A stretch of DNA of 64,000 nt. Origin: Lepidurus packardi (Eukaryota; Arthropoda; Branchiopoda; Notostraca; Triopsidae). The notes beneath the pieces were generated by a model. It worked only from the letters and a program-made list of their open reading frames with translations. It was not told the origin of the DNA and did no database searches. The translations under genes were made by a program, and so were the position numbers. Where the stretch lies: contig JAKZAN010000005.1 in NCBI GenBank assembly GCA_023053545.1, positions 12,400,001 to 12,464,000 of the forward strand, read 5' to 3'. Shown piece after piece: positions 1 to 64,000 of this stretch (the stretch's first letter is position 1; each line of letters starts with the position of its first letter).

Positions 1-824
1 CATGTTCTCCTCATCTATAATTGTTCACTATTCTGTGCTCTCCTTCCGCTGCCTTGTCAACCTTCGGCGGTGTCGTATGGTCGCCGCGGCGCCTGCTAGC
101 CTAACAGTCCACGGGCACCGGTTCGGCTCGGCTCGGCTCGGTGCAACTCAACGCCATCCGACCCGACTTGTCCAACTCAGTCTGGCTGCCACGTGAGTTG
201 CGGCAAAAAACCTTGGCCGTCAAGAGTGCGAACCAATATAGAACTCGAGAATTTTGCTAAAAAATTTGGGCTCCGTTGGGTAAAGAAATGGTTCCAAGAC
301 TTTTGTTTCACCTGGGTACGTATAGTACTGTACGGTACGTACGTTCGCTCTTGAGGGTTATGAGACAGCTTAATGTGACTCGTGTGAATGCTTGGAGCGA
401 AACCTTACCGTTAGATTTAGTGAAAGAGAAGATGAATTCATCTGGGAACCGCAAAGCGTGCTCTTCATGTTCCTTTCGAGTTTTTTGCTTCTTTGTTCTC
501 TCGCTCTCTCGAACATACAAGACAACACAGCTTCACCCTGGCTTTCTGTCACGATGCAAACGTTAATCATGCCTCCATTGGCATTTGCATAATGGTAAGG
601 CGCTTTGTCTTCTGCTGCCCTATTCTTTCCCTCTCTATCGAACTCCCCTTGTCTTCCATACACTCTGGGCAGAAGGGTATAGATATAGATTTGTTAGGAC
701 GTCTAATGTATAAACATCATAAAGTTGGTGTGTGAAAAAACCTTTCCTCCTCAACCTCAGGTCTTTCCCATTGGCATTTCTGGGGAATCTCCACAGCCAA
801 ATCCATCTGTTACACAAGACTTAC
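1..824. other. Rhomboid intron 5 (partial), no exon recognised
   Basis: This stretch should be intron of the minus-strand rhomboid gene. No continuation of the membrane core (VWRF, HAG or GASG motifs) was found on the minus strand. A GGCTC pentamer run near 122-142 and a GTAC-rich patch at 313-345 are the only visible structure. Overlapping short frames here look fortuitous. Confidence 0.6.
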
Positions 825-942
825 CTCGATGAGCGTGATGAAGATAATGAAGAGCGGAGGCGGACAGCATGTGTAATGGTCAGCATAGTATTTTCGGTCT
901 CGCTCTTCCGTCAAGAATTCGTCGGCGATGATTTTCACCATT
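825..942 (-). CDS. Rhomboid exon 5 (YYADHYTCCPPP, start of membrane helix 1)
   Basis: 118 nt, with donor GTAAGT directly after the Glu codon at 825 and acceptor ATGATTAG before 942. It encodes a split Arg and 39 residues: an amphipathic DEFLTEERDRKYY helix, the invariant HYTCCPPPLF turn and the hydrophobic FIIFITLIE. The acceptor has a poor pyrimidine tract and abuts a 199-bp tandem array whose units copy it. Confidence 0.85.
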
Positions 943-3900
943 CTAATCATTTCAAAAAGACCAAAATTATCAATACAATATTAAGAAAAATTCGAAAAAT
1001 CGTCAGAAAAATTATAAAATGCTGCAGAGTACCGAAGAATTTAGGAAGGTAATTAGAACAAGCACACCAACAATGACGCTGAATCAAAAAAATACTTTAG
1101 ACGCCAACAAACGTAATTAGAACTCTAATAATTAGGATTCTAATAATTTCAAAAAGAAAAAAATTATCAATGAAAAATTGAGAAAAATTCTAAAAATCGT
1201 CAGAGAAATTATAAAAATGCTGCAAAGTACCGAAGAAATTTAGAAACGGAATTAGAACAAGCACACCAACAATGACGCTGAATAAAAAAAATACTTTAGA
1301 CGCCAACAAACGTAATTAGAACTCTAATAATTAGAATTCTAATCATTTCAAAAAGACAAAAATTATAAACGAAAAATTGAGAAAAATTCGAAAAATCGTC
1401 AGAAAAATTATAAAATGCTGCAGAGTACCGAAGAATTTAGAAACGGAATTAGAACAAGCACACCAACAATGACGCTGAATAAAAAAAATACTTTAGACGC
1501 CAACAAACGTAATTAGAACTCTAATAATTAGGATTCTAATAATTTCAAAAAGAAAAAAATTATCAATGAAAAATTGAGAAAAATTCTAAAAATCGTCAGA
1601 GAAATTATAAAAATGCTGCAAAGTACCGAAGAAATTTAGAAACGGAATTAGAACAAGCACACCAACAATGACGCTGAATCAAAAAAATACTTTAGACGCC
1701 AACAAACGTAATTAGAACTCTAATAATTAGGATTCTAATAATTTCTAAAAGAAAAAAATCATAAATGAAAGATGGAGAAAAATTCTAAAAATCTTCAGAA
1801 AAATTATAAAATGCTGCAGAGTACCGATGAATTTAGAAACGGAATTAGAACAAGTACACCAACAATGACGCTGAATCAAAAAAAATACTTTAAAACGCCT
1901 ACAAACGTAATTAGAACTCTTGCAGATGAAAGAACGACGCTGAATCAACAGAAATGGAGAAACAATGCGTTGGGCCAACAATGGATCCAAGTTCGGCCAC
2001 GAATTCCGAAATTCCAAGTTCATTACTGAGCGGACAACAATGCGTCTGAATTGACTCTCACGCGACAATGAATCGCCTGAATCTCCATTCAACGCAAACT
2101 CAATAACACGCAACAATGAAGTTCCAAACCCGAACTTGGACCTTGTGGATTCGAGCTTTGCGATCCCAGTGCTTAGAACCCACAACCACAATGCATCCAT
2201 AGTGATTTTAACATAACGAAAACAATTGGGCAGCAACAATGAATCTATCTAGTAACGCAGGAGCCATTCCCAAAGGTTCTTGTAGCAACAATGAAAAACG
2301 CCTGGGAGAATCCGAACCGCATTGTGCAGCAAGAATGAATGCTCCTACGGAAGGATGGCTCCCCAATAGCAACAATGAAACTGCTATTTCGGCAGAAAAT
2401 CAAAGTCTAAGCGACGCCAGGAATGAAAGTTCTAAACCACCAAATTGCCCCACAAATACCACCAAAATAAACTAAAAAAGACTGTACCTTCGAAATACGG
2501 GAGGTTCTTGCGCTAATATATGGAAATCGTTTTCGCTGCACACTTCGCGATCGCGGTGATGGACGGCGCATTTGAAGCTCCGGGAGCGCTTCCCGGTCAT
2601 CTTTGAAGAAGCAAAAAAAAAATCAAAGAATTAGTATTCGTTTCCTCCACAGCTTCTTGCAACGTGCGTAGGGTAATCTGCCACATGACTCAATCAAGCA
2701 AAATGCCACCAAAGATGGTTACGTCTCAGCCAACTCATTAACCACTTCCGTCTGAACCACTTTCGGCCTACATTGGTCGCCGGAACAACAAGGTCTCGGT
2801 CTGTCTTTGATTCCATGATTCAGAAAACCCCCTACGCATGCTAGTGCCTCTCACTGTAGTGTACTGGACGACGTCACACTCGGATTACCCAGGGATGGGT
2901 TTCTCGGGCGGCTCACACTTCCTCTCCTTCATTAAGCAATCAAGGGACAAGTCTGGGACTGTCCCTTTCCTTTTCAATGGGGAATCGCCTGGCCTCGCCT
3001 AGCCTTCATTCTTTCTTTTTTCTTCAGCACATCGGACCCAAAGTACAACCGTAAGAAACGGCCCTATACTCGATACGCTTTGCAGGCGAAGGAGAGGATT
3101 TTTCAATGAACCCAAACCTCGGCCACTACCCGAACAAAACTGGTTTCTGCTCGCTATTACAGTCGGGGCTTTTTACGTATTCCCTTTTTTATTTGGAATT
3201 TTATTTGCTGTGGCATTCTTGGTTTTCTTTGTCAATTTTCTCCTGCTTTTAAGGACAAGATTGAGAACAACAATGAGCGGCTCCTCATTCAAGAAGTCGA
3301 CAAAACACCTTGGCAACAATAGCCCCCCCGAGCTTATTGATTTCTTTCCAACACATCACACCACACTAAGAGTCCCCTCTTCTCTTTTCTTTTAACTCGC
3401 TGCCTTTCTTCGCTTTTCTTTTAACTCGCTGCCTTTTCTGCAGTAATATCGACTTGGAAATACGCGAGAACTCACCCAAGGTTGTCACCAAATTGGAGGA
3501 TGGACCGAATGGAGTTGTTTCAGAAGTCCATGAAGGGTTAAGTTTAACCGAAAATAACTGTTTTTGAAGTTGTTGTCGAGAAAGAACTGGGCACTTTGGG
3601 TGTGAACACTATGGGAACTTGATTTCTTGGAGCAACACTTTGTGAGGAGTAAAAAAGGATAAAAGGAGCACCTCCTGGGCCAACACCTAATTGAGCACAA
3701 TAATAGACATTCCGTACGTTGGTATGTGTACTAGGGAGTGTGCTGTGCAGTGGGTTTTCGTTTAGTCGAGCGCGCCGCACGACAGTCCCAACCTAACTGT
3801 GGCTTAGAAAGCCGTGGCCCACGCAGCTATACATGGGTTGCGGATGCCGGGATGCCAGCATGACCAGGCCAGGCCAGCCCAGCCCAGCCCAGGCCGTCCA

Positions 3901-6900
3901 GGCACAGGGCAGGCCTTCGGCGGCCAACGTTAGTGGGACTTCCCTCTCCGCTAAATGTACCGGAACGGGAGGGGAAAGGGAGAGAGAAAGACAGAAGTAG
4001 GATGGCCAATGGCACAGATTTGTCTGGTAGACATGAAAACTGATTGAAGGCAACAATACAGCAAACTCAACTAAATTGAAACAAAAAAAGAAAAAAACTT
4101 TTGGAGGACAAAAATGGGTTTGGGCAGAGAATTTCCCTTCGGGGGCTAACTAGACCTCATTAGGTTGTTATGTATCACTCACGTGACGTCATAGTGTTCC
4201 TAACGAGTGTAACGGGTGCTACGTGATACTATATTTTAAGATTCTAAGAAGGTTTCAATGAACCTGGTCTTGCTAAATGGATGCCAGGCTGCAACGATGT
4301 GAACTCCAACCAAAGATCGTGAATGTGACGTCAGGGGATTCAAAACGCTGATATGTGGGTGATAGAGCGGTAGATTCTTGGTATTCAACCAACCAACGTA
4401 CTCATTTAAAATGATTTGTTTCAAAGTGCTTTTTACGTTTTTATTCTTTTCGAGGTAATAAATCTTGGCTGGGGTGAATGTTTGGAGGTACAATACTACA
4501 TCCTCAAGATGCCAAAACAGGTTACAATTTTATTAAAAAAAAATTTTACTAGAACGCTTCATTCATACAGTATCGCAGCAAATGGATTAGAGGGGGTCAA
4601 TTCGTAACTTCGGGATAGATCTGTTTCAAAAAGATACATCTCCCCCCTACCAACAGATAGGGGGGAGTGCGTTGGATAGACAACTTAAAGGTAAGGTACA
4701 GGACAGTACCCTGCGCGAAAGCAATACTTGAGCGTGACGTCAGAGTACAGTGGAGTTCAGTCTATTTCAATAAACGTCGAGGCATCTCGGCCACCGTTCA
4801 GTTCCAAACTTTCCAATGCAAACAAGAAAAAAGTATGGAACGCACCTTCCTCCGATGTTTGTACAAGACTGGAAGGTATGGGTGAGTTTAGACCGCAGAC
4901 GTATTTGGAAGTCCAAGTCAAAAAATAAAAAAAAAAATAAAAAACACACAAGGGCAGCCCAACCTCTTTTCCTATACAGCGAAGAGAGAAGACGTCAGAC
5001 GAGTAGTTTTTACAGCTCCTTATAATGTTGCCACTTTCGACGTCTCGTTAAAGGTTCGGTTCCTGTGCCAGAACGAAAGTCATCTACAGGAAGAAGTCGT
5101 GTGCCAAGAAGGCCAAAAACCTGCTCAAAAGGGTAAATCCACTGGCTGACGTCACTCAAGAATCCTCATCACCCACCCGTTCGAGTACATGAACCTGATC
5201 TATAAGCTAATCCGGAGCATCCAGAGAATACTAGACCAACCAAGAAAGTCGTGAGAATAAAATGAATAAAATAAATAAAATAAAAAAACCGGGATGATTT
5301 CCTGGAAAACTGGATGTTAAGATAGATATCAGCGATCAATAACAGACGGCTTGACGGCACTTGAATTGAAGAAACTTCCTTAGCATCTATTAAACCTTCT
5401 CCTTCTTGAAAAACCACAAAAAAGTGGGTTAAATCCATTTCCCTTTCCTCTTTCACCGTACATCCCCTCGATGCATCTTATAATCTCATACGAACTCTAT
5501 ATACGAGCACCCCAAGGATTTACTATGCCGCACGGCATTGAACATCCTCCCTATCCTTCTGCACCTTATTCCCCTTAGCGCAACACAGAATCCCATACGA
5601 ACTCTATCTGGAACACCCCAACGACTAACGCAACTAAGGCGCTATGGTGGGCCACGGAATCGAACATTTCCTCCTTTACCTCCTGCACCTTATTCCACCT
5701 TAACGCAACACAGAATCTCATACGAATTCAATCTACAACACCCCAGCGACTAACGCAACCACGGCGCTAGTGCGGGCTATGGAATCGAACATTTTCCTCC
5801 CTCTATACGAACACCCCAGCGACTAACGCAACCACGGCACACTGCGGGCTATGGAATCGAACATTTCCTCCCTCTATACGAACACCCCAGCGACTAACGC
5901 AACCAAGGCGCTACTGCTGGCTATGGAATCGAACGTTTCCTCCCTCTATACGAACACCCCAGCGACTAACGCAACCAAGGCGCTACTGCGGGCTATGGAA
6001 TCGAACGTTTCCTCCCTCTATACGAACACCCCAGCGACTAACGCAACCACGGCACACTGCGGGCTATGGAATCGAACATTTTCCTCCCTCTATACGAACA
6101 CCCCAGCGAACTAAAGCAACCACGGCACACTGCGGGCTATGGAATCGAACGTTTCCTCCCTCTATACGAACACCCCAGCGACTAACGCAACCAATGCGCT
6201 ACTGCGGGCTGTGGAATCGAACATTTCCTCCCTCTATACGAACACCCCAGCGACTAACGCAACCACGGCAAACTGCGGGCTGTGGAATCGAACATTTCCT
6301 CCCTCTATACGAATTTTTCACCTCAGCGACTAACGCAACCAAGGCCCTACTCCGGGCTATGGAATCGAACGTTTCCTCCCTCTATACGAACACCCAGCGA
6401 CTAACGCACTATGGCGCTACTACGGGCTATGGAATCGAACATTTCCTCCCTCTCTACGAACACCTCAGCGACTAACGCAACCAAGGCCCTACTCCGGGCT
6501 ATGGAATCGAACATTTTCCTCCTTCTATACGAACACCCAGCGACTAACGCACTATGGCGCTACGGCTACGGCGACGTCATCGAATCCGTTTCCCCCCATG
6601 AAGCTGCTTACTCGAGTCGAGTGACAAATGATGAGACACAATATTAAAGTCCCCGCCTGTCAAGCCTGTCAACTTGTTGAAAGTATTATGAACCCCTGCC
6701 ATGCCAAAGGGTCCGATGAATTTTCAATGAAAAATGAGTTCACCTTCCTAAAAACATACGAGAACATGCTTTGGCATAGCTTCCTTTGGCTGATTAAGGG
6801 TCCTTTTCGTTTTGTTTCTGGGGGGTTGGTTGTTCCCCTTCTTTCGCTAGTATTGCCCTATTCCTTTAGAGAATCCTTAACATCCTTAACAATGTGCTCA

Positions 6901-6946
6901 GGTTGAACATGAGACACAGGCTTAGACAGAGATCTTCTCTAAACTC

Positions 6947-6977
<31 letters not shown>

Positions 6978-9900
6978 CCAGGGTCGACAGCCGGTGTTCG
7001 CGACCTGTTCTATGTGTGTCTCCTTACCTCCTTAAATGCTGAAATACTTTTTGTTGTGCTCTGCTGGCGCAGGCACGAAAACCCATCGTCCAGCTGACCC
7101 CCTTGCAACTTAATTAACCACTTATGCCGCAAGAATCTAAGCAAACTCTTTTGTGCGCGCAAGGTAAAAAAATCTCCATAAATATTAAGCTGTAATAATA
7201 ATAGGAATTTACATGTAAATTACGTTGACTCGGACCTCCAAAACCTGCTGCAATTCACACCACAAACTGCCTTATTAAATTGTCACGCTCAATTACGGTA
7301 ACACTTAGGGTTACCTTAATGCTCCCGACATAAGGATCAGCGTACACAGGCGACAAAGAGTCTTTGTTCAAAAATAAAGTGGGTTAAATTAGTAAACCTG
7401 CTTCCGTTCACACTACAAACTGCCGTACGAATGTCACGGTACATTACGGTAACACTTAGGGTTACCATAATGTTAAGACCTAAGTGTACAGTAGACGGTC
7501 TTCAGGCCACAAGGTCTAAGCATAAGGTGAGTTAAACGCACTCGACAAACCGGATTATTGGCCGAAAGTATTTTCGGTAACACGTGGCGTTACCGTAAGT
7601 TAAAGACGGAGAAAGTCTTTTGGGGGACAGTTTAAGGTTAAGTTCACTCGAGTGATATGTGGTTGCAACCTTCAGCCCAGCCAAACCTCCCAAACATTGG
7701 AAGGTAGACTAATTTTCATTGTTGGACCGAAGAGCGGAACCCAACTTCCCTTCCAAACAGGCCCCAGCGAGCTCTTTGGGCTGGCCAGGCATCCGTGGCA
7801 TTGGCGCTGGGTTTACTGTACTGTGTACTGTACTTCTACGGTACGGCTTATTGCACCTGTCCCCTCTCCACATCCGAGCGCGAAAGATGCTATTCACAGG
7901 AAACTCTGCAGGCAATTCCGAGTGAAAAGGGGAACCGCCAGACGATTATGAACGCAGGCTTCTTTACAACAAAAGCGCCCATCAACGTTTTTTTATGAGC
8001 AGGTATGAGTAGATAGGGGAAAGGGAGGACCACCAAGTCCAATTCTAACATTCTAAATATAAAACTAGAATAACGAGGGCGGAATAACGTAACATGGGAA
8101 GTGTACGAAACTGTGGGTGGTTACGAGGTAAAGAAGAAAATACCAGAGGTAGTGGTATCGAGCGGGGGTGGCTACGGCCCACTTGTTTCGATAATGGTCA
8201 GTGGCACAGTACAAAAGGTAAAAACGCAGGTGGGGGTGCCCGCGCGTGGCAAGACCTTTGGCTGGCATAAAGCGTATCGCCCAGGCCAACCAAAACCACG
8301 CGCAGGTGGACGCCTGCTGCCGTCAGTGAGTCCTGTACCGAATCTAACTACTCTTGGGGCTTTTAACAAACGAGTTGTAAAGTTTCGCCCAGGTTTTGGC
8401 CTTCCTGTTCCGGTCATACTCTTTCGGACCATCAATCAAGCCACACGAGTAATTTCCTGAGCTTTTTTTCTTAAGAAGAAGAGCAGAACGACGCCTGCAA
8501 GCGTTAGGATGTGGAGCGCAGCCACGCGACTGTCCTCTACGGCGTCTCGCGAGGGAGTGAGCAAGGCGCCTGCGCTCTTTGCGCGTGACCGATTCGCGCG
8601 ACGCAAGAGGAACAATTCGGGACAAGGTAAGCGTTAAATGCAGTCAGCGTAGCTAATCAGGAAAAGGAGTCTTGTAAAGGTAAAAGGAGACGAAATGATC
8701 CGTACTTTTTTGTTTTATTTTGTGAGCTATAAGACGTCTGAAAGTTGAAAAGCGTGGCGAATGGCCGGTGCGGCTGTGGATGGTTAGCGGCGCGTGCGCC
8801 TCGTTCCAGCTGCCGAAGTTTGCTTACCTTGCGGCCTGCCGCCTTAAATAAAACTACAAATGATGCTCTCTCTGCTCTATATCATAAAAAAGTCCTTCGT
8901 GTCTTGTTCACAGCTTGCTTGGCAGACAAGGAGGGAACAGACCATGGCCAAGCGGACCCCAAACGAATTGGGCGATCCACACCCCTGTCGGAGTGGAGTT
9001 ACTCCATCTCAGAGGATCCCTGGATTAACAGGATTAACAGGATGAACTGGATGAACCCTTTTACCAGTTCCTGAACTAAGAATCCTGAACCAAGAAGGGC
9101 TGCCCTCATAACCAGCGTTTCCTGATGATGAATAATTAATGCGCCTCATTCCCGTCGACGTGGCACGATGGAATGCCAAGGTTCAGCGGACACAAAAGAA
9201 CCAAGTCCCCGGTTGCTACAAGGGTCGCGCGTTGGAAGGGTGAGTACTGCACTCGCTGACTCTCTACCCTTACACAATGCTCCCTCGCTCTTGATAACTA
9301 AACGTGACTTGCAAACTAATTATCCTTACGGGATCATTACGGCGACATTCAATCGGACCGTACCGTAGAGTACGTGACATTTCCCTGTGCTTAACCGTCA
9401 ACCGGATCCCGTATGACGAGTCCTGTGGCGACGCGACAACACTATCGAACCCTTCGACGGGGGTTCCAAACGGACCCAAACAGTCTCGACGCGCTTGGAA
9501 CTTGGAACGCGGACCACTGCAGCGGTCATTAGCAGCTTACTGATGTGTCTGTGCCCCTGCCAAAATACGACCTGCGCCGAAACCAAAAAAGACCCAATTA
9601 CACGGTAATAATTGGCCGGCCGGAAAATTTTTCCTCTTGAAATTAAAGGGGCCCATGATTTGGGTGAAGGAGGGGAGTAGCAGAAACTCTTTAAGCCTGG
9701 TTGCTGACAATCGACGGCTGCGCAGCCCCTTTCTCATTTATCTCGGAAATGGAAATACAAGAAGAGTTGCAAAAGGGGCCTTCCACAAACGTGTCCTTTC
9801 GGGCAACGAAAAGCTCCAATCTGGACGCTGCTGATATATACCTCTTGCTAACCACCAAACCATCAAACCACCGGAGACCTCCCCGGAGTTATGGTACGTC

Positions 9901-12900
9901 GGTGGCTCAAACGTACCTCTCTCGCTCTATACCTCCGTGGTTCTGTCAAGCCTACATTACTGCGTTGACGGTTTAGCAAGATAAATGAGTTTAAGACAGG
10001 TCATCTCAGCTCTATACCAACCAACTCCTCTTCCGTTCGTGCATTTTTTCTTTATTTTTTTTTAACTAACCAACATTCCTCCCGACATTCAAAATTGGAC
10101 CAGCTCGGTGGTCTTCTGTTGGAAGTACACCGCCCAATACAGCCCGCCACAATTGCCATCTTTCAAATTGAGTTTGGGTTTGCCACGAAGGTGTTGTATT
10201 TACTCCGTCATAAGCCATAAGGGAACACCTGGGTCCGAGATTCATTTCCCAGGTGGATGTCCTAAACCGTGTGTCTCGTCTCGTGCCTTCTCATATAGAC
10301 GTGAATGCGTCAAACCCTTACGTCTTAAGATACCCTATAAGAGCCCACCTGCAGCGGATGGTTTTTTGGTGCGTTAAAGAGGAAAAAAAACAGCCCCTGC
10401 AATCAAAGAACATCGACAGACTGGCCGTTCAGTTTCGGGCCCCCTATAAGGGCAAGGTTATTATTGGCTTGGCCGTTTTTCTAATGGCCACTATTTCAAT
10501 GCCAGACTCAACCAGTGGCAGCTGCAATAAAACGTCGACTAGATTGGCCATCCTAATTATGGTAAATCTCATAGATCAGCACACAAGGTTCAAATGGGCT
10601 GTACGCATTTTGGTGAAACGTTGCCAGCCAACAATGAAAATTCACTCTATGGATCCATTGCGCTGTTGCTATGAGAAAAACGCTCTCGTGCTCGCCATTT
10701 TCATTCTTGCCGAGTTCCTTTGCTGTCTAACAAGCGAAAATGGTTTGAACCTAATCAAAGTTTCATTACAGTGTGCGAGTTTCTTTTCGCAGTGAGCTCG
10801 ACAGTACAGTATCATACTGCATTCTAAACAAACTGCAAAAAGTACCCACTAAAATTTTACTAAAAATGGCCTAATTATAGTAAAACTCGTAGATCAGAAC
10901 AAACGTTCTTTTATAGGCGTTCAGAATGTGACGTACGCATTTTGGACTCGAGTAAAGTGAAAAGTTGCCAGCCAACAATGAACTTTCACTCTATGTACTC
11001 TATATATGCATTCATTTCGCTGTTGCTATGAGAAAAACGCTCTCGTGCTCGCCATTTTCATTCTTGCCGAGTTCCTTTGCTGTCTCACAAGCGAAAATGG
11101 TTTGAACCCAATCGAAGTTTCATTACAGTGTGCAAGCTTCTTTTCGCAGTGAGCTCGACAGTACAGTATCATACTGCACTCTAAACAAACCGCAAGAAGT
11201 ACCCACTAAAATTGTACTAAAAATGGGCTAATTATAGTAAAGCTCGTAGATCAGAAACGTTCTTTTATGGGCGTTCAGATTGTGACGTAAGCATTTTGGA
11301 CTCGACTAAAGTGAAACGCTGCCAGCCAATAATGAAAACTTACTATCTGGAGCTATTTCACTGTTGCTATGAAACAAGAACCTTCCCGTGCTCCAATATT
11401 GTCGAGTCCCTTTGGCGTCTTAACGCGTGAAACATGCTTTGAACCCCGTTTGCATTGGAATGTTCGGAAGTTCACTACAGTGTACAAGTTTCTGGTTCCG
11501 TTTCATAGTGAGTTCGACCGATTCGTATAATACTGCACTCTAAAAGTACTGCACTAAATTACGGTACCGTGGTCCTTGTACGTCAACAAAAGAAGTGTAA
11601 TACTGAAATGAAAGTTGTCCTTGACAAGATAAAACCTCATGTCGAGGTAATTACGGAAAATCCGTTATTGTTGCATTCAAAGTAGCCTAACTGTCAACGG
11701 CGGTCGTCCTATTAAGATATTGTAACAAGAGTTACATTTCCTCTTAAGTAACGGGTATTTCTTACAGTCCACTACGCAGTTCTTACTACGCAGTGCAGTA
11801 TAGTATAGTACAGTAAAGAGTACAGTATAGAGTACTGAGTTGCAATAGTCGTCTGGAGCTTTGGCTATTGTTTTTTGCAAAGTTAGGTCATGTTCAAGAC
11901 TACCGCATGTTAATGTTCATGTGAAACGATACCGCGAAAAGGAACTTTACCACATCCATGCTAACTAGTAATTACAACTAATAATTGTAGTAAAAAAAAG
12001 GCTAGTTTATATAAGAGTAAAGGTTCTTTGGGACCGTAGACGGTAGTATGGTCCATATAGTATAGTAAGAGACCACGTCAAGCAGTGTTGGGTTAAGAAA
12101 GACTAGTTGAGACGTCCAGTCAGAACTCCCGAGCCCACCTAGGTGTGGGGCCCACCCAGTGACAAATGTATACACCTGACCCTGTCGGTATATACAAGGA
12201 TCGTTTTTTGTTCCTTCTTCTCTCTTCTTCTTGTTCTTCTTCCAATAGCACTCTGGTCAAAGAGAACCCTCCCTCCTTGGCTCTGGCAACAAGGTGCTCT
12301 AGCATCAAAGTTGAAATGTTGTCCATCACCGACCCCTTTCGCAAAGATGAAGTGGTAAATTATGCTAGGCGATTTCCCCTTGCCGGTCTTTTTTGGCTGG
12401 TCAAGAGTTTTCAGTTCGAGTGAACGACTTCATCAAGCGAACTGAACCCCTTTCACGCTGGTTTCAGTTCAAAGAACAAAACACTACACAACACAACATG
12501 ACATTAACGTTGCATTCATGTGTGAGAGAAAGTTGGCTCAACCTTTACAAACTCAGTCCAGACAACCAGTTTCGTTTCAAGCCCGCTGGCCAAACCTTTT
12601 GTTGTACGCTTCAACAATTGCAATACCAACTCCTTCACACTGAAACGAAATGCGTGTGCTTCACATCGCCAAATTCAAAAAATTCAAGCAACACTGAGCC
12701 TGTCCTTGTTTTCATGCCATTGAATACTCTGTTTTAAACCCAATTGGAACTTCCTTTCTTTACTTTGGGCCATTTACTAGAATCATTCACTAGAATGATC
12801 TAGATGATAGAATGATCTAGAATCTAGATGAATCCAGAACGATCTAGAATCATTCACTAGAATGATCTAGAATCTGAATCTAGATGAATCCAGAACGATC

Positions 12901-15900
12901 TAGAATCATTCACTAGAATCATTCACATTTGGGTCATTTACTAGAATCATTCTTATTATTACTAATACTAATAATACGAATAACAGGCCACGCTGATCTA
13001 TAAATTAAAATAAGAATATTAAAAACAATATTAAAATAACAATATTCAAAAGCCTACATTTGCAATCGAATTTAAAAAATGAGATGATACGATAATAAAA
13101 AATAGATAATAACAGTACGATCAAAAGACGATACTAGTGCACTAAAATGGGTCAATTTGTGAAAGGGTCAGTTAAATTTTGAAAAAAAAGAAAGGAATTG
13201 GGTGAATTATGCGTGTCCTAGATCTTGTGCGTCCAAATACCCGTGAGAAATTGAAATTGGGTACTTAGTTGTCCTTTTGGGTTTCACATCTGATCGTGCG
13301 CTTGTGGAAGGGGAGGGTCTTTCCTAATCTCAAGTCGTTTAGCATTAAGAAAATTTCACAGAGCTTATTGGCCAGCTTTGCATCCACAATTCCCTTCGCG
13401 ATTGACTGACAGGTCGCCATCGCTCAAAATCACCCCTTGATAGCCATAGCTGCTGTATTGCTGTATACTGTGGGCCTTGTCCCCCCCCCCCCCTTCTTTC
13501 TCCAACCTTTTATTATTCTCCTGATCCCTTACACCCAAAGAAAAAGCCCCAGGATGGCCAGACCCATCACCTTCATCACAAAAAAACATTCTTGACCCCA
13601 CAAATACTCTCAATCTCTGACAAGCTAATTGATCCCCCCCCCCCCTTTACTTTACTGGACCTAAAGATTTGTATCAGCATCACTCCCAAAGGTGTTGAAC
13701 CGTTTGCAACTCTCTCTCTCTTTCTTACTGGGAATCTATTTTTCTTTCTCTTTGCTAAGTCTTGCTCTGGTTCTTCGTTTTCGGATTTTCTTTTCAAACT
13801 GCTTAAGCTTTCCAACGCTTACGTATACCAATACCAGGACAAGTATTACAGACGTTGACAGCCCATTCCAGTAAACGTTCCGTAGCTTCGGATATTCCTC
13901 AACCAAACCAAACCCCCCCCTGCTGGGTTACCCTCCAACTCTTAACAGGTAGATGCACACAAATCAAGATTCCATCGGTTTGCTGTACCCAAACTCCCTG
14001 CACCATGCTCCCAAACCATAAATACCAATCTTTTACAACACTGTGCTGTCTTCCTTCTTCGAACCCCATTTTTTTTTTTTTTTTTTTTTAAAGAGTGTAA
14101 GGCTTTTGGCCATGACCAATGTACTCTTTTACTATTATGGCCCCAAAGTCCCAAAGCGCAATTTTAATATCAGGTCGTATAAATAGCACACTATCACCTA
14201 AACTAATATTGGCTAACCTCATCTTTTTAATCCTGATGCAGTCCTCTAGGACATGCCAGAGTTTTATTTTTTTTTTTTTTAAATCTAAAAGCAACCTGTC
14301 TGAACGTCTCATTACACCAGTGACTAAAAGAAAGCAAAACAAGAATGCAGAAATTAGGTAACATAATGATTAAAAATCAGTTAATTCAGAAGGACTTTGA
14401 ATGAGTAAAAGAATCGTTCGGGGTTTTCACTCTTGGCAAATCAATTCCCATCGTTCTGGTTCTAGCGTTCGTTTGGACGAGAGTAGTAGTCGACTTCAAA
14501 GCTTGCTTAAAAGATGGCTTAGCCCAGATTTTGAAGCTTAGCGAGGAGATATAAAGTGCAATTTCAGGAGAAAACCGAGATTTTTGTATGAAAAGTTGGC
14601 ATTGAAACAGTTATAGGCAATTCACTGTAAGTTGAGATCTACTCGCAACTTTCTATTTGCTGTAACTTTAGATCTACACTAAAAATCCGATCTTGAAGCT
14701 AAAGCGCACGAATTGACTCTTCCGTTTGAAGCGTTTAAAACTAATTTCGAGTTATGACGGTGTCCTTTAACGAGCATATGAGAAGTGATGCAATTGCAAC
14801 TCTCGAATTTCACACGTGCAACGAATGGAAGCTAAAATCTGTCAAAAGAACGAATCTGATCTTCTTTCTGATCTAGAAGAAGATCCCCCGCAATGCAAAC
14901 GCTCTTTGCCACGTGGCCAAAAGTTTCGTTTCGTTCTCGTTCTCCAAACTGCGGCTCATTCGAAAAATCCCCCCATGGGACAACAATGAAGTCTCAACGT
15001 ATGTGGTCCAAACTTCCCATCCAAGCCCAATTCACGTATTTTCATTCTTGGGCTGGCATGGAAACCGCAAAGCTTTTTTCAGTTTCATTGTTGGTGTGAA
15101 AAGGCTCCCTATTTGGTTTACCTCCAGTTCAAATTCCATCCGTTTATACACTTCAATAGCCGCGTTCGGTTTGACGAAAGTAGAAGTCGACTTAAAAGCT
15201 TGCTTGAAAGCTGGCTTGAAAGCTGGCTTGAAAGTCAACCCAAGACAAGCTTGTAAGCGTTCGAGAAAGTAAAGTTCGGGTTTCTAAGCGTTTTGTTTAG
15301 CAAGCCGACTTTTAGTTTGGGTCTCAAGTCAGGCCAGTCTATAACGAGTCCTCTTGTGCCCAGACTTGAACTTAACCCCGCCCCCTTGTTTACTACTTCC
15401 TTGGTTTATGACGCACATGCCAAGAGACGGCGTGCTTTCCAAGAATGCGCTACTTTTAGTATATTTTAATGGGTTTCTAATTACTTTCATCGGCAATCGA
15501 AGACATTGATGGTCCCCCAGAACGAAACAATAATTTGCTATTGAAATCCACTCGAAAAGCGAACAATTCGCTTATTGTTTACTTTAAGTTTGAAGTTTAG
15601 ATGTTTGATGTTTGAAGCACCGCCCCACTATTGTAAACTATTGTAAACGTTTTGACTTTTCAAGTCGACTTTCGTAAACTTTCAAAGTTTAGACTCAAAC
15701 TAGGAAGTCAAGAAAGTTGCGCTAGGCCAAGTTTAAGTCAAACATACAAAACGAATGTGGCTTGTGTCCCTTAATCTAGTTTCTAGAATGTTACATTCGA
15801 GGGATAGATCATTTTAGATCATTTCGATCTTTATTTTAGATTTCAGAGAATTTAGAATGACATTTGGTCTGTTTCGATCATTTCACTGTTTCACATTTCC

Positions 15901-18900
15901 ATCTGCTTACTGAATTAAAAAGAAATAAAACTAGTAAATGAAAAGAAGAAATCAAAATAGAAATCAAAAATAGAAATCAAAATCAAAATACAATTTACAA
16001 ATAAATAAAAGGCACTCTTACACAAGTTTATCGAAAAGAAGAAATCTAAATAGAAGTGGACAATTTACAAATAAATAAAAAAAAAAAGTTTACTGAACAG
16101 GATGTGCTTTAAAAGTAGGTCGACATGAATTCGCCTAGCAAGAAGTAGGAAAAATAGGAATAAAAAACCGAACCGTAGGCGTACAAGTTCAAACGAGTAT
16201 AATCTTTCAGGAAACAAGGTAAATTAACGTGGGCGGGGGGTTTCTGTAAGGATCTGCTTTAGTTTTCCAGGTTTAACGGCTTATAAGGTATAAGCTTATG
16301 CTCTGGAGCAAGCACTCTTAACCCCCCCTAAAACTCATATGCATTCTTACCGGAAGGAAGCCTTTCCCAACAAACGCCCTGTTCCTCTTCCGCACCCAGA
16401 ACCCACAAAGATTTGCAAGAACAACCTGCTGTACAGCGAGAGAGAGAGAGAGCTCTGGCTTGCTGACAGCAGCTTGCTGACTCTGTGTAGCAATGAAGGG
16501 ACATGAAATCGCTTGTGCTTTTTTTTGTGGTCCTCCCATTCTTTCGTGAAAAGAATGCCCAGTTCCCAAAACACAGGAAGGATGTTCGTGTCTGCTTGGC
16601 TATCGCTCCGTGTCCATTCCATTTCCGAGTGGTCATGTCAGCAACTTGTTAGCGACGCTCGTTCCGCGCTCTAGAACGTTTCTGCGTTGCAGTAATCTTT
16701 GTGCCAACTCAACCACTTTGGATCCAAACCTTTTCGGTCCCTATCCTTCTATCCCTATTGCTTCATACGATCCTGAACTTGCACCAAATCATCAACCAAT
16801 CCAAGCTTAAGCATACGCAACTGACCAAGTTCCAATCAACACCCAAGTTATTCATAAGAACACTCAAACAAGACCTACCACACTTACTGCATCGTTGGAG
16901 CACTCTTAACCTCATCAATGTCATTCATCAACTTACAATATTGTAATATTTTTTTAATCTAAAAATTGTTATAAAAATAACTTGTTAGCGACGCTCGTTC
17001 TGCGCTCTAGAATGTTTCTGCGTTGCAGTAATCTTTGTGCCAACTCAGATACTTTGGATCCAAACCTTTTCGGTCCCTATCCTTCTATCCCTATTGCTTC
17101 ATACGATCCTGAACTTGCACCAAATCATCAACCAATCCAAGCTTAAGCATACGCAACTGACCAAGTTCCCATCAACACCCAGGTTATTCATAAGAACACT
17201 AAAACAAGACCTACCACACTTACTGCATCGTTGGAGCACTCTTACCCTCATCAATGCACTCTTACCCTCAGCAATCTTACACTCTTACCCTCATCAATGT
17301 CATTCATCATCTTACAATATTATAATATTTTTTAAATCTAAAAATTGTTATAAAAATGAAGGTCGACAGAAGGTTGAACATTCGAATGACTCTAATGTTA
17401 CTATAACGAAGACAGTGATAATTCTAATGACACGACTAGAGATTCCAATGTCATGATAGAAGATCCCCCGCAATTTGCAACCACACTTTACTTTACCTTC
17501 AAATCATTGTAAGCAGAAGACAATCTGTTTATTGGCTACCAAAGTGCAACACGGAACAGAAGATGCGTTATTTGGTCAAATGTTGATCACAATCGTGTGT
17601 CACATTTTCATAGCAACTATTAAGGACAAGATGCAGCTTATTGTGACCATGTTGCTCAAGGGAATATTGATTCTATGAAGCAGAGATTCGAATAAACGAA
17701 AATTGAAATGCTACTGCAAATGGAAAATTGAAATGATCGGCACGATATCCCTTCTAACTTTCCCAGTCAATTACAGGAACTGGTCCCTCAATTGAATAAC
17801 CTGCTCATTTAGTTGACTGGGGAGTTTAGAAGGGATTTTCCCCTACGCGTAACAGTAGGCAGGGTCGGTCAAAACGACTTAAAAGCAATGTCATTGGTCG
17901 ATATGCCAAGATCCATGTAGCAACCACTGATGAAGTTTCGTAACTGTACGTGTGAAGATTCTTTGGAAAGTTTCTCTCATATCCGACAGTATGATTCTGA
18001 TAACCAATTAAAATGCTGAATTTGATCATTTCGGCTCTTTACATTTGATTCCATAAAGCTGATTCTAGTAACCAGTGATCACTATAAGCGGTATTTACAG
18101 TAATTAAGTTGCAGCAAAATGTATTTAAATGTAACCGATTCAAATGCTGAATTTGATCCTTTTGAATCGGCTCTTTACAATTTGATTCCATAAAGCTGAC
18201 TCTAGTAACCAGTGATCACCATAAGCGGTATCTTGTACAATGTACAGTATCTTGTAACCTGTGATTAGCAATTGCTGGTACTATTGCTTTGACAACTTTT
18301 CTAAGAATGAGAACTTCCTTTAGCAACTGCGTTTCAATGTATTAACCAATCAAAATCAAAGATAATGGGGAGTGCTGGGACTTTGGAAAATTTGATGTGT
18401 TAACCAATCAAAATCAAAGATAATGGGGATTGCTGGGACTTGTGAAAATTTGTCTCTGAACCCTGCATGACCTCTTGTCGAGCGACTGCCTCAGCCAGCA
18501 CCAACATTCTTCCAGGGATTTGCTCTTCCTATTTTCCAAGTCAGCGAAAATGTACATGGCACGCAGCCCAGGCTGCTAAACCTAATCCTTCCTTCAAACC
18601 TCTCTCTCTCGCACCTAAGCACATTTTCCGCTCAATTAGCTCAAACGCTACCAAACCAAAACGTTGTTGGCTGGGCCCTGAACTGAACCCTCCAAACGCT
18701 GTAAAACCCCATCTCGTTTCCCGTGGTACTTTTACCTCTTCAGGAAAACGTTCTCCGCCAGCAAAAAACCTTACGGACCATATACAGCTCGCATTCTTGA
18801 CCGACAGCTCGGCAAGTTCTTATAAATGTCTGTCATTGCCGTAGCATCATTAATCACAGGATCACGGTTTGGCTAACGAAATACATCGCTCGGAGAAGCT

Positions 18901-21900
18901 AAGAATGCCCCGAATGGCGTACAGTACAGAAGGGGGGAGACAAAGAGTCCCGTACCCGTATGGGCTTATACATCTAATATGAATAGCAAAGGACTTCCCA
19001 AAAGTCAAAAGCTTCGCAACTTAATCTGCGGTTCTTAAGCAGAAGCACGAAACCTCGGGTCCATTTTCCATAATCGGCGCAGCATACAAAAACTCAACCA
19101 TCCGGGTTTCCAGAGGGAATGCCACTTCCACTTTTGGGGGGTCCAAGGTTCTGCCAAAAGCTCCCTCTACTTTTTCACCTTTACCTTTACCTCCCACGCC
19201 ATCAAACTGTCAATCTTGCGACCACCAAAAAGAAAGAGAAACGAAAAAAAAAAAAAAAAGGGGAAAATAGGGTCCAAATCAAACGTGCCAGGAACTCCAC
19301 TTCCAATGAGCGAAAAGCAGAACAAAGAAATGACAGACTTCCCCTAAATATCCTGACTAACGATGTTTTAATGACCACGCACACCACGTACTGTACCCCA
19401 GCGATATTCTTTGACACAAACTGAAGTTCAATTAGTGAACCTCTTCTTCTCCGAAAACAAATGAGTTGCTATTTTTTTCAATTTGCTGTTTGAATGTTCT
19501 TGTGTTCTATGTTATGTTTTATTTCTTCTGTTCTGTTCCATTCTCTGTTATGTTCTATGTCTTCTGTTCTATGTCATGTTCTATGTTTTTGCAGAACAAA
19601 TCATGATCATCTGTCAGGACATTTTGGGGTTCTAGTGCCCTATTCCTTCTCTGGAAGCAAATGCGTTTTTTTTTAAAAACTAACTGTTCTTTACCCAAAT
19701 ACAGTAGATGCCGCTTATGGTGATCACTGGTTATTACAACAGGTTCTCCAGTTTCGGAACTCGGAGATAAAAGTGACACTACTGTGTATTATTGTGGCAA
19801 AACGTTCTCCGGGAAAAAGAATGACAAACGGGTGTCACTCCAGTTCAAAATTGGTGTTTGGATTGGAAATGCATTAGGTTAGGATAGCTTAGGTTAGGTT
19901 AGATTAGATTAGATGAAGTTTAATTGAGTGACAAGTTCCTTTAGTGTTACGCTTAGGGGGAAATCCCTTCTAAACTCCCCAGTCAACTAAATGAGCAGGT
20001 TATTCAATTGAGTAACCAGTTCCTGTAATTGACGGAAAATTAGAAGGGATATCGTGTTGAGAACCCTGCCTAAGCGTAGGAGTAGGCTTCAAGGCGTAGT
20101 GTTAGTTGGGTTTAACGTTGGGTTATATAAAAACGGCTGCGAACAAGAAAAGAGTTGACTTAAAGGGAAAAGAGATGTTGCGGCTCATTGAAACTTATGA
20201 CGAGTTCAATTTCAAAGATTGGCCACAAAGGGAAGCGACCGTTAAGTTAAGCATTCCACAGTCATCTCTATCAAAATTGTGGAAAATCGTTACGAACTAA
20301 ACAGTACTGGGTGTAGTGAATCTAGAAAAAGGAAACTTCGGAAAGTGTCAAGAAGTACACGATGCTTTGTTTCATTGCTTTAAACTAGCCTGTTAGTCTC
20401 GCGCGCCGATCAATCGTAGCATTTCAATTTTCATTTATTAGAATCTCCACTTAGTAGAATCACTATTCACTTGACAAACTGTGATCATACTAAGCGGCAT
20501 CTCCTGTAACTGAAACAAAAATAGAAAAAATCTGCCAAGGCTCAAATCTCTTTTATCTCCGAAATCTGAACACTGTACCATCCTCCCCTCTGGACGACAA
20601 CATTTAACCGAGTTAACAATGAATGTACTGGATCTCTGAACAATGAATGTACTGCATCTGAATCTACTGTAGAATCTATTATTCAAAGCCTTCCGCAACA
20701 ATGAAATAATAATACTCTTATGTTCTAAAAGAGTCTCTACCCAATTCTCCAAGTTAACAATGAATGTGCTGCATCTGAATGTACTGTAGAATCTATTATT
20801 CAAAGCCTTCCACAACAATGAAATAATAATTCTCTTATGTTCTAAAAGAGTCTTTACCCAATTTTCCGAGTTAACAATGAATGTGCTGCATCTGAATGTA
20901 CTGTAGAATCTATTATTCAAAGCCTTCCGCAACAATGAAATAATAATTCTCTTATGTTCTAAAAGAGTCTTTACCCAATTTTCCGAGTTAACAATGAATG
21001 TGCTGCATCTGAATGTACTGTAGAATCTATTATTCAAAAGCCTTCCGCAACAATGAAATAATAATACTCTTATGTTCTAAAAGAGTCTCTACCCAATTCT
21101 CCAAGTTAACAATGAATGTGCTGCATCTCGGTGTACTGCATATTTCCGATTTTCGGTTAGGAGAATCTTCGCTTCGTAGAATCAATATTCCATTGACAAA
21201 CGATCAAACGATCACAATAAGCGGCACCTACTGTAGTATTAGGTTCAGAATCACGCATGATCATCTGTCACACTTAAGCGGCTCAGCAAATTGGGGAAAA
21301 ATCAAGCGCACAAAAGTACGAAAACCGACAAGAACTGGCTGAAAGAACAGGATCACAATAAGTTCTTTCTCCCAAAGTTCGTTCCCCCAAAGGATACTGG
21401 GGCCAAGTTGGGAATGGATATCAATAGGGGGAAATAACAAAGTTTTTGGGAGCCGATGCAGCAAGGGAGTGATATTCTCTATATTCTCTACATTCTCTCT
21501 ATTCTATCAAAGCTTTTTAGTTGGTCTAGTCCCATTTTCTATTGTAAGGCGGATTTTGACAATATCAATGCTCTGAATACCCCAGTTGCCGGAGGAATCT
21601 TCTGATGACGGCCCAGCAATGGGGAGAGCCAACAATTCCTCTCTTCCCTGAGCAACCCCTGAACTTCTTTTGTTGCCAAACGTTTTCTCCGTAGTCCAGT
21701 CCCGGTTTTTCTTCCAAACCTGAGCCCCAAGACCTTACAAAAGCCTTCGCTGGCCACGAATACCCCAGGTGCCAAAAGTAAAGCCTCCTGCCAAACTGTT
21801 TCACACCTTGACACTAAAACCAAGTCAATATCGACCATCTCTCTTGATTCTACGTGTCCCAAACCGTTTCCAACTTCCCCAACACCTCGCCAGCCAGGAC

Positions 21901-24900
21901 TTGATCAACGGTGACAAGCGACAAAATGTCGTGAAACGCTCTAGCGAACTCTATACATCGGCACATAACAACGTCAGTCGACAGGGTATAGGAAAAGGTG
22001 GAGTTCGTTTGGGTGGGGTGATGGGATGTTGTCCACATTTGCTCTGTCATGGTCGCATGACATAATGTTCCTCAATGTGGGCCGGTAAAGTGACAGCCAT
22101 TTCCCCCTGATGGGAACCGCTTGTCTCTCCTCAGCAGAGGTAGGAGGGTACACAGGAGGGTACATACAGCATGCAGAAGCTGGAAGGACGGAGGGCAATA
22201 GCGAAGGGGCACTTCATTTATCCGAACGACCCATCTATGTGACACCAAACAGCACTAAGAACAAGTTATGATGGATATTGTGATAACAACCGGGGGGATT
22301 TTTTGGTTGGTTGAGAACGTCTGCGTCTTGGAATGCCAGCAGTACGGTGTGCACGGTATTGACATGTACTACTCAAAGGCGTTGGTCCTGTTAACCCTTG
22401 ACTCGAAACATGATATCGCTCTTTACAAGATATACACCTTTCCTTCCGCGAATCCTCCCCCCTCCCACTAATGCAGCTTGCTTTTTCTTCTACCTTCTCT
22501 AAAAGGTCCTAATGTGGTCTTTACCACAATCTATCCTTCTTCTGGGGGGCTTCATGTTAAGACTATACGCATCTAAAGTGGAATCGGTAGGAAAAAGTGG
22601 AAAAACTGCCCCTTCGGTTAGGGCTTGTTGTTAGTGTACGAGAAACTCGCTTGGTGATGAGATGAGATCAACAAGATGTTGGGGCAACCGCTTTCGATGA
22701 TTGACGAGGCGGGGCCAGCAGCTAAAGACTTTGGATTGGATTCTCTCTTTCGCTTTGCAATTTATTCTAGGAAGTCTTCTGGCCTTCAGAAAGTCTTCGA
22801 AGCAGGTTCTTTTCGGTTGCGAAAGCTGAGCTCTCGCTCTAATAAGATCATTACAGCGGATGAGGAATGGGATTGGGATTGGGATGACCAGGACCAGGAC
22901 GGACGCGTACGGGCAACCAGGAAGTCTAAACTTGGGACATGTGAGAGATCAAAGAGCAAGTCGGACACATGTCGTTTCCTCGTTGACTCTTGAGAGCGAA
23001 CCAGGAAGTTGAAACCCAGCGAGATCTCGTCCACAACGCTGTCGCTGATTTTACGCTAACCCAAGACGGCAGGAACTAGAATGGAATGTACCAGATCTTG
23101 GACCGATATAGCGTCCAGACTATGTGGTTAGCAGGTTTAGAAGAACGAACCACACACATGAAACACTTTTTGAGAAACCATTTCCAGAAAAAGTCTCTCA
23201 GCGTGCCATTTCCAAGTTGATGTCTTCTTGCGGACGTTTTATTGACTCGTGAAATCCGTCGAAACTAATCTCAACTGGTTGTATTGGACTTTTGCTTTCC
23301 CCAATATCACTTTTGGGAGTTTCCTTCCCCGAATGTTTCTTCATATAACAGTCGTCAAATTTTCATTGCCAGACGCAACGCAGAAAATTCTGAAGCTTAG
23401 CGAGGAGATAAAAAGTGCAATTTCAGGAGAAAACCGAGATTTTTGTATGAAAAGTTGGCATTGAAACAGTTTTATGCCATTCACTGTAAGTTGAGATCTA
23501 CTCACAACTTTCTATGTGCTGTAACTTTAGATTTACACTAAAAAAAACGATCTTGAAGCTAAAGCGCACGAATTGACTCTTCCGTTTGAAGCGTTTGAAA
23601 ACTAATTTCGAGTTATGACGGTGTCCTTTAACGAGCATATGAGAAGTGATCCAATTGTAACTCTCGAATTTCACACGTGCAACAAATTGAAGCTAAAATC
23701 TGTCAAAAGAACGAATCGGATCTTCTTTCTGATCTAGAAGAAGATCCCCCGCAATGCAAACGCTCTTTGCCACGTGGCCAAAAGTTTCGTTTCGTTCTCC
23801 AAACTGCGGTTCATTCGAAAAATCCCCCCATGGGACAACAATGAAGTCTCAACGTATGTGGTCCAAACTTCCCATCCAAGCCCAATTCACGTATTTTCAT
23901 TCTTGGACTGGCATGGAAACCGCAAAGCTTTTTTCATTTTCATTGTTGGTGTGAAAAGGCTCCCTATTTGGTTTACCTCCAGTTCAAATTCCATCCGTTT
24001 ATACACTTCAATAGCCGCGTTCGGTTTGACGAAAGTAGAAGTCGACTTAAAAGCTTGCTTGAAAGCTGGCTTGAAAGTCAACCCAAGACAAGCTTGTAAG
24101 CGTTCGAGAAAGTAAAGTTCGGGTTTCTAAGCGTTTTGTTTAGCAACCCGACTTTTAGTTTGGGTCTCAAGTCAGGCTAGTCTATAACGAGTCCTCTTGT
24201 GCCCAGACTTGAACTTAACCCCGCCCCCTTGTTTACTACTTCCTTGGTTTATGACGCACATGCCAAGAGACGGCGTGCTTTCCAAGAATGCGCTACTTTT
24301 AGTATATTTTAATGGGTTTCTAATTACTTTCATCGGCAATCGACGACATTGATGGTCCCCCAGAACGAAACAATAATTTGCTATTGAAATCCACTCGAAA
24401 AGCGAACAATTCGCTTATTGTTTACTTTAAGTTTGAAGTTTAGATGTTTGATGTTTGAAGCACCGCCCCATGGGTGGAGCCACTGTAAACGCATGCTTCT
24501 AACCGTTCGTTTTGGGCTCTCGAGACTTTCCAAATCAACTTCCGTAAACTTTCAAAGCTTGTACTAAAATAGGAAGTCAAGAAACTTTGCCTAGGCTAAG
24601 TTTATTTCGAACCTACAAAACGAACGCTATTGCTGTTAGTAACATTCACTTTAAGAACATAAACATCCACTCAGTAAAATAGTTCCACTATGAATCTTTT
24701 CCTTCAAGTGTACTTTACTTTAATTTTGAACTTAATGAAGTCTTAATAAATAAATAAATAAATAAACAAATACATAATTTAAATATTAATCTAATATCAA
24801 AGCTAATAGAAAACGTTGTAATAAAACATGGTTGCCCCGCACAAATAAGGTGAAACACTGGACGTTGTCGACGTTGCATATGCAGCCCCCCCCCCCCCTA

Positions 24901-27900
24901 AGTATCATATGGCTATTAGCGGAAAAGTTTTAAGCACAGGGGTCAATTTTTACGGAAGTAGTGAAGTGCGTGAAATGCATGTCCAACAAGGAAGTCGTAT
25001 AGAAGCATAGGGGGGACATATGGACTATCTGCCATGTCCGCCCTTCAATGGGGAAGGCGGTAGTACTCAAATTACCAACACAAAAGCTCGCTATATGTAT
25101 ATATATATCCTTAAACGTGCTCTAGCTCTCGTCACATACAGCACCCACCCACAAGCCATGTACGTAGCGTGTACTTGGACCGACAGCAGTGGAGCGAGGA
25201 CTTTTGTTTCCAACATAGTTCATCTTCCGGACTTGTCGGACTTGTGCCAAAGTCGGTTGGGTCCACCACACGCCAAAAGGTCCAATAGGGACGTTACTTT
25301 TGCCACTACTGCACACTTCCGGAAACCTTGACTTCCCCATATTTCCCTTCTTCAAACACTTGGAAAATTAAGTCTGTTGTTGCTGAAACGGTCCCACTTC
25401 CTCCTCCGCACTCTTTCATTCCTTCAGACCCCCTCCCCCTCTTACCCCAAGTACCCCACCACGGTTCGAGAAGCTGAAACCTGTCTTTTCACTCAACAAG
25501 AACAAGCTATTCTTCTTTTGTTACAAACCAAATTTGGATAATGGTTCCAATCTGCGCCAAGCTCCTTCCTAACGCTCGTTCGCATTGACTCCAACGCCGC
25601 TTGTGTGTATTGCCCCCCCCCCCCCCCCCCCTTTCTTCAGCCAGCTCACCCAGTTCACCAAGCTCGCCAAGTAAATAGTTGAAAATCAAGTTGATTCCGA
25701 GAAACTGCGACAATTTATTGTAGGAAGAAAGAAGAATTCGGTGAATAACGAAGTAGAAAATTAGGAGGCTGAACTAGGGGGGGGGGATTGCCCCCCCTGT
25801 CTTCAGCCAGCTCACCCAGCTCAAGTAAATAGTTGAAAATCGGTTGATTCCGAGAATCCGCGACAATTTATTGTAGGAAGAAAGAAGAATTAGGTGAATA
25901 ACGAAGTAGAAAATTAGGAGGCTGAACTGGGGGGGGGGGAAGGGTCCGGTAGGGTTTTGGAATAGAAGGGCGGGTTAATGAGAGTGCAAATGTCGGCACG
26001 AGACACGCTGTGTTTTCACATGTGGCCGGTTTGGGGGAATACAAAACCTTTTGGGTTCTTTTCTTTCCATTTCGCCTTTTGTCGTAGGAAGAAGGAAAAA
26101 GGGAAACTGAAACTTTTGAGAAGCTTTCGGGGGTAAAATGTTGGGCTGCATGGTCTGAAGCCTTAACCAAACCTGGCAACAGTATGTGAAACTCACCCTG
26201 GAAACCATTCCGACTCGTTAACCCTTCACAAGAGTACACAGGAGTACCCAGGAGTATAATAGGAGTACACAGGAGGTCATAGGAGTATAACAGGAGTATA
26301 ACAGTCCACAGGAGCAGCCTTGAAGGGATTATCAAGTTGACTATCATTGCCTAGCACGTGCGGGATAGAATACGAGGACATAAAAAGGTCTAATTGGTAT
26401 GTTCTGTTGCGATGCTGAACGGAGGAAATGCAAGCTGTTTGGAGTTCCGTTCATGGAACAAGAAGAGCAGCCTTTCAGAGGTCCAATTAACGGAAGAATA
26501 GTTAAAAAGGCCAAGAGGGATATGGATCTAACTGAATGTGTGGCCTTATGACGCAGAGAAGGAGAGTTTTTTGCGTTATGTCAAGGTTTTTCAAGGAAAT
26601 GAGTAGAGACGGAGATGAGGGGGCTGGAATGTCACTTTCGGATGCTTCCAACTCTTCGAAAGACTTGCAGGCCACTGAGATATGGTGCTGACAGCGCCGA
26701 AACTTCCAGGCGAATTACAATTATGCGATTTTGGGGGAGTAAAACATGGAAATTGGGGGGAAACTTGTCAAACTTGGCATCTGAGAATGTGCCAACGCTT
26801 AGGAATGGGCTTAAATCTTCGGACCCAGTCCAATTTTTTAACAAATTTAGAAGCTGTTATGTCCTTTCTGTCATTTTCGAGTTTTCTCGGCTTAAATAGT
26901 TTATTTGTTCGAGTTTTTGTAAGTAAGATCGACAATTTCTTTGATTTTCGCTACCCAATCCAATTTTTTTAGCTAATTTAGAAGCTGTTATGTCCTTTCT
27001 GTCATTTTCGAATTTTCTCGGCTCAAATAGTTTATTTGTTCAAGTTTTTGTAAGTAAGACCGACAATTTCTTTGATTTTCGCTACCCAATCCAATTTTTT
27101 TAGCTAATTTAGAAGCTGTTATGTCCTTTCTGTCATTTTCGAATTTCTCTCGAATTTTCTCGGCTCAAATAGTTTATTTGTTCGAATTTTGGTAAGTAAG
27201 ACCGACAATTTCTTTGATTTTCGCTACCCAATCCAATTTTTTTAGCTAATTTAGAAGCTGTTATGTCCTTTCTGTCATTTTCGAATTTTCTCGGCTCAAA
27301 TAGTTTATTTGTTCAAGTTTTTGTAAGTAAGACCGACAATTTCTTTGATTTTCGCTACCCAATCCAATTTTTTTAGCTAATTTAGAAGCTGTTATGTCCT
27401 TTCTGTCATTTTCGAATTTCTCTCGAATTTTCTCGGCTCAAATAGTTTATTTGTTCGAATTTTGGTAAGTAAGACCGACAATTTCTTTGATTTTCGCTAC
27501 CCAATCCAATTTTTTTAGCTAATTTAGAAGCTGTTATGTCCTTTCTGTCATTTTCGAATTTCTCTCGAATTTTCTCGGCTCAAATAGTTTATTTGTTCGA
27601 ATTTTGGTAAGTAAGACCGACAATTTCTTTGATTTTCGCTACCCAATCCAATTTTTTTAGCTAATTTAGAAGCTGTTATGTCCTTTCTGTCATTTTCGAA
27701 TTTCTCTCGAATTTTCTCGGCTCAAATAGTTTATTTGTTCGAATTTTGGTAAGTAAGACCGACAATTTCTTTGATTTTCGCTACCCAATCCAATTTTTTT
27801 AGCTAATTTAGAAGCTGTTATGTCCTTTCTGTCATTTTCGAATTTTCTCGGCTCAAATAGTTTATTTGTTCAAGTTTTTGTAAGTAAGACCGACAATTTC

Positions 27901-30900
27901 TTTGATTTTCGCTACCCAATCCAATTTTTTTAGCTAATTTAGAAGCTGTTATGTCCTTTCTGTCATTTTCGAATTTCTCTCGAATTTTCTCGGCTCAAAT
28001 AGTTTATTTGTTCGAATTTTGGTAAGTAAGACCGACAATTTCTTTGATTTTCGCTACCCAATCCAATTTTTTTAGCTAATTTAGAAGCTGTTATGTCCTT
28101 TCTGTCATTTTCGAATTTCTCTCGAATTTTCTCGGCTCAAATAGTTTATTTGTTCGAATTTTGGTAAGTAAGACCGACAATTTCTTTGATTTTCGCTACC
28201 CAATCCAATTTTTTTAGCTAATTTAGAAGCTGTTATGTCCTTTCTGTCATTTTCGAATTTCTCTCGAATTTTCTCGGCTCAAATAGTTTATTTGTTCGAA
28301 TTTTGGTAAGTAAGACCGACAATTTCTTTGATTTTCGCTACCCAATCCAATTTTTTTAGCTAATTTAGAAGCTGTTATGTCCTTTCTGTCATTTTCGAAT
28401 TTTCTCGGCTCAAATAGTTTATTTGTTCAAGTTTTTGTAAGTAAGACCGACAATTTCTTTGATTTTCGCTACCCAATCCAATTTTTTTAGCTAATTTAGA
28501 AGCTGTTATGTCCTTTCTGTCATTTTCGAATTTCTCTCGAATTTTCTCGACTCAAATAGTTTATTTGTTCGAGTTTTGGTAAGTAAGATCGACAGTTTCT
28601 TTGATTTTCGCTACCCAATCCAATTTTTTTTTACAAATTTAGAAGCTGTTATGTCCTTTCTGTCATTTTCGAGTTTTCTCGGCTTAAATAGTTTATTTGT
28701 TCGAGTTTTTGTAAGTAAGATCGACAATTTCTTTGATTTTCGCTACCCAATCCAATTTTTTTAGCTAATTTAGAAGCTGTTATGTCCTTTCTGTCATTTT
28801 CGAATTTCTCTCGAATTTTCTCGGCTCAAATAGTTTATTTGTTCGAATTTTGGTAAGTAAGATCGACAGTTTCTTTGATTTTCGCTACCGAGATTGACAA
28901 TTAGTCAAAAGACAGTAAGGTGGAGCACAGTTTAGTTGTTTAAGTAGTTCGTGATTACTGATTTCAAAGCAAGATTAGCATGGATAGAGCAGATGGTTTG
29001 ATTGACTTTGATTGGCTTTGTGACGGTTAAAAAGGCCTTCAACTTTTGTTAAAATATTCCTCTTTTTAGTAGCGTTAGGCAAGCTTAGAATTAGATTCCT
29101 CCGAAGTCAAGCGCCAATTCTGACTAGAGTTGAACCAATCACGCCGAACTGATTGCCTATTTTGTAGATGGCAGAGGAAGCTCACAGGATGGTATAGACT
29201 CTGAAAAGATTCTTCCTTTCCGATTCCCTAGCTTTTGACTAATATTTTTTCCTTCACTAGACGAACCAGGAACAGGTTTCCAGGATTTTCGCCTTTTCAA
29301 AGCCCAGAAATCGAGGCAGGAGTTGAATGTACTACTTCAATGGAGAAAGATCGCAGCAATAAGAAGATTTGGAACTTATTTTTTTTATTTTTTAACAAAA
29401 TACCCAAGGTTCAGGCAGCTGCTGACCATCGGGAGTTTTTCCCGTGATTTTACTCAAGTGTTTCGCATCAGGAATCTCCCAAAACCAGTAGTTAGCCTCA
29501 CTTCGAGTACTTAAGGGAGCAATGAGACCACTTCTTTCTACAAAACTAGGTCATTAATCTCTCTCTATCTCTGTGTCTATCCGTAAGAATATTATAGAAT
29601 ATTATAATAATATAGAATAAATATTCTATAAGAATATTATAGAATAGTATAATAATATAGATTATAACAAGCAATGGTATTAAGAAAATATAATATCATA
29701 AAGAATAAAATATCCCTATAAAGAATACATTTGTTCTCATACTTGAGTTCAACTCACGGCGCTTGCACGCGTGGGCTCAACCGAGCAGACGGAAATTACG
29801 AGGAACAAGACGCCATTTTGTTCGCTTGACAAACTCACGTTGGGGGCGACAAGCCTTTTGATCAGTGACCCTGTGAACAGAGTTTTCTTGGGGTTTTGAA
29901 TTAAACGGAGTAGGAAAGGGATGCCTCCTATCTTTGTGACAAAAGTTGTAAATTCCTTCTCGGCCGCTGAAAGAGTGCCACAAGAAGACAACAAAGAAAG
30001 GCCTCTGTTTCTCTCTCGAGTGAAATCCTATTTTCCTTTCAAAGTCAAAGTAAAAGCAACAGAAACATCAAAGGCCCCACTTGCCTAGAGATCCGTGACT
30101 TGGAAATTCCTTTTCTTGCTCATTCCCTGCAATCAAAGCTTAAAGTCAAAGCTTAACGAAGGTAAAGTTACCTACAGATCTATTATTAATCCTCCAAAGA
30201 TAAACTTCCCTAAACACTACTTGTGGCCCAAAATAGCTGCGAGTTTGGAATAATAGTCTAGAAACTGTCCGCTTTAAGCAGGTCCTACTTAAGAAATTAA
30301 TACAAATTAATCTGACAACTTAACCTTCTTTTCTATACTTTTATATCAGATTTACTCTTCTAAGAGCACACTTATATGCCAAGTTAAGCTTATTTTTACC
30401 TTTGTAGGGGTTAAGTGATGGGTTTGGCATGGCTAGGTGAAATTTGCTTCAATCAAGAATCACTTTTCAACAGATCAACAACAACAGCAGCCTGGAGGCA
30501 CTAAAGTCAGTTTGTTTTTAAGCCCGGCTTGAATAACATTCGTTTTAACTAGGCCAGTGCCATCTATGTTAGGCGTCCTCAGTCGTTCGGAACGCGGGAG
30601 AACTGGGCGAACGGAATTTAACGGCGTGGGCTTGTAACGTTTTTTTTGTCCCCGCTTGTATCGTTTGGGACCAGTAACTTTCGAAAGTGACCAGAAAAAG
30701 CGAGCGTGCAAGAAAAAGATTTACTACAAAGGGTCCAAACTTACCACATTGACGAAATCCTGGAAAGTAATGGCCGTCGTGCGGCGTTCAGCAGCTTTTT
30801 CTTCCAATTGCTGGACTTTGTGTGGATCGACTTGGCTGAGGAACTCGGGCGTCGTGAGAGCGAGCCGAAAATCGTCCCAAGGTATTTCCCCAAAGCCTTC

Positions 30901-33900
30901 TGGATCAAACTGTGAAAAAGCCGAGTTATTATAAAATAAGACCAAGTTTTATACTTCTAGTTCTAAAAAAAATGTCATAAAACCTCCAGGAATGTTGTGT
31001 TCAAGTCCTTTTTTATGTTTAGCTTGATCAAGTTGGAAGGCGTTTCTTTTTGCTCTATCCTTTTTACTCATTCGTATCCTATCTTGTACTTGACCGCGTT
31101 TCGGTTTATATAACTCGCTGAGCTGCAAGGTTTTTGCTCCGTTATATATATATATCACGCTCGCCTAGTCAAAAGCCCATGTTGTCTTGCCCCAGATGAA
31201 CGTTTCCATTAACCGCATACTTACCTTGCACACTTGGGTGCTCAACGTGGAAAAGTCTTTTTAGTTCGTTGATCTTTTTACCTTTACACAACACGCCTTG
31301 TTCTCATGTTCTCACCCGCATATAGGACACTTGTCCAATTCTTCCTGCTCACTAATTAATTCAAAATGGCGTTGGACGACTTTGGACAACGTGACTTTTG
31401 GACGATTTTCCAAGCGCTGGAACGGTTTTGAAGCATATTAATCATTCCAGCTCTTTGCAAGAGGATAACGTACAATACTTCTCAAACTTGATGAGATAAA
31501 TTGAGATAAATTCAGTTTCAGCTCAAAAGACGTTAACTTGCAGCAGTTGGACCAATTTGAATTCAAAAAAGCGAACTCCTAACACGCAAACCGCGAATCG
31601 CGAATGACGTGTCGTTACATCCCTAAACATTTGGTATTTTTGTTTGAGTTTAAGGTTTGAAACAATGTTAAGAATCTCTCCGCGTTGTAATTCCTAACTT
31701 TTTTATCTATATTTGATGCCAAGAAGCAACGTTGTGGGTTAGTTTGGAAAAATTCTTGAAAAATACTTGTTGGGCGTTCGGGAACTAAGGAGATCGAAAT
31801 GGGAATGGCTGGTAATACTGTTACTGCCAACAACATGTGGGTTTTCCTTTTTCTCCCTCGTTTTCCAATTCTCGATGGTAGAAACTCGCAATTGCGGAGG
31901 GGGGAAGGGATTTTCTTGACTTTGATTTCTTGTCTGAGAAATTCCGTTGCTCGGACAACGACAGGTCGGGAAAACCGAGTACTCTAATCGTATCTCGTGC
32001 CAGTGATATGTATTTATCCTTGCTTTTCCCCTTCCTTTCTTTCTGTTTGCTTTTTAGATTCTTCAATTTCAAGGTGTAGGCTATCACGCCTTTGGGGAGA
32101 AAGGGAAACCCATTTGCGTGACTGCAAAGTAATTACTGCGAGTTCCACCGCCAGCTGCTCCAATGTTTGGCGCACAATGTGGCGTACAATGTACTAAACG
32201 AGATTCGTGCTGAAATGACTTGCTAATGAACTCATTTGCTTGATTCGCTTAATTTGCTCGGTGAGCATTTACAGAATATGGGATTACTTACAGTTTGTTT
32301 ACCATTTTTCTCTGAATTTTTGAGCTGAAAAAATTCCAGAAAAACGAACTTACTTTGGGGGGAATCTTCTTCCTTTCCAAGTAAACACAGAAAGGCTCTC
32401 GGTGGAAGCTTCACGGAATTACACCACTTTCCACTATGTACTATCCCTCTATACTAACACTCCACACTATCCAACGCTAAGCCCGGTACTCGAGGACTAC
32501 GAGAAGACGACTGAAATGACCAAGAGCTCTTGCAGCAAAGGTGCTGGTACACACCATGTACGTTTATATGTGGTGTTTGGTCAACTCTCTTACGTGTGGA
32601 CGTTAGCAGGCTGTTGTTGGAAGCGTCTTTTACCTTTTCTCACGAGAACCACGGAACCGCGACGTTAGGAAAAAAAGACTTTCGCAACGGCCAAACCCAT
32701 CAAATTGGTCCTATAGGTGTGTGCTTTACAGCTTTCTGCTTTCTTTTGGCTTTTGGCTGTGTGTTCCTTCAAGCTGATCGCAACAACAGGCTAACACATT
32801 ACACGAGCCAAAGAGATCGGTTCCATTTGTTCGGTGACAGATGTTGATCGCCGTGTGGTGATCCTGCGATTGTCCTTTACCGATGTTCTGCTTGGGCAGC
32901 ACGTAAATCTTAAATGTACGGCGTGTCAACATTGATCGCTACATCGACATTGTAATTCATTGGGCACTTTGCCATCCATTGCACTGACACAAGGTCGTAG
33001 TCATCGTTCCACCTAATCATCTAATCGTTCCACCTAATCATCGTTCAGCTGTTGAGCTAGCTTTTGCAAGCAAGACGTACGGAATATCGAAATGAATCGC
33101 TCGGATCTTCTTCATCTACATCACGTCATGAACTCTACAAGTACGTCGTTCATTCATTTGGTACTTGGCCGATCTAATCATCGTTCAGCTGTTCACCGGA
33201 CTTCGCAAGTCCGATGTTCTACTTGAGGAACATCCAACTGAATCACTCGGTGATTCTTCTCGACTCTACACCATTCTATCATTGATCCATACAACTACGC
33301 CTTTCATTCGTTGGTACTTCGCCATCTGTTGAACTCTTTAGATGACCTAATCATCGTTCGGCCGTTCAGTTGACTTTTAAAGTCCGATGTTCGACTTGGA
33401 CAAGACATGCGGAACATCGAAATGAATCGCTGGGATCTTCTTCTCGACTCTACAACATTCTATCAACGATCACCTTTCATTCGTTGGTACTTCGCCTTCC
33501 GTGTTCTTTAGATGACCTAATGACGTCGTTCAACAGTTCAGCTGACTTTGAAAGTCCGATGTTCGACTTGGACAAGACATGCGGAACATCCAAATGAATC
33601 GCTCGGATCTTCTTCTCGACTTTACAACATGCTATCAACGATAACCTTTCATTCGTTGGTACTTCGCCATCCGTTTAACTCTTTAGATGACCTAATCACG
33701 TCGTTCAACAGTTCAGCTGACTTTAAAAGTCCGATGTTCTACTTGGACAAGACTTACGGAACATCCAAATGAATCGCTCGGATCTTCTTTTCGACTCTAC
33801 ACCATTCTATCATTGATCTCTACAACTACGCCTTTCATTCGTTGGTACTTCGCCATCCGCTTAACTCTTTAGATGACCTAATGACGTCGTTCAGCCGTTC

Positions 33901-36900
33901 AGTTGACATTTAAAGTCCGATGTTCGACTTGGACAAGACATACGGAACATCCAAATGATTCGCTTGGATCTTCTTCTCGACTCTACACCATTCTATCATT
34001 GATCCCTACATCTACGCCTTTCATTCGTTGGTACTTCGCCATCCGTTCAACTCTTTAGATGACCTAATCACCGTTCAGCCGTTCAGTTGACTTTGAACGT
34101 CCGATGTTCGACTTGGACAAGACACGCGGAACATCCAAAAGAATCGCTCGGATCTTCTTCTCGACTCTACACCATTCTATCATTGATCCCTACATCTACG
34201 CCTTTCATTCGTTGGTACTTCGCCATCCGTTTAACTCTTTAGATGACCTAATCATCGTTCAGCCGTTCAGTTGACTTTGAAAGCCCGATGTTCGACTTGG
34301 ACAAGACATACGGAACATCCAAATGAATCGCTCGGATCTTCTTCTCGACTCTACAACATTCTATCAACGATCACCTTTCATTCGTTGGTACTTCGCCTTC
34401 CGTGTTCTTTAGATGACCTAATGACGTCGTTCAACAGTTCAGCTGACTTTGAAAGTCCGATGTTCGACTTGGACAAGACATACGGAGCATCCAAATGAAT
34501 CGCTCGGATCTTCTTCTCGACTCTACATCATTGATCTCTCCAAATAGGTCGTCATTCATGTGGTATTTGGCCATCGATTGGCGCTCTAATGAGACAAGGT
34601 GACGACCTGAAACATCACTCAGCTGTTGCAATAGGTTTCTCCAACTTCAACAGTCTACTTCCCCTGATCCTAAAAACGCGGAAACGAAAAGGCACCAACA
34701 CAACACAGCTATGTCGTGAGTGGTATGCGGAAGGGGACACGCGGTTTGGGGGCGCGGAATGTTGGACACAATGAAGCAATACAATCTAAAAGGGAGGAAA
34801 AACTCTTAACTTTCGAACGAGTTGAACAGAACTATAAAATTTTCAAACCCTTTTCCCGAGCTTCCGATCCACAAGCCAAGAAAAGAGGGTTAACAAACGA
34901 AACACGGAACAGCAAAATAGCATTCCACTGGAGCAGCTGGCCAAGAATGAAGAATGCTTCAATGGACATCGTATGTGGTAAACGCGTGCCTGAACGAAAA
35001 TTTCCGTTTTCCCCCTTTTTGTCCAGCCTTTCAGGGGACTAATAATAAGAACACAACAATCAAAAATCCTTTTCCCCTATGCTTAACTCCGTACCGCGTG
35101 CGTCTCCTAAACGTAGCCTACAGTACCCATAAGGTTTTCATTGTAGCAGCGCCCAGGCAAATAGAAACCGGCTCAACAATGAAAACCTCTCTGCCTCCAG
35201 ACGGTATAGTACTAAAACTCCCATTTAACCCACTTTGTTCGAAAGAAATAGCCACTTCGACCATCACTGGGTGGGAGGATTTCACTGGGGACAGACGGAA
35301 CCTTTTCTGTCCACTCGTCCCCATGATTACTGTATTGTTGGGGCGCTAAGAAGATGGTATTGTTCCAATTTAGGATGGGCCATCGCCTTTTCTTGCCACA
35401 AATCTGAGGTCTTCCCTGCTCCCTTTTAGTCTTTTCCTTTATCTCGCTTTGAACTCTTCTTTCAACTTCTTTTCAATGAGTGGGAATTCCATCGCAGAAT
35501 AGAAATTGGACAGTTTTCACTTACCTTGTCGAAGAGTTGTCTCCATTTCTAGAAAGAGAACAAGAAAAGGAACCGGGTTAAGATTAGCAAAATTGTATTT
35601 TTAAAATTAAAATAGTTTGAAAACTATATTTTGCTGCAACTTAATTACAGTAGATACGACTTATTGGGATCACTGGTTTAGAATCAGCCGCTTTGTGGAA
35701 TCAGATTTTAAAGGGCCGATTCAAAATGATCGAATTCATAGCATTTCAATCGGTTATTAGAATCACACTGTCGGATTTCCAATTGTCGGATTCCAATCAA
35801 TTTCCAAAGAATCTTCACACGTACAGTTACGAAACTTCATCAGTGATTGCTACATGGACTTGGCATATCGACCAATGACATTGCTTTTAAGTCGTTTTGA
35901 CCGGCCCTGCCTACTGTTACGCGTAGGGGAAAATCCCTTCTAAACTCCCCAGTCAACTAAATGAGAAGGTTATTCAATTGAGTAACCAGTTCCTGTAATT
36001 GACTGGGAAAGTTAGAAGGAATATCGTGTTGAGAACCCTGCTTAGCGTTGGAGTACGCTTCAAGGCGTAGTGTTAGTTGGGTTTAACGTTTAACGTTTGT
36101 TCTATGTTTTTGCATAACAGATCATGATCATCTGTCACGACATTTGGGTACAATTTGGGGTTCTAGTGCCCTATTCCTTCTCTGAAAGCAAATGCGTTTC
36201 TGTTTTTCCTTTAACTTACTGTTCTTTTTCCAAATACAGTAGATGCCGCTTATGGTGATCACTGGTTATTACAACAGGTTCTCCAGTTTCGGAACTCGGA
36301 GATAAAAGTGACACTACTGTGTATTATTGTGGCAAAACGTTCTCCGGGAAAAAGAATGACAAACGGGTGTCACTCCAGTTCAAAATTGGTTGTTGGATTG
36401 GAAATGCATTAGGTTAGGATAGCTTAGGTTAGGATAGCTTAGGTTAGGTTAGATTAGATTAGATGAAGTTTAATTGAGTGACAAGTTCCTTTAGTGTTAC
36501 GCTTAGGGGGAAATCGCTTCTAAACTCCCCAGTCAACTAAATGAGAAGGTTATTCAAATGGGTGACCAGTTCCTGTAATTGACTGGGAAAATTAGAAGGG
36601 ATATCGTGTTGTGAACCCTGCCTAAGCGTAGGAGTAGGCTTCAAGGCGTAGTGTTAGTTGGGTTTAACGTTGGGTTATATAAAAACGGCTGCGAACAAGA
36701 AAAGAGTTGACTTAAAGGGAAAAGAGATGTTGCGGCTCATTGAAACTTATGACGAGTTCAATTTCAAAGATTGGCCACAAAGGGAAGCGGCCGTTAAGTT
36801 AAGCATTCCTCAGTCATCTCTATCAAAATTGTGGAAAATCATTACGAACTATACAGTAGTAGGTGTAGTGAATCTAGAAAAAGGAAACTTAGGAAAGTGT

Positions 36901-39900
36901 CAAGAAGTACACGATGCTTTGTTTCATTGCTTTAAACTAGCCTGTTAGTCTCGCGCGCCGATCAATCGTAGCATTTCAATTTTCATTTATTAGAATCTCC
37001 ACTTAGTAGAATCACTATTCACTTGACAAACTGTGATCACACCAAGCGGCATCTCCTGTAACTGACGCAAAAATAGAAAAAATCTGCCAAGGCTCAAATC
37101 TCTTTTATCTCCGAAATCTGAACACTGTACCATCCTCCCCTCTGGACGATAACATTTAACCGAGTTAACAATGAATGTACTGGATCTCTGAACAATGAAT
37201 GTACTGCATCTGAATCTACTGTAGAATCTATTATTCAAAGCCTTCCGCAACAATGAAATAAATAATACTCTTATGTTCTAAAAGAATCTCTACCCAATTT
37301 TCCGAGTTAACAATGAATGTGCTGCATCTGAATCTACTGTAGAATCTATTATTCAAAGCCTTCCGCAACAATGAAATAAATAATACTCTTATGTTCTAAA
37401 AGAGTCTTTACGCAATTTTCCGAGTTAACAATGAATGTACTGGATCTCTGAACAATGAATGTACTGCATCTGAATGTACTGTAGAATCTATTACTCAAAG
37501 CCTTCCGCAACAATGAAATAAATAATACTCTTATGTTCTAAAAGAGTCTTTACCCAATTTTCCGAGTTAACAATGAATGTACTGGATCTCTGAACAATGA
37601 ATGTACTGCATCAGAATGTACTGTAGAATCTATTACTCAAAGCCTTCCGCAACAATGAAATAAATAATACTCTTATGTTCTAAAGGAGTCTTTACCAATT
37701 TTTCTACAAGGTTTTCTACATGATCTGCAGACAACGTACTGTACGTCAAATGTTGGATTTCGCCCATTCTTGCCGCTAGGGAGCGAATTTGGTAAAGATA
37801 GTACGACTGTCTATAGTACGACTCGCCGTGACAGCATAAGATCAAAATGTCTAAATCTCCTTGGCGTGGAAGCCTCAGTTATAGTCAGCTTTCAGCCCGT
37901 CATTTCTTCAGCTGCAGTAATGTTAACTTAGACCTTAGACTGAGCCAGAAAGGCAATCTTGGGGGCAAGATAGCGAGGGGGCTTTAAAAAATATTCTTTT
38001 TCGATTTCTTGGAAAGACATTTGGCCTCTTCGTGTGGATAGCACTATTGTAATTCCTCGATAAACAAGTCAGACGGAGTCGGAAGCAATTTTAAGGACTG
38101 TCCCAAGTTCTATCATATTACTGTTAGGAAAATTTCCTTTTCCGCGATGCGACTGTCAGGTACGGTTAGAAGGTTGTTTGGTTTGTGGCTGCAGTGCTAT
38201 ATAGCACAGCTCTAGTGCGCAGTAATTCTGCAGCATTACGAAAATTCCGAGGACTTCAAGCCGAGAGAGAACGCAGAAGAAAACACAATTATGCTCGCAG
38301 ACATACAAATGCACGTGTTTTGGCTTAGCCACCGAGAGATGGCTTCTAGCCATTGGGCGGAAGAAATGTTCCGTGCTTCACTGCATCGGTTTCTGTGGCC
38401 CTGACAAACAACTTGGCCTGTCGTGTAAAGTGACGGATCCGTCAGTCTCCTGAAGGGAGCTGAGGCAAATTTGACTGAAAACCGTATCAAGTTAAGACCG
38501 AATAGCACTTCACACCCCTGATGGTGACGCCAGATAAACACAAAACGAGCTATTCACTTTATGTTCGTACAAACAAAGAACGTTAGGTTAAGTTAGATTG
38601 AGCAATCTCGTAACGTTCTTATCTTCTTCGGAAGTCTACTTTCATTGTTGTTTTCTTCATGGTCGCCATGTTCGTTTTCACTAGTCGTCAAGTTCATATT
38701 GAAAGTAACAAATGGTTTCGATATGAACAGGTTATAAATCGATTTACAAAGGTTAGGTTAAGTTAGATTGAGCAATCTCGTAACGTTCTTATCTTCTTCG
38801 GAAGTCTACTTTCATTGTTGTTTTCTTCATGGTCGCCATGTTCGTTTTCACTAGTCGTCAAGTTCATATTGAAAGTAACAAATGGTTTCGATTATAAATC
38901 GATTTACATTGTTAAATCGATTTACAGGGGTGTGAGGAGGTATTCGGTCTGAACTTGATACCGTTTTCAGTCAAATTTGCCTCAGCTCCTACAGTGACGG
39001 ATCCGTCACGTTACACGACAGACCAGGCTGTGACAAGGTAGATTTGCCCCCAAGTCCGACCAAGTTGTTGTTGATGTTGATGTTGATGCTACTGCGCTCG
39101 ATGATCAATTCAAGTGTCGTACTCTGACGTTCTCCCACTCGCAAAGAGAACTCATTCCAACCAGACTCGGACGAAACACTTGGAATCACACAGTAAAAAC
39201 CAAAATGTCTTCTTTATCAAGTTAAGGCATGGGTTTCATGCCCTCAGCTGCCAAGACGAGCCAATAAAACAGCGGTTCAGAGACCTATTTGGTATTGTTT
39301 ATCTGTCTGAAGTTGTTTGACGCCGCCAGGTTGCGTTACACGCAGAATGCTATGCTTCCAAGCCGTACTCCCATAAGGCCACAGTATACAGGTTTAACCG
39401 TTTGCATATAGTCAAAACCCAACCTGTACAAACCACAGCGTTGCCAGATCGTGTTAAAATAAGTTGAGGTCTATGGAAAAAGCGGGGAAATTAAAAATGT
39501 TAGGTTAGGTTAGGTTAAGTTAGATTAGGTTATACTAGTTTTAGTAGTCAGAAAAGCATAATTATCGTAGCACACTAAAGGCCTTACTCTTATAAGCACC
39601 AATTTTGTCATCAAGTGGCAACGCTGTAAGAACTTTCCCCTATCCTGGTTTGTCCAGGTTGGGTTTTGGCTATATGCTAACCGTTTAGGCAGTGAGGTTT
39701 CATTGTTCACTTATTTGGCCGTGGCTGCTACAATGAAAACCAATATACTGTGGTCAAGGCTCCCATACTCTTTTTCTTCGTTAAGGAGAGAGGGAGTTTA
39801 ATGTACCATAGCCGCGTTCCAACAGGTTACCAGTTTCGGAACTCGGAGATAAAAATGACAGTAGTGTGTATTACTGTTGCAAAACGTTCTCCGGAAAAAG

Positions 39901-42212
39901 AATGACAAACAGATGTCACTTGAGTTGCAAATTGATTGCTGGATTGGAAATGCGTTAGCTTAGGTTAACTTGCACTTTCTTTCACTCTACTAGTTCAGAA
40001 AAGAAAAATTCATTGTTAGTGACACACTAGTGTCATTCTCGATTCTGGTATACATTACATATGCTTGTAATCCTGCCCAAGACTTCAAGCCCGTAAACTT
40101 CCGGCTTCCAGGCGTTTTATTTCGCCAGTCGACTTTAAGTGTGGGTCTCAAGTCAGGCAAGCCTATAACGAGTACTCATGTACTACTCCAAGAAACCTTC
40201 AAAGTACTTTTGCTTTCGTTCTGTCGTTTTTCTTGTTTGAAAGATGCATTGGGTACATTTCTCTTCGTAAGCACGCAATGAACTAGTTCAAGGTTGAGTA
40301 AATCTTGCAAAGGGAATAAAGGAAAAGAAACACAGAGAGTTAAGTAATTGTCCCGCATTACTTTTAAAAAAAAAAAGAATTCGACAACTCGCATCGTACC
40401 CAACAAACCTTGGGCACGTACCCAATGCTACGGAAGACTTTCCAAGATATGAGGAAGTTCCTGAGGCGGAAAACCTCTGCCAGATAAGAAGTAGGTACCC
40501 CCTTGTTACCGGCCCAAGCAATACGACGTGAGAAGTCAATACGCTTAACTTGCGGCTCTACCGGTACTCATCCAAAGCAGTTTCTTCGCTAAAAGTCTCT
40601 GGACCTATAATTGTCCCCTAAACTCCCCTTTGCACGTTCTAGTGGGCATAAGATTTCCAGAAGGCGGAATCTTTTTGTCAATTCACCCCTTGATCGACCC
40701 TAAGATCCTAAGAAGGTTCTAATCTTGTCCACGGTTCTAATCTTGTCCGCCTGACGTACCCCGGCTGGAGCATTACACAGGCATCACGACGCAGGTATAG
40801 CGGTGCTACTGGGACCCTATTTCTGCCAGATAAGAAGTAGGTACTCCCTTGTTACCGGCCCAAGCAATACGACGTGAGAAGTCAATACGCTTAACTTGCG
40901 GCTCTACCGGTACTCATCCAAAGCAGTTTCCTCGCTAAAAGTCCCTGGACCTATAATTGTCCCCTAAACTCCCCTTTACACGTTCTAGTGGGCATAAGAT
41001 TTCCAGAAGGCGGAATCTTGTTGTCAATTCACCCCTTGATCGACCCTAAGATCCTAAGAAGGTTCTAATCTTGCCCACGGTTCTAATCTTGTCCGCCTGA
41101 CGTACCCCGGCTGGAGCATTACACAGGCATCACGACGCAGGTATAGCGGTGCTACTGGGACCCTATTTCTGCCAGATAAGAAGTAGGTACTGCCTTGTTA
41201 CCGACCAAAGCAATACGACGTGAGAAGTCAATACGCTTAACTTGAGGCTCTACCGGTACTCATCCAAAGCAGTTTCCTCGCTAAAAGTCTCTGGACCTCT
41301 AATTGTCCCCTAAACTCCCCTTTACACGTTCTAGTGGGCATAAGATTTCCAGAAGGCGGAATCTTTTTGTCAATTCACCCCTTGATCGACCCTAAGATCC
41401 TAAGAAGGACACGGGGGAGTTTGACCCGTTCTAATCTTGTCCGCCTGACGTACCCCGGCTGGGGCATTACACAGGCATCACGACGCAGGTATAGCGGTGC
41501 TATTGGGACCATATTTCTTCAGTCCGTGCCCCGACTCCCTAACTTTTGCTGGCAACAGGCACATCGGGGAGGAGATTAGGAGAAGTCGCTCGAAAACGTA
41601 CCGATGCTCCAAAACGAAGAAACTAAACCGCCAACCCAAACAAGCATCCTCGCTCACTTTTAGTATTGCGAGGACGTTTCAAGCTTTCAGGCTCAACATC
41701 TTCTTCCTAAGATAATCAAAAGACAATGGACTTGCATTGGCTTAGACTAGACTCTGGTCTTCGACCTGCTCCTCCACTGAGTGCCATTTCCAAGGATAAT
41801 AGAGCTTCCATTTCCAGTAGAGCTTTTTTCTTAATTTTTGGGGGGTTGGGACGAACGATCCACGATCGAATCTTCGTATCCTTTTGATAAGAGGCGCCGT
41901 CGTCTATCGATAGAGCATTTCAAGAGTTTCAAATCCACTTACGTCATTGAGGAGTTCTCTCCGAAGTTCGGATTCGTCCAGCTCCGATATTTCGTCCAAG
42001 TCGTTCAGACGGACGTCCCCGCTGGTCGTCGTTATGTTGAGAGATGTCCGACGTAGTTCGCCCGTAGGCGAGGGTAGTTCCTGTTGAGGGTTGGTCGTGA
42101 TGGCGTACGCTTCGATGGGGTGATGGATGTCGAAAGCATCATCCACGTCATCGCAGGCATCAGTGTCGCTCATTATGGTATCGCGGCGTCCATTCGGCCA
42201 TGAAAAACGCAT
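825..42212 (-). CDS. EF-hand rhomboid-family intramembrane serine protease, 5' part (5 exons; 3' end beyond window)
   Basis: Rhomboid proteases cut single-pass membrane proteins inside the bilayer; in animals the class releases EGF-type ligands. Five minus-strand exons join in frame: 42212-41943, 35548-35525, 30909-30745, 2600-2488 and 942-825. All have GT-AG borders, in phases 0, 0, 0 and 2. The joined ~230 residues are an acidic N-terminus (1-90), a degenerate EF-hand (KWRQLFDK plus FDPEGFGEIPWDDF, ~91-112), a second EF-like segment (TAITFQDFVNV), the family motif KRSRSFKCAVHHRDREVC, then RKYYADHYTCCPPPLF and the start of membrane helix 1. This order is that of RHBDL1/RHBDL3 and Drosophila rho-4. 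The catalytic GxSG and His helices are not in the window and must lie to the left. Introns are about 6.4, 4.6, 28.1 and 1.5 kb. Family assignment is firm; the exact orthologue (rho-4, stet or another) is not settled. Confidence 0.88.
943..1922. repeat. 199-bp tandem array, about five copies, next to rhomboid exon 5
   Basis: The landmark ACGCCAACAAACG recurs at 1101, 1300, 1497, 1696 and 1895 (last copy diverged), a period of 197-199 bp. Units are AT-rich, contain CACCAACAATGACGCTG, and include TTCTAATCATTTCAAAAAGA, which also forms the intron end beside exon 5. The array fills most of the 1.5-kb intron 4. Confidence 0.93.
1923..2475. repeat. Region of irregularly repeated (C)AACAATGAA words
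   Basis: After the 199-bp array the sequence keeps returning to ACAATG-type words about every 40-70 bp. Exact CAACAATGAA occurs at 2111, 2234, 2286 and 2370, with near matches at 1953, 1976, 2034, 2064 and 2328. A 78-codon plus-strand frame at 2239-2475 and a minus-strand frame cross it; both look like products of the repeated words, not genes. Confidence 0.6.
2488..2600 (-). CDS. Rhomboid exon 4 (KRSRSFKCAV motif)
   Basis: 113 nt between acceptor CTTCTTCAAAG and donor GTACAG. It enters in phase 0 and leaves in phase 2. It encodes MTGKRSRSFKCAVHHRDREV and a further 17 residues, the conserved linker between the EF-hand region and the membrane core. The split Arg codon (AG + A) is completed by exon 5. 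The exon lies 28 kb from exon 3 and was found by searching for the SFKCA codons. Confidence 0.88.
2601..5485. other. Intron 3 stretch, largely unstructured
   Basis: Unique-looking intron sequence of the rhomboid gene. Visible items: a duplicated pyrimidine-rich phrase (TTTTCTTTTAACTCGCTGCC) at about 3382-3433, a GGCCAGGCCAGCCCAG-rich patch at 3863-3900, a CACGTGACGTCAT site near 4182, a perfect 10-bp inverted repeat at 4640-4667, and purine/AT-rich tracts near 4920 and 5260. No convincing exon on either strand. Confidence 0.5.
4640..4667. repeat. Perfect inverted repeat, 10-bp arms
   Basis: Arms CTCCCCCCTA and TAGGGGGGAG are separated by 8 nt, so a stable GC-rich hairpin can form. No T-run follows and no gene end is near, so a terminator role is not indicated. 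Confidence 0.7.
5486..6570. repeat. 72-bp minisatellite (about 12 units) with a longer diverged start
   Basis: The phrase ATGGAATCGAAC recurs at 72-bp steps (5779, 5851, 5923, 5995, 6066 and on to about 6500). Each unit also holds CTCTATACGAACACCCCAGC. Upstream copies (5486-5690) are longer variants with extra CTGCACCTTATTCC. Because 72 is a multiple of three, short peptides such as MESNVSSLYTNTPATNATKA appear to repeat, but indels break the frame repeatedly and this is not a supported gene. Confidence 0.92.
6571..10540. other. Intron 3 stretch with poly-A run, paired GGTAAC palindromes and a GC-rich block
   Basis: A run of about 27 A lies at 6951-6977 and may mark an old retroposed 3' end. 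Two related ~90-bp segments at about 7240-7330 and 7395-7480 share CACAAACTGCC and a hairpin GGTAACACTTAGGGTTACC. The block 7650-8640 is GC-richer, with open frames on both strands (119 codons at 8101-8460), none recognised. From 8700 to 10540 I see no supported feature; a 180-codon frame at 10253-10795 runs into the next tandem repeat. Confidence 0.45.
10545..11560. repeat. Three tandem copies of a ~320-355-bp unit
   Basis: The landmark TAGTAAAACTCGTAGATCAG or a close variant appears at about 10560, 10880 and 11237. Units share GTTGCCAGCCAACAATGAA, GCTGTTGCTATGAGAAAAAC, and AGCTCGACAGTACAGTATCA followed by CTGCA. The third copy is the most diverged. No coding capacity is evident. Confidence 0.88.
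11561..14520. other. Intron 3 stretch with TCTAGA-rich and homopolymer-rich segments
   Basis: Contains GTATAGTATAGTACAG-type tracts at 11795-11840, and a 170-bp patch at 12778-12950 of reiterated AGAATGATCTAGAATCTAGATG phrases. Homopolymers occur at 13483 and 13637 (C runs), 14070 (T) and 14267 (T). No exon with supporting similarity was found on either strand. Confidence 0.45.
14521..15755. mobile_element. Non-coding interspersed element, copy 1 (~1.2 kb)
   Basis: Nearly identical to 23385-24640 over about 1.1 kb, from GAAGCTTAGCGAGGAGATA to GAAGCACCGCCCCA, then diverging but alignable to ACAAAACGAA. It contains a short internal triplication of AAAGCTGGCTTG near 15205-15235, where copy 2 has fewer units. 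No transposase frame is visible, so this is a non-autonomous element or a segmental duplicate. A third fragment lies at about 40090-40185. Confidence 0.75.
15756..16642. other. Intron 3 stretch, AT-rich then unique
   Basis: 15780-16090 is AT-rich with repeated AAATAGAAATCAAAA and ACAATTTACAAATAAATAAA phrases and GATCATTTTAGATCATTT runs. 16318-16636 has overlapping minus-strand frames in three registers and no recognised protein. An (AG) run lies at 16439-16452. Confidence 0.5.
16643..17358. repeat. Tandem duplication, two copies of ~336-380 bp
   Basis: AACTTGTTAGCGACGCTCGT starts both copies, at 16643 and 16979. Copy 2 has an internal expansion of CACTCTTACCCTCA. One frame reads like protein (NLFGPYPSIPIASYDPELAP) but has the same TAA in both copies, so any coding function was lost before the duplication. 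Confidence 0.85.
17359..18330. mobile_element. Decayed Tigger/pogo-like fragments with a foldback insert
   Basis: 17749-17834 is an 86-nt foldback. 17835-18120 is the reverse complement of about 35640-35930 and carries an inverted pogo-like end (GTGATCACTATAAGCGGTAT then TTACAGTA). A second, partial copy of this end follows at 18120-18235. No intact transposase remains. Short protein-like pieces at 17510-17620 end in stops. Confidence 0.6.
17749..17834. repeat. 86-nt foldback, copy 1 of 4
   Basis: Arms CCCTTCTAACTTTCCCAGTC and, at the other end, the reverse complement of nearly the same sequence, around a ~30-nt loop. Related copies are at 19965-20048, 35935-36020 and 36515-36600, each next to a GTTACGC(T/G)TAGGGG phrase. 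Confidence 0.8.
18331..19701. other. Intron 3 stretch, no supported gene
   Basis: A 60-bp duplication (CCAATCAAAATCAAAGATAA) sits at 18346-18450. A 125-codon plus frame at 18467-18844 is unrecognised. A TGTTCTATG-rich tract at 19495-19590 leads into the Tigger-like element. Confidence 0.45.
19702..20506 (+). mobile_element. Tigger/pogo-like (Tc1/mariner superfamily) non-autonomous element, copy 1
   Basis: The 805-bp element is flanked by TA on both sides. Its ends are inverted: CAGTAGATGCCGCTTATGG on the left and, read in reverse, CAGGAGATGCCGCTTAGTA on the right, both followed by TGATCAC. This matches pogo-type elements, which duplicate TA on insertion. Inside are a repeat fragment with GATAAAAGTGACACTACTGT, TTAGG-like steps, an 84-nt foldback, and one piece of transposase HTH. 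The catalytic DDE domain is missing. Confidence 0.85.
20106..20300 (+). pseudogene. Transposase N-terminal CENP-B/pogo-type HTH fragment
   Basis: About 64 codons include KKRVDLKGKEMLRLIETYDE and PQSSLSKLWKIVTN, the layout of the CENP-B N-terminal helix-turn-helix used by Tigger/pogo transposases. The frame opens at TTG with no ATG in register, and stops soon after the helix. The rest of the transposase is absent. It is a relic within the TA-flanked element. Confidence 0.75.
20612..21135. repeat. 117-bp tandem array, about 4.5 copies
   Basis: GTTAACAATGAATGT starts units at 20612, 20753, 20870, 20987 and 21105. The first unit has a 24-bp internal duplication (CTGAACAATGAATGTACTG). Each unit has CCGCAACAATGAAATAATAA or a close variant. 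The period is a multiple of three, which makes an artificial 199-codon minus-strand frame. Confidence 0.93.
21136..23384. other. Intron 3 stretch, no supported gene
   Basis: A third inverted pogo-like end may lie near 21208-21236 (ATCACAATAAGCGGCACCTA then CTGTA). 21539-22200 has overlapping short frames on both strands, none recognised. 22866-22905 repeats GGGATTGGGATTGGGATGACC-type steps. Confidence 0.4.
23385..24640. mobile_element. Non-coding interspersed element, copy 2 (~1.2 kb)
   Basis: Second copy of the element at 14521-15755, same orientation, differing by scattered substitutions and small indels. One indel is the loss of one or two AAAGCTGGCTTG units. The shared part includes CACGTGGCCAAAAGTTTCGT and GGGTCTCAAGTCAGGC. 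No coding capacity is visible. Confidence 0.75.
24641..26823. other. Intron 3 stretch with C/G homopolymers and a ~165-bp duplication
   Basis: A (TAAA) run lies at 24746-24765 and C runs at 24887 and 25611 (about 20 C). The segment beginning TTCAGCCAGCTCACCCAG is repeated at about 25635 and 25802. Each copy is bounded by C or G runs and ends near GGAGGCTGAACT. AGGAGTACACAGGAG-type steps occupy 26228-26305. No gene recognised. Confidence 0.55.
26824..28889. repeat. Higher-order tandem array of 131-bp and 142-bp units (about 15 units)
   Basis: The landmark CTACCCAATCC occurs at 26951, 27082, 27224, 27355, 27497, 27639, 27781, 27912, 28054, 28196, 28338, 28469, 28611 and 28743, with a last variant at 28885. 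Steps are 131 (A) or 142 (B); B has the extra 11 bp TCTCTCGAATT. The step order is A B A B B B A B B B A B A' B, so an A+3B block of 557 bp is itself repeated. The array lies within the 28-kb rhomboid intron. Confidence 0.96.
28890..30744. other. Intron 3 end, no supported gene
   Basis: An AT-rich patch at 29585-29700 reiterates AGAATATTATAGAATA. A short minus-strand segment at about 29845-29875 has splice-like borders but the wrong phase for the rhomboid reading, so it is not an exon of that gene. Confidence 0.5.
30745..30909 (-). CDS. Rhomboid exon 3 (EF-hand loop)
   Basis: 165 nt, phase 0 at both ends, between acceptor TTTTTCACAG and donor GTAAGT. It encodes 55 residues starting with the EF loop DPEGFGEIPWDD. 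Loop position 5 is Phe and position 12 is Asp instead of Glu, so calcium binding may be weak. The exon ends with TAITFQDFVNV, the remnant of a second EF-hand seen in RHBDL1/3. Confidence 0.87.
30910..33009. other. Rhomboid intron 2, no supported gene
   Basis: Unique-looking sequence between rhomboid exons 3 and 2. A minus-strand donor-like site (CAAGGTAAGTATG) near 31222 has no good acceptor partner, and the protein reads through from exon 2 to 3 without it. A (TA) run lies at 31144-31155. Confidence 0.5.
33010..34625. repeat. 172-187-bp tandem array, about nine copies
   Basis: The landmark CGATGTTC recurs at 33385, 33558, 33732, 33918, 34102, 34286 and 34458, with more diverged copies near 33222 and 33065. 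Units share GAATCGCTCGGATCTTCTTC, TCATTCGTTGGTACTTCGCC and CTTTAGATGACCTAATCA. Some units carry a TGACGTCGTTC variant. Short frames of about 75 codons are repeat artefacts. Confidence 0.93.
34626..35524. other. Rhomboid intron 2 end, no supported gene
   Basis: Overlapping short plus-strand frames (108 codons at 34716-35042, 131 at 34954-35349) are unrecognised and lie antisense to the rhomboid gene. One exact CAACAATGAA occurs at 35174. Confidence 0.4.
35525..35548 (-). CDS. Rhomboid exon 2, 24-nt microexon (KWRQLFDK)
   Basis: The acceptor TTTCTAG precedes AAATGG and the donor GTAAGT follows GACAAG. The exon is exactly 24 nt, phase 0 at both ends, and encodes the entering helix of the first EF-hand. 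With exon 3 it reads WRQLFDK-FDPEGFGEI, which matches the helix-loop layout of EF-hand rhomboids. Skipping it would keep the frame but remove the helix. Confidence 0.82.
35640..36236. mobile_element. Decayed pogo-like end with foldback, beside the second Tigger-like element
   Basis: Starts at TACAGTAGATACGACTTATT then GGGATCACTGG, a pogo-like terminus. It is the inverted relative of 17835-18120 and includes the foldback 35935-36020. The following 36085-36236 matches the flank before copy 1 of the Tigger-like element (19590-19700). Confidence 0.6.
36237..37058 (+). mobile_element. Tigger/pogo-like non-autonomous element, copy 2
   Basis: The 822-bp element is flanked by TA and has the same inverted ends as the copy at 19702-20506 (CAGTAGATGCCGCTTATGG and, reversed, CAGGAGATGCCGCTTGGTG). 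Internal organisation is identical, including the foldback and the HTH fragment. It lies in rhomboid intron 1; copy 1 is in intron 3. Confidence 0.85.
36658..36948 (+). pseudogene. Transposase N-terminal fragment with CENP-B-type HTH, slightly longer copy
   Basis: The same HTH as in copy 1 continues in frame through NLGKCQEVHDALFHCFKLAC to a TAG. This tail resembles the start of the second CENP-B/Tc5-type HTH in pogo transposases. No ATG in register and no DDE domain. Next to copy 1 it shows that an in-frame stop arose in one lineage. Confidence 0.75.
37164..37700. repeat. Tandem array of 120/141-bp units related to the 20.6-21.1-kb array
   Basis: GTTAACAATGAATGT starts units at 37164, 37304, 37424 and 37565. 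Units with the extra GATCTCTGAACAATGAATGT step are about 20 bp longer. Exact CAACAATGAA occurs in each unit. It follows the Tigger-like copy 2 in the same order as the other array follows copy 1. Confidence 0.92.
37701..38399. other. Rhomboid intron 1 stretch, nothing recognised
   Basis: No repeat structure or exon-like frame is evident on reading. Confidence 0.4.
38400..39050. mobile_element. Foldback element with ~110-bp terminal inverted repeats
   Basis: The left arm (about 38415-38520, with CCTGTCGTGTAAAGTGACGG and AGCTGAGGCAAATTTGACTG) is closely matched by the reverse complement of 38935-39035. Both arms end with a CACACCCCTG motif facing inward. The interior holds two direct copies of a ~140-bp segment (38581 and 38751 onward), with GGTTAAGTTAGATTGAGCAA and TTCATTGTTG. 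No coding sequence. Confidence 0.82.
39051..40478. repeat. Rhomboid intron 1 stretch with TTAGG tract and dispersed-repeat fragments
   Basis: 39500-39533 has three exact GTTAG-G steps followed by variants (AGGTTAGGTTAGGTTAAGTT). 39826-40030 is a copy of the dispersed repeat found inside both Tigger-like elements (GTTTCGGAACTCGGAGATAA). 40090-40185 matches the end of the 1.2-kb non-coding element. GTTGTTGATGTTGATGTTGA lies at 39062. Confidence 0.65.
40479..41515. repeat. 346-bp tandem array, three copies
   Basis: GCCAGATAAGAAGTAGGTAC starts units at 40479, 40825 and 41171, exactly 346 bp apart; the third is interrupted near 41408 by an unrelated stretch. Copies differ by few substitutions, so the triplication is recent. 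It lies in rhomboid intron 1, 430 bp from exon 1. Confidence 0.95.
41516..41942. other. Rhomboid intron 1 start
   Basis: Unique intron sequence next to the exon 1 donor. No further feature seen. Confidence 0.4.
41943..42212 (-). CDS. Rhomboid exon 1 (acidic N-terminal region)
   Basis: This exon encodes 90 residues from ATG at 42212 and ends at GAC followed by the donor GTAAGT (42942-side base is 41942). An in-frame TAA lies nine bases before the ATG, so the frame opens here. A second ATG at 42173 (MSDTDACDDVDD) could also serve as start. The peptide is rich in Asp and Glu, with no signal peptide or membrane segment, as expected for the cytosolic N-terminus of an EF-hand rhomboid. The exon ends in phase 0. 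Confidence 0.8.
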
Positions 42213-42476
42213 TTTAAAGGTTTATGTCTTACCTCCCCCTCCTGTTCTTTGTAACTCCCAGTAACAGTCCCGTTCTTCTATTTTTTCTCTATTTTTTCTC
42301 GGCTGTCCCGCTCGCAGCGCCACCGCAAACACCGGGAAGCTTTTCGATTTCTTGCTTCACTGCGCTTTGGCCTTCACGCTTCCCAAGAAAATATTCACAG
42401 AGCACACATACAGAAGGACACCCTTCATGGTGTGACAATCGAATCGTGGCAATCACTTTCCGCTTGCTTCTTTTAC

Positions 42477-42540
42477 CTTAAGGGCGTCCTCTGGCGGCTG
42501 TTAGTTGCTGGGCACGGCACTGTCGAGATGGGGACGTCTC
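42477..42540 (-). other. Possible 5'-UTR exon of the rhomboid gene
   Basis: On the minus strand a strong acceptor (CTTTCTTCTCCCAG) precedes a 64-nt segment ending in CTTAAG before the donor GTAAAAG. Two of three frames carry stops, so it would be untranslated. No matching acceptor next to exon 1 is obvious, so the link to the rhomboid gene is only inferred from position and strand. Confidence 0.25.
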
Positions 42541-43238
42541 CTGGGAGAAGAAAGCAATAATTCCATTAAAGTACCCCGAAATAGTTCGATCTATTCTTTT
42601 ACTTCCCCCCCCCCCCCCCAAAAATACAAATAAAAAGTGCGATCTGAGTCTGCTGAGACCAACTGAACACGACTTACAACCAAGCCACCCAAGCCACGAC
42701 AGAACTCGATTTTCTTTGTTCTTTTTACTCGCTTTTGTCGCAGAGAAAGTACTACTGGCTTCTCGCAAAACCCAGGCTTTTAGGTGACTATTTTTTTTTT
42801 AATTCTTGTATCTATTTCATTGTTGAAATGGCTGAAGCCGTTCATCTTGTAACCGAGGCGTCTTTTCTTTGTTGGGAGCGGGAAAAACAAAACGACACTG
42901 GCGCAGAGACATCTAACGGTGACCGGCAACAAAGAAACTCATCAGTAGATGGAAATTTGGTGGGATCGTAGCTCGTAGACTACCAGGGGCCACGCTTTAG
43001 ACGCTAGAGACTCGAAAAAGTCGAAGGTAGCGCAATATATTCAACACACCACACCAGCAACAGTGAATTTTCCAACCCTGAAGGTTTGCTTGGCTTGGAA
43101 GTACGAGCAAGGGCGATTTATGGGGTATGCGCCATAATTCAGCATAACTTTATACCATGTTCCGGCCTACGCTATCGCCATGTAACACTTCCAACACCAG
43201 CCAAAGGTTACCTCCATAAATTTCCAGTTACTTGGACC
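42541..43238. other. Spacer upstream of the rhomboid gene
   Basis: May hold the rhomboid promoter, but no TATA or initiator could be assigned. A C run of 14 lies at 42605, and one TTCATTGTTG at 42816. A 78-codon plus frame (42735-42971) is unrecognised. Confidence 0.35.
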
Positions 43239-44310
43239 CCCTTTGAACCGGCTTCTAGGCCGTAGACCCTTCTCACTAGGCACAAAACCCTCCATAAGCA
43301 TTACTGACGCCGCTAGCTACTGAGTATAGGCCGTAGACACTTCTCACTAGGCTTAAAACCCTCCATAAACCTTACTGACGCCGCTAGCTCTACTGAGTAT
43401 TGGATTTGGTGGAATTACCAATACCGCTGGTTAGGTAAAAAGGATTGAAAATTGAAGAGTCAGCGGAGGAATGAACACATTTCCACAAATCAAGTTTAAT
43501 GTTGGTGAAACTTGACAGAAAGGGACAGAAGGGCGTTATTGAATATATTGAATACAAAGTACAACTCGTTCGAGGGTTTATTAGCCCGGTTCGGGGTGGC
43601 TGAAGGGTTACTTGGGAACTTGGGAGCCCCAGGGCCGAAGGGGAAACGGATTGTTGTACGGCGGGATGGACAAAAGACCCAGAGGGTGTAAGGGGGCTGG
43701 TCCTTCATCCGCGTCGTTGTCTCAAAGAGTCAAATAGGGGGTGAAACACCCTTTGAACCGGCTTGTAGGCCGTAGACCCTTCTCACTAGGCTCAAAACCC
43801 TCCATAAACATTACTGACGCCGCTAGCTCTACTGAGTATAGGCCGTAGACACTTCTCACTAGGCTTAAAACCCTCCATAAACATTACTGGCGGCGCTAGC
43901 TACTGAGTATAAGCCGTAGACACTTCTCACTAGGCTTAAAACCCTCCATAAGCATTACTGACGCCGCTAACTCTACTGAGTATTGGATTTGGTGGAATTA
44001 CCAATACCGCTGGTTAGGTAAAAAGGATTGAAAATTGAAGAGTCAGCGGAGGAATGAACACATTTCCACAAATCAAGTTTAATGTTGGTGAAACTTGACA
44101 GAAAGGGACAGAAGGGCGTTACTGAATATATTGAATGTTTATTAGCCCGGTTCGGGGTGGCTGAAGGGTTACTTGGGAACTTGGGAGCCCCAGGGCCGAA
44201 GGGGAAAGGGATTGTTGTACGACGGGATGGACAAAAGACCCAGAGGGTGTAAGGGGGCTGACCCTTCATCCGCGTCGTTGTCTCAAAGAGTCAAATAGGG
44301 GGTGAAACAC
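43239..44310. repeat. Nested tandem duplication (~0.55-0.58 kb, with 75-bp sub-repeats)
   Basis: The segment from CCCTTTGAACCGGCTT to the end of GAGTCAAATAGGGGGTGAAA is present twice (43242 and 43751 onward). Inside each, a ~75-bp unit (GGCCGTAGACNCTTCTCACT, CTCCATAA, ACGCCGCTAGCT) is present two times in the first copy and three in the second. A deletion of about 24 bp distinguishes the second copy near 44135. Confidence 0.88.
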
Positions 44311-47300
44311 TGCCTGCTAAGTGCATCCATTCCCAGATGTACGTTCTGTTCTATACAATCTACCGAGTGACATAAACGGGTGGGTATTCCCCTGGAGAAA
44401 GGAAAGGGGATCTCAGGTCCCCAACAACCCAGAAGCAGTTAGCTTTTCTAAAGTGCCTGGGGGCATTAATCAGGTTCGGAGTTCAGAAAGGCCAACTTGG
44501 CTCACGAGATTCGACTCGACTAAGGTATTCAACCTTAACAGTTGACTTCCTTCCGGAAGTCGCCCCGAACTTCATGAGGTGCTCTTTACAAAGTTACCAG
44601 ATCTATAATGAAGAAAACTCACCAATATGAACGTCCTATCAGAGCGTTCAAGAGTGGGCAGATTCTCTGCTTTTTCTTTGGTGGAGGAGGAGAAGAGGGG
44701 GGTAAGGGTAAAAGACCCAGCAAGCTGGAGCAATTTCCTCTCTCTTTGCTTTCCGTAATGCATTTAGGGTGAGAAGCACGGGAGGGAATCATAGAACTGT
44801 CGAAAAAAAACTATGAAAAGAACCGTGCATCAATATTCCCCTATCGTTCTTTATATATGCCGTTTGATGAGACGCTCGAGCTGGAGTAAAAAAGGAACGC
44901 GGTACAAGAAAGCGGGTTATCCATACCAGATACCACACGACACGGTTCAAAACCTAGCATTATGCAAATACATACAGTACAAGGAGACAGGGACACGGCT
45001 GGGCAAGCATATCAATACTTTTTATTATTGGGGGGAACCCTTTGTTTCTTGACAGTGTTCCAGCTGGTCGTTCCCCTTTGGGGAATCTTCTGCTGCCTCA
45101 AGATTTCCTTCCAGGTCCTTGCCGTATCGTGCGAAGCCGGGCTGAATGTATTATGCGGGTAGGGAGCTTGGAGGCGAGCGTCATCCAACATGGCTTCCAC
45201 GCGACCACGTGGCGCCTGGCGCTAGCTTCTCGATTTCCCTTCAATATCTTCCATCTCTCATATTACACCCTTCAGAAGGTTCTTAAGGAGGAATGAGAGT
45301 GCAACATGGAGTTCGAAGTGAATGGTAGACTTGAGAACTCAAAGTGTCAAGTCGGTAGCTCGGCAGAAGCCTATTTCTGTCTTTACTGTCTTGACTGTCG
45401 TTCGGGGTCCTTCACGCTCTTGTGTGTTTACTGCGTATGAACTATAATGCACCTCTTCAAGTGAGATAGAGGAATGGAGAGAGAGAAAGGCAAAGGAGGT
45501 AAGGATCGCTCGATGAATTCGTCATCACTGTGAAACTCAGTCAGCTGGCGAAGCTTGACTTGATCATCAACTCTCCCGAAAAGCTGATCTCTGTCTTGTC
45601 ACTCTGTTGTATACTCTGTTGTGAGTTCCGTTCGAATTTTCACGGATTGCGGACGATTTCTTTTCCTTCTTTCTTTATTCCATTTTCGTGTCGTTTCCAA
45701 AGAAACTGTCCGTTCGCTTTTTTCATTTCTGCGCTCCGAATCCAATCCAAAAGCTTCAGTTTTTTGGGGTTCCTTAAGGGGTTTGCTAAGTCTGTATTAG
45801 GGCAACGGAGATTAGGGCTTAGGTACGGGACAAAAACGCTTAAGGAAAAAAAAAGAAGAAAAAGTATTAATGCGTAATGCTGCAGCATTGGAAGAAATGT
45901 CAACCGCCAAATCCTTTCATTTTAAATATTTCTTCCGCGTTTTGGCTCTGCAGTAAGTTGGGTTTATCCCAAATACGACGGGCAATACTTTGTAAGGAAG
46001 TTCAGGGAGTCAAATAAACCTGGTAGAAATGTAGAAATATTCAGAAATGTTCAGCTAACCCTGTGCGCCAGCCTTATTAGTCTTGACAGGTTAATCTAAA
46101 ATGGGTGATGAATGTACTGGGCCGTGATTATGAGCCCTGAAGGTGTATTTCGCTTTTAGGAAAATCCGGTGGGAAGCTTAGCGGGGGGAGGGGTCATGGT
46201 CTACGTGGATCCGGGAGCCTTTTTCTACAAGAGAGTCGACGTTGAAGTCAGTGGCCAGATGACATCGAAGGATGAATCTGGCAACGCTGGGAGACAGACC
46301 AGACAGACCATTATCCTAGTATTTTCCAATATCGAAAACGTTATTCTGCGAGACAGACAAGAGAGGGAATCCGAAGCCGAAACGTACGAAGATTGATCCG
46401 GAGATCGAACGAATCATTTTGTGTTTTTCTGCAGCTTCAAAAAAAAAGACCCAAAGAAGCGTTTCTATGCGATGAAATACCCAGGAAGAAACAGATAAGA
46501 TGAGTAATATCGTCGCGTTAATAACCGAATACATTTCTACTTCCCTATGTACATAATCTGCGGTTTCTCTGTATTGTTTCAACGCTGCACTGACATGGGA
46601 AAAGCTTTCTGCAGGTTCCTGCCCTATCTCCTGCTCTCTTGGGAGAAGAGCAGGAGGAAAGCCGGAAAAAAAACAGACGAAAATTTTACCCCTGATAAAG
46701 CACGTGCTTTGAGGCAAAGGAAGGCTTTCGGGCTCCTCTCATCGAAAAAGGTCCTTTTGCTCTATCGTTTTTTCTCTTATTTTCTCTCTCTTCCCAACGT
46801 TGCATAAAGCTTTTTGCTTCTTCAAATCCCCTCTGCTTACTACACAACGCCACCTATCTCGCCTTCAAGACTTATTGCTACTTGACGCCATTAAAGAATG
46901 GGTCTGGGCATAAAGTGAAGAGGTTCCAAATCCATACACTAGGTTTGTGGGTCGAAGGATGTTAAGGATGCTTGTTAAGGAAGGATGTACTATACGGTAC
47001 AGTTATCACCATGTAACAGTACTGTCGTGCAGCTAATCTAATGACTCCACACAGCAATACACGCTAAAGCAGACTCCAATGAATCTCAATGGCAGGTACA
47101 TGCCCCGGAAAACGGTGTACGGTTCACTTATCCCTTTAGTTACAACAGCTGTTGCCCCACAACGAGCTCAACTGGTTTGTCCCCCTAACGGGAATTAGCA
47201 GTAGTAGTGATACTTTGGATGCCAACATGCCGTAGCACAGTACAGTGTATGATAAAGCACCCTAAACTACAAATAGAGTGTACGCAACTTTCATTGTTGC

Positions 47301-47931
47301 TTCTGAAGCTTGTGATGCGCAAGTCAATTTTCAGTGTTGCTTAAGCCAACATGAGAGACGCTTCAAATGCTTCAACAGTGAAATACCCATACAGTACAGT
47401 ACAGTACAGTGTAGAAAGCTTACTGTAGTTTAAATTCTTGGGTTATTTTTCGGTAATTTACAGGATTTTCGCTCATTTAGAAGTGCTTTTCGTTCATGTA
47501 GTCGCTCATATTCGTTCATGTGCTTTTCGTTCATGTTTTGGCTAGTTTCTAAGTATTTTCAAGTAGTTTTGCTGCAGCGGGTTTAAGATAAGTTACTAAG
47601 CTAATTGAAAGTGAGTATTGAGTACAGGTCACGGCTGACGTGCCTGAAAGTGATGGCAAGTTCTTCAAGCTTGGTAATGATCGTATTCAAACTTCGTAAT
47701 CATCGAAATGTATCAATTAGGAACTACCAAACTGCCTTTAAAGGCTACCCTTAACCGTCCCACTGCATTTCAAAACAAACTTGCTGGAGTTTACTGTGTA
47801 CAATCTGTGAAACCATGCCCTGCGGCATTCCACAACGAGGGACCTGGACAACAGAAGCCCCAAGGCAAATGGGTTGAGTACCAGTTTATGGGTACGTAGC
47901 CAAGTTTTCTTTTGGTTGAACTGGCAAAGCA
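44311..47931. other. Intergenic spacer, no supported gene
   Basis: Several 60-130-codon frames on both strands (45530-45877, 46169-46396, 46316-46717 minus) have no recognised motif. The one at 46169 follows an acceptor-like TTTCGCTTTTAG but has no partner exon. CAGTA steps occur at 47388-47411. TTCGTTCATGTGCTTTTCGT-type repeats lie at 47485-47540. Confidence 0.4.
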
Positions 47932-48609
47932 TTGATAGTAAAAGAGGTTACAAAAAGACATTTGAGTTTTCTTTATCGTTCACATAACTTCCACTTGTGG
48001 GCGCCCTTAAAAGGGAACACGTTTAGTTGGTGGGGTTTTTACGGCGACTTCGTTAATCAATATTGGCGTGTGTACATGTGTTTGTATGTGTTTCTGCCGC
48101 GGCAGGGAAGGGAAAAATTCTTTTCTTTTCTAATTGCATTTCATTTAGGAAATTCCGCATGGGAGCTAATTGCTTCTACCAAACGAAGCATGGCATTTCC
48201 CTTTTGTGGGTACTACCAGTACAACCCAAACGCAAATCAACTTGGAAAGGCTTCTCCCTTTCTTACAATTGGACCAGGATGCTCAACACAAGATCGTTTT
48301 ACAACTGTTGGCAAGTTGGGAACTTCATACCGGGCTCCTAGGTGGCAATCAAACGAGAGACGATTCATTAAGGAGGTACTGTTCTTTGGAAGGCTTCAAA
48401 TGAAAACCGAGAAGCCTGAGAGCCTGCGGAGAAAACTTGGAGAGCGTAAAGAGACAACAAAGTTCATTTTGATGGACTTGGAGAGAACCTTCTTTAATTT
48501 TATTTTCTGCATTTTATTCATTTTATACGTTTCATACGTTTTATACACTTTATACCGGGATAATCTTGACAACGCTCAACCTCATTCTAACTATGATACG
48601 CCAAGTTAA
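47932..48609 (+). other. Unassigned open frame of 225 codons
   Basis: The longest uninterrupted frame outside repeats. A good acceptor (CTAATTGCATTTCATTTAG) lies inside it at about 48148, and from there at least two frames stay open for about 180 bp. One reads LERLLPFLQLDQDAQHKIVL, another FPFCGYYQYNPNANQLGKAS. Near its end there is a hydrophobic, tyrosine-rich stretch. I recognise no family. It may be a real exon or a decayed element; the full frame as one protein is doubtful. Confidence 0.2.
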
Positions 48610-50949
48610 TTAGCCATGCTTCTTTGCCATCAGACGAAGAGAAGAACTTGCCAAAGGACCTCAACCAACTTTTCTCCTAACTTCTAACAAAATCCAGGGA
48701 AAGGAAGCTTAAAAAAACATAAGAAAAAAAGAGGAAAACACACTACATGCCAATTTTCCCCTCGCACACACAATAGAACTTGTAAGGTAAAAGAGGATGG
48801 GCGGTCTCCTCCCACCGCAATCAATCTTCGCTTTAACCGCGAATTACTATACATACTAGACGGCATGATTCATTGCTGGTCTCACGCTGCAATATGGTAG
48901 GATTCCCCCGGCACATTTTTTAGATTTATTTTTTGCTTCCAAAGGTAATCAACTTCAACTGGCCCGGTCAATACACTCTTTTCACTTGATTTTTTGCTTT
49001 TTTGGGGGGGGTGTGTACCTGTCTGGACATTTTTCCTACACCGTGCTTTCCGGTACATTGAGAATCCAATAAAGCGAAGCTAACTAACCGTGTCCGCGAG
49101 CAGGAACGGACCAAAGCATGGGAGACAGTACTGAGCAGACCATAGTGCATCAAAGGGAGTTAGGATTACCAGAATGGATACCGCTAAGTGTTCCGTTGCA
49201 GCCCTGCCACTTGCGGTTCCGCTGCTGACGTTGAAAGTAAACACGCAAAGTTGGAACAATCGACTAGGTATCGGTGGGCGTCAGAGTTTAGCTAGGTTAG
49301 GTGATTGTAGACATGTTTACCTGATCATTCGTCTGTTTGTCGTCTGAAGCTGTTAAAGCACGATCACACGTTTCGCTAGTTAGGAGCACGACATAACGGT
49401 GATCCTTTCTGGGGAAGGGGGGCAAACTTGAACATTCGCGGCCACTTGCCGGAAACAAGAGGAACGAAGGACAAGTTTACGACTGATTTTGGGGTTCGCA
49501 CGCACTGGTGGTTCTTAGGCATCGGTGGGAGTTGTCGCCGCACGAAGCGCCTCTACGGTGGCTACTGATTTAGGACGGGTCGAGGGAGGGCAAGTTAAAT
49601 GCAACGCCGAGGTAGAGAGAGCTGTTGTGGTGAAGGTGGCCAGACGAAATGCGCATAGCCCAAAACCCCATGTGACGCCTGGTCTTAGAGGCAAGGCAGG
49701 CGTACAACCACGTCTTTGGCGCCGTTTTGATCCCCTTAGGCTAGGGATGTGTGTATCTGGGTGTGTAGCCCCTGGACAGGACGTAACAGGGGAGGGTGAG
49801 CCAACCAGACGTCTTAACTCAAGTTTGTGTGACACACAGAGATCGATGATCTATCTTTTTTCTATTTGCAGCAGAGTGTGGGGGAAAAACAGAAAAAGAC
49901 ACAGACGGTTCAGTTCACATGGATGCTTGGCAGCCAGGTACGTACAAGGTGCAAGGGACAGGTGATGAAGTGCACCCTGATCTTGGAAACGGGATTGCCT
50001 TCTCAGGTTCTCACGCTAAAAGCTTGTATTAGATGGACCGTTTGGATCTTTGCCTTCCGCTTGCTTATCTGTTAAGCAGAAACAGAGATCCACATACGAG
50101 ATTGTATTGTGGCTGGTTTTCCGGTACGCAAATTGGGTTGAGAAAGTTGGGAAAGGGAGGATTTAGAGAGGAAATAGAAACTCGTTTTTCATTCGGCCCA
50201 GCTCCTGCATAGTTTCATTACTTGGTCGACATAACGGCGTAAATGCTTTACGGCAGCTCCTAAATCTCTTAAGGGAGTTAGGCGATGCAGATGCACCTTG
50301 CGCCTCCTTAGTAAGACGGAGGAGTTACACACCCCCTGCTCGAGGTATGAGTCATAAGCGCAGATATCCCAGAGCATTGACGAGGCGCGAAAGAACAAGA
50401 AAAGGAGGGTGGAGGGTGAGACCCTACCAATGTCAAAATCGATATTGTGCACTCTGAGAGGGGGGTTTCGCTTCTCGTTAGAACGGAGCCTTCTCTAGTT
50501 GCAAAAGAGGAGGGCTCGATGCTATTTGTCTAATTTCTGGAATTAAAAGCCGAAGTGGCTCTAACCCGGCTACGGTTTTTGTTGAGGCACCATGGGCACA
50601 ACAATGAAACCCTTGAGACTTTAGCAGGAATTAATCTAGCTTACTTCACGAATTCTATATCTTCAAGTGACGTACCTGCCTTTCTTATAGCGTTTCAATT
50701 GTATCTCAGCCAGGGAAATTTCACTATACACAAATAAAAACAACATGATGACTTTTTGTTTAGCGCGAATTCCCATAAACAAGCCATCAGCGCCGCCCGT
50801 AAGCAATGAATAGTTAGAAGCAACGGACGCTTGATAGCGCTGGAGTGCTAAAGCACAGGCCAAGGGAACTGCCCTCCCCCTGGCTTGTCCAACCTAGCTG
50901 CTCCCTAACCAAAAAGAGATACTAGTAAGACCGGGCTTCTCAGCTCGCA
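48610..50949. other. Intergenic spacer between unassigned frame and RpS9
   Basis: A GC-rich block at 49500-49830 is open on both strands (146 codons plus, 106 minus) but without recognised motifs. A minus-strand 87-codon frame at 50189-50452 is also unassigned. Exact CAACAATGAA lies at 50599. Confidence 0.35.
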
Positions 50950-50988
50950 TTCTTTCCGTGGAAGGTCCTCCTATCGAGTGGTGTTTAG
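50950..50988 (+). promoter_or_regulatory. RpS9: TCT-type initiator and 5'-UTR exon of RpS9
   Basis: TTCTTTCC at 50950-50957 matches the polypyrimidine TCT initiator of animal ribosomal-protein genes, with the start predicted at C 50952. The following 37 nt end in TTTAG before the donor GTAAGC at 50989. Together with the acceptor CTTTTGACAG at 51441-51450 this predicts a non-coding first exon and a 462-bp intron. The transcript would start with a TOP tract, which places it under growth-dependent translation control. Inference from consensus only. Confidence 0.5.
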
Positions 50989-51454
50989 GTAAGCTGGGGT
51001 GACGATTCTTTTCGTAATTTTCCTAAACTTACAAATTGTTGTAAAAGTGCGTTGTTTGTTTCTAACTTTACAAAGAATCATCCAAACTATCAAGTGCCCT
51101 AGTTTTTATTGTCGGATGGTTAATTTTAAGACGGATACTTGAAGATTAAACTTGGACCGCATTGTGGGTGACGCAGCGAAAACGTGTTAAAATTGTGTTA
51201 GAATGCGGTTATTACCCTTGCTACAGAATTTATTTAATTTCATTGTTGGAATTAGATCACCATTGCGAGGGAAAAGCAAAATCCATGTTCTAATCTCAAC
51301 TGAATTACACATGTTCAGTTTGGTTCGTGCCATGGACACATTTCTAGTTACACAACCGTATAGAATCCTTAAATTACATCTATGACTAGCGTTATTAGTT
51401 CAGTTATCGTCCTATTAAAGCTGTTAGTAATCGAGTTTTCCTTTTGACAGATAA

Positions 51455-52773
<1,319 letters not shown>

Positions 52774-52814
52774 ACATGGACTTGTTTCACCATTGGTACA
52801 AATAATACAATGGA

Positions 52815-52820
52815 ATTAAA
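52815..52820 (+). terminator. Probable RpS9 polyadenylation signal ATTAAA
   Basis: ATTAAA lies 42 nt after the RpS9 stop codon. A short 3'-UTR is usual for ribosomal-protein mRNAs. No other canonical signal is close. Confidence 0.45.
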
Positions 52821-54889
52821 AAAAACACTGCGTTGCAATTTACTCTCTTTTTTTCTTCCAGTACTTTTTAATTAAATATTCCATTAATTTATTTCATATA
52901 ATTTAATTTATTTTCAAAAAAATTTTATGAAATATATTTTTCAATAATATGTTTATATAATCTTTCAATATATTTCACCGTATATTTCATTAAGATATGT
53001 AATTCATTTTAAGATTTTAGGTAGTTATAAGCAGTTAAGTTCATCAAACTCAGAGTTATCTTTTCCAATAACTAGTTTAACATCCATAAAATAAAAATAT
53101 TTTAAATTAAAAACGTTAAAGTATATAAGTTCATTAAACATAAATTCTATATATTTAGTCAAGGATTCTGTATATTTCATTACATCATTTTATTTTCACA
53201 TTTTTAAGATAGAATTAAGCTTGTAGGTAGTGATAAGTTTGTCAGATTCAAGGTATTCGTTTATTGGTTTCATATGATATACTAATTTTACTAGTTTGTT
53301 ATTATAATCTCTATATAGTTATAATAAAGTACTTAAGTTATAATAAAGTACTCAAGTAATAAAGTATAGTATTCAAAATATAGTACTCATAATATAGTAT
53401 TATAGTATCATAGTATAGTATATAGTATCATAGTATAGTACTCATAATATAGTATTCAAAATAACACTAATGTATGAGTGTAACACTTCTAACTCAATGT
53501 ATGAGTTAGAACAAACTTCAGTAAGAATCATTCGAGTTTATCCAAAGGATGAGTTTATTAGATCATTTTTTTTTCAGAAAATTTGATTTTGATTCTTAGG
53601 ATTCTTTGCTTAAAGAGAGACAAATTGATTTATGGAACAACGAATGTCCTGTTTCATTGAAGCGTTGTAAAATGTTAAGTAGTGAAAATTTGCCATTTCC
53701 TCGTTTCGCAAAGCAGGAAATTATGGATTAGCTTAATACTATATTATCGTTGTTTCTCTTTTTTTTTACAATTTTGTAAGCTTTTTTTCCCCCGCAGTCG
53801 GAGATTAGGTTACAATGTTTCCGTCGTAGGTTTAAAAACCCGCTTCGAACCAGCCAAGTGTTTAAGAACCTTTTCACGCTAAGGATTTTTTCCTGCCCAG
53901 ATTTGTTAAGATAATGAGACGTGGGAAAATGAAACCTGCTAGGGCAAGTTTTTAATCCCTTAAGACAACACACAACTTTTAAACGTATTTACTACGTCGT
54001 TATGGTCTACTTGAATTACTAACCGTTCTATCGCCGTATTTTACTTTCGTTTCATTTCTTTTCTTTTTAGAAAATTTAGTTTGGATAAATATTTCGGATC
54101 ATAAACAAAGCAAATGATGACGTTTTGATATGTAGTTTACCAAGTTATTACTAGAAAGTAATACCTAATTACTAGGCGTTTTAACGCCCTATTTTAATTT
54201 CATTTTTTTCATTTCATTTTAGAAGGAATAGTTTGGAAGTTTTTTAATTTCAGTTTTTTCAGTTTAGTTTGGAAGATAGTAAGGAAGGCAAATGGTGGCG
54301 TTTTGATGGATAGTTTGAGCAAGTTATTACTCAAAAGTAATGTAACAGGTGCTAACGCCTTGTTTGACCTTCTGCGAGACCTTAATCAAACTGCCCTCTC
54401 CTTCCCATTAATGGCGCTCCGAGTGTTTATTAGCTTTGTTTGTCTTAGTCACGTCGTTCAATTTTCCCACACTTAGTAAGTAAACAGGTGGTAAGGGCGA
54501 TTCTGCTTGAAACCGCAGATAGCCAGGCGGTTTCATTGGACGCGTTTCATAAGCCCCATCATGTCAGCTTAATGTGATGCAAGTCACGTGGTAAAGGATC
54601 TGTCTTGCCTTTCAAATTTGGTCTGCCTCAAACTGGTAGTGGAAGCTTCTCTATGCGGGATTCGCAGTTTGACAGCTTATACGCATCTGGTTTTAACGCA
54701 GACCCGTTCCAAATGCGTTCCCAAAATTAAGCGGATCATGCTTTTCACTATTCAGAAAACTATCTAACTTTAACATTAATACAATCTTTAACCGCTGTAA
54801 TTCGCTCTTTGAATACAAAGTAGGTATATCAGGAGTTCAGCAATTATATATAAATCAGTTGTGAAGTAAAGTAAATTGCAATCTTAAAT
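52821..54889. other. AT-rich spacer 3' of RpS9
   Basis: 52850-53660 is strongly AT-rich, with ATAGTATCATAGTATAGTA-type repeats at 53340-53460. A diverged pair of ~150-bp segments (about 54020-54170 and 54180-54350) share AGCAAATGATGACGTTTTGA- and AAGTTATTACTAGAAAGTAAT-like phrases. No gene recognised. Confidence 0.55.
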
Positions 54890-55530
54890 GACTTAAAAGT
54901 TTATAGTAGTTTAGCTAGTTTGTAAAGTTTATAGTAGTTTAGATAGTTTGTAAAGTTTATAGTAGTTTAGATAGTTTGCAAAGTTTATAGTAGTTTAAAT
55001 AGTTTGCAAAGTTTATGGTAGTTTAGATAGTTTGTAAAGTTTATAGTAGTTTAGATAGTTTGTAAAGTTTATAATAGTTTAGACAGTTTGTAAAGTTTAT
55101 AGTAGTTTAGATAGTTTGTAAAGTTTATAGTAGTTTAGACAGTTTGTAAAGTTTATAGTAGTTTAGACAGTTTGTAAAGTTTATAGTAGTTTAGATAGTT
55201 TGCAAAGTTTATAGTAGTTTAGATAGTTTGTAAAGTTTAAGGTAGTTTAGATAGTTTGTAAAGTTTATAGTAGTTTAGATAGTTTGTAAAGTTTATAGTA
55301 GTTTAGATAGTTTGTAAAGTTTATATTAGTTTAGATAGTTTGTAAAGTTTATAGTAGTTTAGCTAGTTTGTAAAGTTTATAGTAGTTTAGATAGTTTGTA
55401 AAGTTTATAGTAGTTTAGCTAGTTTTTAAAGTTTATATTAGTTTAGATAGTTTGTAAAGTTTATAGTAGTTTAGATAGTTTGTAAAGTTTATAGTAGTTT
55501 AGATAGTTTGTAAAGTTTATATTAGTTCCT
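54890..55530. repeat. 28-bp minisatellite, about 22 copies
   Basis: The consensus unit joins GTTTATAGTAGTTTAGATAG and TTTGTAAA, 28 bp. Variants have GCTAG or GACAG in place of GATAG, and CAAA in place of TAAA. There are no spacers, so it is not a CRISPR. It ends near 55525. Confidence 0.96.
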
Positions 55531-56437
55531 CAATTACCTATTTTACACTATTGATCTGATTTGATTTGATTGCACTACTTTTGATCTGTGGTTTGTTAGT
55601 GTTTGATTAAGACGCCAAGTTCTTTGGCCTCGCAGGTAACCCCTTGAGCTTGAGTCAGGCCAGGCTGTCACCGAGCTTGCAGAAACCCAGGCGGGTTGCG
55701 CTTATTGAAACCGACCAAAGTCCATCCGAATGGGCTTGTTAGGAGTCACCACTAGCATTGACTGCAACCTCATAAGGCAGTGTGTCAATACAAGCGGATA
55801 GGGGCGCTCTGGAAAGAGTTATGGATAGGACATTGTGGACATTGCTCGCCCACATCCCTTCAAACTGGTTAATACTAGTTGCGCGCCTATCATAGTCAAA
55901 ATATATATACATTTCCTCGTTCCGGTCCTCCTATCAGTCAGAGGGGAGTCTTTGAAACGGTTCTCGTTCCTGTATTGACCCAGGCATTATGCGATCCTAA
56001 TCTCTTAGCTTCCAAATCTGCTTAGCAAACGGTAGCGCTTTGTTTTGATGCGAGGTTCCTTTGCAGTCTATATATTCTTGTCCCAGTCCGAACTCTTGAG
56101 CTTTTTGCGAGCTTCTCGGGGTATTCGTACAGTACAGTTACTCCCAACCTCGGCCTTGCAGTACAGTACGTGGATGGAATCTGCAAATCCTTGGGGCGTG
56201 AAAGGTTTTAACTGTATTTGCAAATTGAAAGTTCTTTTATCTTCATTGCGCAAACTGTCTTATTGACTTGTCGCGTCACCTTTTCTGTCTGAATGTCCTT
56301 TTTTGCCAACAAGAAAAATTGCTGACAGAATTGAATCTTTCAGCAATCCGGGTACCTTGCCCCCATTTAGGATTGCTCATTGCTCCGACACAAGACATAA
56401 ACACTCTAGAAGGATTTTAGCGATACTTTGACTTCCC
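55531..56437. other. Spacer, no supported gene
   Basis: Contains a GTACAGTACAG-type patch at 56127-56170. A 73-codon frame at 56045-56266 is unrecognised. Confidence 0.4.
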
Positions 56438-56880
56438 TTTACAAGCTCTATTCTCTTTTTTCGAAACAAACTATTCTTTCCAAGTACAAGTACAATGACT
56501 TGGCACAAATCAGCAATAGTGTTATTTTTCTAGTTAATCGGTTCCTTTACTTACTACTTTACTTTACTTTACCTTACTTACTACTTTACTTTACGACGTT
56601 ACTTTACTTTACTTTACTACGTTACTTTACTTTACTTTACTTTTTTTATTTACTTATTATTTACTTATATTTACTTATATTTACTTATTACTTTACTTAT
56701 ATTTACTTATTACTTTACTTATTACTTTATTACGTTACTTTACTTACTACTTTACTTATTACTTTACTTTACAAGCTCTATTCTCTTTTTCGAAACAAAC
56801 TATTCTTTCCAAGTACAAGGTACAATGACTTGGCACAAATCAGTGTAATAGGGTTCTTTTTCTAGTTAATCGGTTGTTTT
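56438..56880. repeat. TTACTTTAC-type array flanked by a ~104-bp direct repeat
   Basis: A TTACTTTACTTTAC/TTACTTAT array at about 56547-56770 is bounded on both sides by the same ~104-bp segment, from ACAAGCTCTATTCTCTTTTT to TTTTCTAGTTAATCGGTT (about 56440 and 56771 onward). The long plus frame here (145 codons) is low-complexity Tyr/Leu/Thr and is an artefact. Confidence 0.9.
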
Positions 56881-58478
56881 TTCGAGTCATAGGAAGCTTC
56901 TCTAGTATATAGGTCCATAATAGCTAGTACCAGGCATTGGTGGGTACCAAAAGTTTCCACGAGTAGGGAACCAAGGAAAAAGGGGGATTTTCCAAGTTCC
57001 TGAACCTAAAAGTTCGTCAGGCGTTTTCGTTTTCTTGCGGTTTGGTCCCAATGTGGCTGAAGTAATCGCAATTTCCTGTCCCTCAGTGTCTCTCAATCGA
57101 TTTCGTTTCGTCCTTTCAGTCGTGTGGAGCATGTCTAATTAGAAGATGCTGTACCGCGTTGCTTGGGTGTGGATTGTACCGATGGGAAGTTGCCATGCAG
57201 CTTTTCCTGCTCCTTTGGGCTCTTTGCAAGTTGTCATGCTATGCACGCTCTGCTGCATATATGAAATCAAAAAAAGCCACCGCGTATTTTTTTTTAAATT
57301 TTATTTCCCTTCTTTTTCTTTTCTGGAAGTCTTAAAGAGCTCCTTTTTTGAAGTGTAAGTACCCCCCACCAAACTGGGGAGTAATGGGACAAGGGAGCTG
57401 TGCAAAAGTGAAGAACGAAGCGTTTCAGAGATGAGAGGAAGAAGGAGAAGAGGAGAGATACTTGGCGTATAAAACGAGGCGGAAAGATGGGACGAAACGA
57501 GGTGGCAAGTAGCGTTGCGTTGCGTGAATATTGTGTGGCTGTTATTGGGGACTCGGTTTTCTTGATAACGTGGGGGGGAAAGGGGGGTTGACTTGCAGTG
57601 TTGGTAACTGTACGAAAAGGGAATGGAAAGCCCGACCCCAAGTAAGACTTCTCTTATCTTGGGCGCTCTCTACTCACTACGCAAAACTTGGGAATGGAAG
57701 GGACCAAAGGCAATGCTATGGGAGCTAAAAGAGCCCTGGCAACGCAAGAACAGCGAACCCAACGGGAGTCCCGGTCTTTTAAAACTTTAGCTCGACGAAA
57801 ACCTCCCGCATAGTTTTAAAGAGCCGAGGTGTCTAGCAGTTGGATTGTAGTCGACTGACGACCGTCCAGACAGTGACTCCTATTCCTTGCTAAACGTGTG
57901 GCCTTTCCAGAACTTGGTGTGATCATTCCCCACCCTTTTGGGTTTAGCACTTTTTCAAACCAAGCTTCACACAATTAGTTCGTGGTCTTGTGTAAACAGT
58001 GCCTTAACCTCCCAACAACGAATTCTTAGCACCCTTGTTATTGGTGGTTTTTTCGCCAACGAACAAATTTCGTTGCTGAGCTTCCTGCTTGTAGTCCGCG
58101 TCGCTATAAGCGTCGCGTCGCCCTTAACTTTCACATACAATAACGGCGACAAATTGATTCCTTTTTAATGCCATGAACATATAGAATGTGACTAGCATTA
58201 GCAAATGTGACGTTACTGCAATTCCCGATCGACCCGGGATAAGACTTTGGGGGGCATTAACAAAAAAACGTGCCATAATTAGTAGCATTGCATTGTAGAA
58301 AAGAAAAAACACTGTTCCCCACTTCTACCTCAGACATCCTATTGTTACGTTGGCTTTTCTTTTCGTCAAATCCTTGAAGCTTGACGTACAAAAAACGAAA
58401 GAGAGATTGAATTTCTTGCCATTGTATTCCTAACGACAAAAAACCAAAACGCCTGGTCCGGGTACAAGGTAGGGGGTT
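56881..58478. other. Spacer upstream of the Kir gene
   Basis: Presumably holds the Kir promoter or 5'-UTR, but no TATA, initiator or untranslated exon could be assigned. Several short frames on both strands are unrecognised. Confidence 0.35.
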
Positions 58479-58852
58479 ATGACGCAAAGCGATGAAGCAG
58501 AGCAAACGGCCGTTTGGCAACAATTACTCCCGACCAGCAATTCCGATCCGACCCTAGTGAGCAGCAGTACATCACCTCACCACGTCAACTTCCAAGACGA
58601 CGTCGGCCTACCCCATGAAGCCCACCATCATAGTCTGGGCAATGGCGCGTACCTGAACGGGAAACCGAGGAGTTCCAGTTTCTCCCGTTCGGTCGTCAAG
58701 TTTTTGCCCTTCCGAAAAAAGAGCCATGAGATGAACGGCGACGTCGAGGCCAATAGCAACACTAATCTGACCGGCAGCGTTATGGAGAAAATTGAAAAGG
58801 AAAAGAGCAAACGAAGCGAATCTGAGCCACCTCCGACTAGCCCCTTGCTCAA
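58479..58852 (+). CDS. Irk: Kir exon 1 (variable N-terminus)
   Basis: From ATG 58479 to the donor GTACGT, phase 2. Ser/His/Lys-rich cytosolic region without known domain; SFSRSVVKFLPFRKK could be a membrane-near basic helix. Confidence 0.88.
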
Positions 58853-61800
58853 GTACGTTCAATCAACGTTTTTTCATTCAAGTTGTTTTCAAACCGTTAG
58901 AATGCCTCGTGGTTCGTTTGAGCTTTCTCGTATCATGTTATGCCGGTATCGGGTTCCAAATTTTTAGGCGTAAGGCCATTTGCGTTGCGCAAGGAAGTTT
59001 AGACAAAAAACATGGCGTCGTACACAATGCAGGTTTGCATGGGTACGAATACGACCTGCTCCTGATGAGCCATAGCAATTCAAAACTTTGCCACACGCGT
59101 GATGAGCTCTCTACACGACACCCAAGTCGCTGCAGATAGTGTTGTTTTGAGTCCGAACTGTGAGATAAAAGAGACAACGGAAAGCACAAAAATGGCAAGT
59201 GGAGACTTGTAATTGTGTCAAGTTAAGGGCCGGATTATCCAATCCATAATTGAGGTTTAGGTGAAGGTCCTTTGGGGCGCTCAGAAGCGCGGTATACTGT
59301 CGCCAGTAGTCTTATTTTCACTTTCAATTAGGTACACCTACCGCCCCAGGGCTTGCGTGACCGTACCTGAAGTGATTAGGCTTCGCAAGAGTTCAATCGG
59401 GTCTTAAAGACTCCATTGAGTCGTTTGGGTGCCCGCAAAGACAGGGATGTCATTTTGGGATAACTTGCCTCGAGTTAAAATTGTTTTTTGTCGTGTTGGA
59501 GAGCGTTACTGTTTGGTGAGAGCGTTGCCTGTTCTATATTATGGCTCACGTACTTGTGGCTTGCCTTGTGGAGTCCGTGGACCTGGTCCTGCATGAAAAT
59601 CATAGCTCAAACTGGAGCCAGCTCCTAAAACTCGTGACTTTTTATTTTGTAGTTTTTGTTTAGTAAGGGAGGAGATTTGTGTCATGATATTTTGAAGGAT
59701 TTTGAAGATTCATGTGGTTGTTGTTGTTGTGTTTCAGATATCGTGTTCCACGCTTTGGTTCGCGCCGCATGCGCAAGCGCGTGGTCTTCAAAAATGGCGA
59801 CTGCAATGTGCTCCAAACGAATGTGGCCAAACTTCGACGCCGTTATTTACAGGACTTGTTTACGACCATGGTTGACATCCAGTGGCGATGGACGCTGCTC
59901 ATTTTCACCCTGAGCTTTATTCTCAGTTGGATGAGCTTTGCAGTCATCTGGTGGCTCATTGCCTTCACACATGGCGACTTGGAACTGGACCACTTGCCAG
60001 GTATGTTTTTTTTGTCGTTCCATTTCGCGAGTCAAGTGGGATCAAGTATCACACAAGGGTTGAACCCCTTCTCCTTTTCCTTTCCTAAAAATGAGAACAC
60101 TTTCCTCCCAACTCCCCCCCCCTCCCCCTCCCAGGCTGTATCTGATAGTCATCTAAAATGAGAACCATAGCCTAGGCCTGTGGCTACGCGTACCGTTACC
60201 GTTGTATGTTACGGTTTGCGCCCGTCAACTTACAGTATAGATGCCGCAAGTTAAGAATAACATGACACTCTATGTGTCATATGGTTGGAAAACGTTCGCC
60301 GGGGAAAGACTGACAAACGGGTGTCACTCGGGTTGAAAATTGGTAGTTGGATTGAAAATGCATTATGTTAAGTTAGGATAGGTTAGAATAGGCCAGGTTA
60401 GATTGTGTTAGCTTAGGTTATTTAGATCAACAATGAAAATTGTTCCAACTTGCATTTTCTTTCCCTCCACTAGCTGAAAAAAAGAAAAATTCATTGTTCA
60501 AAGATGACACACGTGTGTCATCTTTGGCTTGGAAATGCATTATGTAAAATTAGGATAGGTTAGAATAAGCCAGGTTAGATTGTGTTAGCTTAGGTTATTT
60601 AGATCAACAATGAGAATTGTTCCAACTTGCATTTTCTTTCACTCTACTAGCTGAAAAAAAGAAAAATTCATTATTCAAAGATGACACGCTTGTGTCACCT
60701 TTGAACCATGAGTGTTGAACATTGAACAATTGTGTCATTTTTGATAACGGGATCAGTACATTCGTTTGTCACTCGATCCTGAGAACGTGTTGCATGACAT
60801 GAAGACAAAGGGGCCTCGCTTTTGGATATTTTGATATTGGGTTAACCGTATTGCAGCAGAGAACTTTTCTTTTCCTGCATATAAAGAGCTAAGGCTTGAT
60901 AAACAGAAAAATAGTCTATTTTGGAGTTCACTTTTCCTTGAAATATGTATGCCATGGAACACGCAAAGGTTGTGAAACTCTGGTTTCTGATGTAATCTTT
61001 CAATCCCCTATATTATTTCCCAGCTTTGCGTCCTTGTGATGTCATTGCGCACTTTCCTGATGTGGTAACCTTGTTTTTTTTAAAAATAACTAGGAAAATG
61101 ATGTTATGAACTGAGAACCTAGGATATTCTGAGCTTAAATTGAAGTTTACCTTGCTGGCATTTTTTTTTATTTTATTTGTAAGGCGTAGTCTTTCGCCTG
61201 TTGCCTGTCTCACATTTTTACAAAAAATAAGTTGTCAAATCACCTAAAGAACTAAACCCATCGAACTAGAGCAGTGGTATAATAACCACTCATGGGAGGG
61301 TTTATTCTATTGAGAGTACTGCCAACTAACAAAATAAGGATTACAATTGGTCAGACTGAATAAGATGCAAGGAAAGCCGAAGACAAGAATATGCACAAGT
61401 TTCAAGGATCGTAGATTATAACTGCCTTGCTGGCATTAGTAAGGAGTTCTCTATACCATGAAATGCCACCTTCACCTGGATAGTTGGAATGGAATCTCTA
61501 ACCAAGGAATGTAACCTCTAACGAAGGTCAAGATCATGAACTTTAAGCAGCTACTTCTAGTTTTGGTCCACTGGTTTCTTATAGGGTTAAGAATGCTCTA
61601 GTGTCTTTGTTTCAGGTTTCTAAAAGCTATAGTTGTCGTGGTAAGTATTTAGCAACCAAATCCATCAGGTCAAGACGTTTAAGCATATCCTGCGGGTACC
61701 AACCACAGTATAAAGGTACCGACCACAGTATAAAGGTACCGACCACAGTATAAAGGTACCGACCACAGTATAAAGGTATAAAGAAAACCTCTATACTGTG

Positions 61801-63422
61801 GTACCGACGTAGAAAGCTTTTTTAGGCCTCGTTGGGAATTGTTTCTGGCTCCTGATCCTTGTTTGTTTCAATTTAGGCGTTTTGTTTGTTTAATTAGGTC
61901 TTGTCGTTTGTTTAATTAGGTCTTTCTCGTTTAATTATGCATTTTTTGTTTAATTAGGCAACCAGGAAGAGTCGAAATGGGTTCCCTGCGTCATCAACAT
62001 CAACAGTTTCGCCTCGTGCTTCCTGTTCAGCATTGAAACGCAGCACACTATCGGTTACGGTTCGCGTCACACCACGGAAGAATGTCCGGAAGCCATTTTC
62101 GTCATGTGCATTCAAAGTATTATCGGAGTCATGATCCAAGCCTTTATGGTGGGCGTGGTCTTTTCCAAAATGTCGCGCCCCAAGTTGCGGGCTCAGACGC
62201 TCTTGTTCAGCCGCAATGCTGTGATATGTGAACGTGATGGGCAGCTGTGCTTGATGTTCCGCGTCGGAGATATGCGCAAGTCGCACATTATCGGGGCCTG
62301 CGTCCGCGCGCAGATGATCCGCACGAAAATTTCGGAGGAAGGCGAGCAAATGCCGTACTACCAGCAAGAGCTGAAGGTTGGAGTGGACCACGACGAACGC
62401 AACATCTTCTTCATCTGGCCCATGACCATCGTCCATAAGATCACTCCTGACTCACCGTTGTATTCCATGTCCGCGAGTGACCTGATTAAGGAAAAGTTTG
62501 AGATTGTCGTCATCCTTGAAGGGACCATCGAATCCACGTCAATGACTACCCAAGCCAGATCCTCTTATCTCCCCAATGAGTTGCTATGGGGCCATCGCTT
62601 TGAACCTTTGGTGTCTTTCAAGAAAGATACGGGACAATACGCAGTCGATTATAGTCTTTTCAATAACACGTACGAAGTCGATACTCCTTTGTGCAGCAGC
62701 AGAGACTTGGAGGAATTCCGCCGGCTCAAAGAGGGCAACCACAACAGTAAGTACCCGATGTATTGACTCGACTTCCGCTAGTATCAATACACATTGCTTT
62801 TCGCATTTCCTCACACTTTGCGGTTCGCTATTCGTCTAGGGACGCCATGTTTCTTAATCTTATTTATCTGTAACTTCACCCCAAGTTTCGAAAATGTATT
62901 ACGAAAAGTATTAAGAAGGGACTATGGAAAAGCTCAAATGCTCGAGCCGTAAGGTTGGGAAGTTGGAAGGCTTAGCATTGTGACGTTTAGCTTGGGAAAT
63001 CTTGACTTTTTTACGAGGGATTTCATAGAGGCTTTACAGCTGTCCGATAGCTTGGAAGGGAAGATTTATGTCCGTGTTTTGATCAGTTCTAGAAAGACTT
63101 AGATGGGTTTGTTGATTCCGTTTGTTTGTTTGTTTTTTTGTGCCATTTTTTTTATACAGATACGATAGCACTTCAGGCTGCTCGACCGTCGGCGGACCTT
63201 TTGCAGCAATTGCGTTATCAACAGCAGCACACTCTGCAGTCGCGGAACAGCAACCGGAGTTTGATCTTCGATCCGACCGAGATGAGTCCCACTTTCCGTG
63301 CGATTTCCAGCATTGCTATGGCCCCAGCCATTACGCTGTCCTTATCCCAGCCGAACATACAAGGTGGCACTGTTGTCACTCAAGTGTCTTCATCCTCTTC
63401 AGCCAATAAGCTGAAAACATGA
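58479..63422 (+). CDS. Irk: Inward-rectifier potassium channel (Kir), four coding exons, 562 aa
   Basis: Kir channels are tetrameric, PIP2-gated plasma-membrane K+ channels that set resting potential and, in arthropods, K+ transport in epithelia. CDS is join(58479-58852, 59738-60000, 61958-62746, 63160-63422), all GT-AG. The layout is a long variable N-terminus (1-124), a Kir N-domain (FKNGDCNVLQ, 142-151), TM1 (~176-201), extracellular C223/C255, the pore with filter TIGYGSR (243-249) and the E239/R249 pair, TM2 (~259-282), and a cytoplasmic immunoglobulin-like domain with RKSH, VRAQM, ILEG, WGHR and DYSLFNNTYEV. Basic residues after TM2 (KMSRPKLR) fit PIP2 contacts. The tail is Gln/Ser-rich and unique. 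At the Kir2.1 D172 and E224 sites there are Gln 273 and Gly 325, which suggests weak rectification. The start is the first ATG of the exon; no acceptor precedes it. Confidence 0.95.
58853..59737. other. Kir intron 1
   Basis: 885-bp intron between phase-2 borders. No repeat or nested gene noticed; short frames on both strands are unrecognised. Confidence 0.6.
59738..60000 (+). CDS. Irk: Kir exon 2 (N-domain, slide helix, TM1)
   Basis: Follows the acceptor TTGTGTTTCAG and ends in phase 1 before GTATGT. Contains DLFTTMVDIQWRW and the first transmembrane helix. Confidence 0.95.
60230..60700. mobile_element. Palindrome-ended dispersed repeat, with a tandem partial copy, in Kir intron 2
   Basis: Begins near TACAGTATAGATGCCGC and ATGACACTCTATGTGTCAT, continues through GACAAACGGGTGTCACTC and TTAGG-like steps, and ends at a perfect 28-bp palindrome (60499-60526; half-site CAAAGATGACACAC). 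A second copy of the last ~170 bp follows to about 60700 and ends with a decayed palindrome. Related copies lie at 19740-19930, 36273-36480 and 39826-40030. Confidence 0.75.
60701..61693. other. Kir intron 2 remainder
   Basis: No further exon or repeat seen. The Kir reading joins across it without loss of family residues. Confidence 0.5.
61694..61808. repeat. 20-bp tandem repeat with an inverted end copy, Kir intron 2
   Basis: GGTACCGACCACAGTATAAA is present four times (from 61695, the first with AAC instead of GAC). After a 16-nt spacer the inverse, TATACTGTGGTACCGA, follows. A hairpin can form between the last direct copy and the inverted one. Confidence 0.9.
61958..62746 (+). CDS. Irk: Kir exon 3 (pore, TM2, cytoplasmic domain)
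   Basis: Follows TTTAATTAG and ends in phase 1 before GTAAGT. The 789-nt exon carries the selectivity filter, TM2 and nearly all of the cytoplasmic domain. Confidence 0.96.
63160..63422 (+). CDS. Irk: Kir exon 4 (C-terminal tail)
   Basis: Follows TTTTTTTATACAG and runs to TGA 63420-63422. Encodes a Gln/Ser-rich tail ending NKLKT, with no PDZ-type terminus. A donor-like GTAAGC at 63427 and acceptor CTTTTTAG at 63761 suggest a possible 3'-UTR intron. Confidence 0.88.
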
Positions 63423-64000
63423 TAGGGTAAGCACTGCACTCCTTCCAAGCTTTTGACCTCGATCGTTTTAATCTTGCTTTATATTTATAATATTATTTAT
63501 ATTTATATTTATTTATATATATATTTATATTTATTATATTTATATTTCACGTCAGCTTAAACTGTTTACCTAGATCGTTTTAATCTTGCTTTATATTTAC
63601 AATATTATTTATATTTATGTATATATATATTTATATTTATATTTATGTATATATATATTTATATTTATTATATTTATATTTCACGTCAGCTTAAACTGTT
63701 TTCCTAGATCGTTTTAATCTTGCTCCACGTCAGCTTAAACTGTTTTTCATTTTCTTTTTAGGTTGGCGTTTTAGTATTATGTTGGAGCAACAAGTTTTCA
63801 GATAAAAAGCTTCGTCGACGCGTTATAAACGTATACTATTATGGAACTGTTCAACGTTGCAGTCCGTTCTACACATTTGGATTCTTTTTCCGCTTTCTCG
63901 GGGATCACAAATGACCAAACTTGGACTTGAGCATTCCCCCCTACAAAGATGACGTGTAATCTACCCCGGTTTTATTGAACATAGAGATTTCCCTGCAATA
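63423..64000. repeat. Kir 3' region with AT-rich tandem repeat
   Basis: 63466-63740 holds about three copies of a segment with GATCGTTTTAATCTTGCT and CACGTCAGCTTAAACTGTTT, separated by ATATTTATATTT/ATATATAT runs of varying length. The rest to 64000 shows no gene; a polyadenylation signal could not be assigned. Confidence 0.8.

Follow-up and report, generated by a model that had tools for sequence, protein, structure and literature searches.

Introduction

The described systems closest to the one reported here are short DNA words that are read by proteins or recur across chromosome domains. AACAATG is a perfect SOX word, and the SOX core, CAAWG, accepts A or T and rejects G. Sites for DM-domain (DSX/DMRT) proteins follow the consensus GCAACAATGTTGC, in which a G precedes CAACA and the right half contains TGT. 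The CENP-B box lies in satellites and has the essential bases NTTCGNNNNANNCGGGN (TTCG...CGGG), while the meiotic pairing-centre motifs of C. elegans are chromosome-specific and are bound by the HIM-8/ZIM zinc-finger proteins. The Ruby motif occurs in many dispersed copies and is enriched in domains. This motif belongs to the piRNA genes of C. elegans (PMC4015492, PMC3597512).

Here, we describe a 10-base word, CAACAATGAA, which was noticed in a single 64-kb window of Lepidurus packardi DNA (the whole stretch that was analysed, 64,000 nucleotides) and which recurs in clusters across the genome, with a preferred geometry for its mirror pairs.

Results

The initial annotation had counted 27 exact copies of CAACAATGAA on the two strands of the window, and every coordinate and strand was reproduced. 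Shuffling gives an expectation of 0.27 copies (maximum of 2 in 100 shuffles) and an order-3 Markov model one of 0.44. The 108.6-Mb assembly holds 3704 exact copies, compared with 310 of the reversed word, which served as a control, and with about 418 expected under an order-3 model scaled from a 200-kb sample; the same model predicts 422 copies of the reversed word, above the 310 observed. The full 10-mer is in excess by about 9–12 times genome-wide, and the shuffles and order-3 models rule out chance or composition as the source.

The word is found on all six large contigs but, among 10-mers present in at least five stretches of the 200-kb sample, ranks only 26th by observed/expected ratio, which weighs against reading it as a binding site. 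Its density is 422 per Mb in the window versus 34 per Mb in the entire assembly, so that the window is a dense spot. Forms with one mismatch number 17540 genome-wide, against an order-3 expectation of 12455 and a reversed control of 9689, an excess whose size depends on the model. End enrichment of the sites is modest (40 of 93, against 27.9), with a P that is too small because the sites are clustered. One locus, L062, probably a nuclear copy of COX1, has a crustacean, branchiopod-like look. A scan of the window against Rfam at the gathering score gave no matches, and no description of the motif was found in the titles and abstract openings of the literature searched on the word and on Daphnia or cladoceran motifs.

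Tandem arrays of period ≥10 make up 18.3% of the window and contain 11 of the 27 copies, bearing out the suggestion that some copies sit in such arrays; the other 16 lie outside them, which rules out an origin in tandem arrays only. In a 117-bp array on the plus strand (20615..21116), each unit has two copies of the core AACAATGAA, which differ in context, and the array includes four full 10-mers. Its relative, a 142/118-bp array on the plus strand (37167..37659), also has four full 10-mers, with core spacings of 24, 58 and 60 bp. One copy per unit (38641, 38811) is found in a 170-bp array on the minus strand (38582..38892), which has a dispersed relative at L010:8271. At 60428..60498, an exact copy (60428, plus strand) and an inverted core, TTCATTGTT (60490), fall within a 177-bp duplication, one copy of which has lost the word, since the second unit has CAACAATGAG (60605).

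Among the 16 non-array copies, three pairs belong to copied segments (10629/10973, 14981/23836 and 15084/23939; flank identity 79–99%), and counting these once therefore leaves 13 contexts. This is near the figure of about 15 unrelated contexts first proposed; four of the 13 form one cluster, at 2111–2379. That cluster, which is single-copy in the genome, spans 1976..2427 on the plus strand when its relatives are included: four exact copies (2111, 2234, 2286 and 2370) are accompanied by seven forms with one or two mismatches, namely CAACAATGGA (1976), CAGTAATGAA (2019, minus strand), CAACAATGCG (2035), CGACAATGAA (2063), CCACAATGCA, CAAGAATGAA (2330) and CAGGAATGAA (2418). The copies at 10629 and 10973 (10629..10982, plus strand) lie in a diverged direct duplication of ~345 bp, the third unit of which has CAATAATGAA at about 11327. 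A convergent pair at 14981..15093 (14981 plus, 15084 minus), which encloses a minus-strand CAAGAATGAA, has its second copy at 23836..23948. Solitary exact copies occur on the plus strand at 35174..35183 and 50599..50608 and on the minus strand at 7715..7724, 42816..42825, 47290..47299 and 51239..51248; the last of these lies upstream of RpS9, ~0.2–0.3 kb from the first coding exon found for that gene, coding matches beginning at ~51.5 kb.

A coding repeat was rejected, as the copies from 2111 to 2370 are spaced 123, 52 and 84 nt apart and are not all in the same frame. Long open frames are also not in excess: frames ≥300 nt were found at 13 of 59 CAACAATGAA sites (22%) versus 31% of 602 ATGAA-matched controls, as raw proportions.

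Two genome-wide subsamples, drawn from six large and four small contigs, had distinct 15-nt flanks in 46 of 50 and 50 of 52 places (reversed-word controls: 3 and 0). The grouping merged overlapping flanks and is conservative for counting contexts, duplicate spacers and flanks were removed by eye, and grouping by one shared 11-mer, which is over-inclusive, was left out of the counts. Both of the clusters tested were single-copy in the genome (E ≤ 0.001, in a search that skips very common words). These flanks and single-copy clusters rule out a single dispersed repeat or transposable-element family. The word neither dropped to its expected count on masking nor resolved into one repeat family—the outcomes that the initial annotation had named as fatal to its claim—with the single-copy state checked at two clusters.

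Closely spaced divergent pairs favour the palindrome TTCATTGTTG-N-CAACAATGAA: the spacer was 1 nt in 20 of 33 such pairs and zero in 5, the preferred dimer spacing that characterises homotypic clusters. The Poisson P for a divergent spacer of 1 against other spacings is ~1e-30, or 6e-27 when one tandem triplet is treated as a single case. No convergent pair had so short a spacer (0 of 8 within 30 nt; none below 9 nt).

The mostly differing flanks, the clusters and the spacing-specific palindrome make a binding site, one of the origins put forward at the outset, the best-supported reading. Sites are strongly clustered: gaps between neighbours were <300 bp in 22 of 99 cases, against 1.2 expected, some of these being plain arrays, and 32 relatives with one mismatch lay ≤240 bp from 59 focal copies, against ~4.2 expected, the focal copies including a related set (L001, L002, L003 and L005) and L037/L038. 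The graded variants and sharp motif edges described below, and the lower share of long open frames, are in line with this reading. Judged from sequence, CAACAATGAA is on balance probably what a sequence-specific DNA-binding protein recognises at thousands of places in the genome, a protein predicted to be capable of binding as a head-to-head pair.

Next in strength is the view that the copies are relics of many old minisatellites and short duplications, the word being a part common to several repeat families and functionless today, which we consider possible, though rather doubtful. Many array periods bear the word (117, 142, 170 and 177 bp in the window; 30 and 33 bp elsewhere). When 26 close pairs from beyond the window, ≤400 bp apart, were compared by gapped alignment, four were related (p < 0.01) and seven borderline (p 0.01–0.03), with ~1.5 of 26 expected below 0.03 under a null that holds a few related loci; an ungapped comparison found one related. 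Part of the clustering is thus diverged tandem duplication. Direct pairs also exceed inverted pairs by more than a 2:1:1 ratio would predict (64 distinct spacers, versus 8 convergent and 8 divergent beyond spacers of 0–1). The word was kept in 5 of 9 non-array paralogous pairs, compared with ~4.8 expected from neighbouring 10-column windows, which is about the neutral rate of loss and therefore provides no evidence of purifying selection in these paralogues; it was kept in 8 of 8 copies of two related arrays, which are one family. The related pairs, the surplus of direct pairs and the paralogues also count against the binding-site reading.

Against an origin as relics, the remaining 15 of the 26 close pairs lacked flank similarity, flanks in the subsamples were mostly distinct, two clusters were single-copy and duplication is not expected to give a fixed 1-nt divergent spacing. 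The initial suggestion of a seed picked up by many repeats survives insofar as several different minisatellites bear the word and diverged duplication accounts for some clusters, but fails for the 16 window copies outside arrays and for both clusters tested.

It is quite improbable that the copies are the subterminal or terminal repeats at which transposases bind, scattered as remnants of a large and diverse class of DNA transposons. Stretches of a few hundred bp do contain multiple short motifs in either orientation, including inverted pairs such as 14981/15084, and some sampled members prove to be genuine dispersed repeats (L001, L002, L003 and L005, and a 33-bp array present with the word on seven contigs). 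Yet the two clusters are single-copy at the threshold given, in a search blind to very common words, only 8 convergent pairs have spacers of 30 nt or less, a count that longer elements would escape, and inspection by eye of 14981–15093 and 60428–60498 revealed no target-site duplication.

Variants of the word bear on a known factor class, a SOX or DM-domain (doublesex/DMRT) protein, which we judge very improbable. The extended consensus is CAACA-V-TGAA-W, with CAACAATGAAA as its best form and a degenerate position 6, the G and C variants being over-represented in the neighbourhood of exact sites. The word includes AACAATG, on which the proposal of a SOX site was founded, but CAACAGTGAA, which breaks the SOX core, occurs 1024 times against 228 for its reversed control (4.5x), whereas the SOX-compatible CAACAAAGAA reaches only 1.7x (1064 against 619). 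These counts contradict the tolerated core and the favoured palindrome is divergent, a pairing that misfits SOX, so the SOX part of the binding-site claim is not supported. A DM-domain site has CAACA-N-TG in common with the word, and the variable base recalls the degenerate position 6; the right half is TGAA by the word's definition, not TGT, and G at position −1 in 20 of 80 sites amounts to no preference, both of which speak against it. The DM consensus was not found in the titles and abstract openings of a DMRT literature search.

Flanking signal was assessed at 78 non-overlapping sites, with the sampling triplet left out; the edges of the motif are sharp, the strong outside positions being +11 (A/T) and +13 (T). 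Seven of 400 flank positions reached p < 0.003, against 1.2 expected: two at the motif edge, three from the sampling triplet, and isolated +22 and +104. Once fragments of the word, the sampling triplet and low counts were set aside, the flanks contained no 5- or 6-mer that clearly stood out, and the TGACG partner to which a few spacers had pointed did not prove general. That CAACAATGAA serves numerous tiny transcription units as a promoter motif, much as the Ruby motif serves piRNA genes in nematodes, is scarcely credible: thousands of dispersed copies with mostly differing flanks, enriched in domains and mostly outside long open frames, are what it would predict, but palindromic pairs are unexpected and the 400 positions around this modest sample of 78 sites gave no clear second signal or start signal at a fixed distance.

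Discussion

Under the favoured reading of CAACAATGAA as a recognition word, the putative protein would read it singly or where 2 to ~10 copies form a loose homotypic cluster over 100–500 bp, and could occupy TTCATTGTTG-N-CAACAATGAA as a head-to-head dimer. Its sites would lie mostly outside long open frames and be denser in certain domains, this window among them, and local tandem duplication may have built part of the clusters and made some into minisatellites. We infer the protein itself, the selection that would keep the word and any role, whether regulatory, insulating or chromosome-organising. By analogy, the word might serve as the address of a lineage-specific chromosome-organising protein (in heterochromatin or pairing domains, insulation or the marking of germline loci), an arthropod counterpart in kind of the nematode pairing-centre and Ruby systems, although we think this unlikely. 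If a protein does read the word, the palindrome is a ready bait for it, and a chromosome-scale role could be sought in the dense domains.

Compared with known systems, the word shares AACAATG with SOX/SRY sites and differs from them in its tolerated variants and pairing geometry. Like the CENP-B box, it is a short word found in unrelated tandem repeats, and TTC.TTG is common to both; it differs in that its reverse complement, TTCATTGTTG, lacks the essential TTCG...CGGG, which excludes a CENP-B box, and in that most window copies stand outside arrays. Many dispersed copies and domain enrichment recall the Ruby motif, from which it is set apart by another word, by having no fixed-distance partner found and by its palindromic pairs and minisatellites. 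Pairing-centre motifs are also short repeated words clustered in chromosome domains, with protein binding known for C. elegans, but are chromosome-specific, unlike a word on all six large contigs. With homotypic clusters of sites for transcription factors or architectural proteins, the difference is that the present case is known from sequence alone, with a 9–12x excess of the 10-mer genome-wide; the likeness is a short graded word, in both orientations, with several copies per few hundred bp and mostly differing flanks.

Results

The 10-base word CAACAATGAA, which holds AACAATG, occurs in 27 exact copies in the 64-kb window, 19 on the plus and eight on the minus strand. All coordinates in the initial annotation match, and its claim of over-representation stands, as 100 dinucleotide shuffles of the window gave a mean of 0.27 copies and a maximum of two. 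The nine-base core AACAATGAA occurs 43 times (2.0 expected), and most single-base variants are close to expectation. Of the 27 copies, 11 lie in tandem arrays with a period of at least 10, which make up 18.3% of the window; the other 16 include three pairs that are copied segments, leaving 13 contexts outside arrays.

Minisatellites are unusually abundant in the window (10–28% of its first six 10-kb pieces versus 0–12% in 20 stretches of C1, one of the six large contigs C1–C6). Large tandem arrays without exact CAACAATGAA lie at 26823–28889 (273/142-bp units), 33227–34532 (184-bp), 40476–41518 (346-bp) and 54896–55527 (28-bp). A segmental duplication at 14.5–15.5 kb and 23.35–24.35 kb (at least 975 aligned columns, about 96% identity; copies 8.9 kb apart in direct orientation) holds a convergent CAACAATGAA pair and a CTTGAAAGCTGG array.

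The window corresponds to C4:12400001–12464000 of the 108.6-Mb assembly, which has 3704 exact copies of the word versus 310 of the reversed control, and 21244 versus 9999 matches with up to one mismatch. The word is not limited to the window, since 20 evenly spaced 10-kb stretches of C1 (200 kb) held seven copies versus 0.77 expected under an order-3 model; nevertheless, its density in the window (422 per Mb) far exceeds that across the assembly as a whole (34 per Mb). By observed/expected ratio, CAACAATGAA ranked 26th among 10-mers present in at least five stretches of this C1 sample, behind simple words, TTAGG-like words and about a dozen more, so several words, this one among them, are enriched outside its dense domains. 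TTAGG-like words, such as AGGTTAGGTT and GGTTAAGTTA, were in strong excess in the sampled stretches L009–L028, and poly-C/G runs were strongly over-represented there and in the window. Long open frames contained CAACAATGAA sites somewhat less often than control sites in a raw comparison.

Two genome subsamples of CAACAATGAA, each selected by an arbitrarily chosen triplet lying 15 nt downstream, comprised 50 and 52 places on C1–C6 (together 77.2 Mb) and four small contigs, with 46 and 50 distinct 15-nt flanks, respectively; controls yielded three and zero places. Four of the 97 retained places lie on unplaced contigs, which contain 29% of the bases. Across 78 non-overlapping sites, leaving the sampling triplet aside, the strong extra positions were A/T directly 3′ of the word, then T two bases on; two isolated weak positions also passed (1.2 expected). 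The assembly has 41 COX1 matches, many of them nuclear fragments with mitochondrial-type TGA codons, several at C4:0.79–1.54 Mb. By resemblance in COX1 sequence, the species is probably a crustacean. Three small unplaced contigs bear intact, open standard-code COX1 genes, so some unplaced contigs may be bacterial.

Gaps <300 bp made up 22 of the first 99 between neighbouring copies on C1 (1.2 expected at random), and some of them resemble plain arrays, such as an 86-bp series at C1:1782521. The surroundings of 59 focal copies, out to 240 bp, contained 32 one-mismatch relatives (about 4.2 expected), the commonest, in a tally including the window, being CAAGAATGAA, CAACACTGAA, TAACAATGAA, CAACAACGAA and CAACAGTGAA. 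The clearest window cluster (1976–2427) combines four exact copies with seven bearing one or two mismatches; it is single-copy in the genome, as is a cluster at C2:2876374. Among the matches listed, 29 of 100 CAACAGTGAA places fall within 0.6 Mb (C1:10.92–11.53 Mb), which suggests megabase-scale domains dense in the motif.

Divergent (head-to-head) pairs of CAACAATGAA up to 30 nt apart occur at 33 places, with a spacer of 1 nt in 20 and 0 nt in five, and convergent pairs at eight, with spacers of 9 to 30 nt; the control had neither. Direct pairs number 110 (control three), and 100 of these show at least 64 distinct spacers, at least 41 of them 19–30 nt. Because direct pairs outnumber inverted ones, duplication contributes as well, and part of the direct-pair excess is plain minisatellites, including a 33-bp unit, CAACAATGAATTCTCGGATGTCGAGCGTGACGT. 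This dispersed unit, on at least seven contigs among the matches listed (C1:7476360, C1:10739644, C1:11722126, C4:903662, C5:11448823, C6:148458, C16:874085, C30:757513, C49:146666), may encode an 11-residue repeat within a mobile element.

Discussion

CAACAATGAA is a real, genome-wide, clustered 10-base signal. Its copies are most likely, by a modest preference, sites of a putative DNA-binding protein that could dimerise head to head: clusters and 1-nt divergent pairs favour the initial annotation's general idea of a binding site. A symmetric protein dimer would account for a constant 1-nt gap between divergent copies; tandem duplication would not be expected to produce one. We infer selection on the word from pair geometry and clustering, not conservation, since across paralogous segments that do not belong to the main array family it is intact in five of nine comparisons, whereas the remaining 10-column windows of these alignments predict about 4.8. 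It is intact in all eight copies of two related arrays, both of one family, and lost from a duplicated copy at window position 60605.

The main rival, that the copies are relic minisatellites and duplications, appears rather unlikely. Gapped alignment of 26 neighbour pairs (within 400 bp, from 17 loci outside the window) found four clearly related, seven borderline and 15 without flank similarity (ungapped comparison found one related), which suggests that diverged tandem duplication accounts for part of the clustering and would not explain another part at the sensitivity used. The earlier proposal of a seed picked up by repeats holds in part: it suits the array copies and the four related pairs, but 16 window copies lie outside arrays and 15 pairs show no flank similarity.

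As to the class of the putative dimerising protein, the SOX site first proposed is not supported by two word variants, each set against its own reversed control: CAACAGTGAA, with the SOX core broken, is 4.5-fold over control (1024 versus 228 copies), whereas CAACAAAGAA, with a good SOX core, reaches 1.7-fold (1064 versus 619). A DM-domain site has CAACA-N-TG in common with CAACAATGAA; beyond that stretch, neither its other half nor the preceding base fits.
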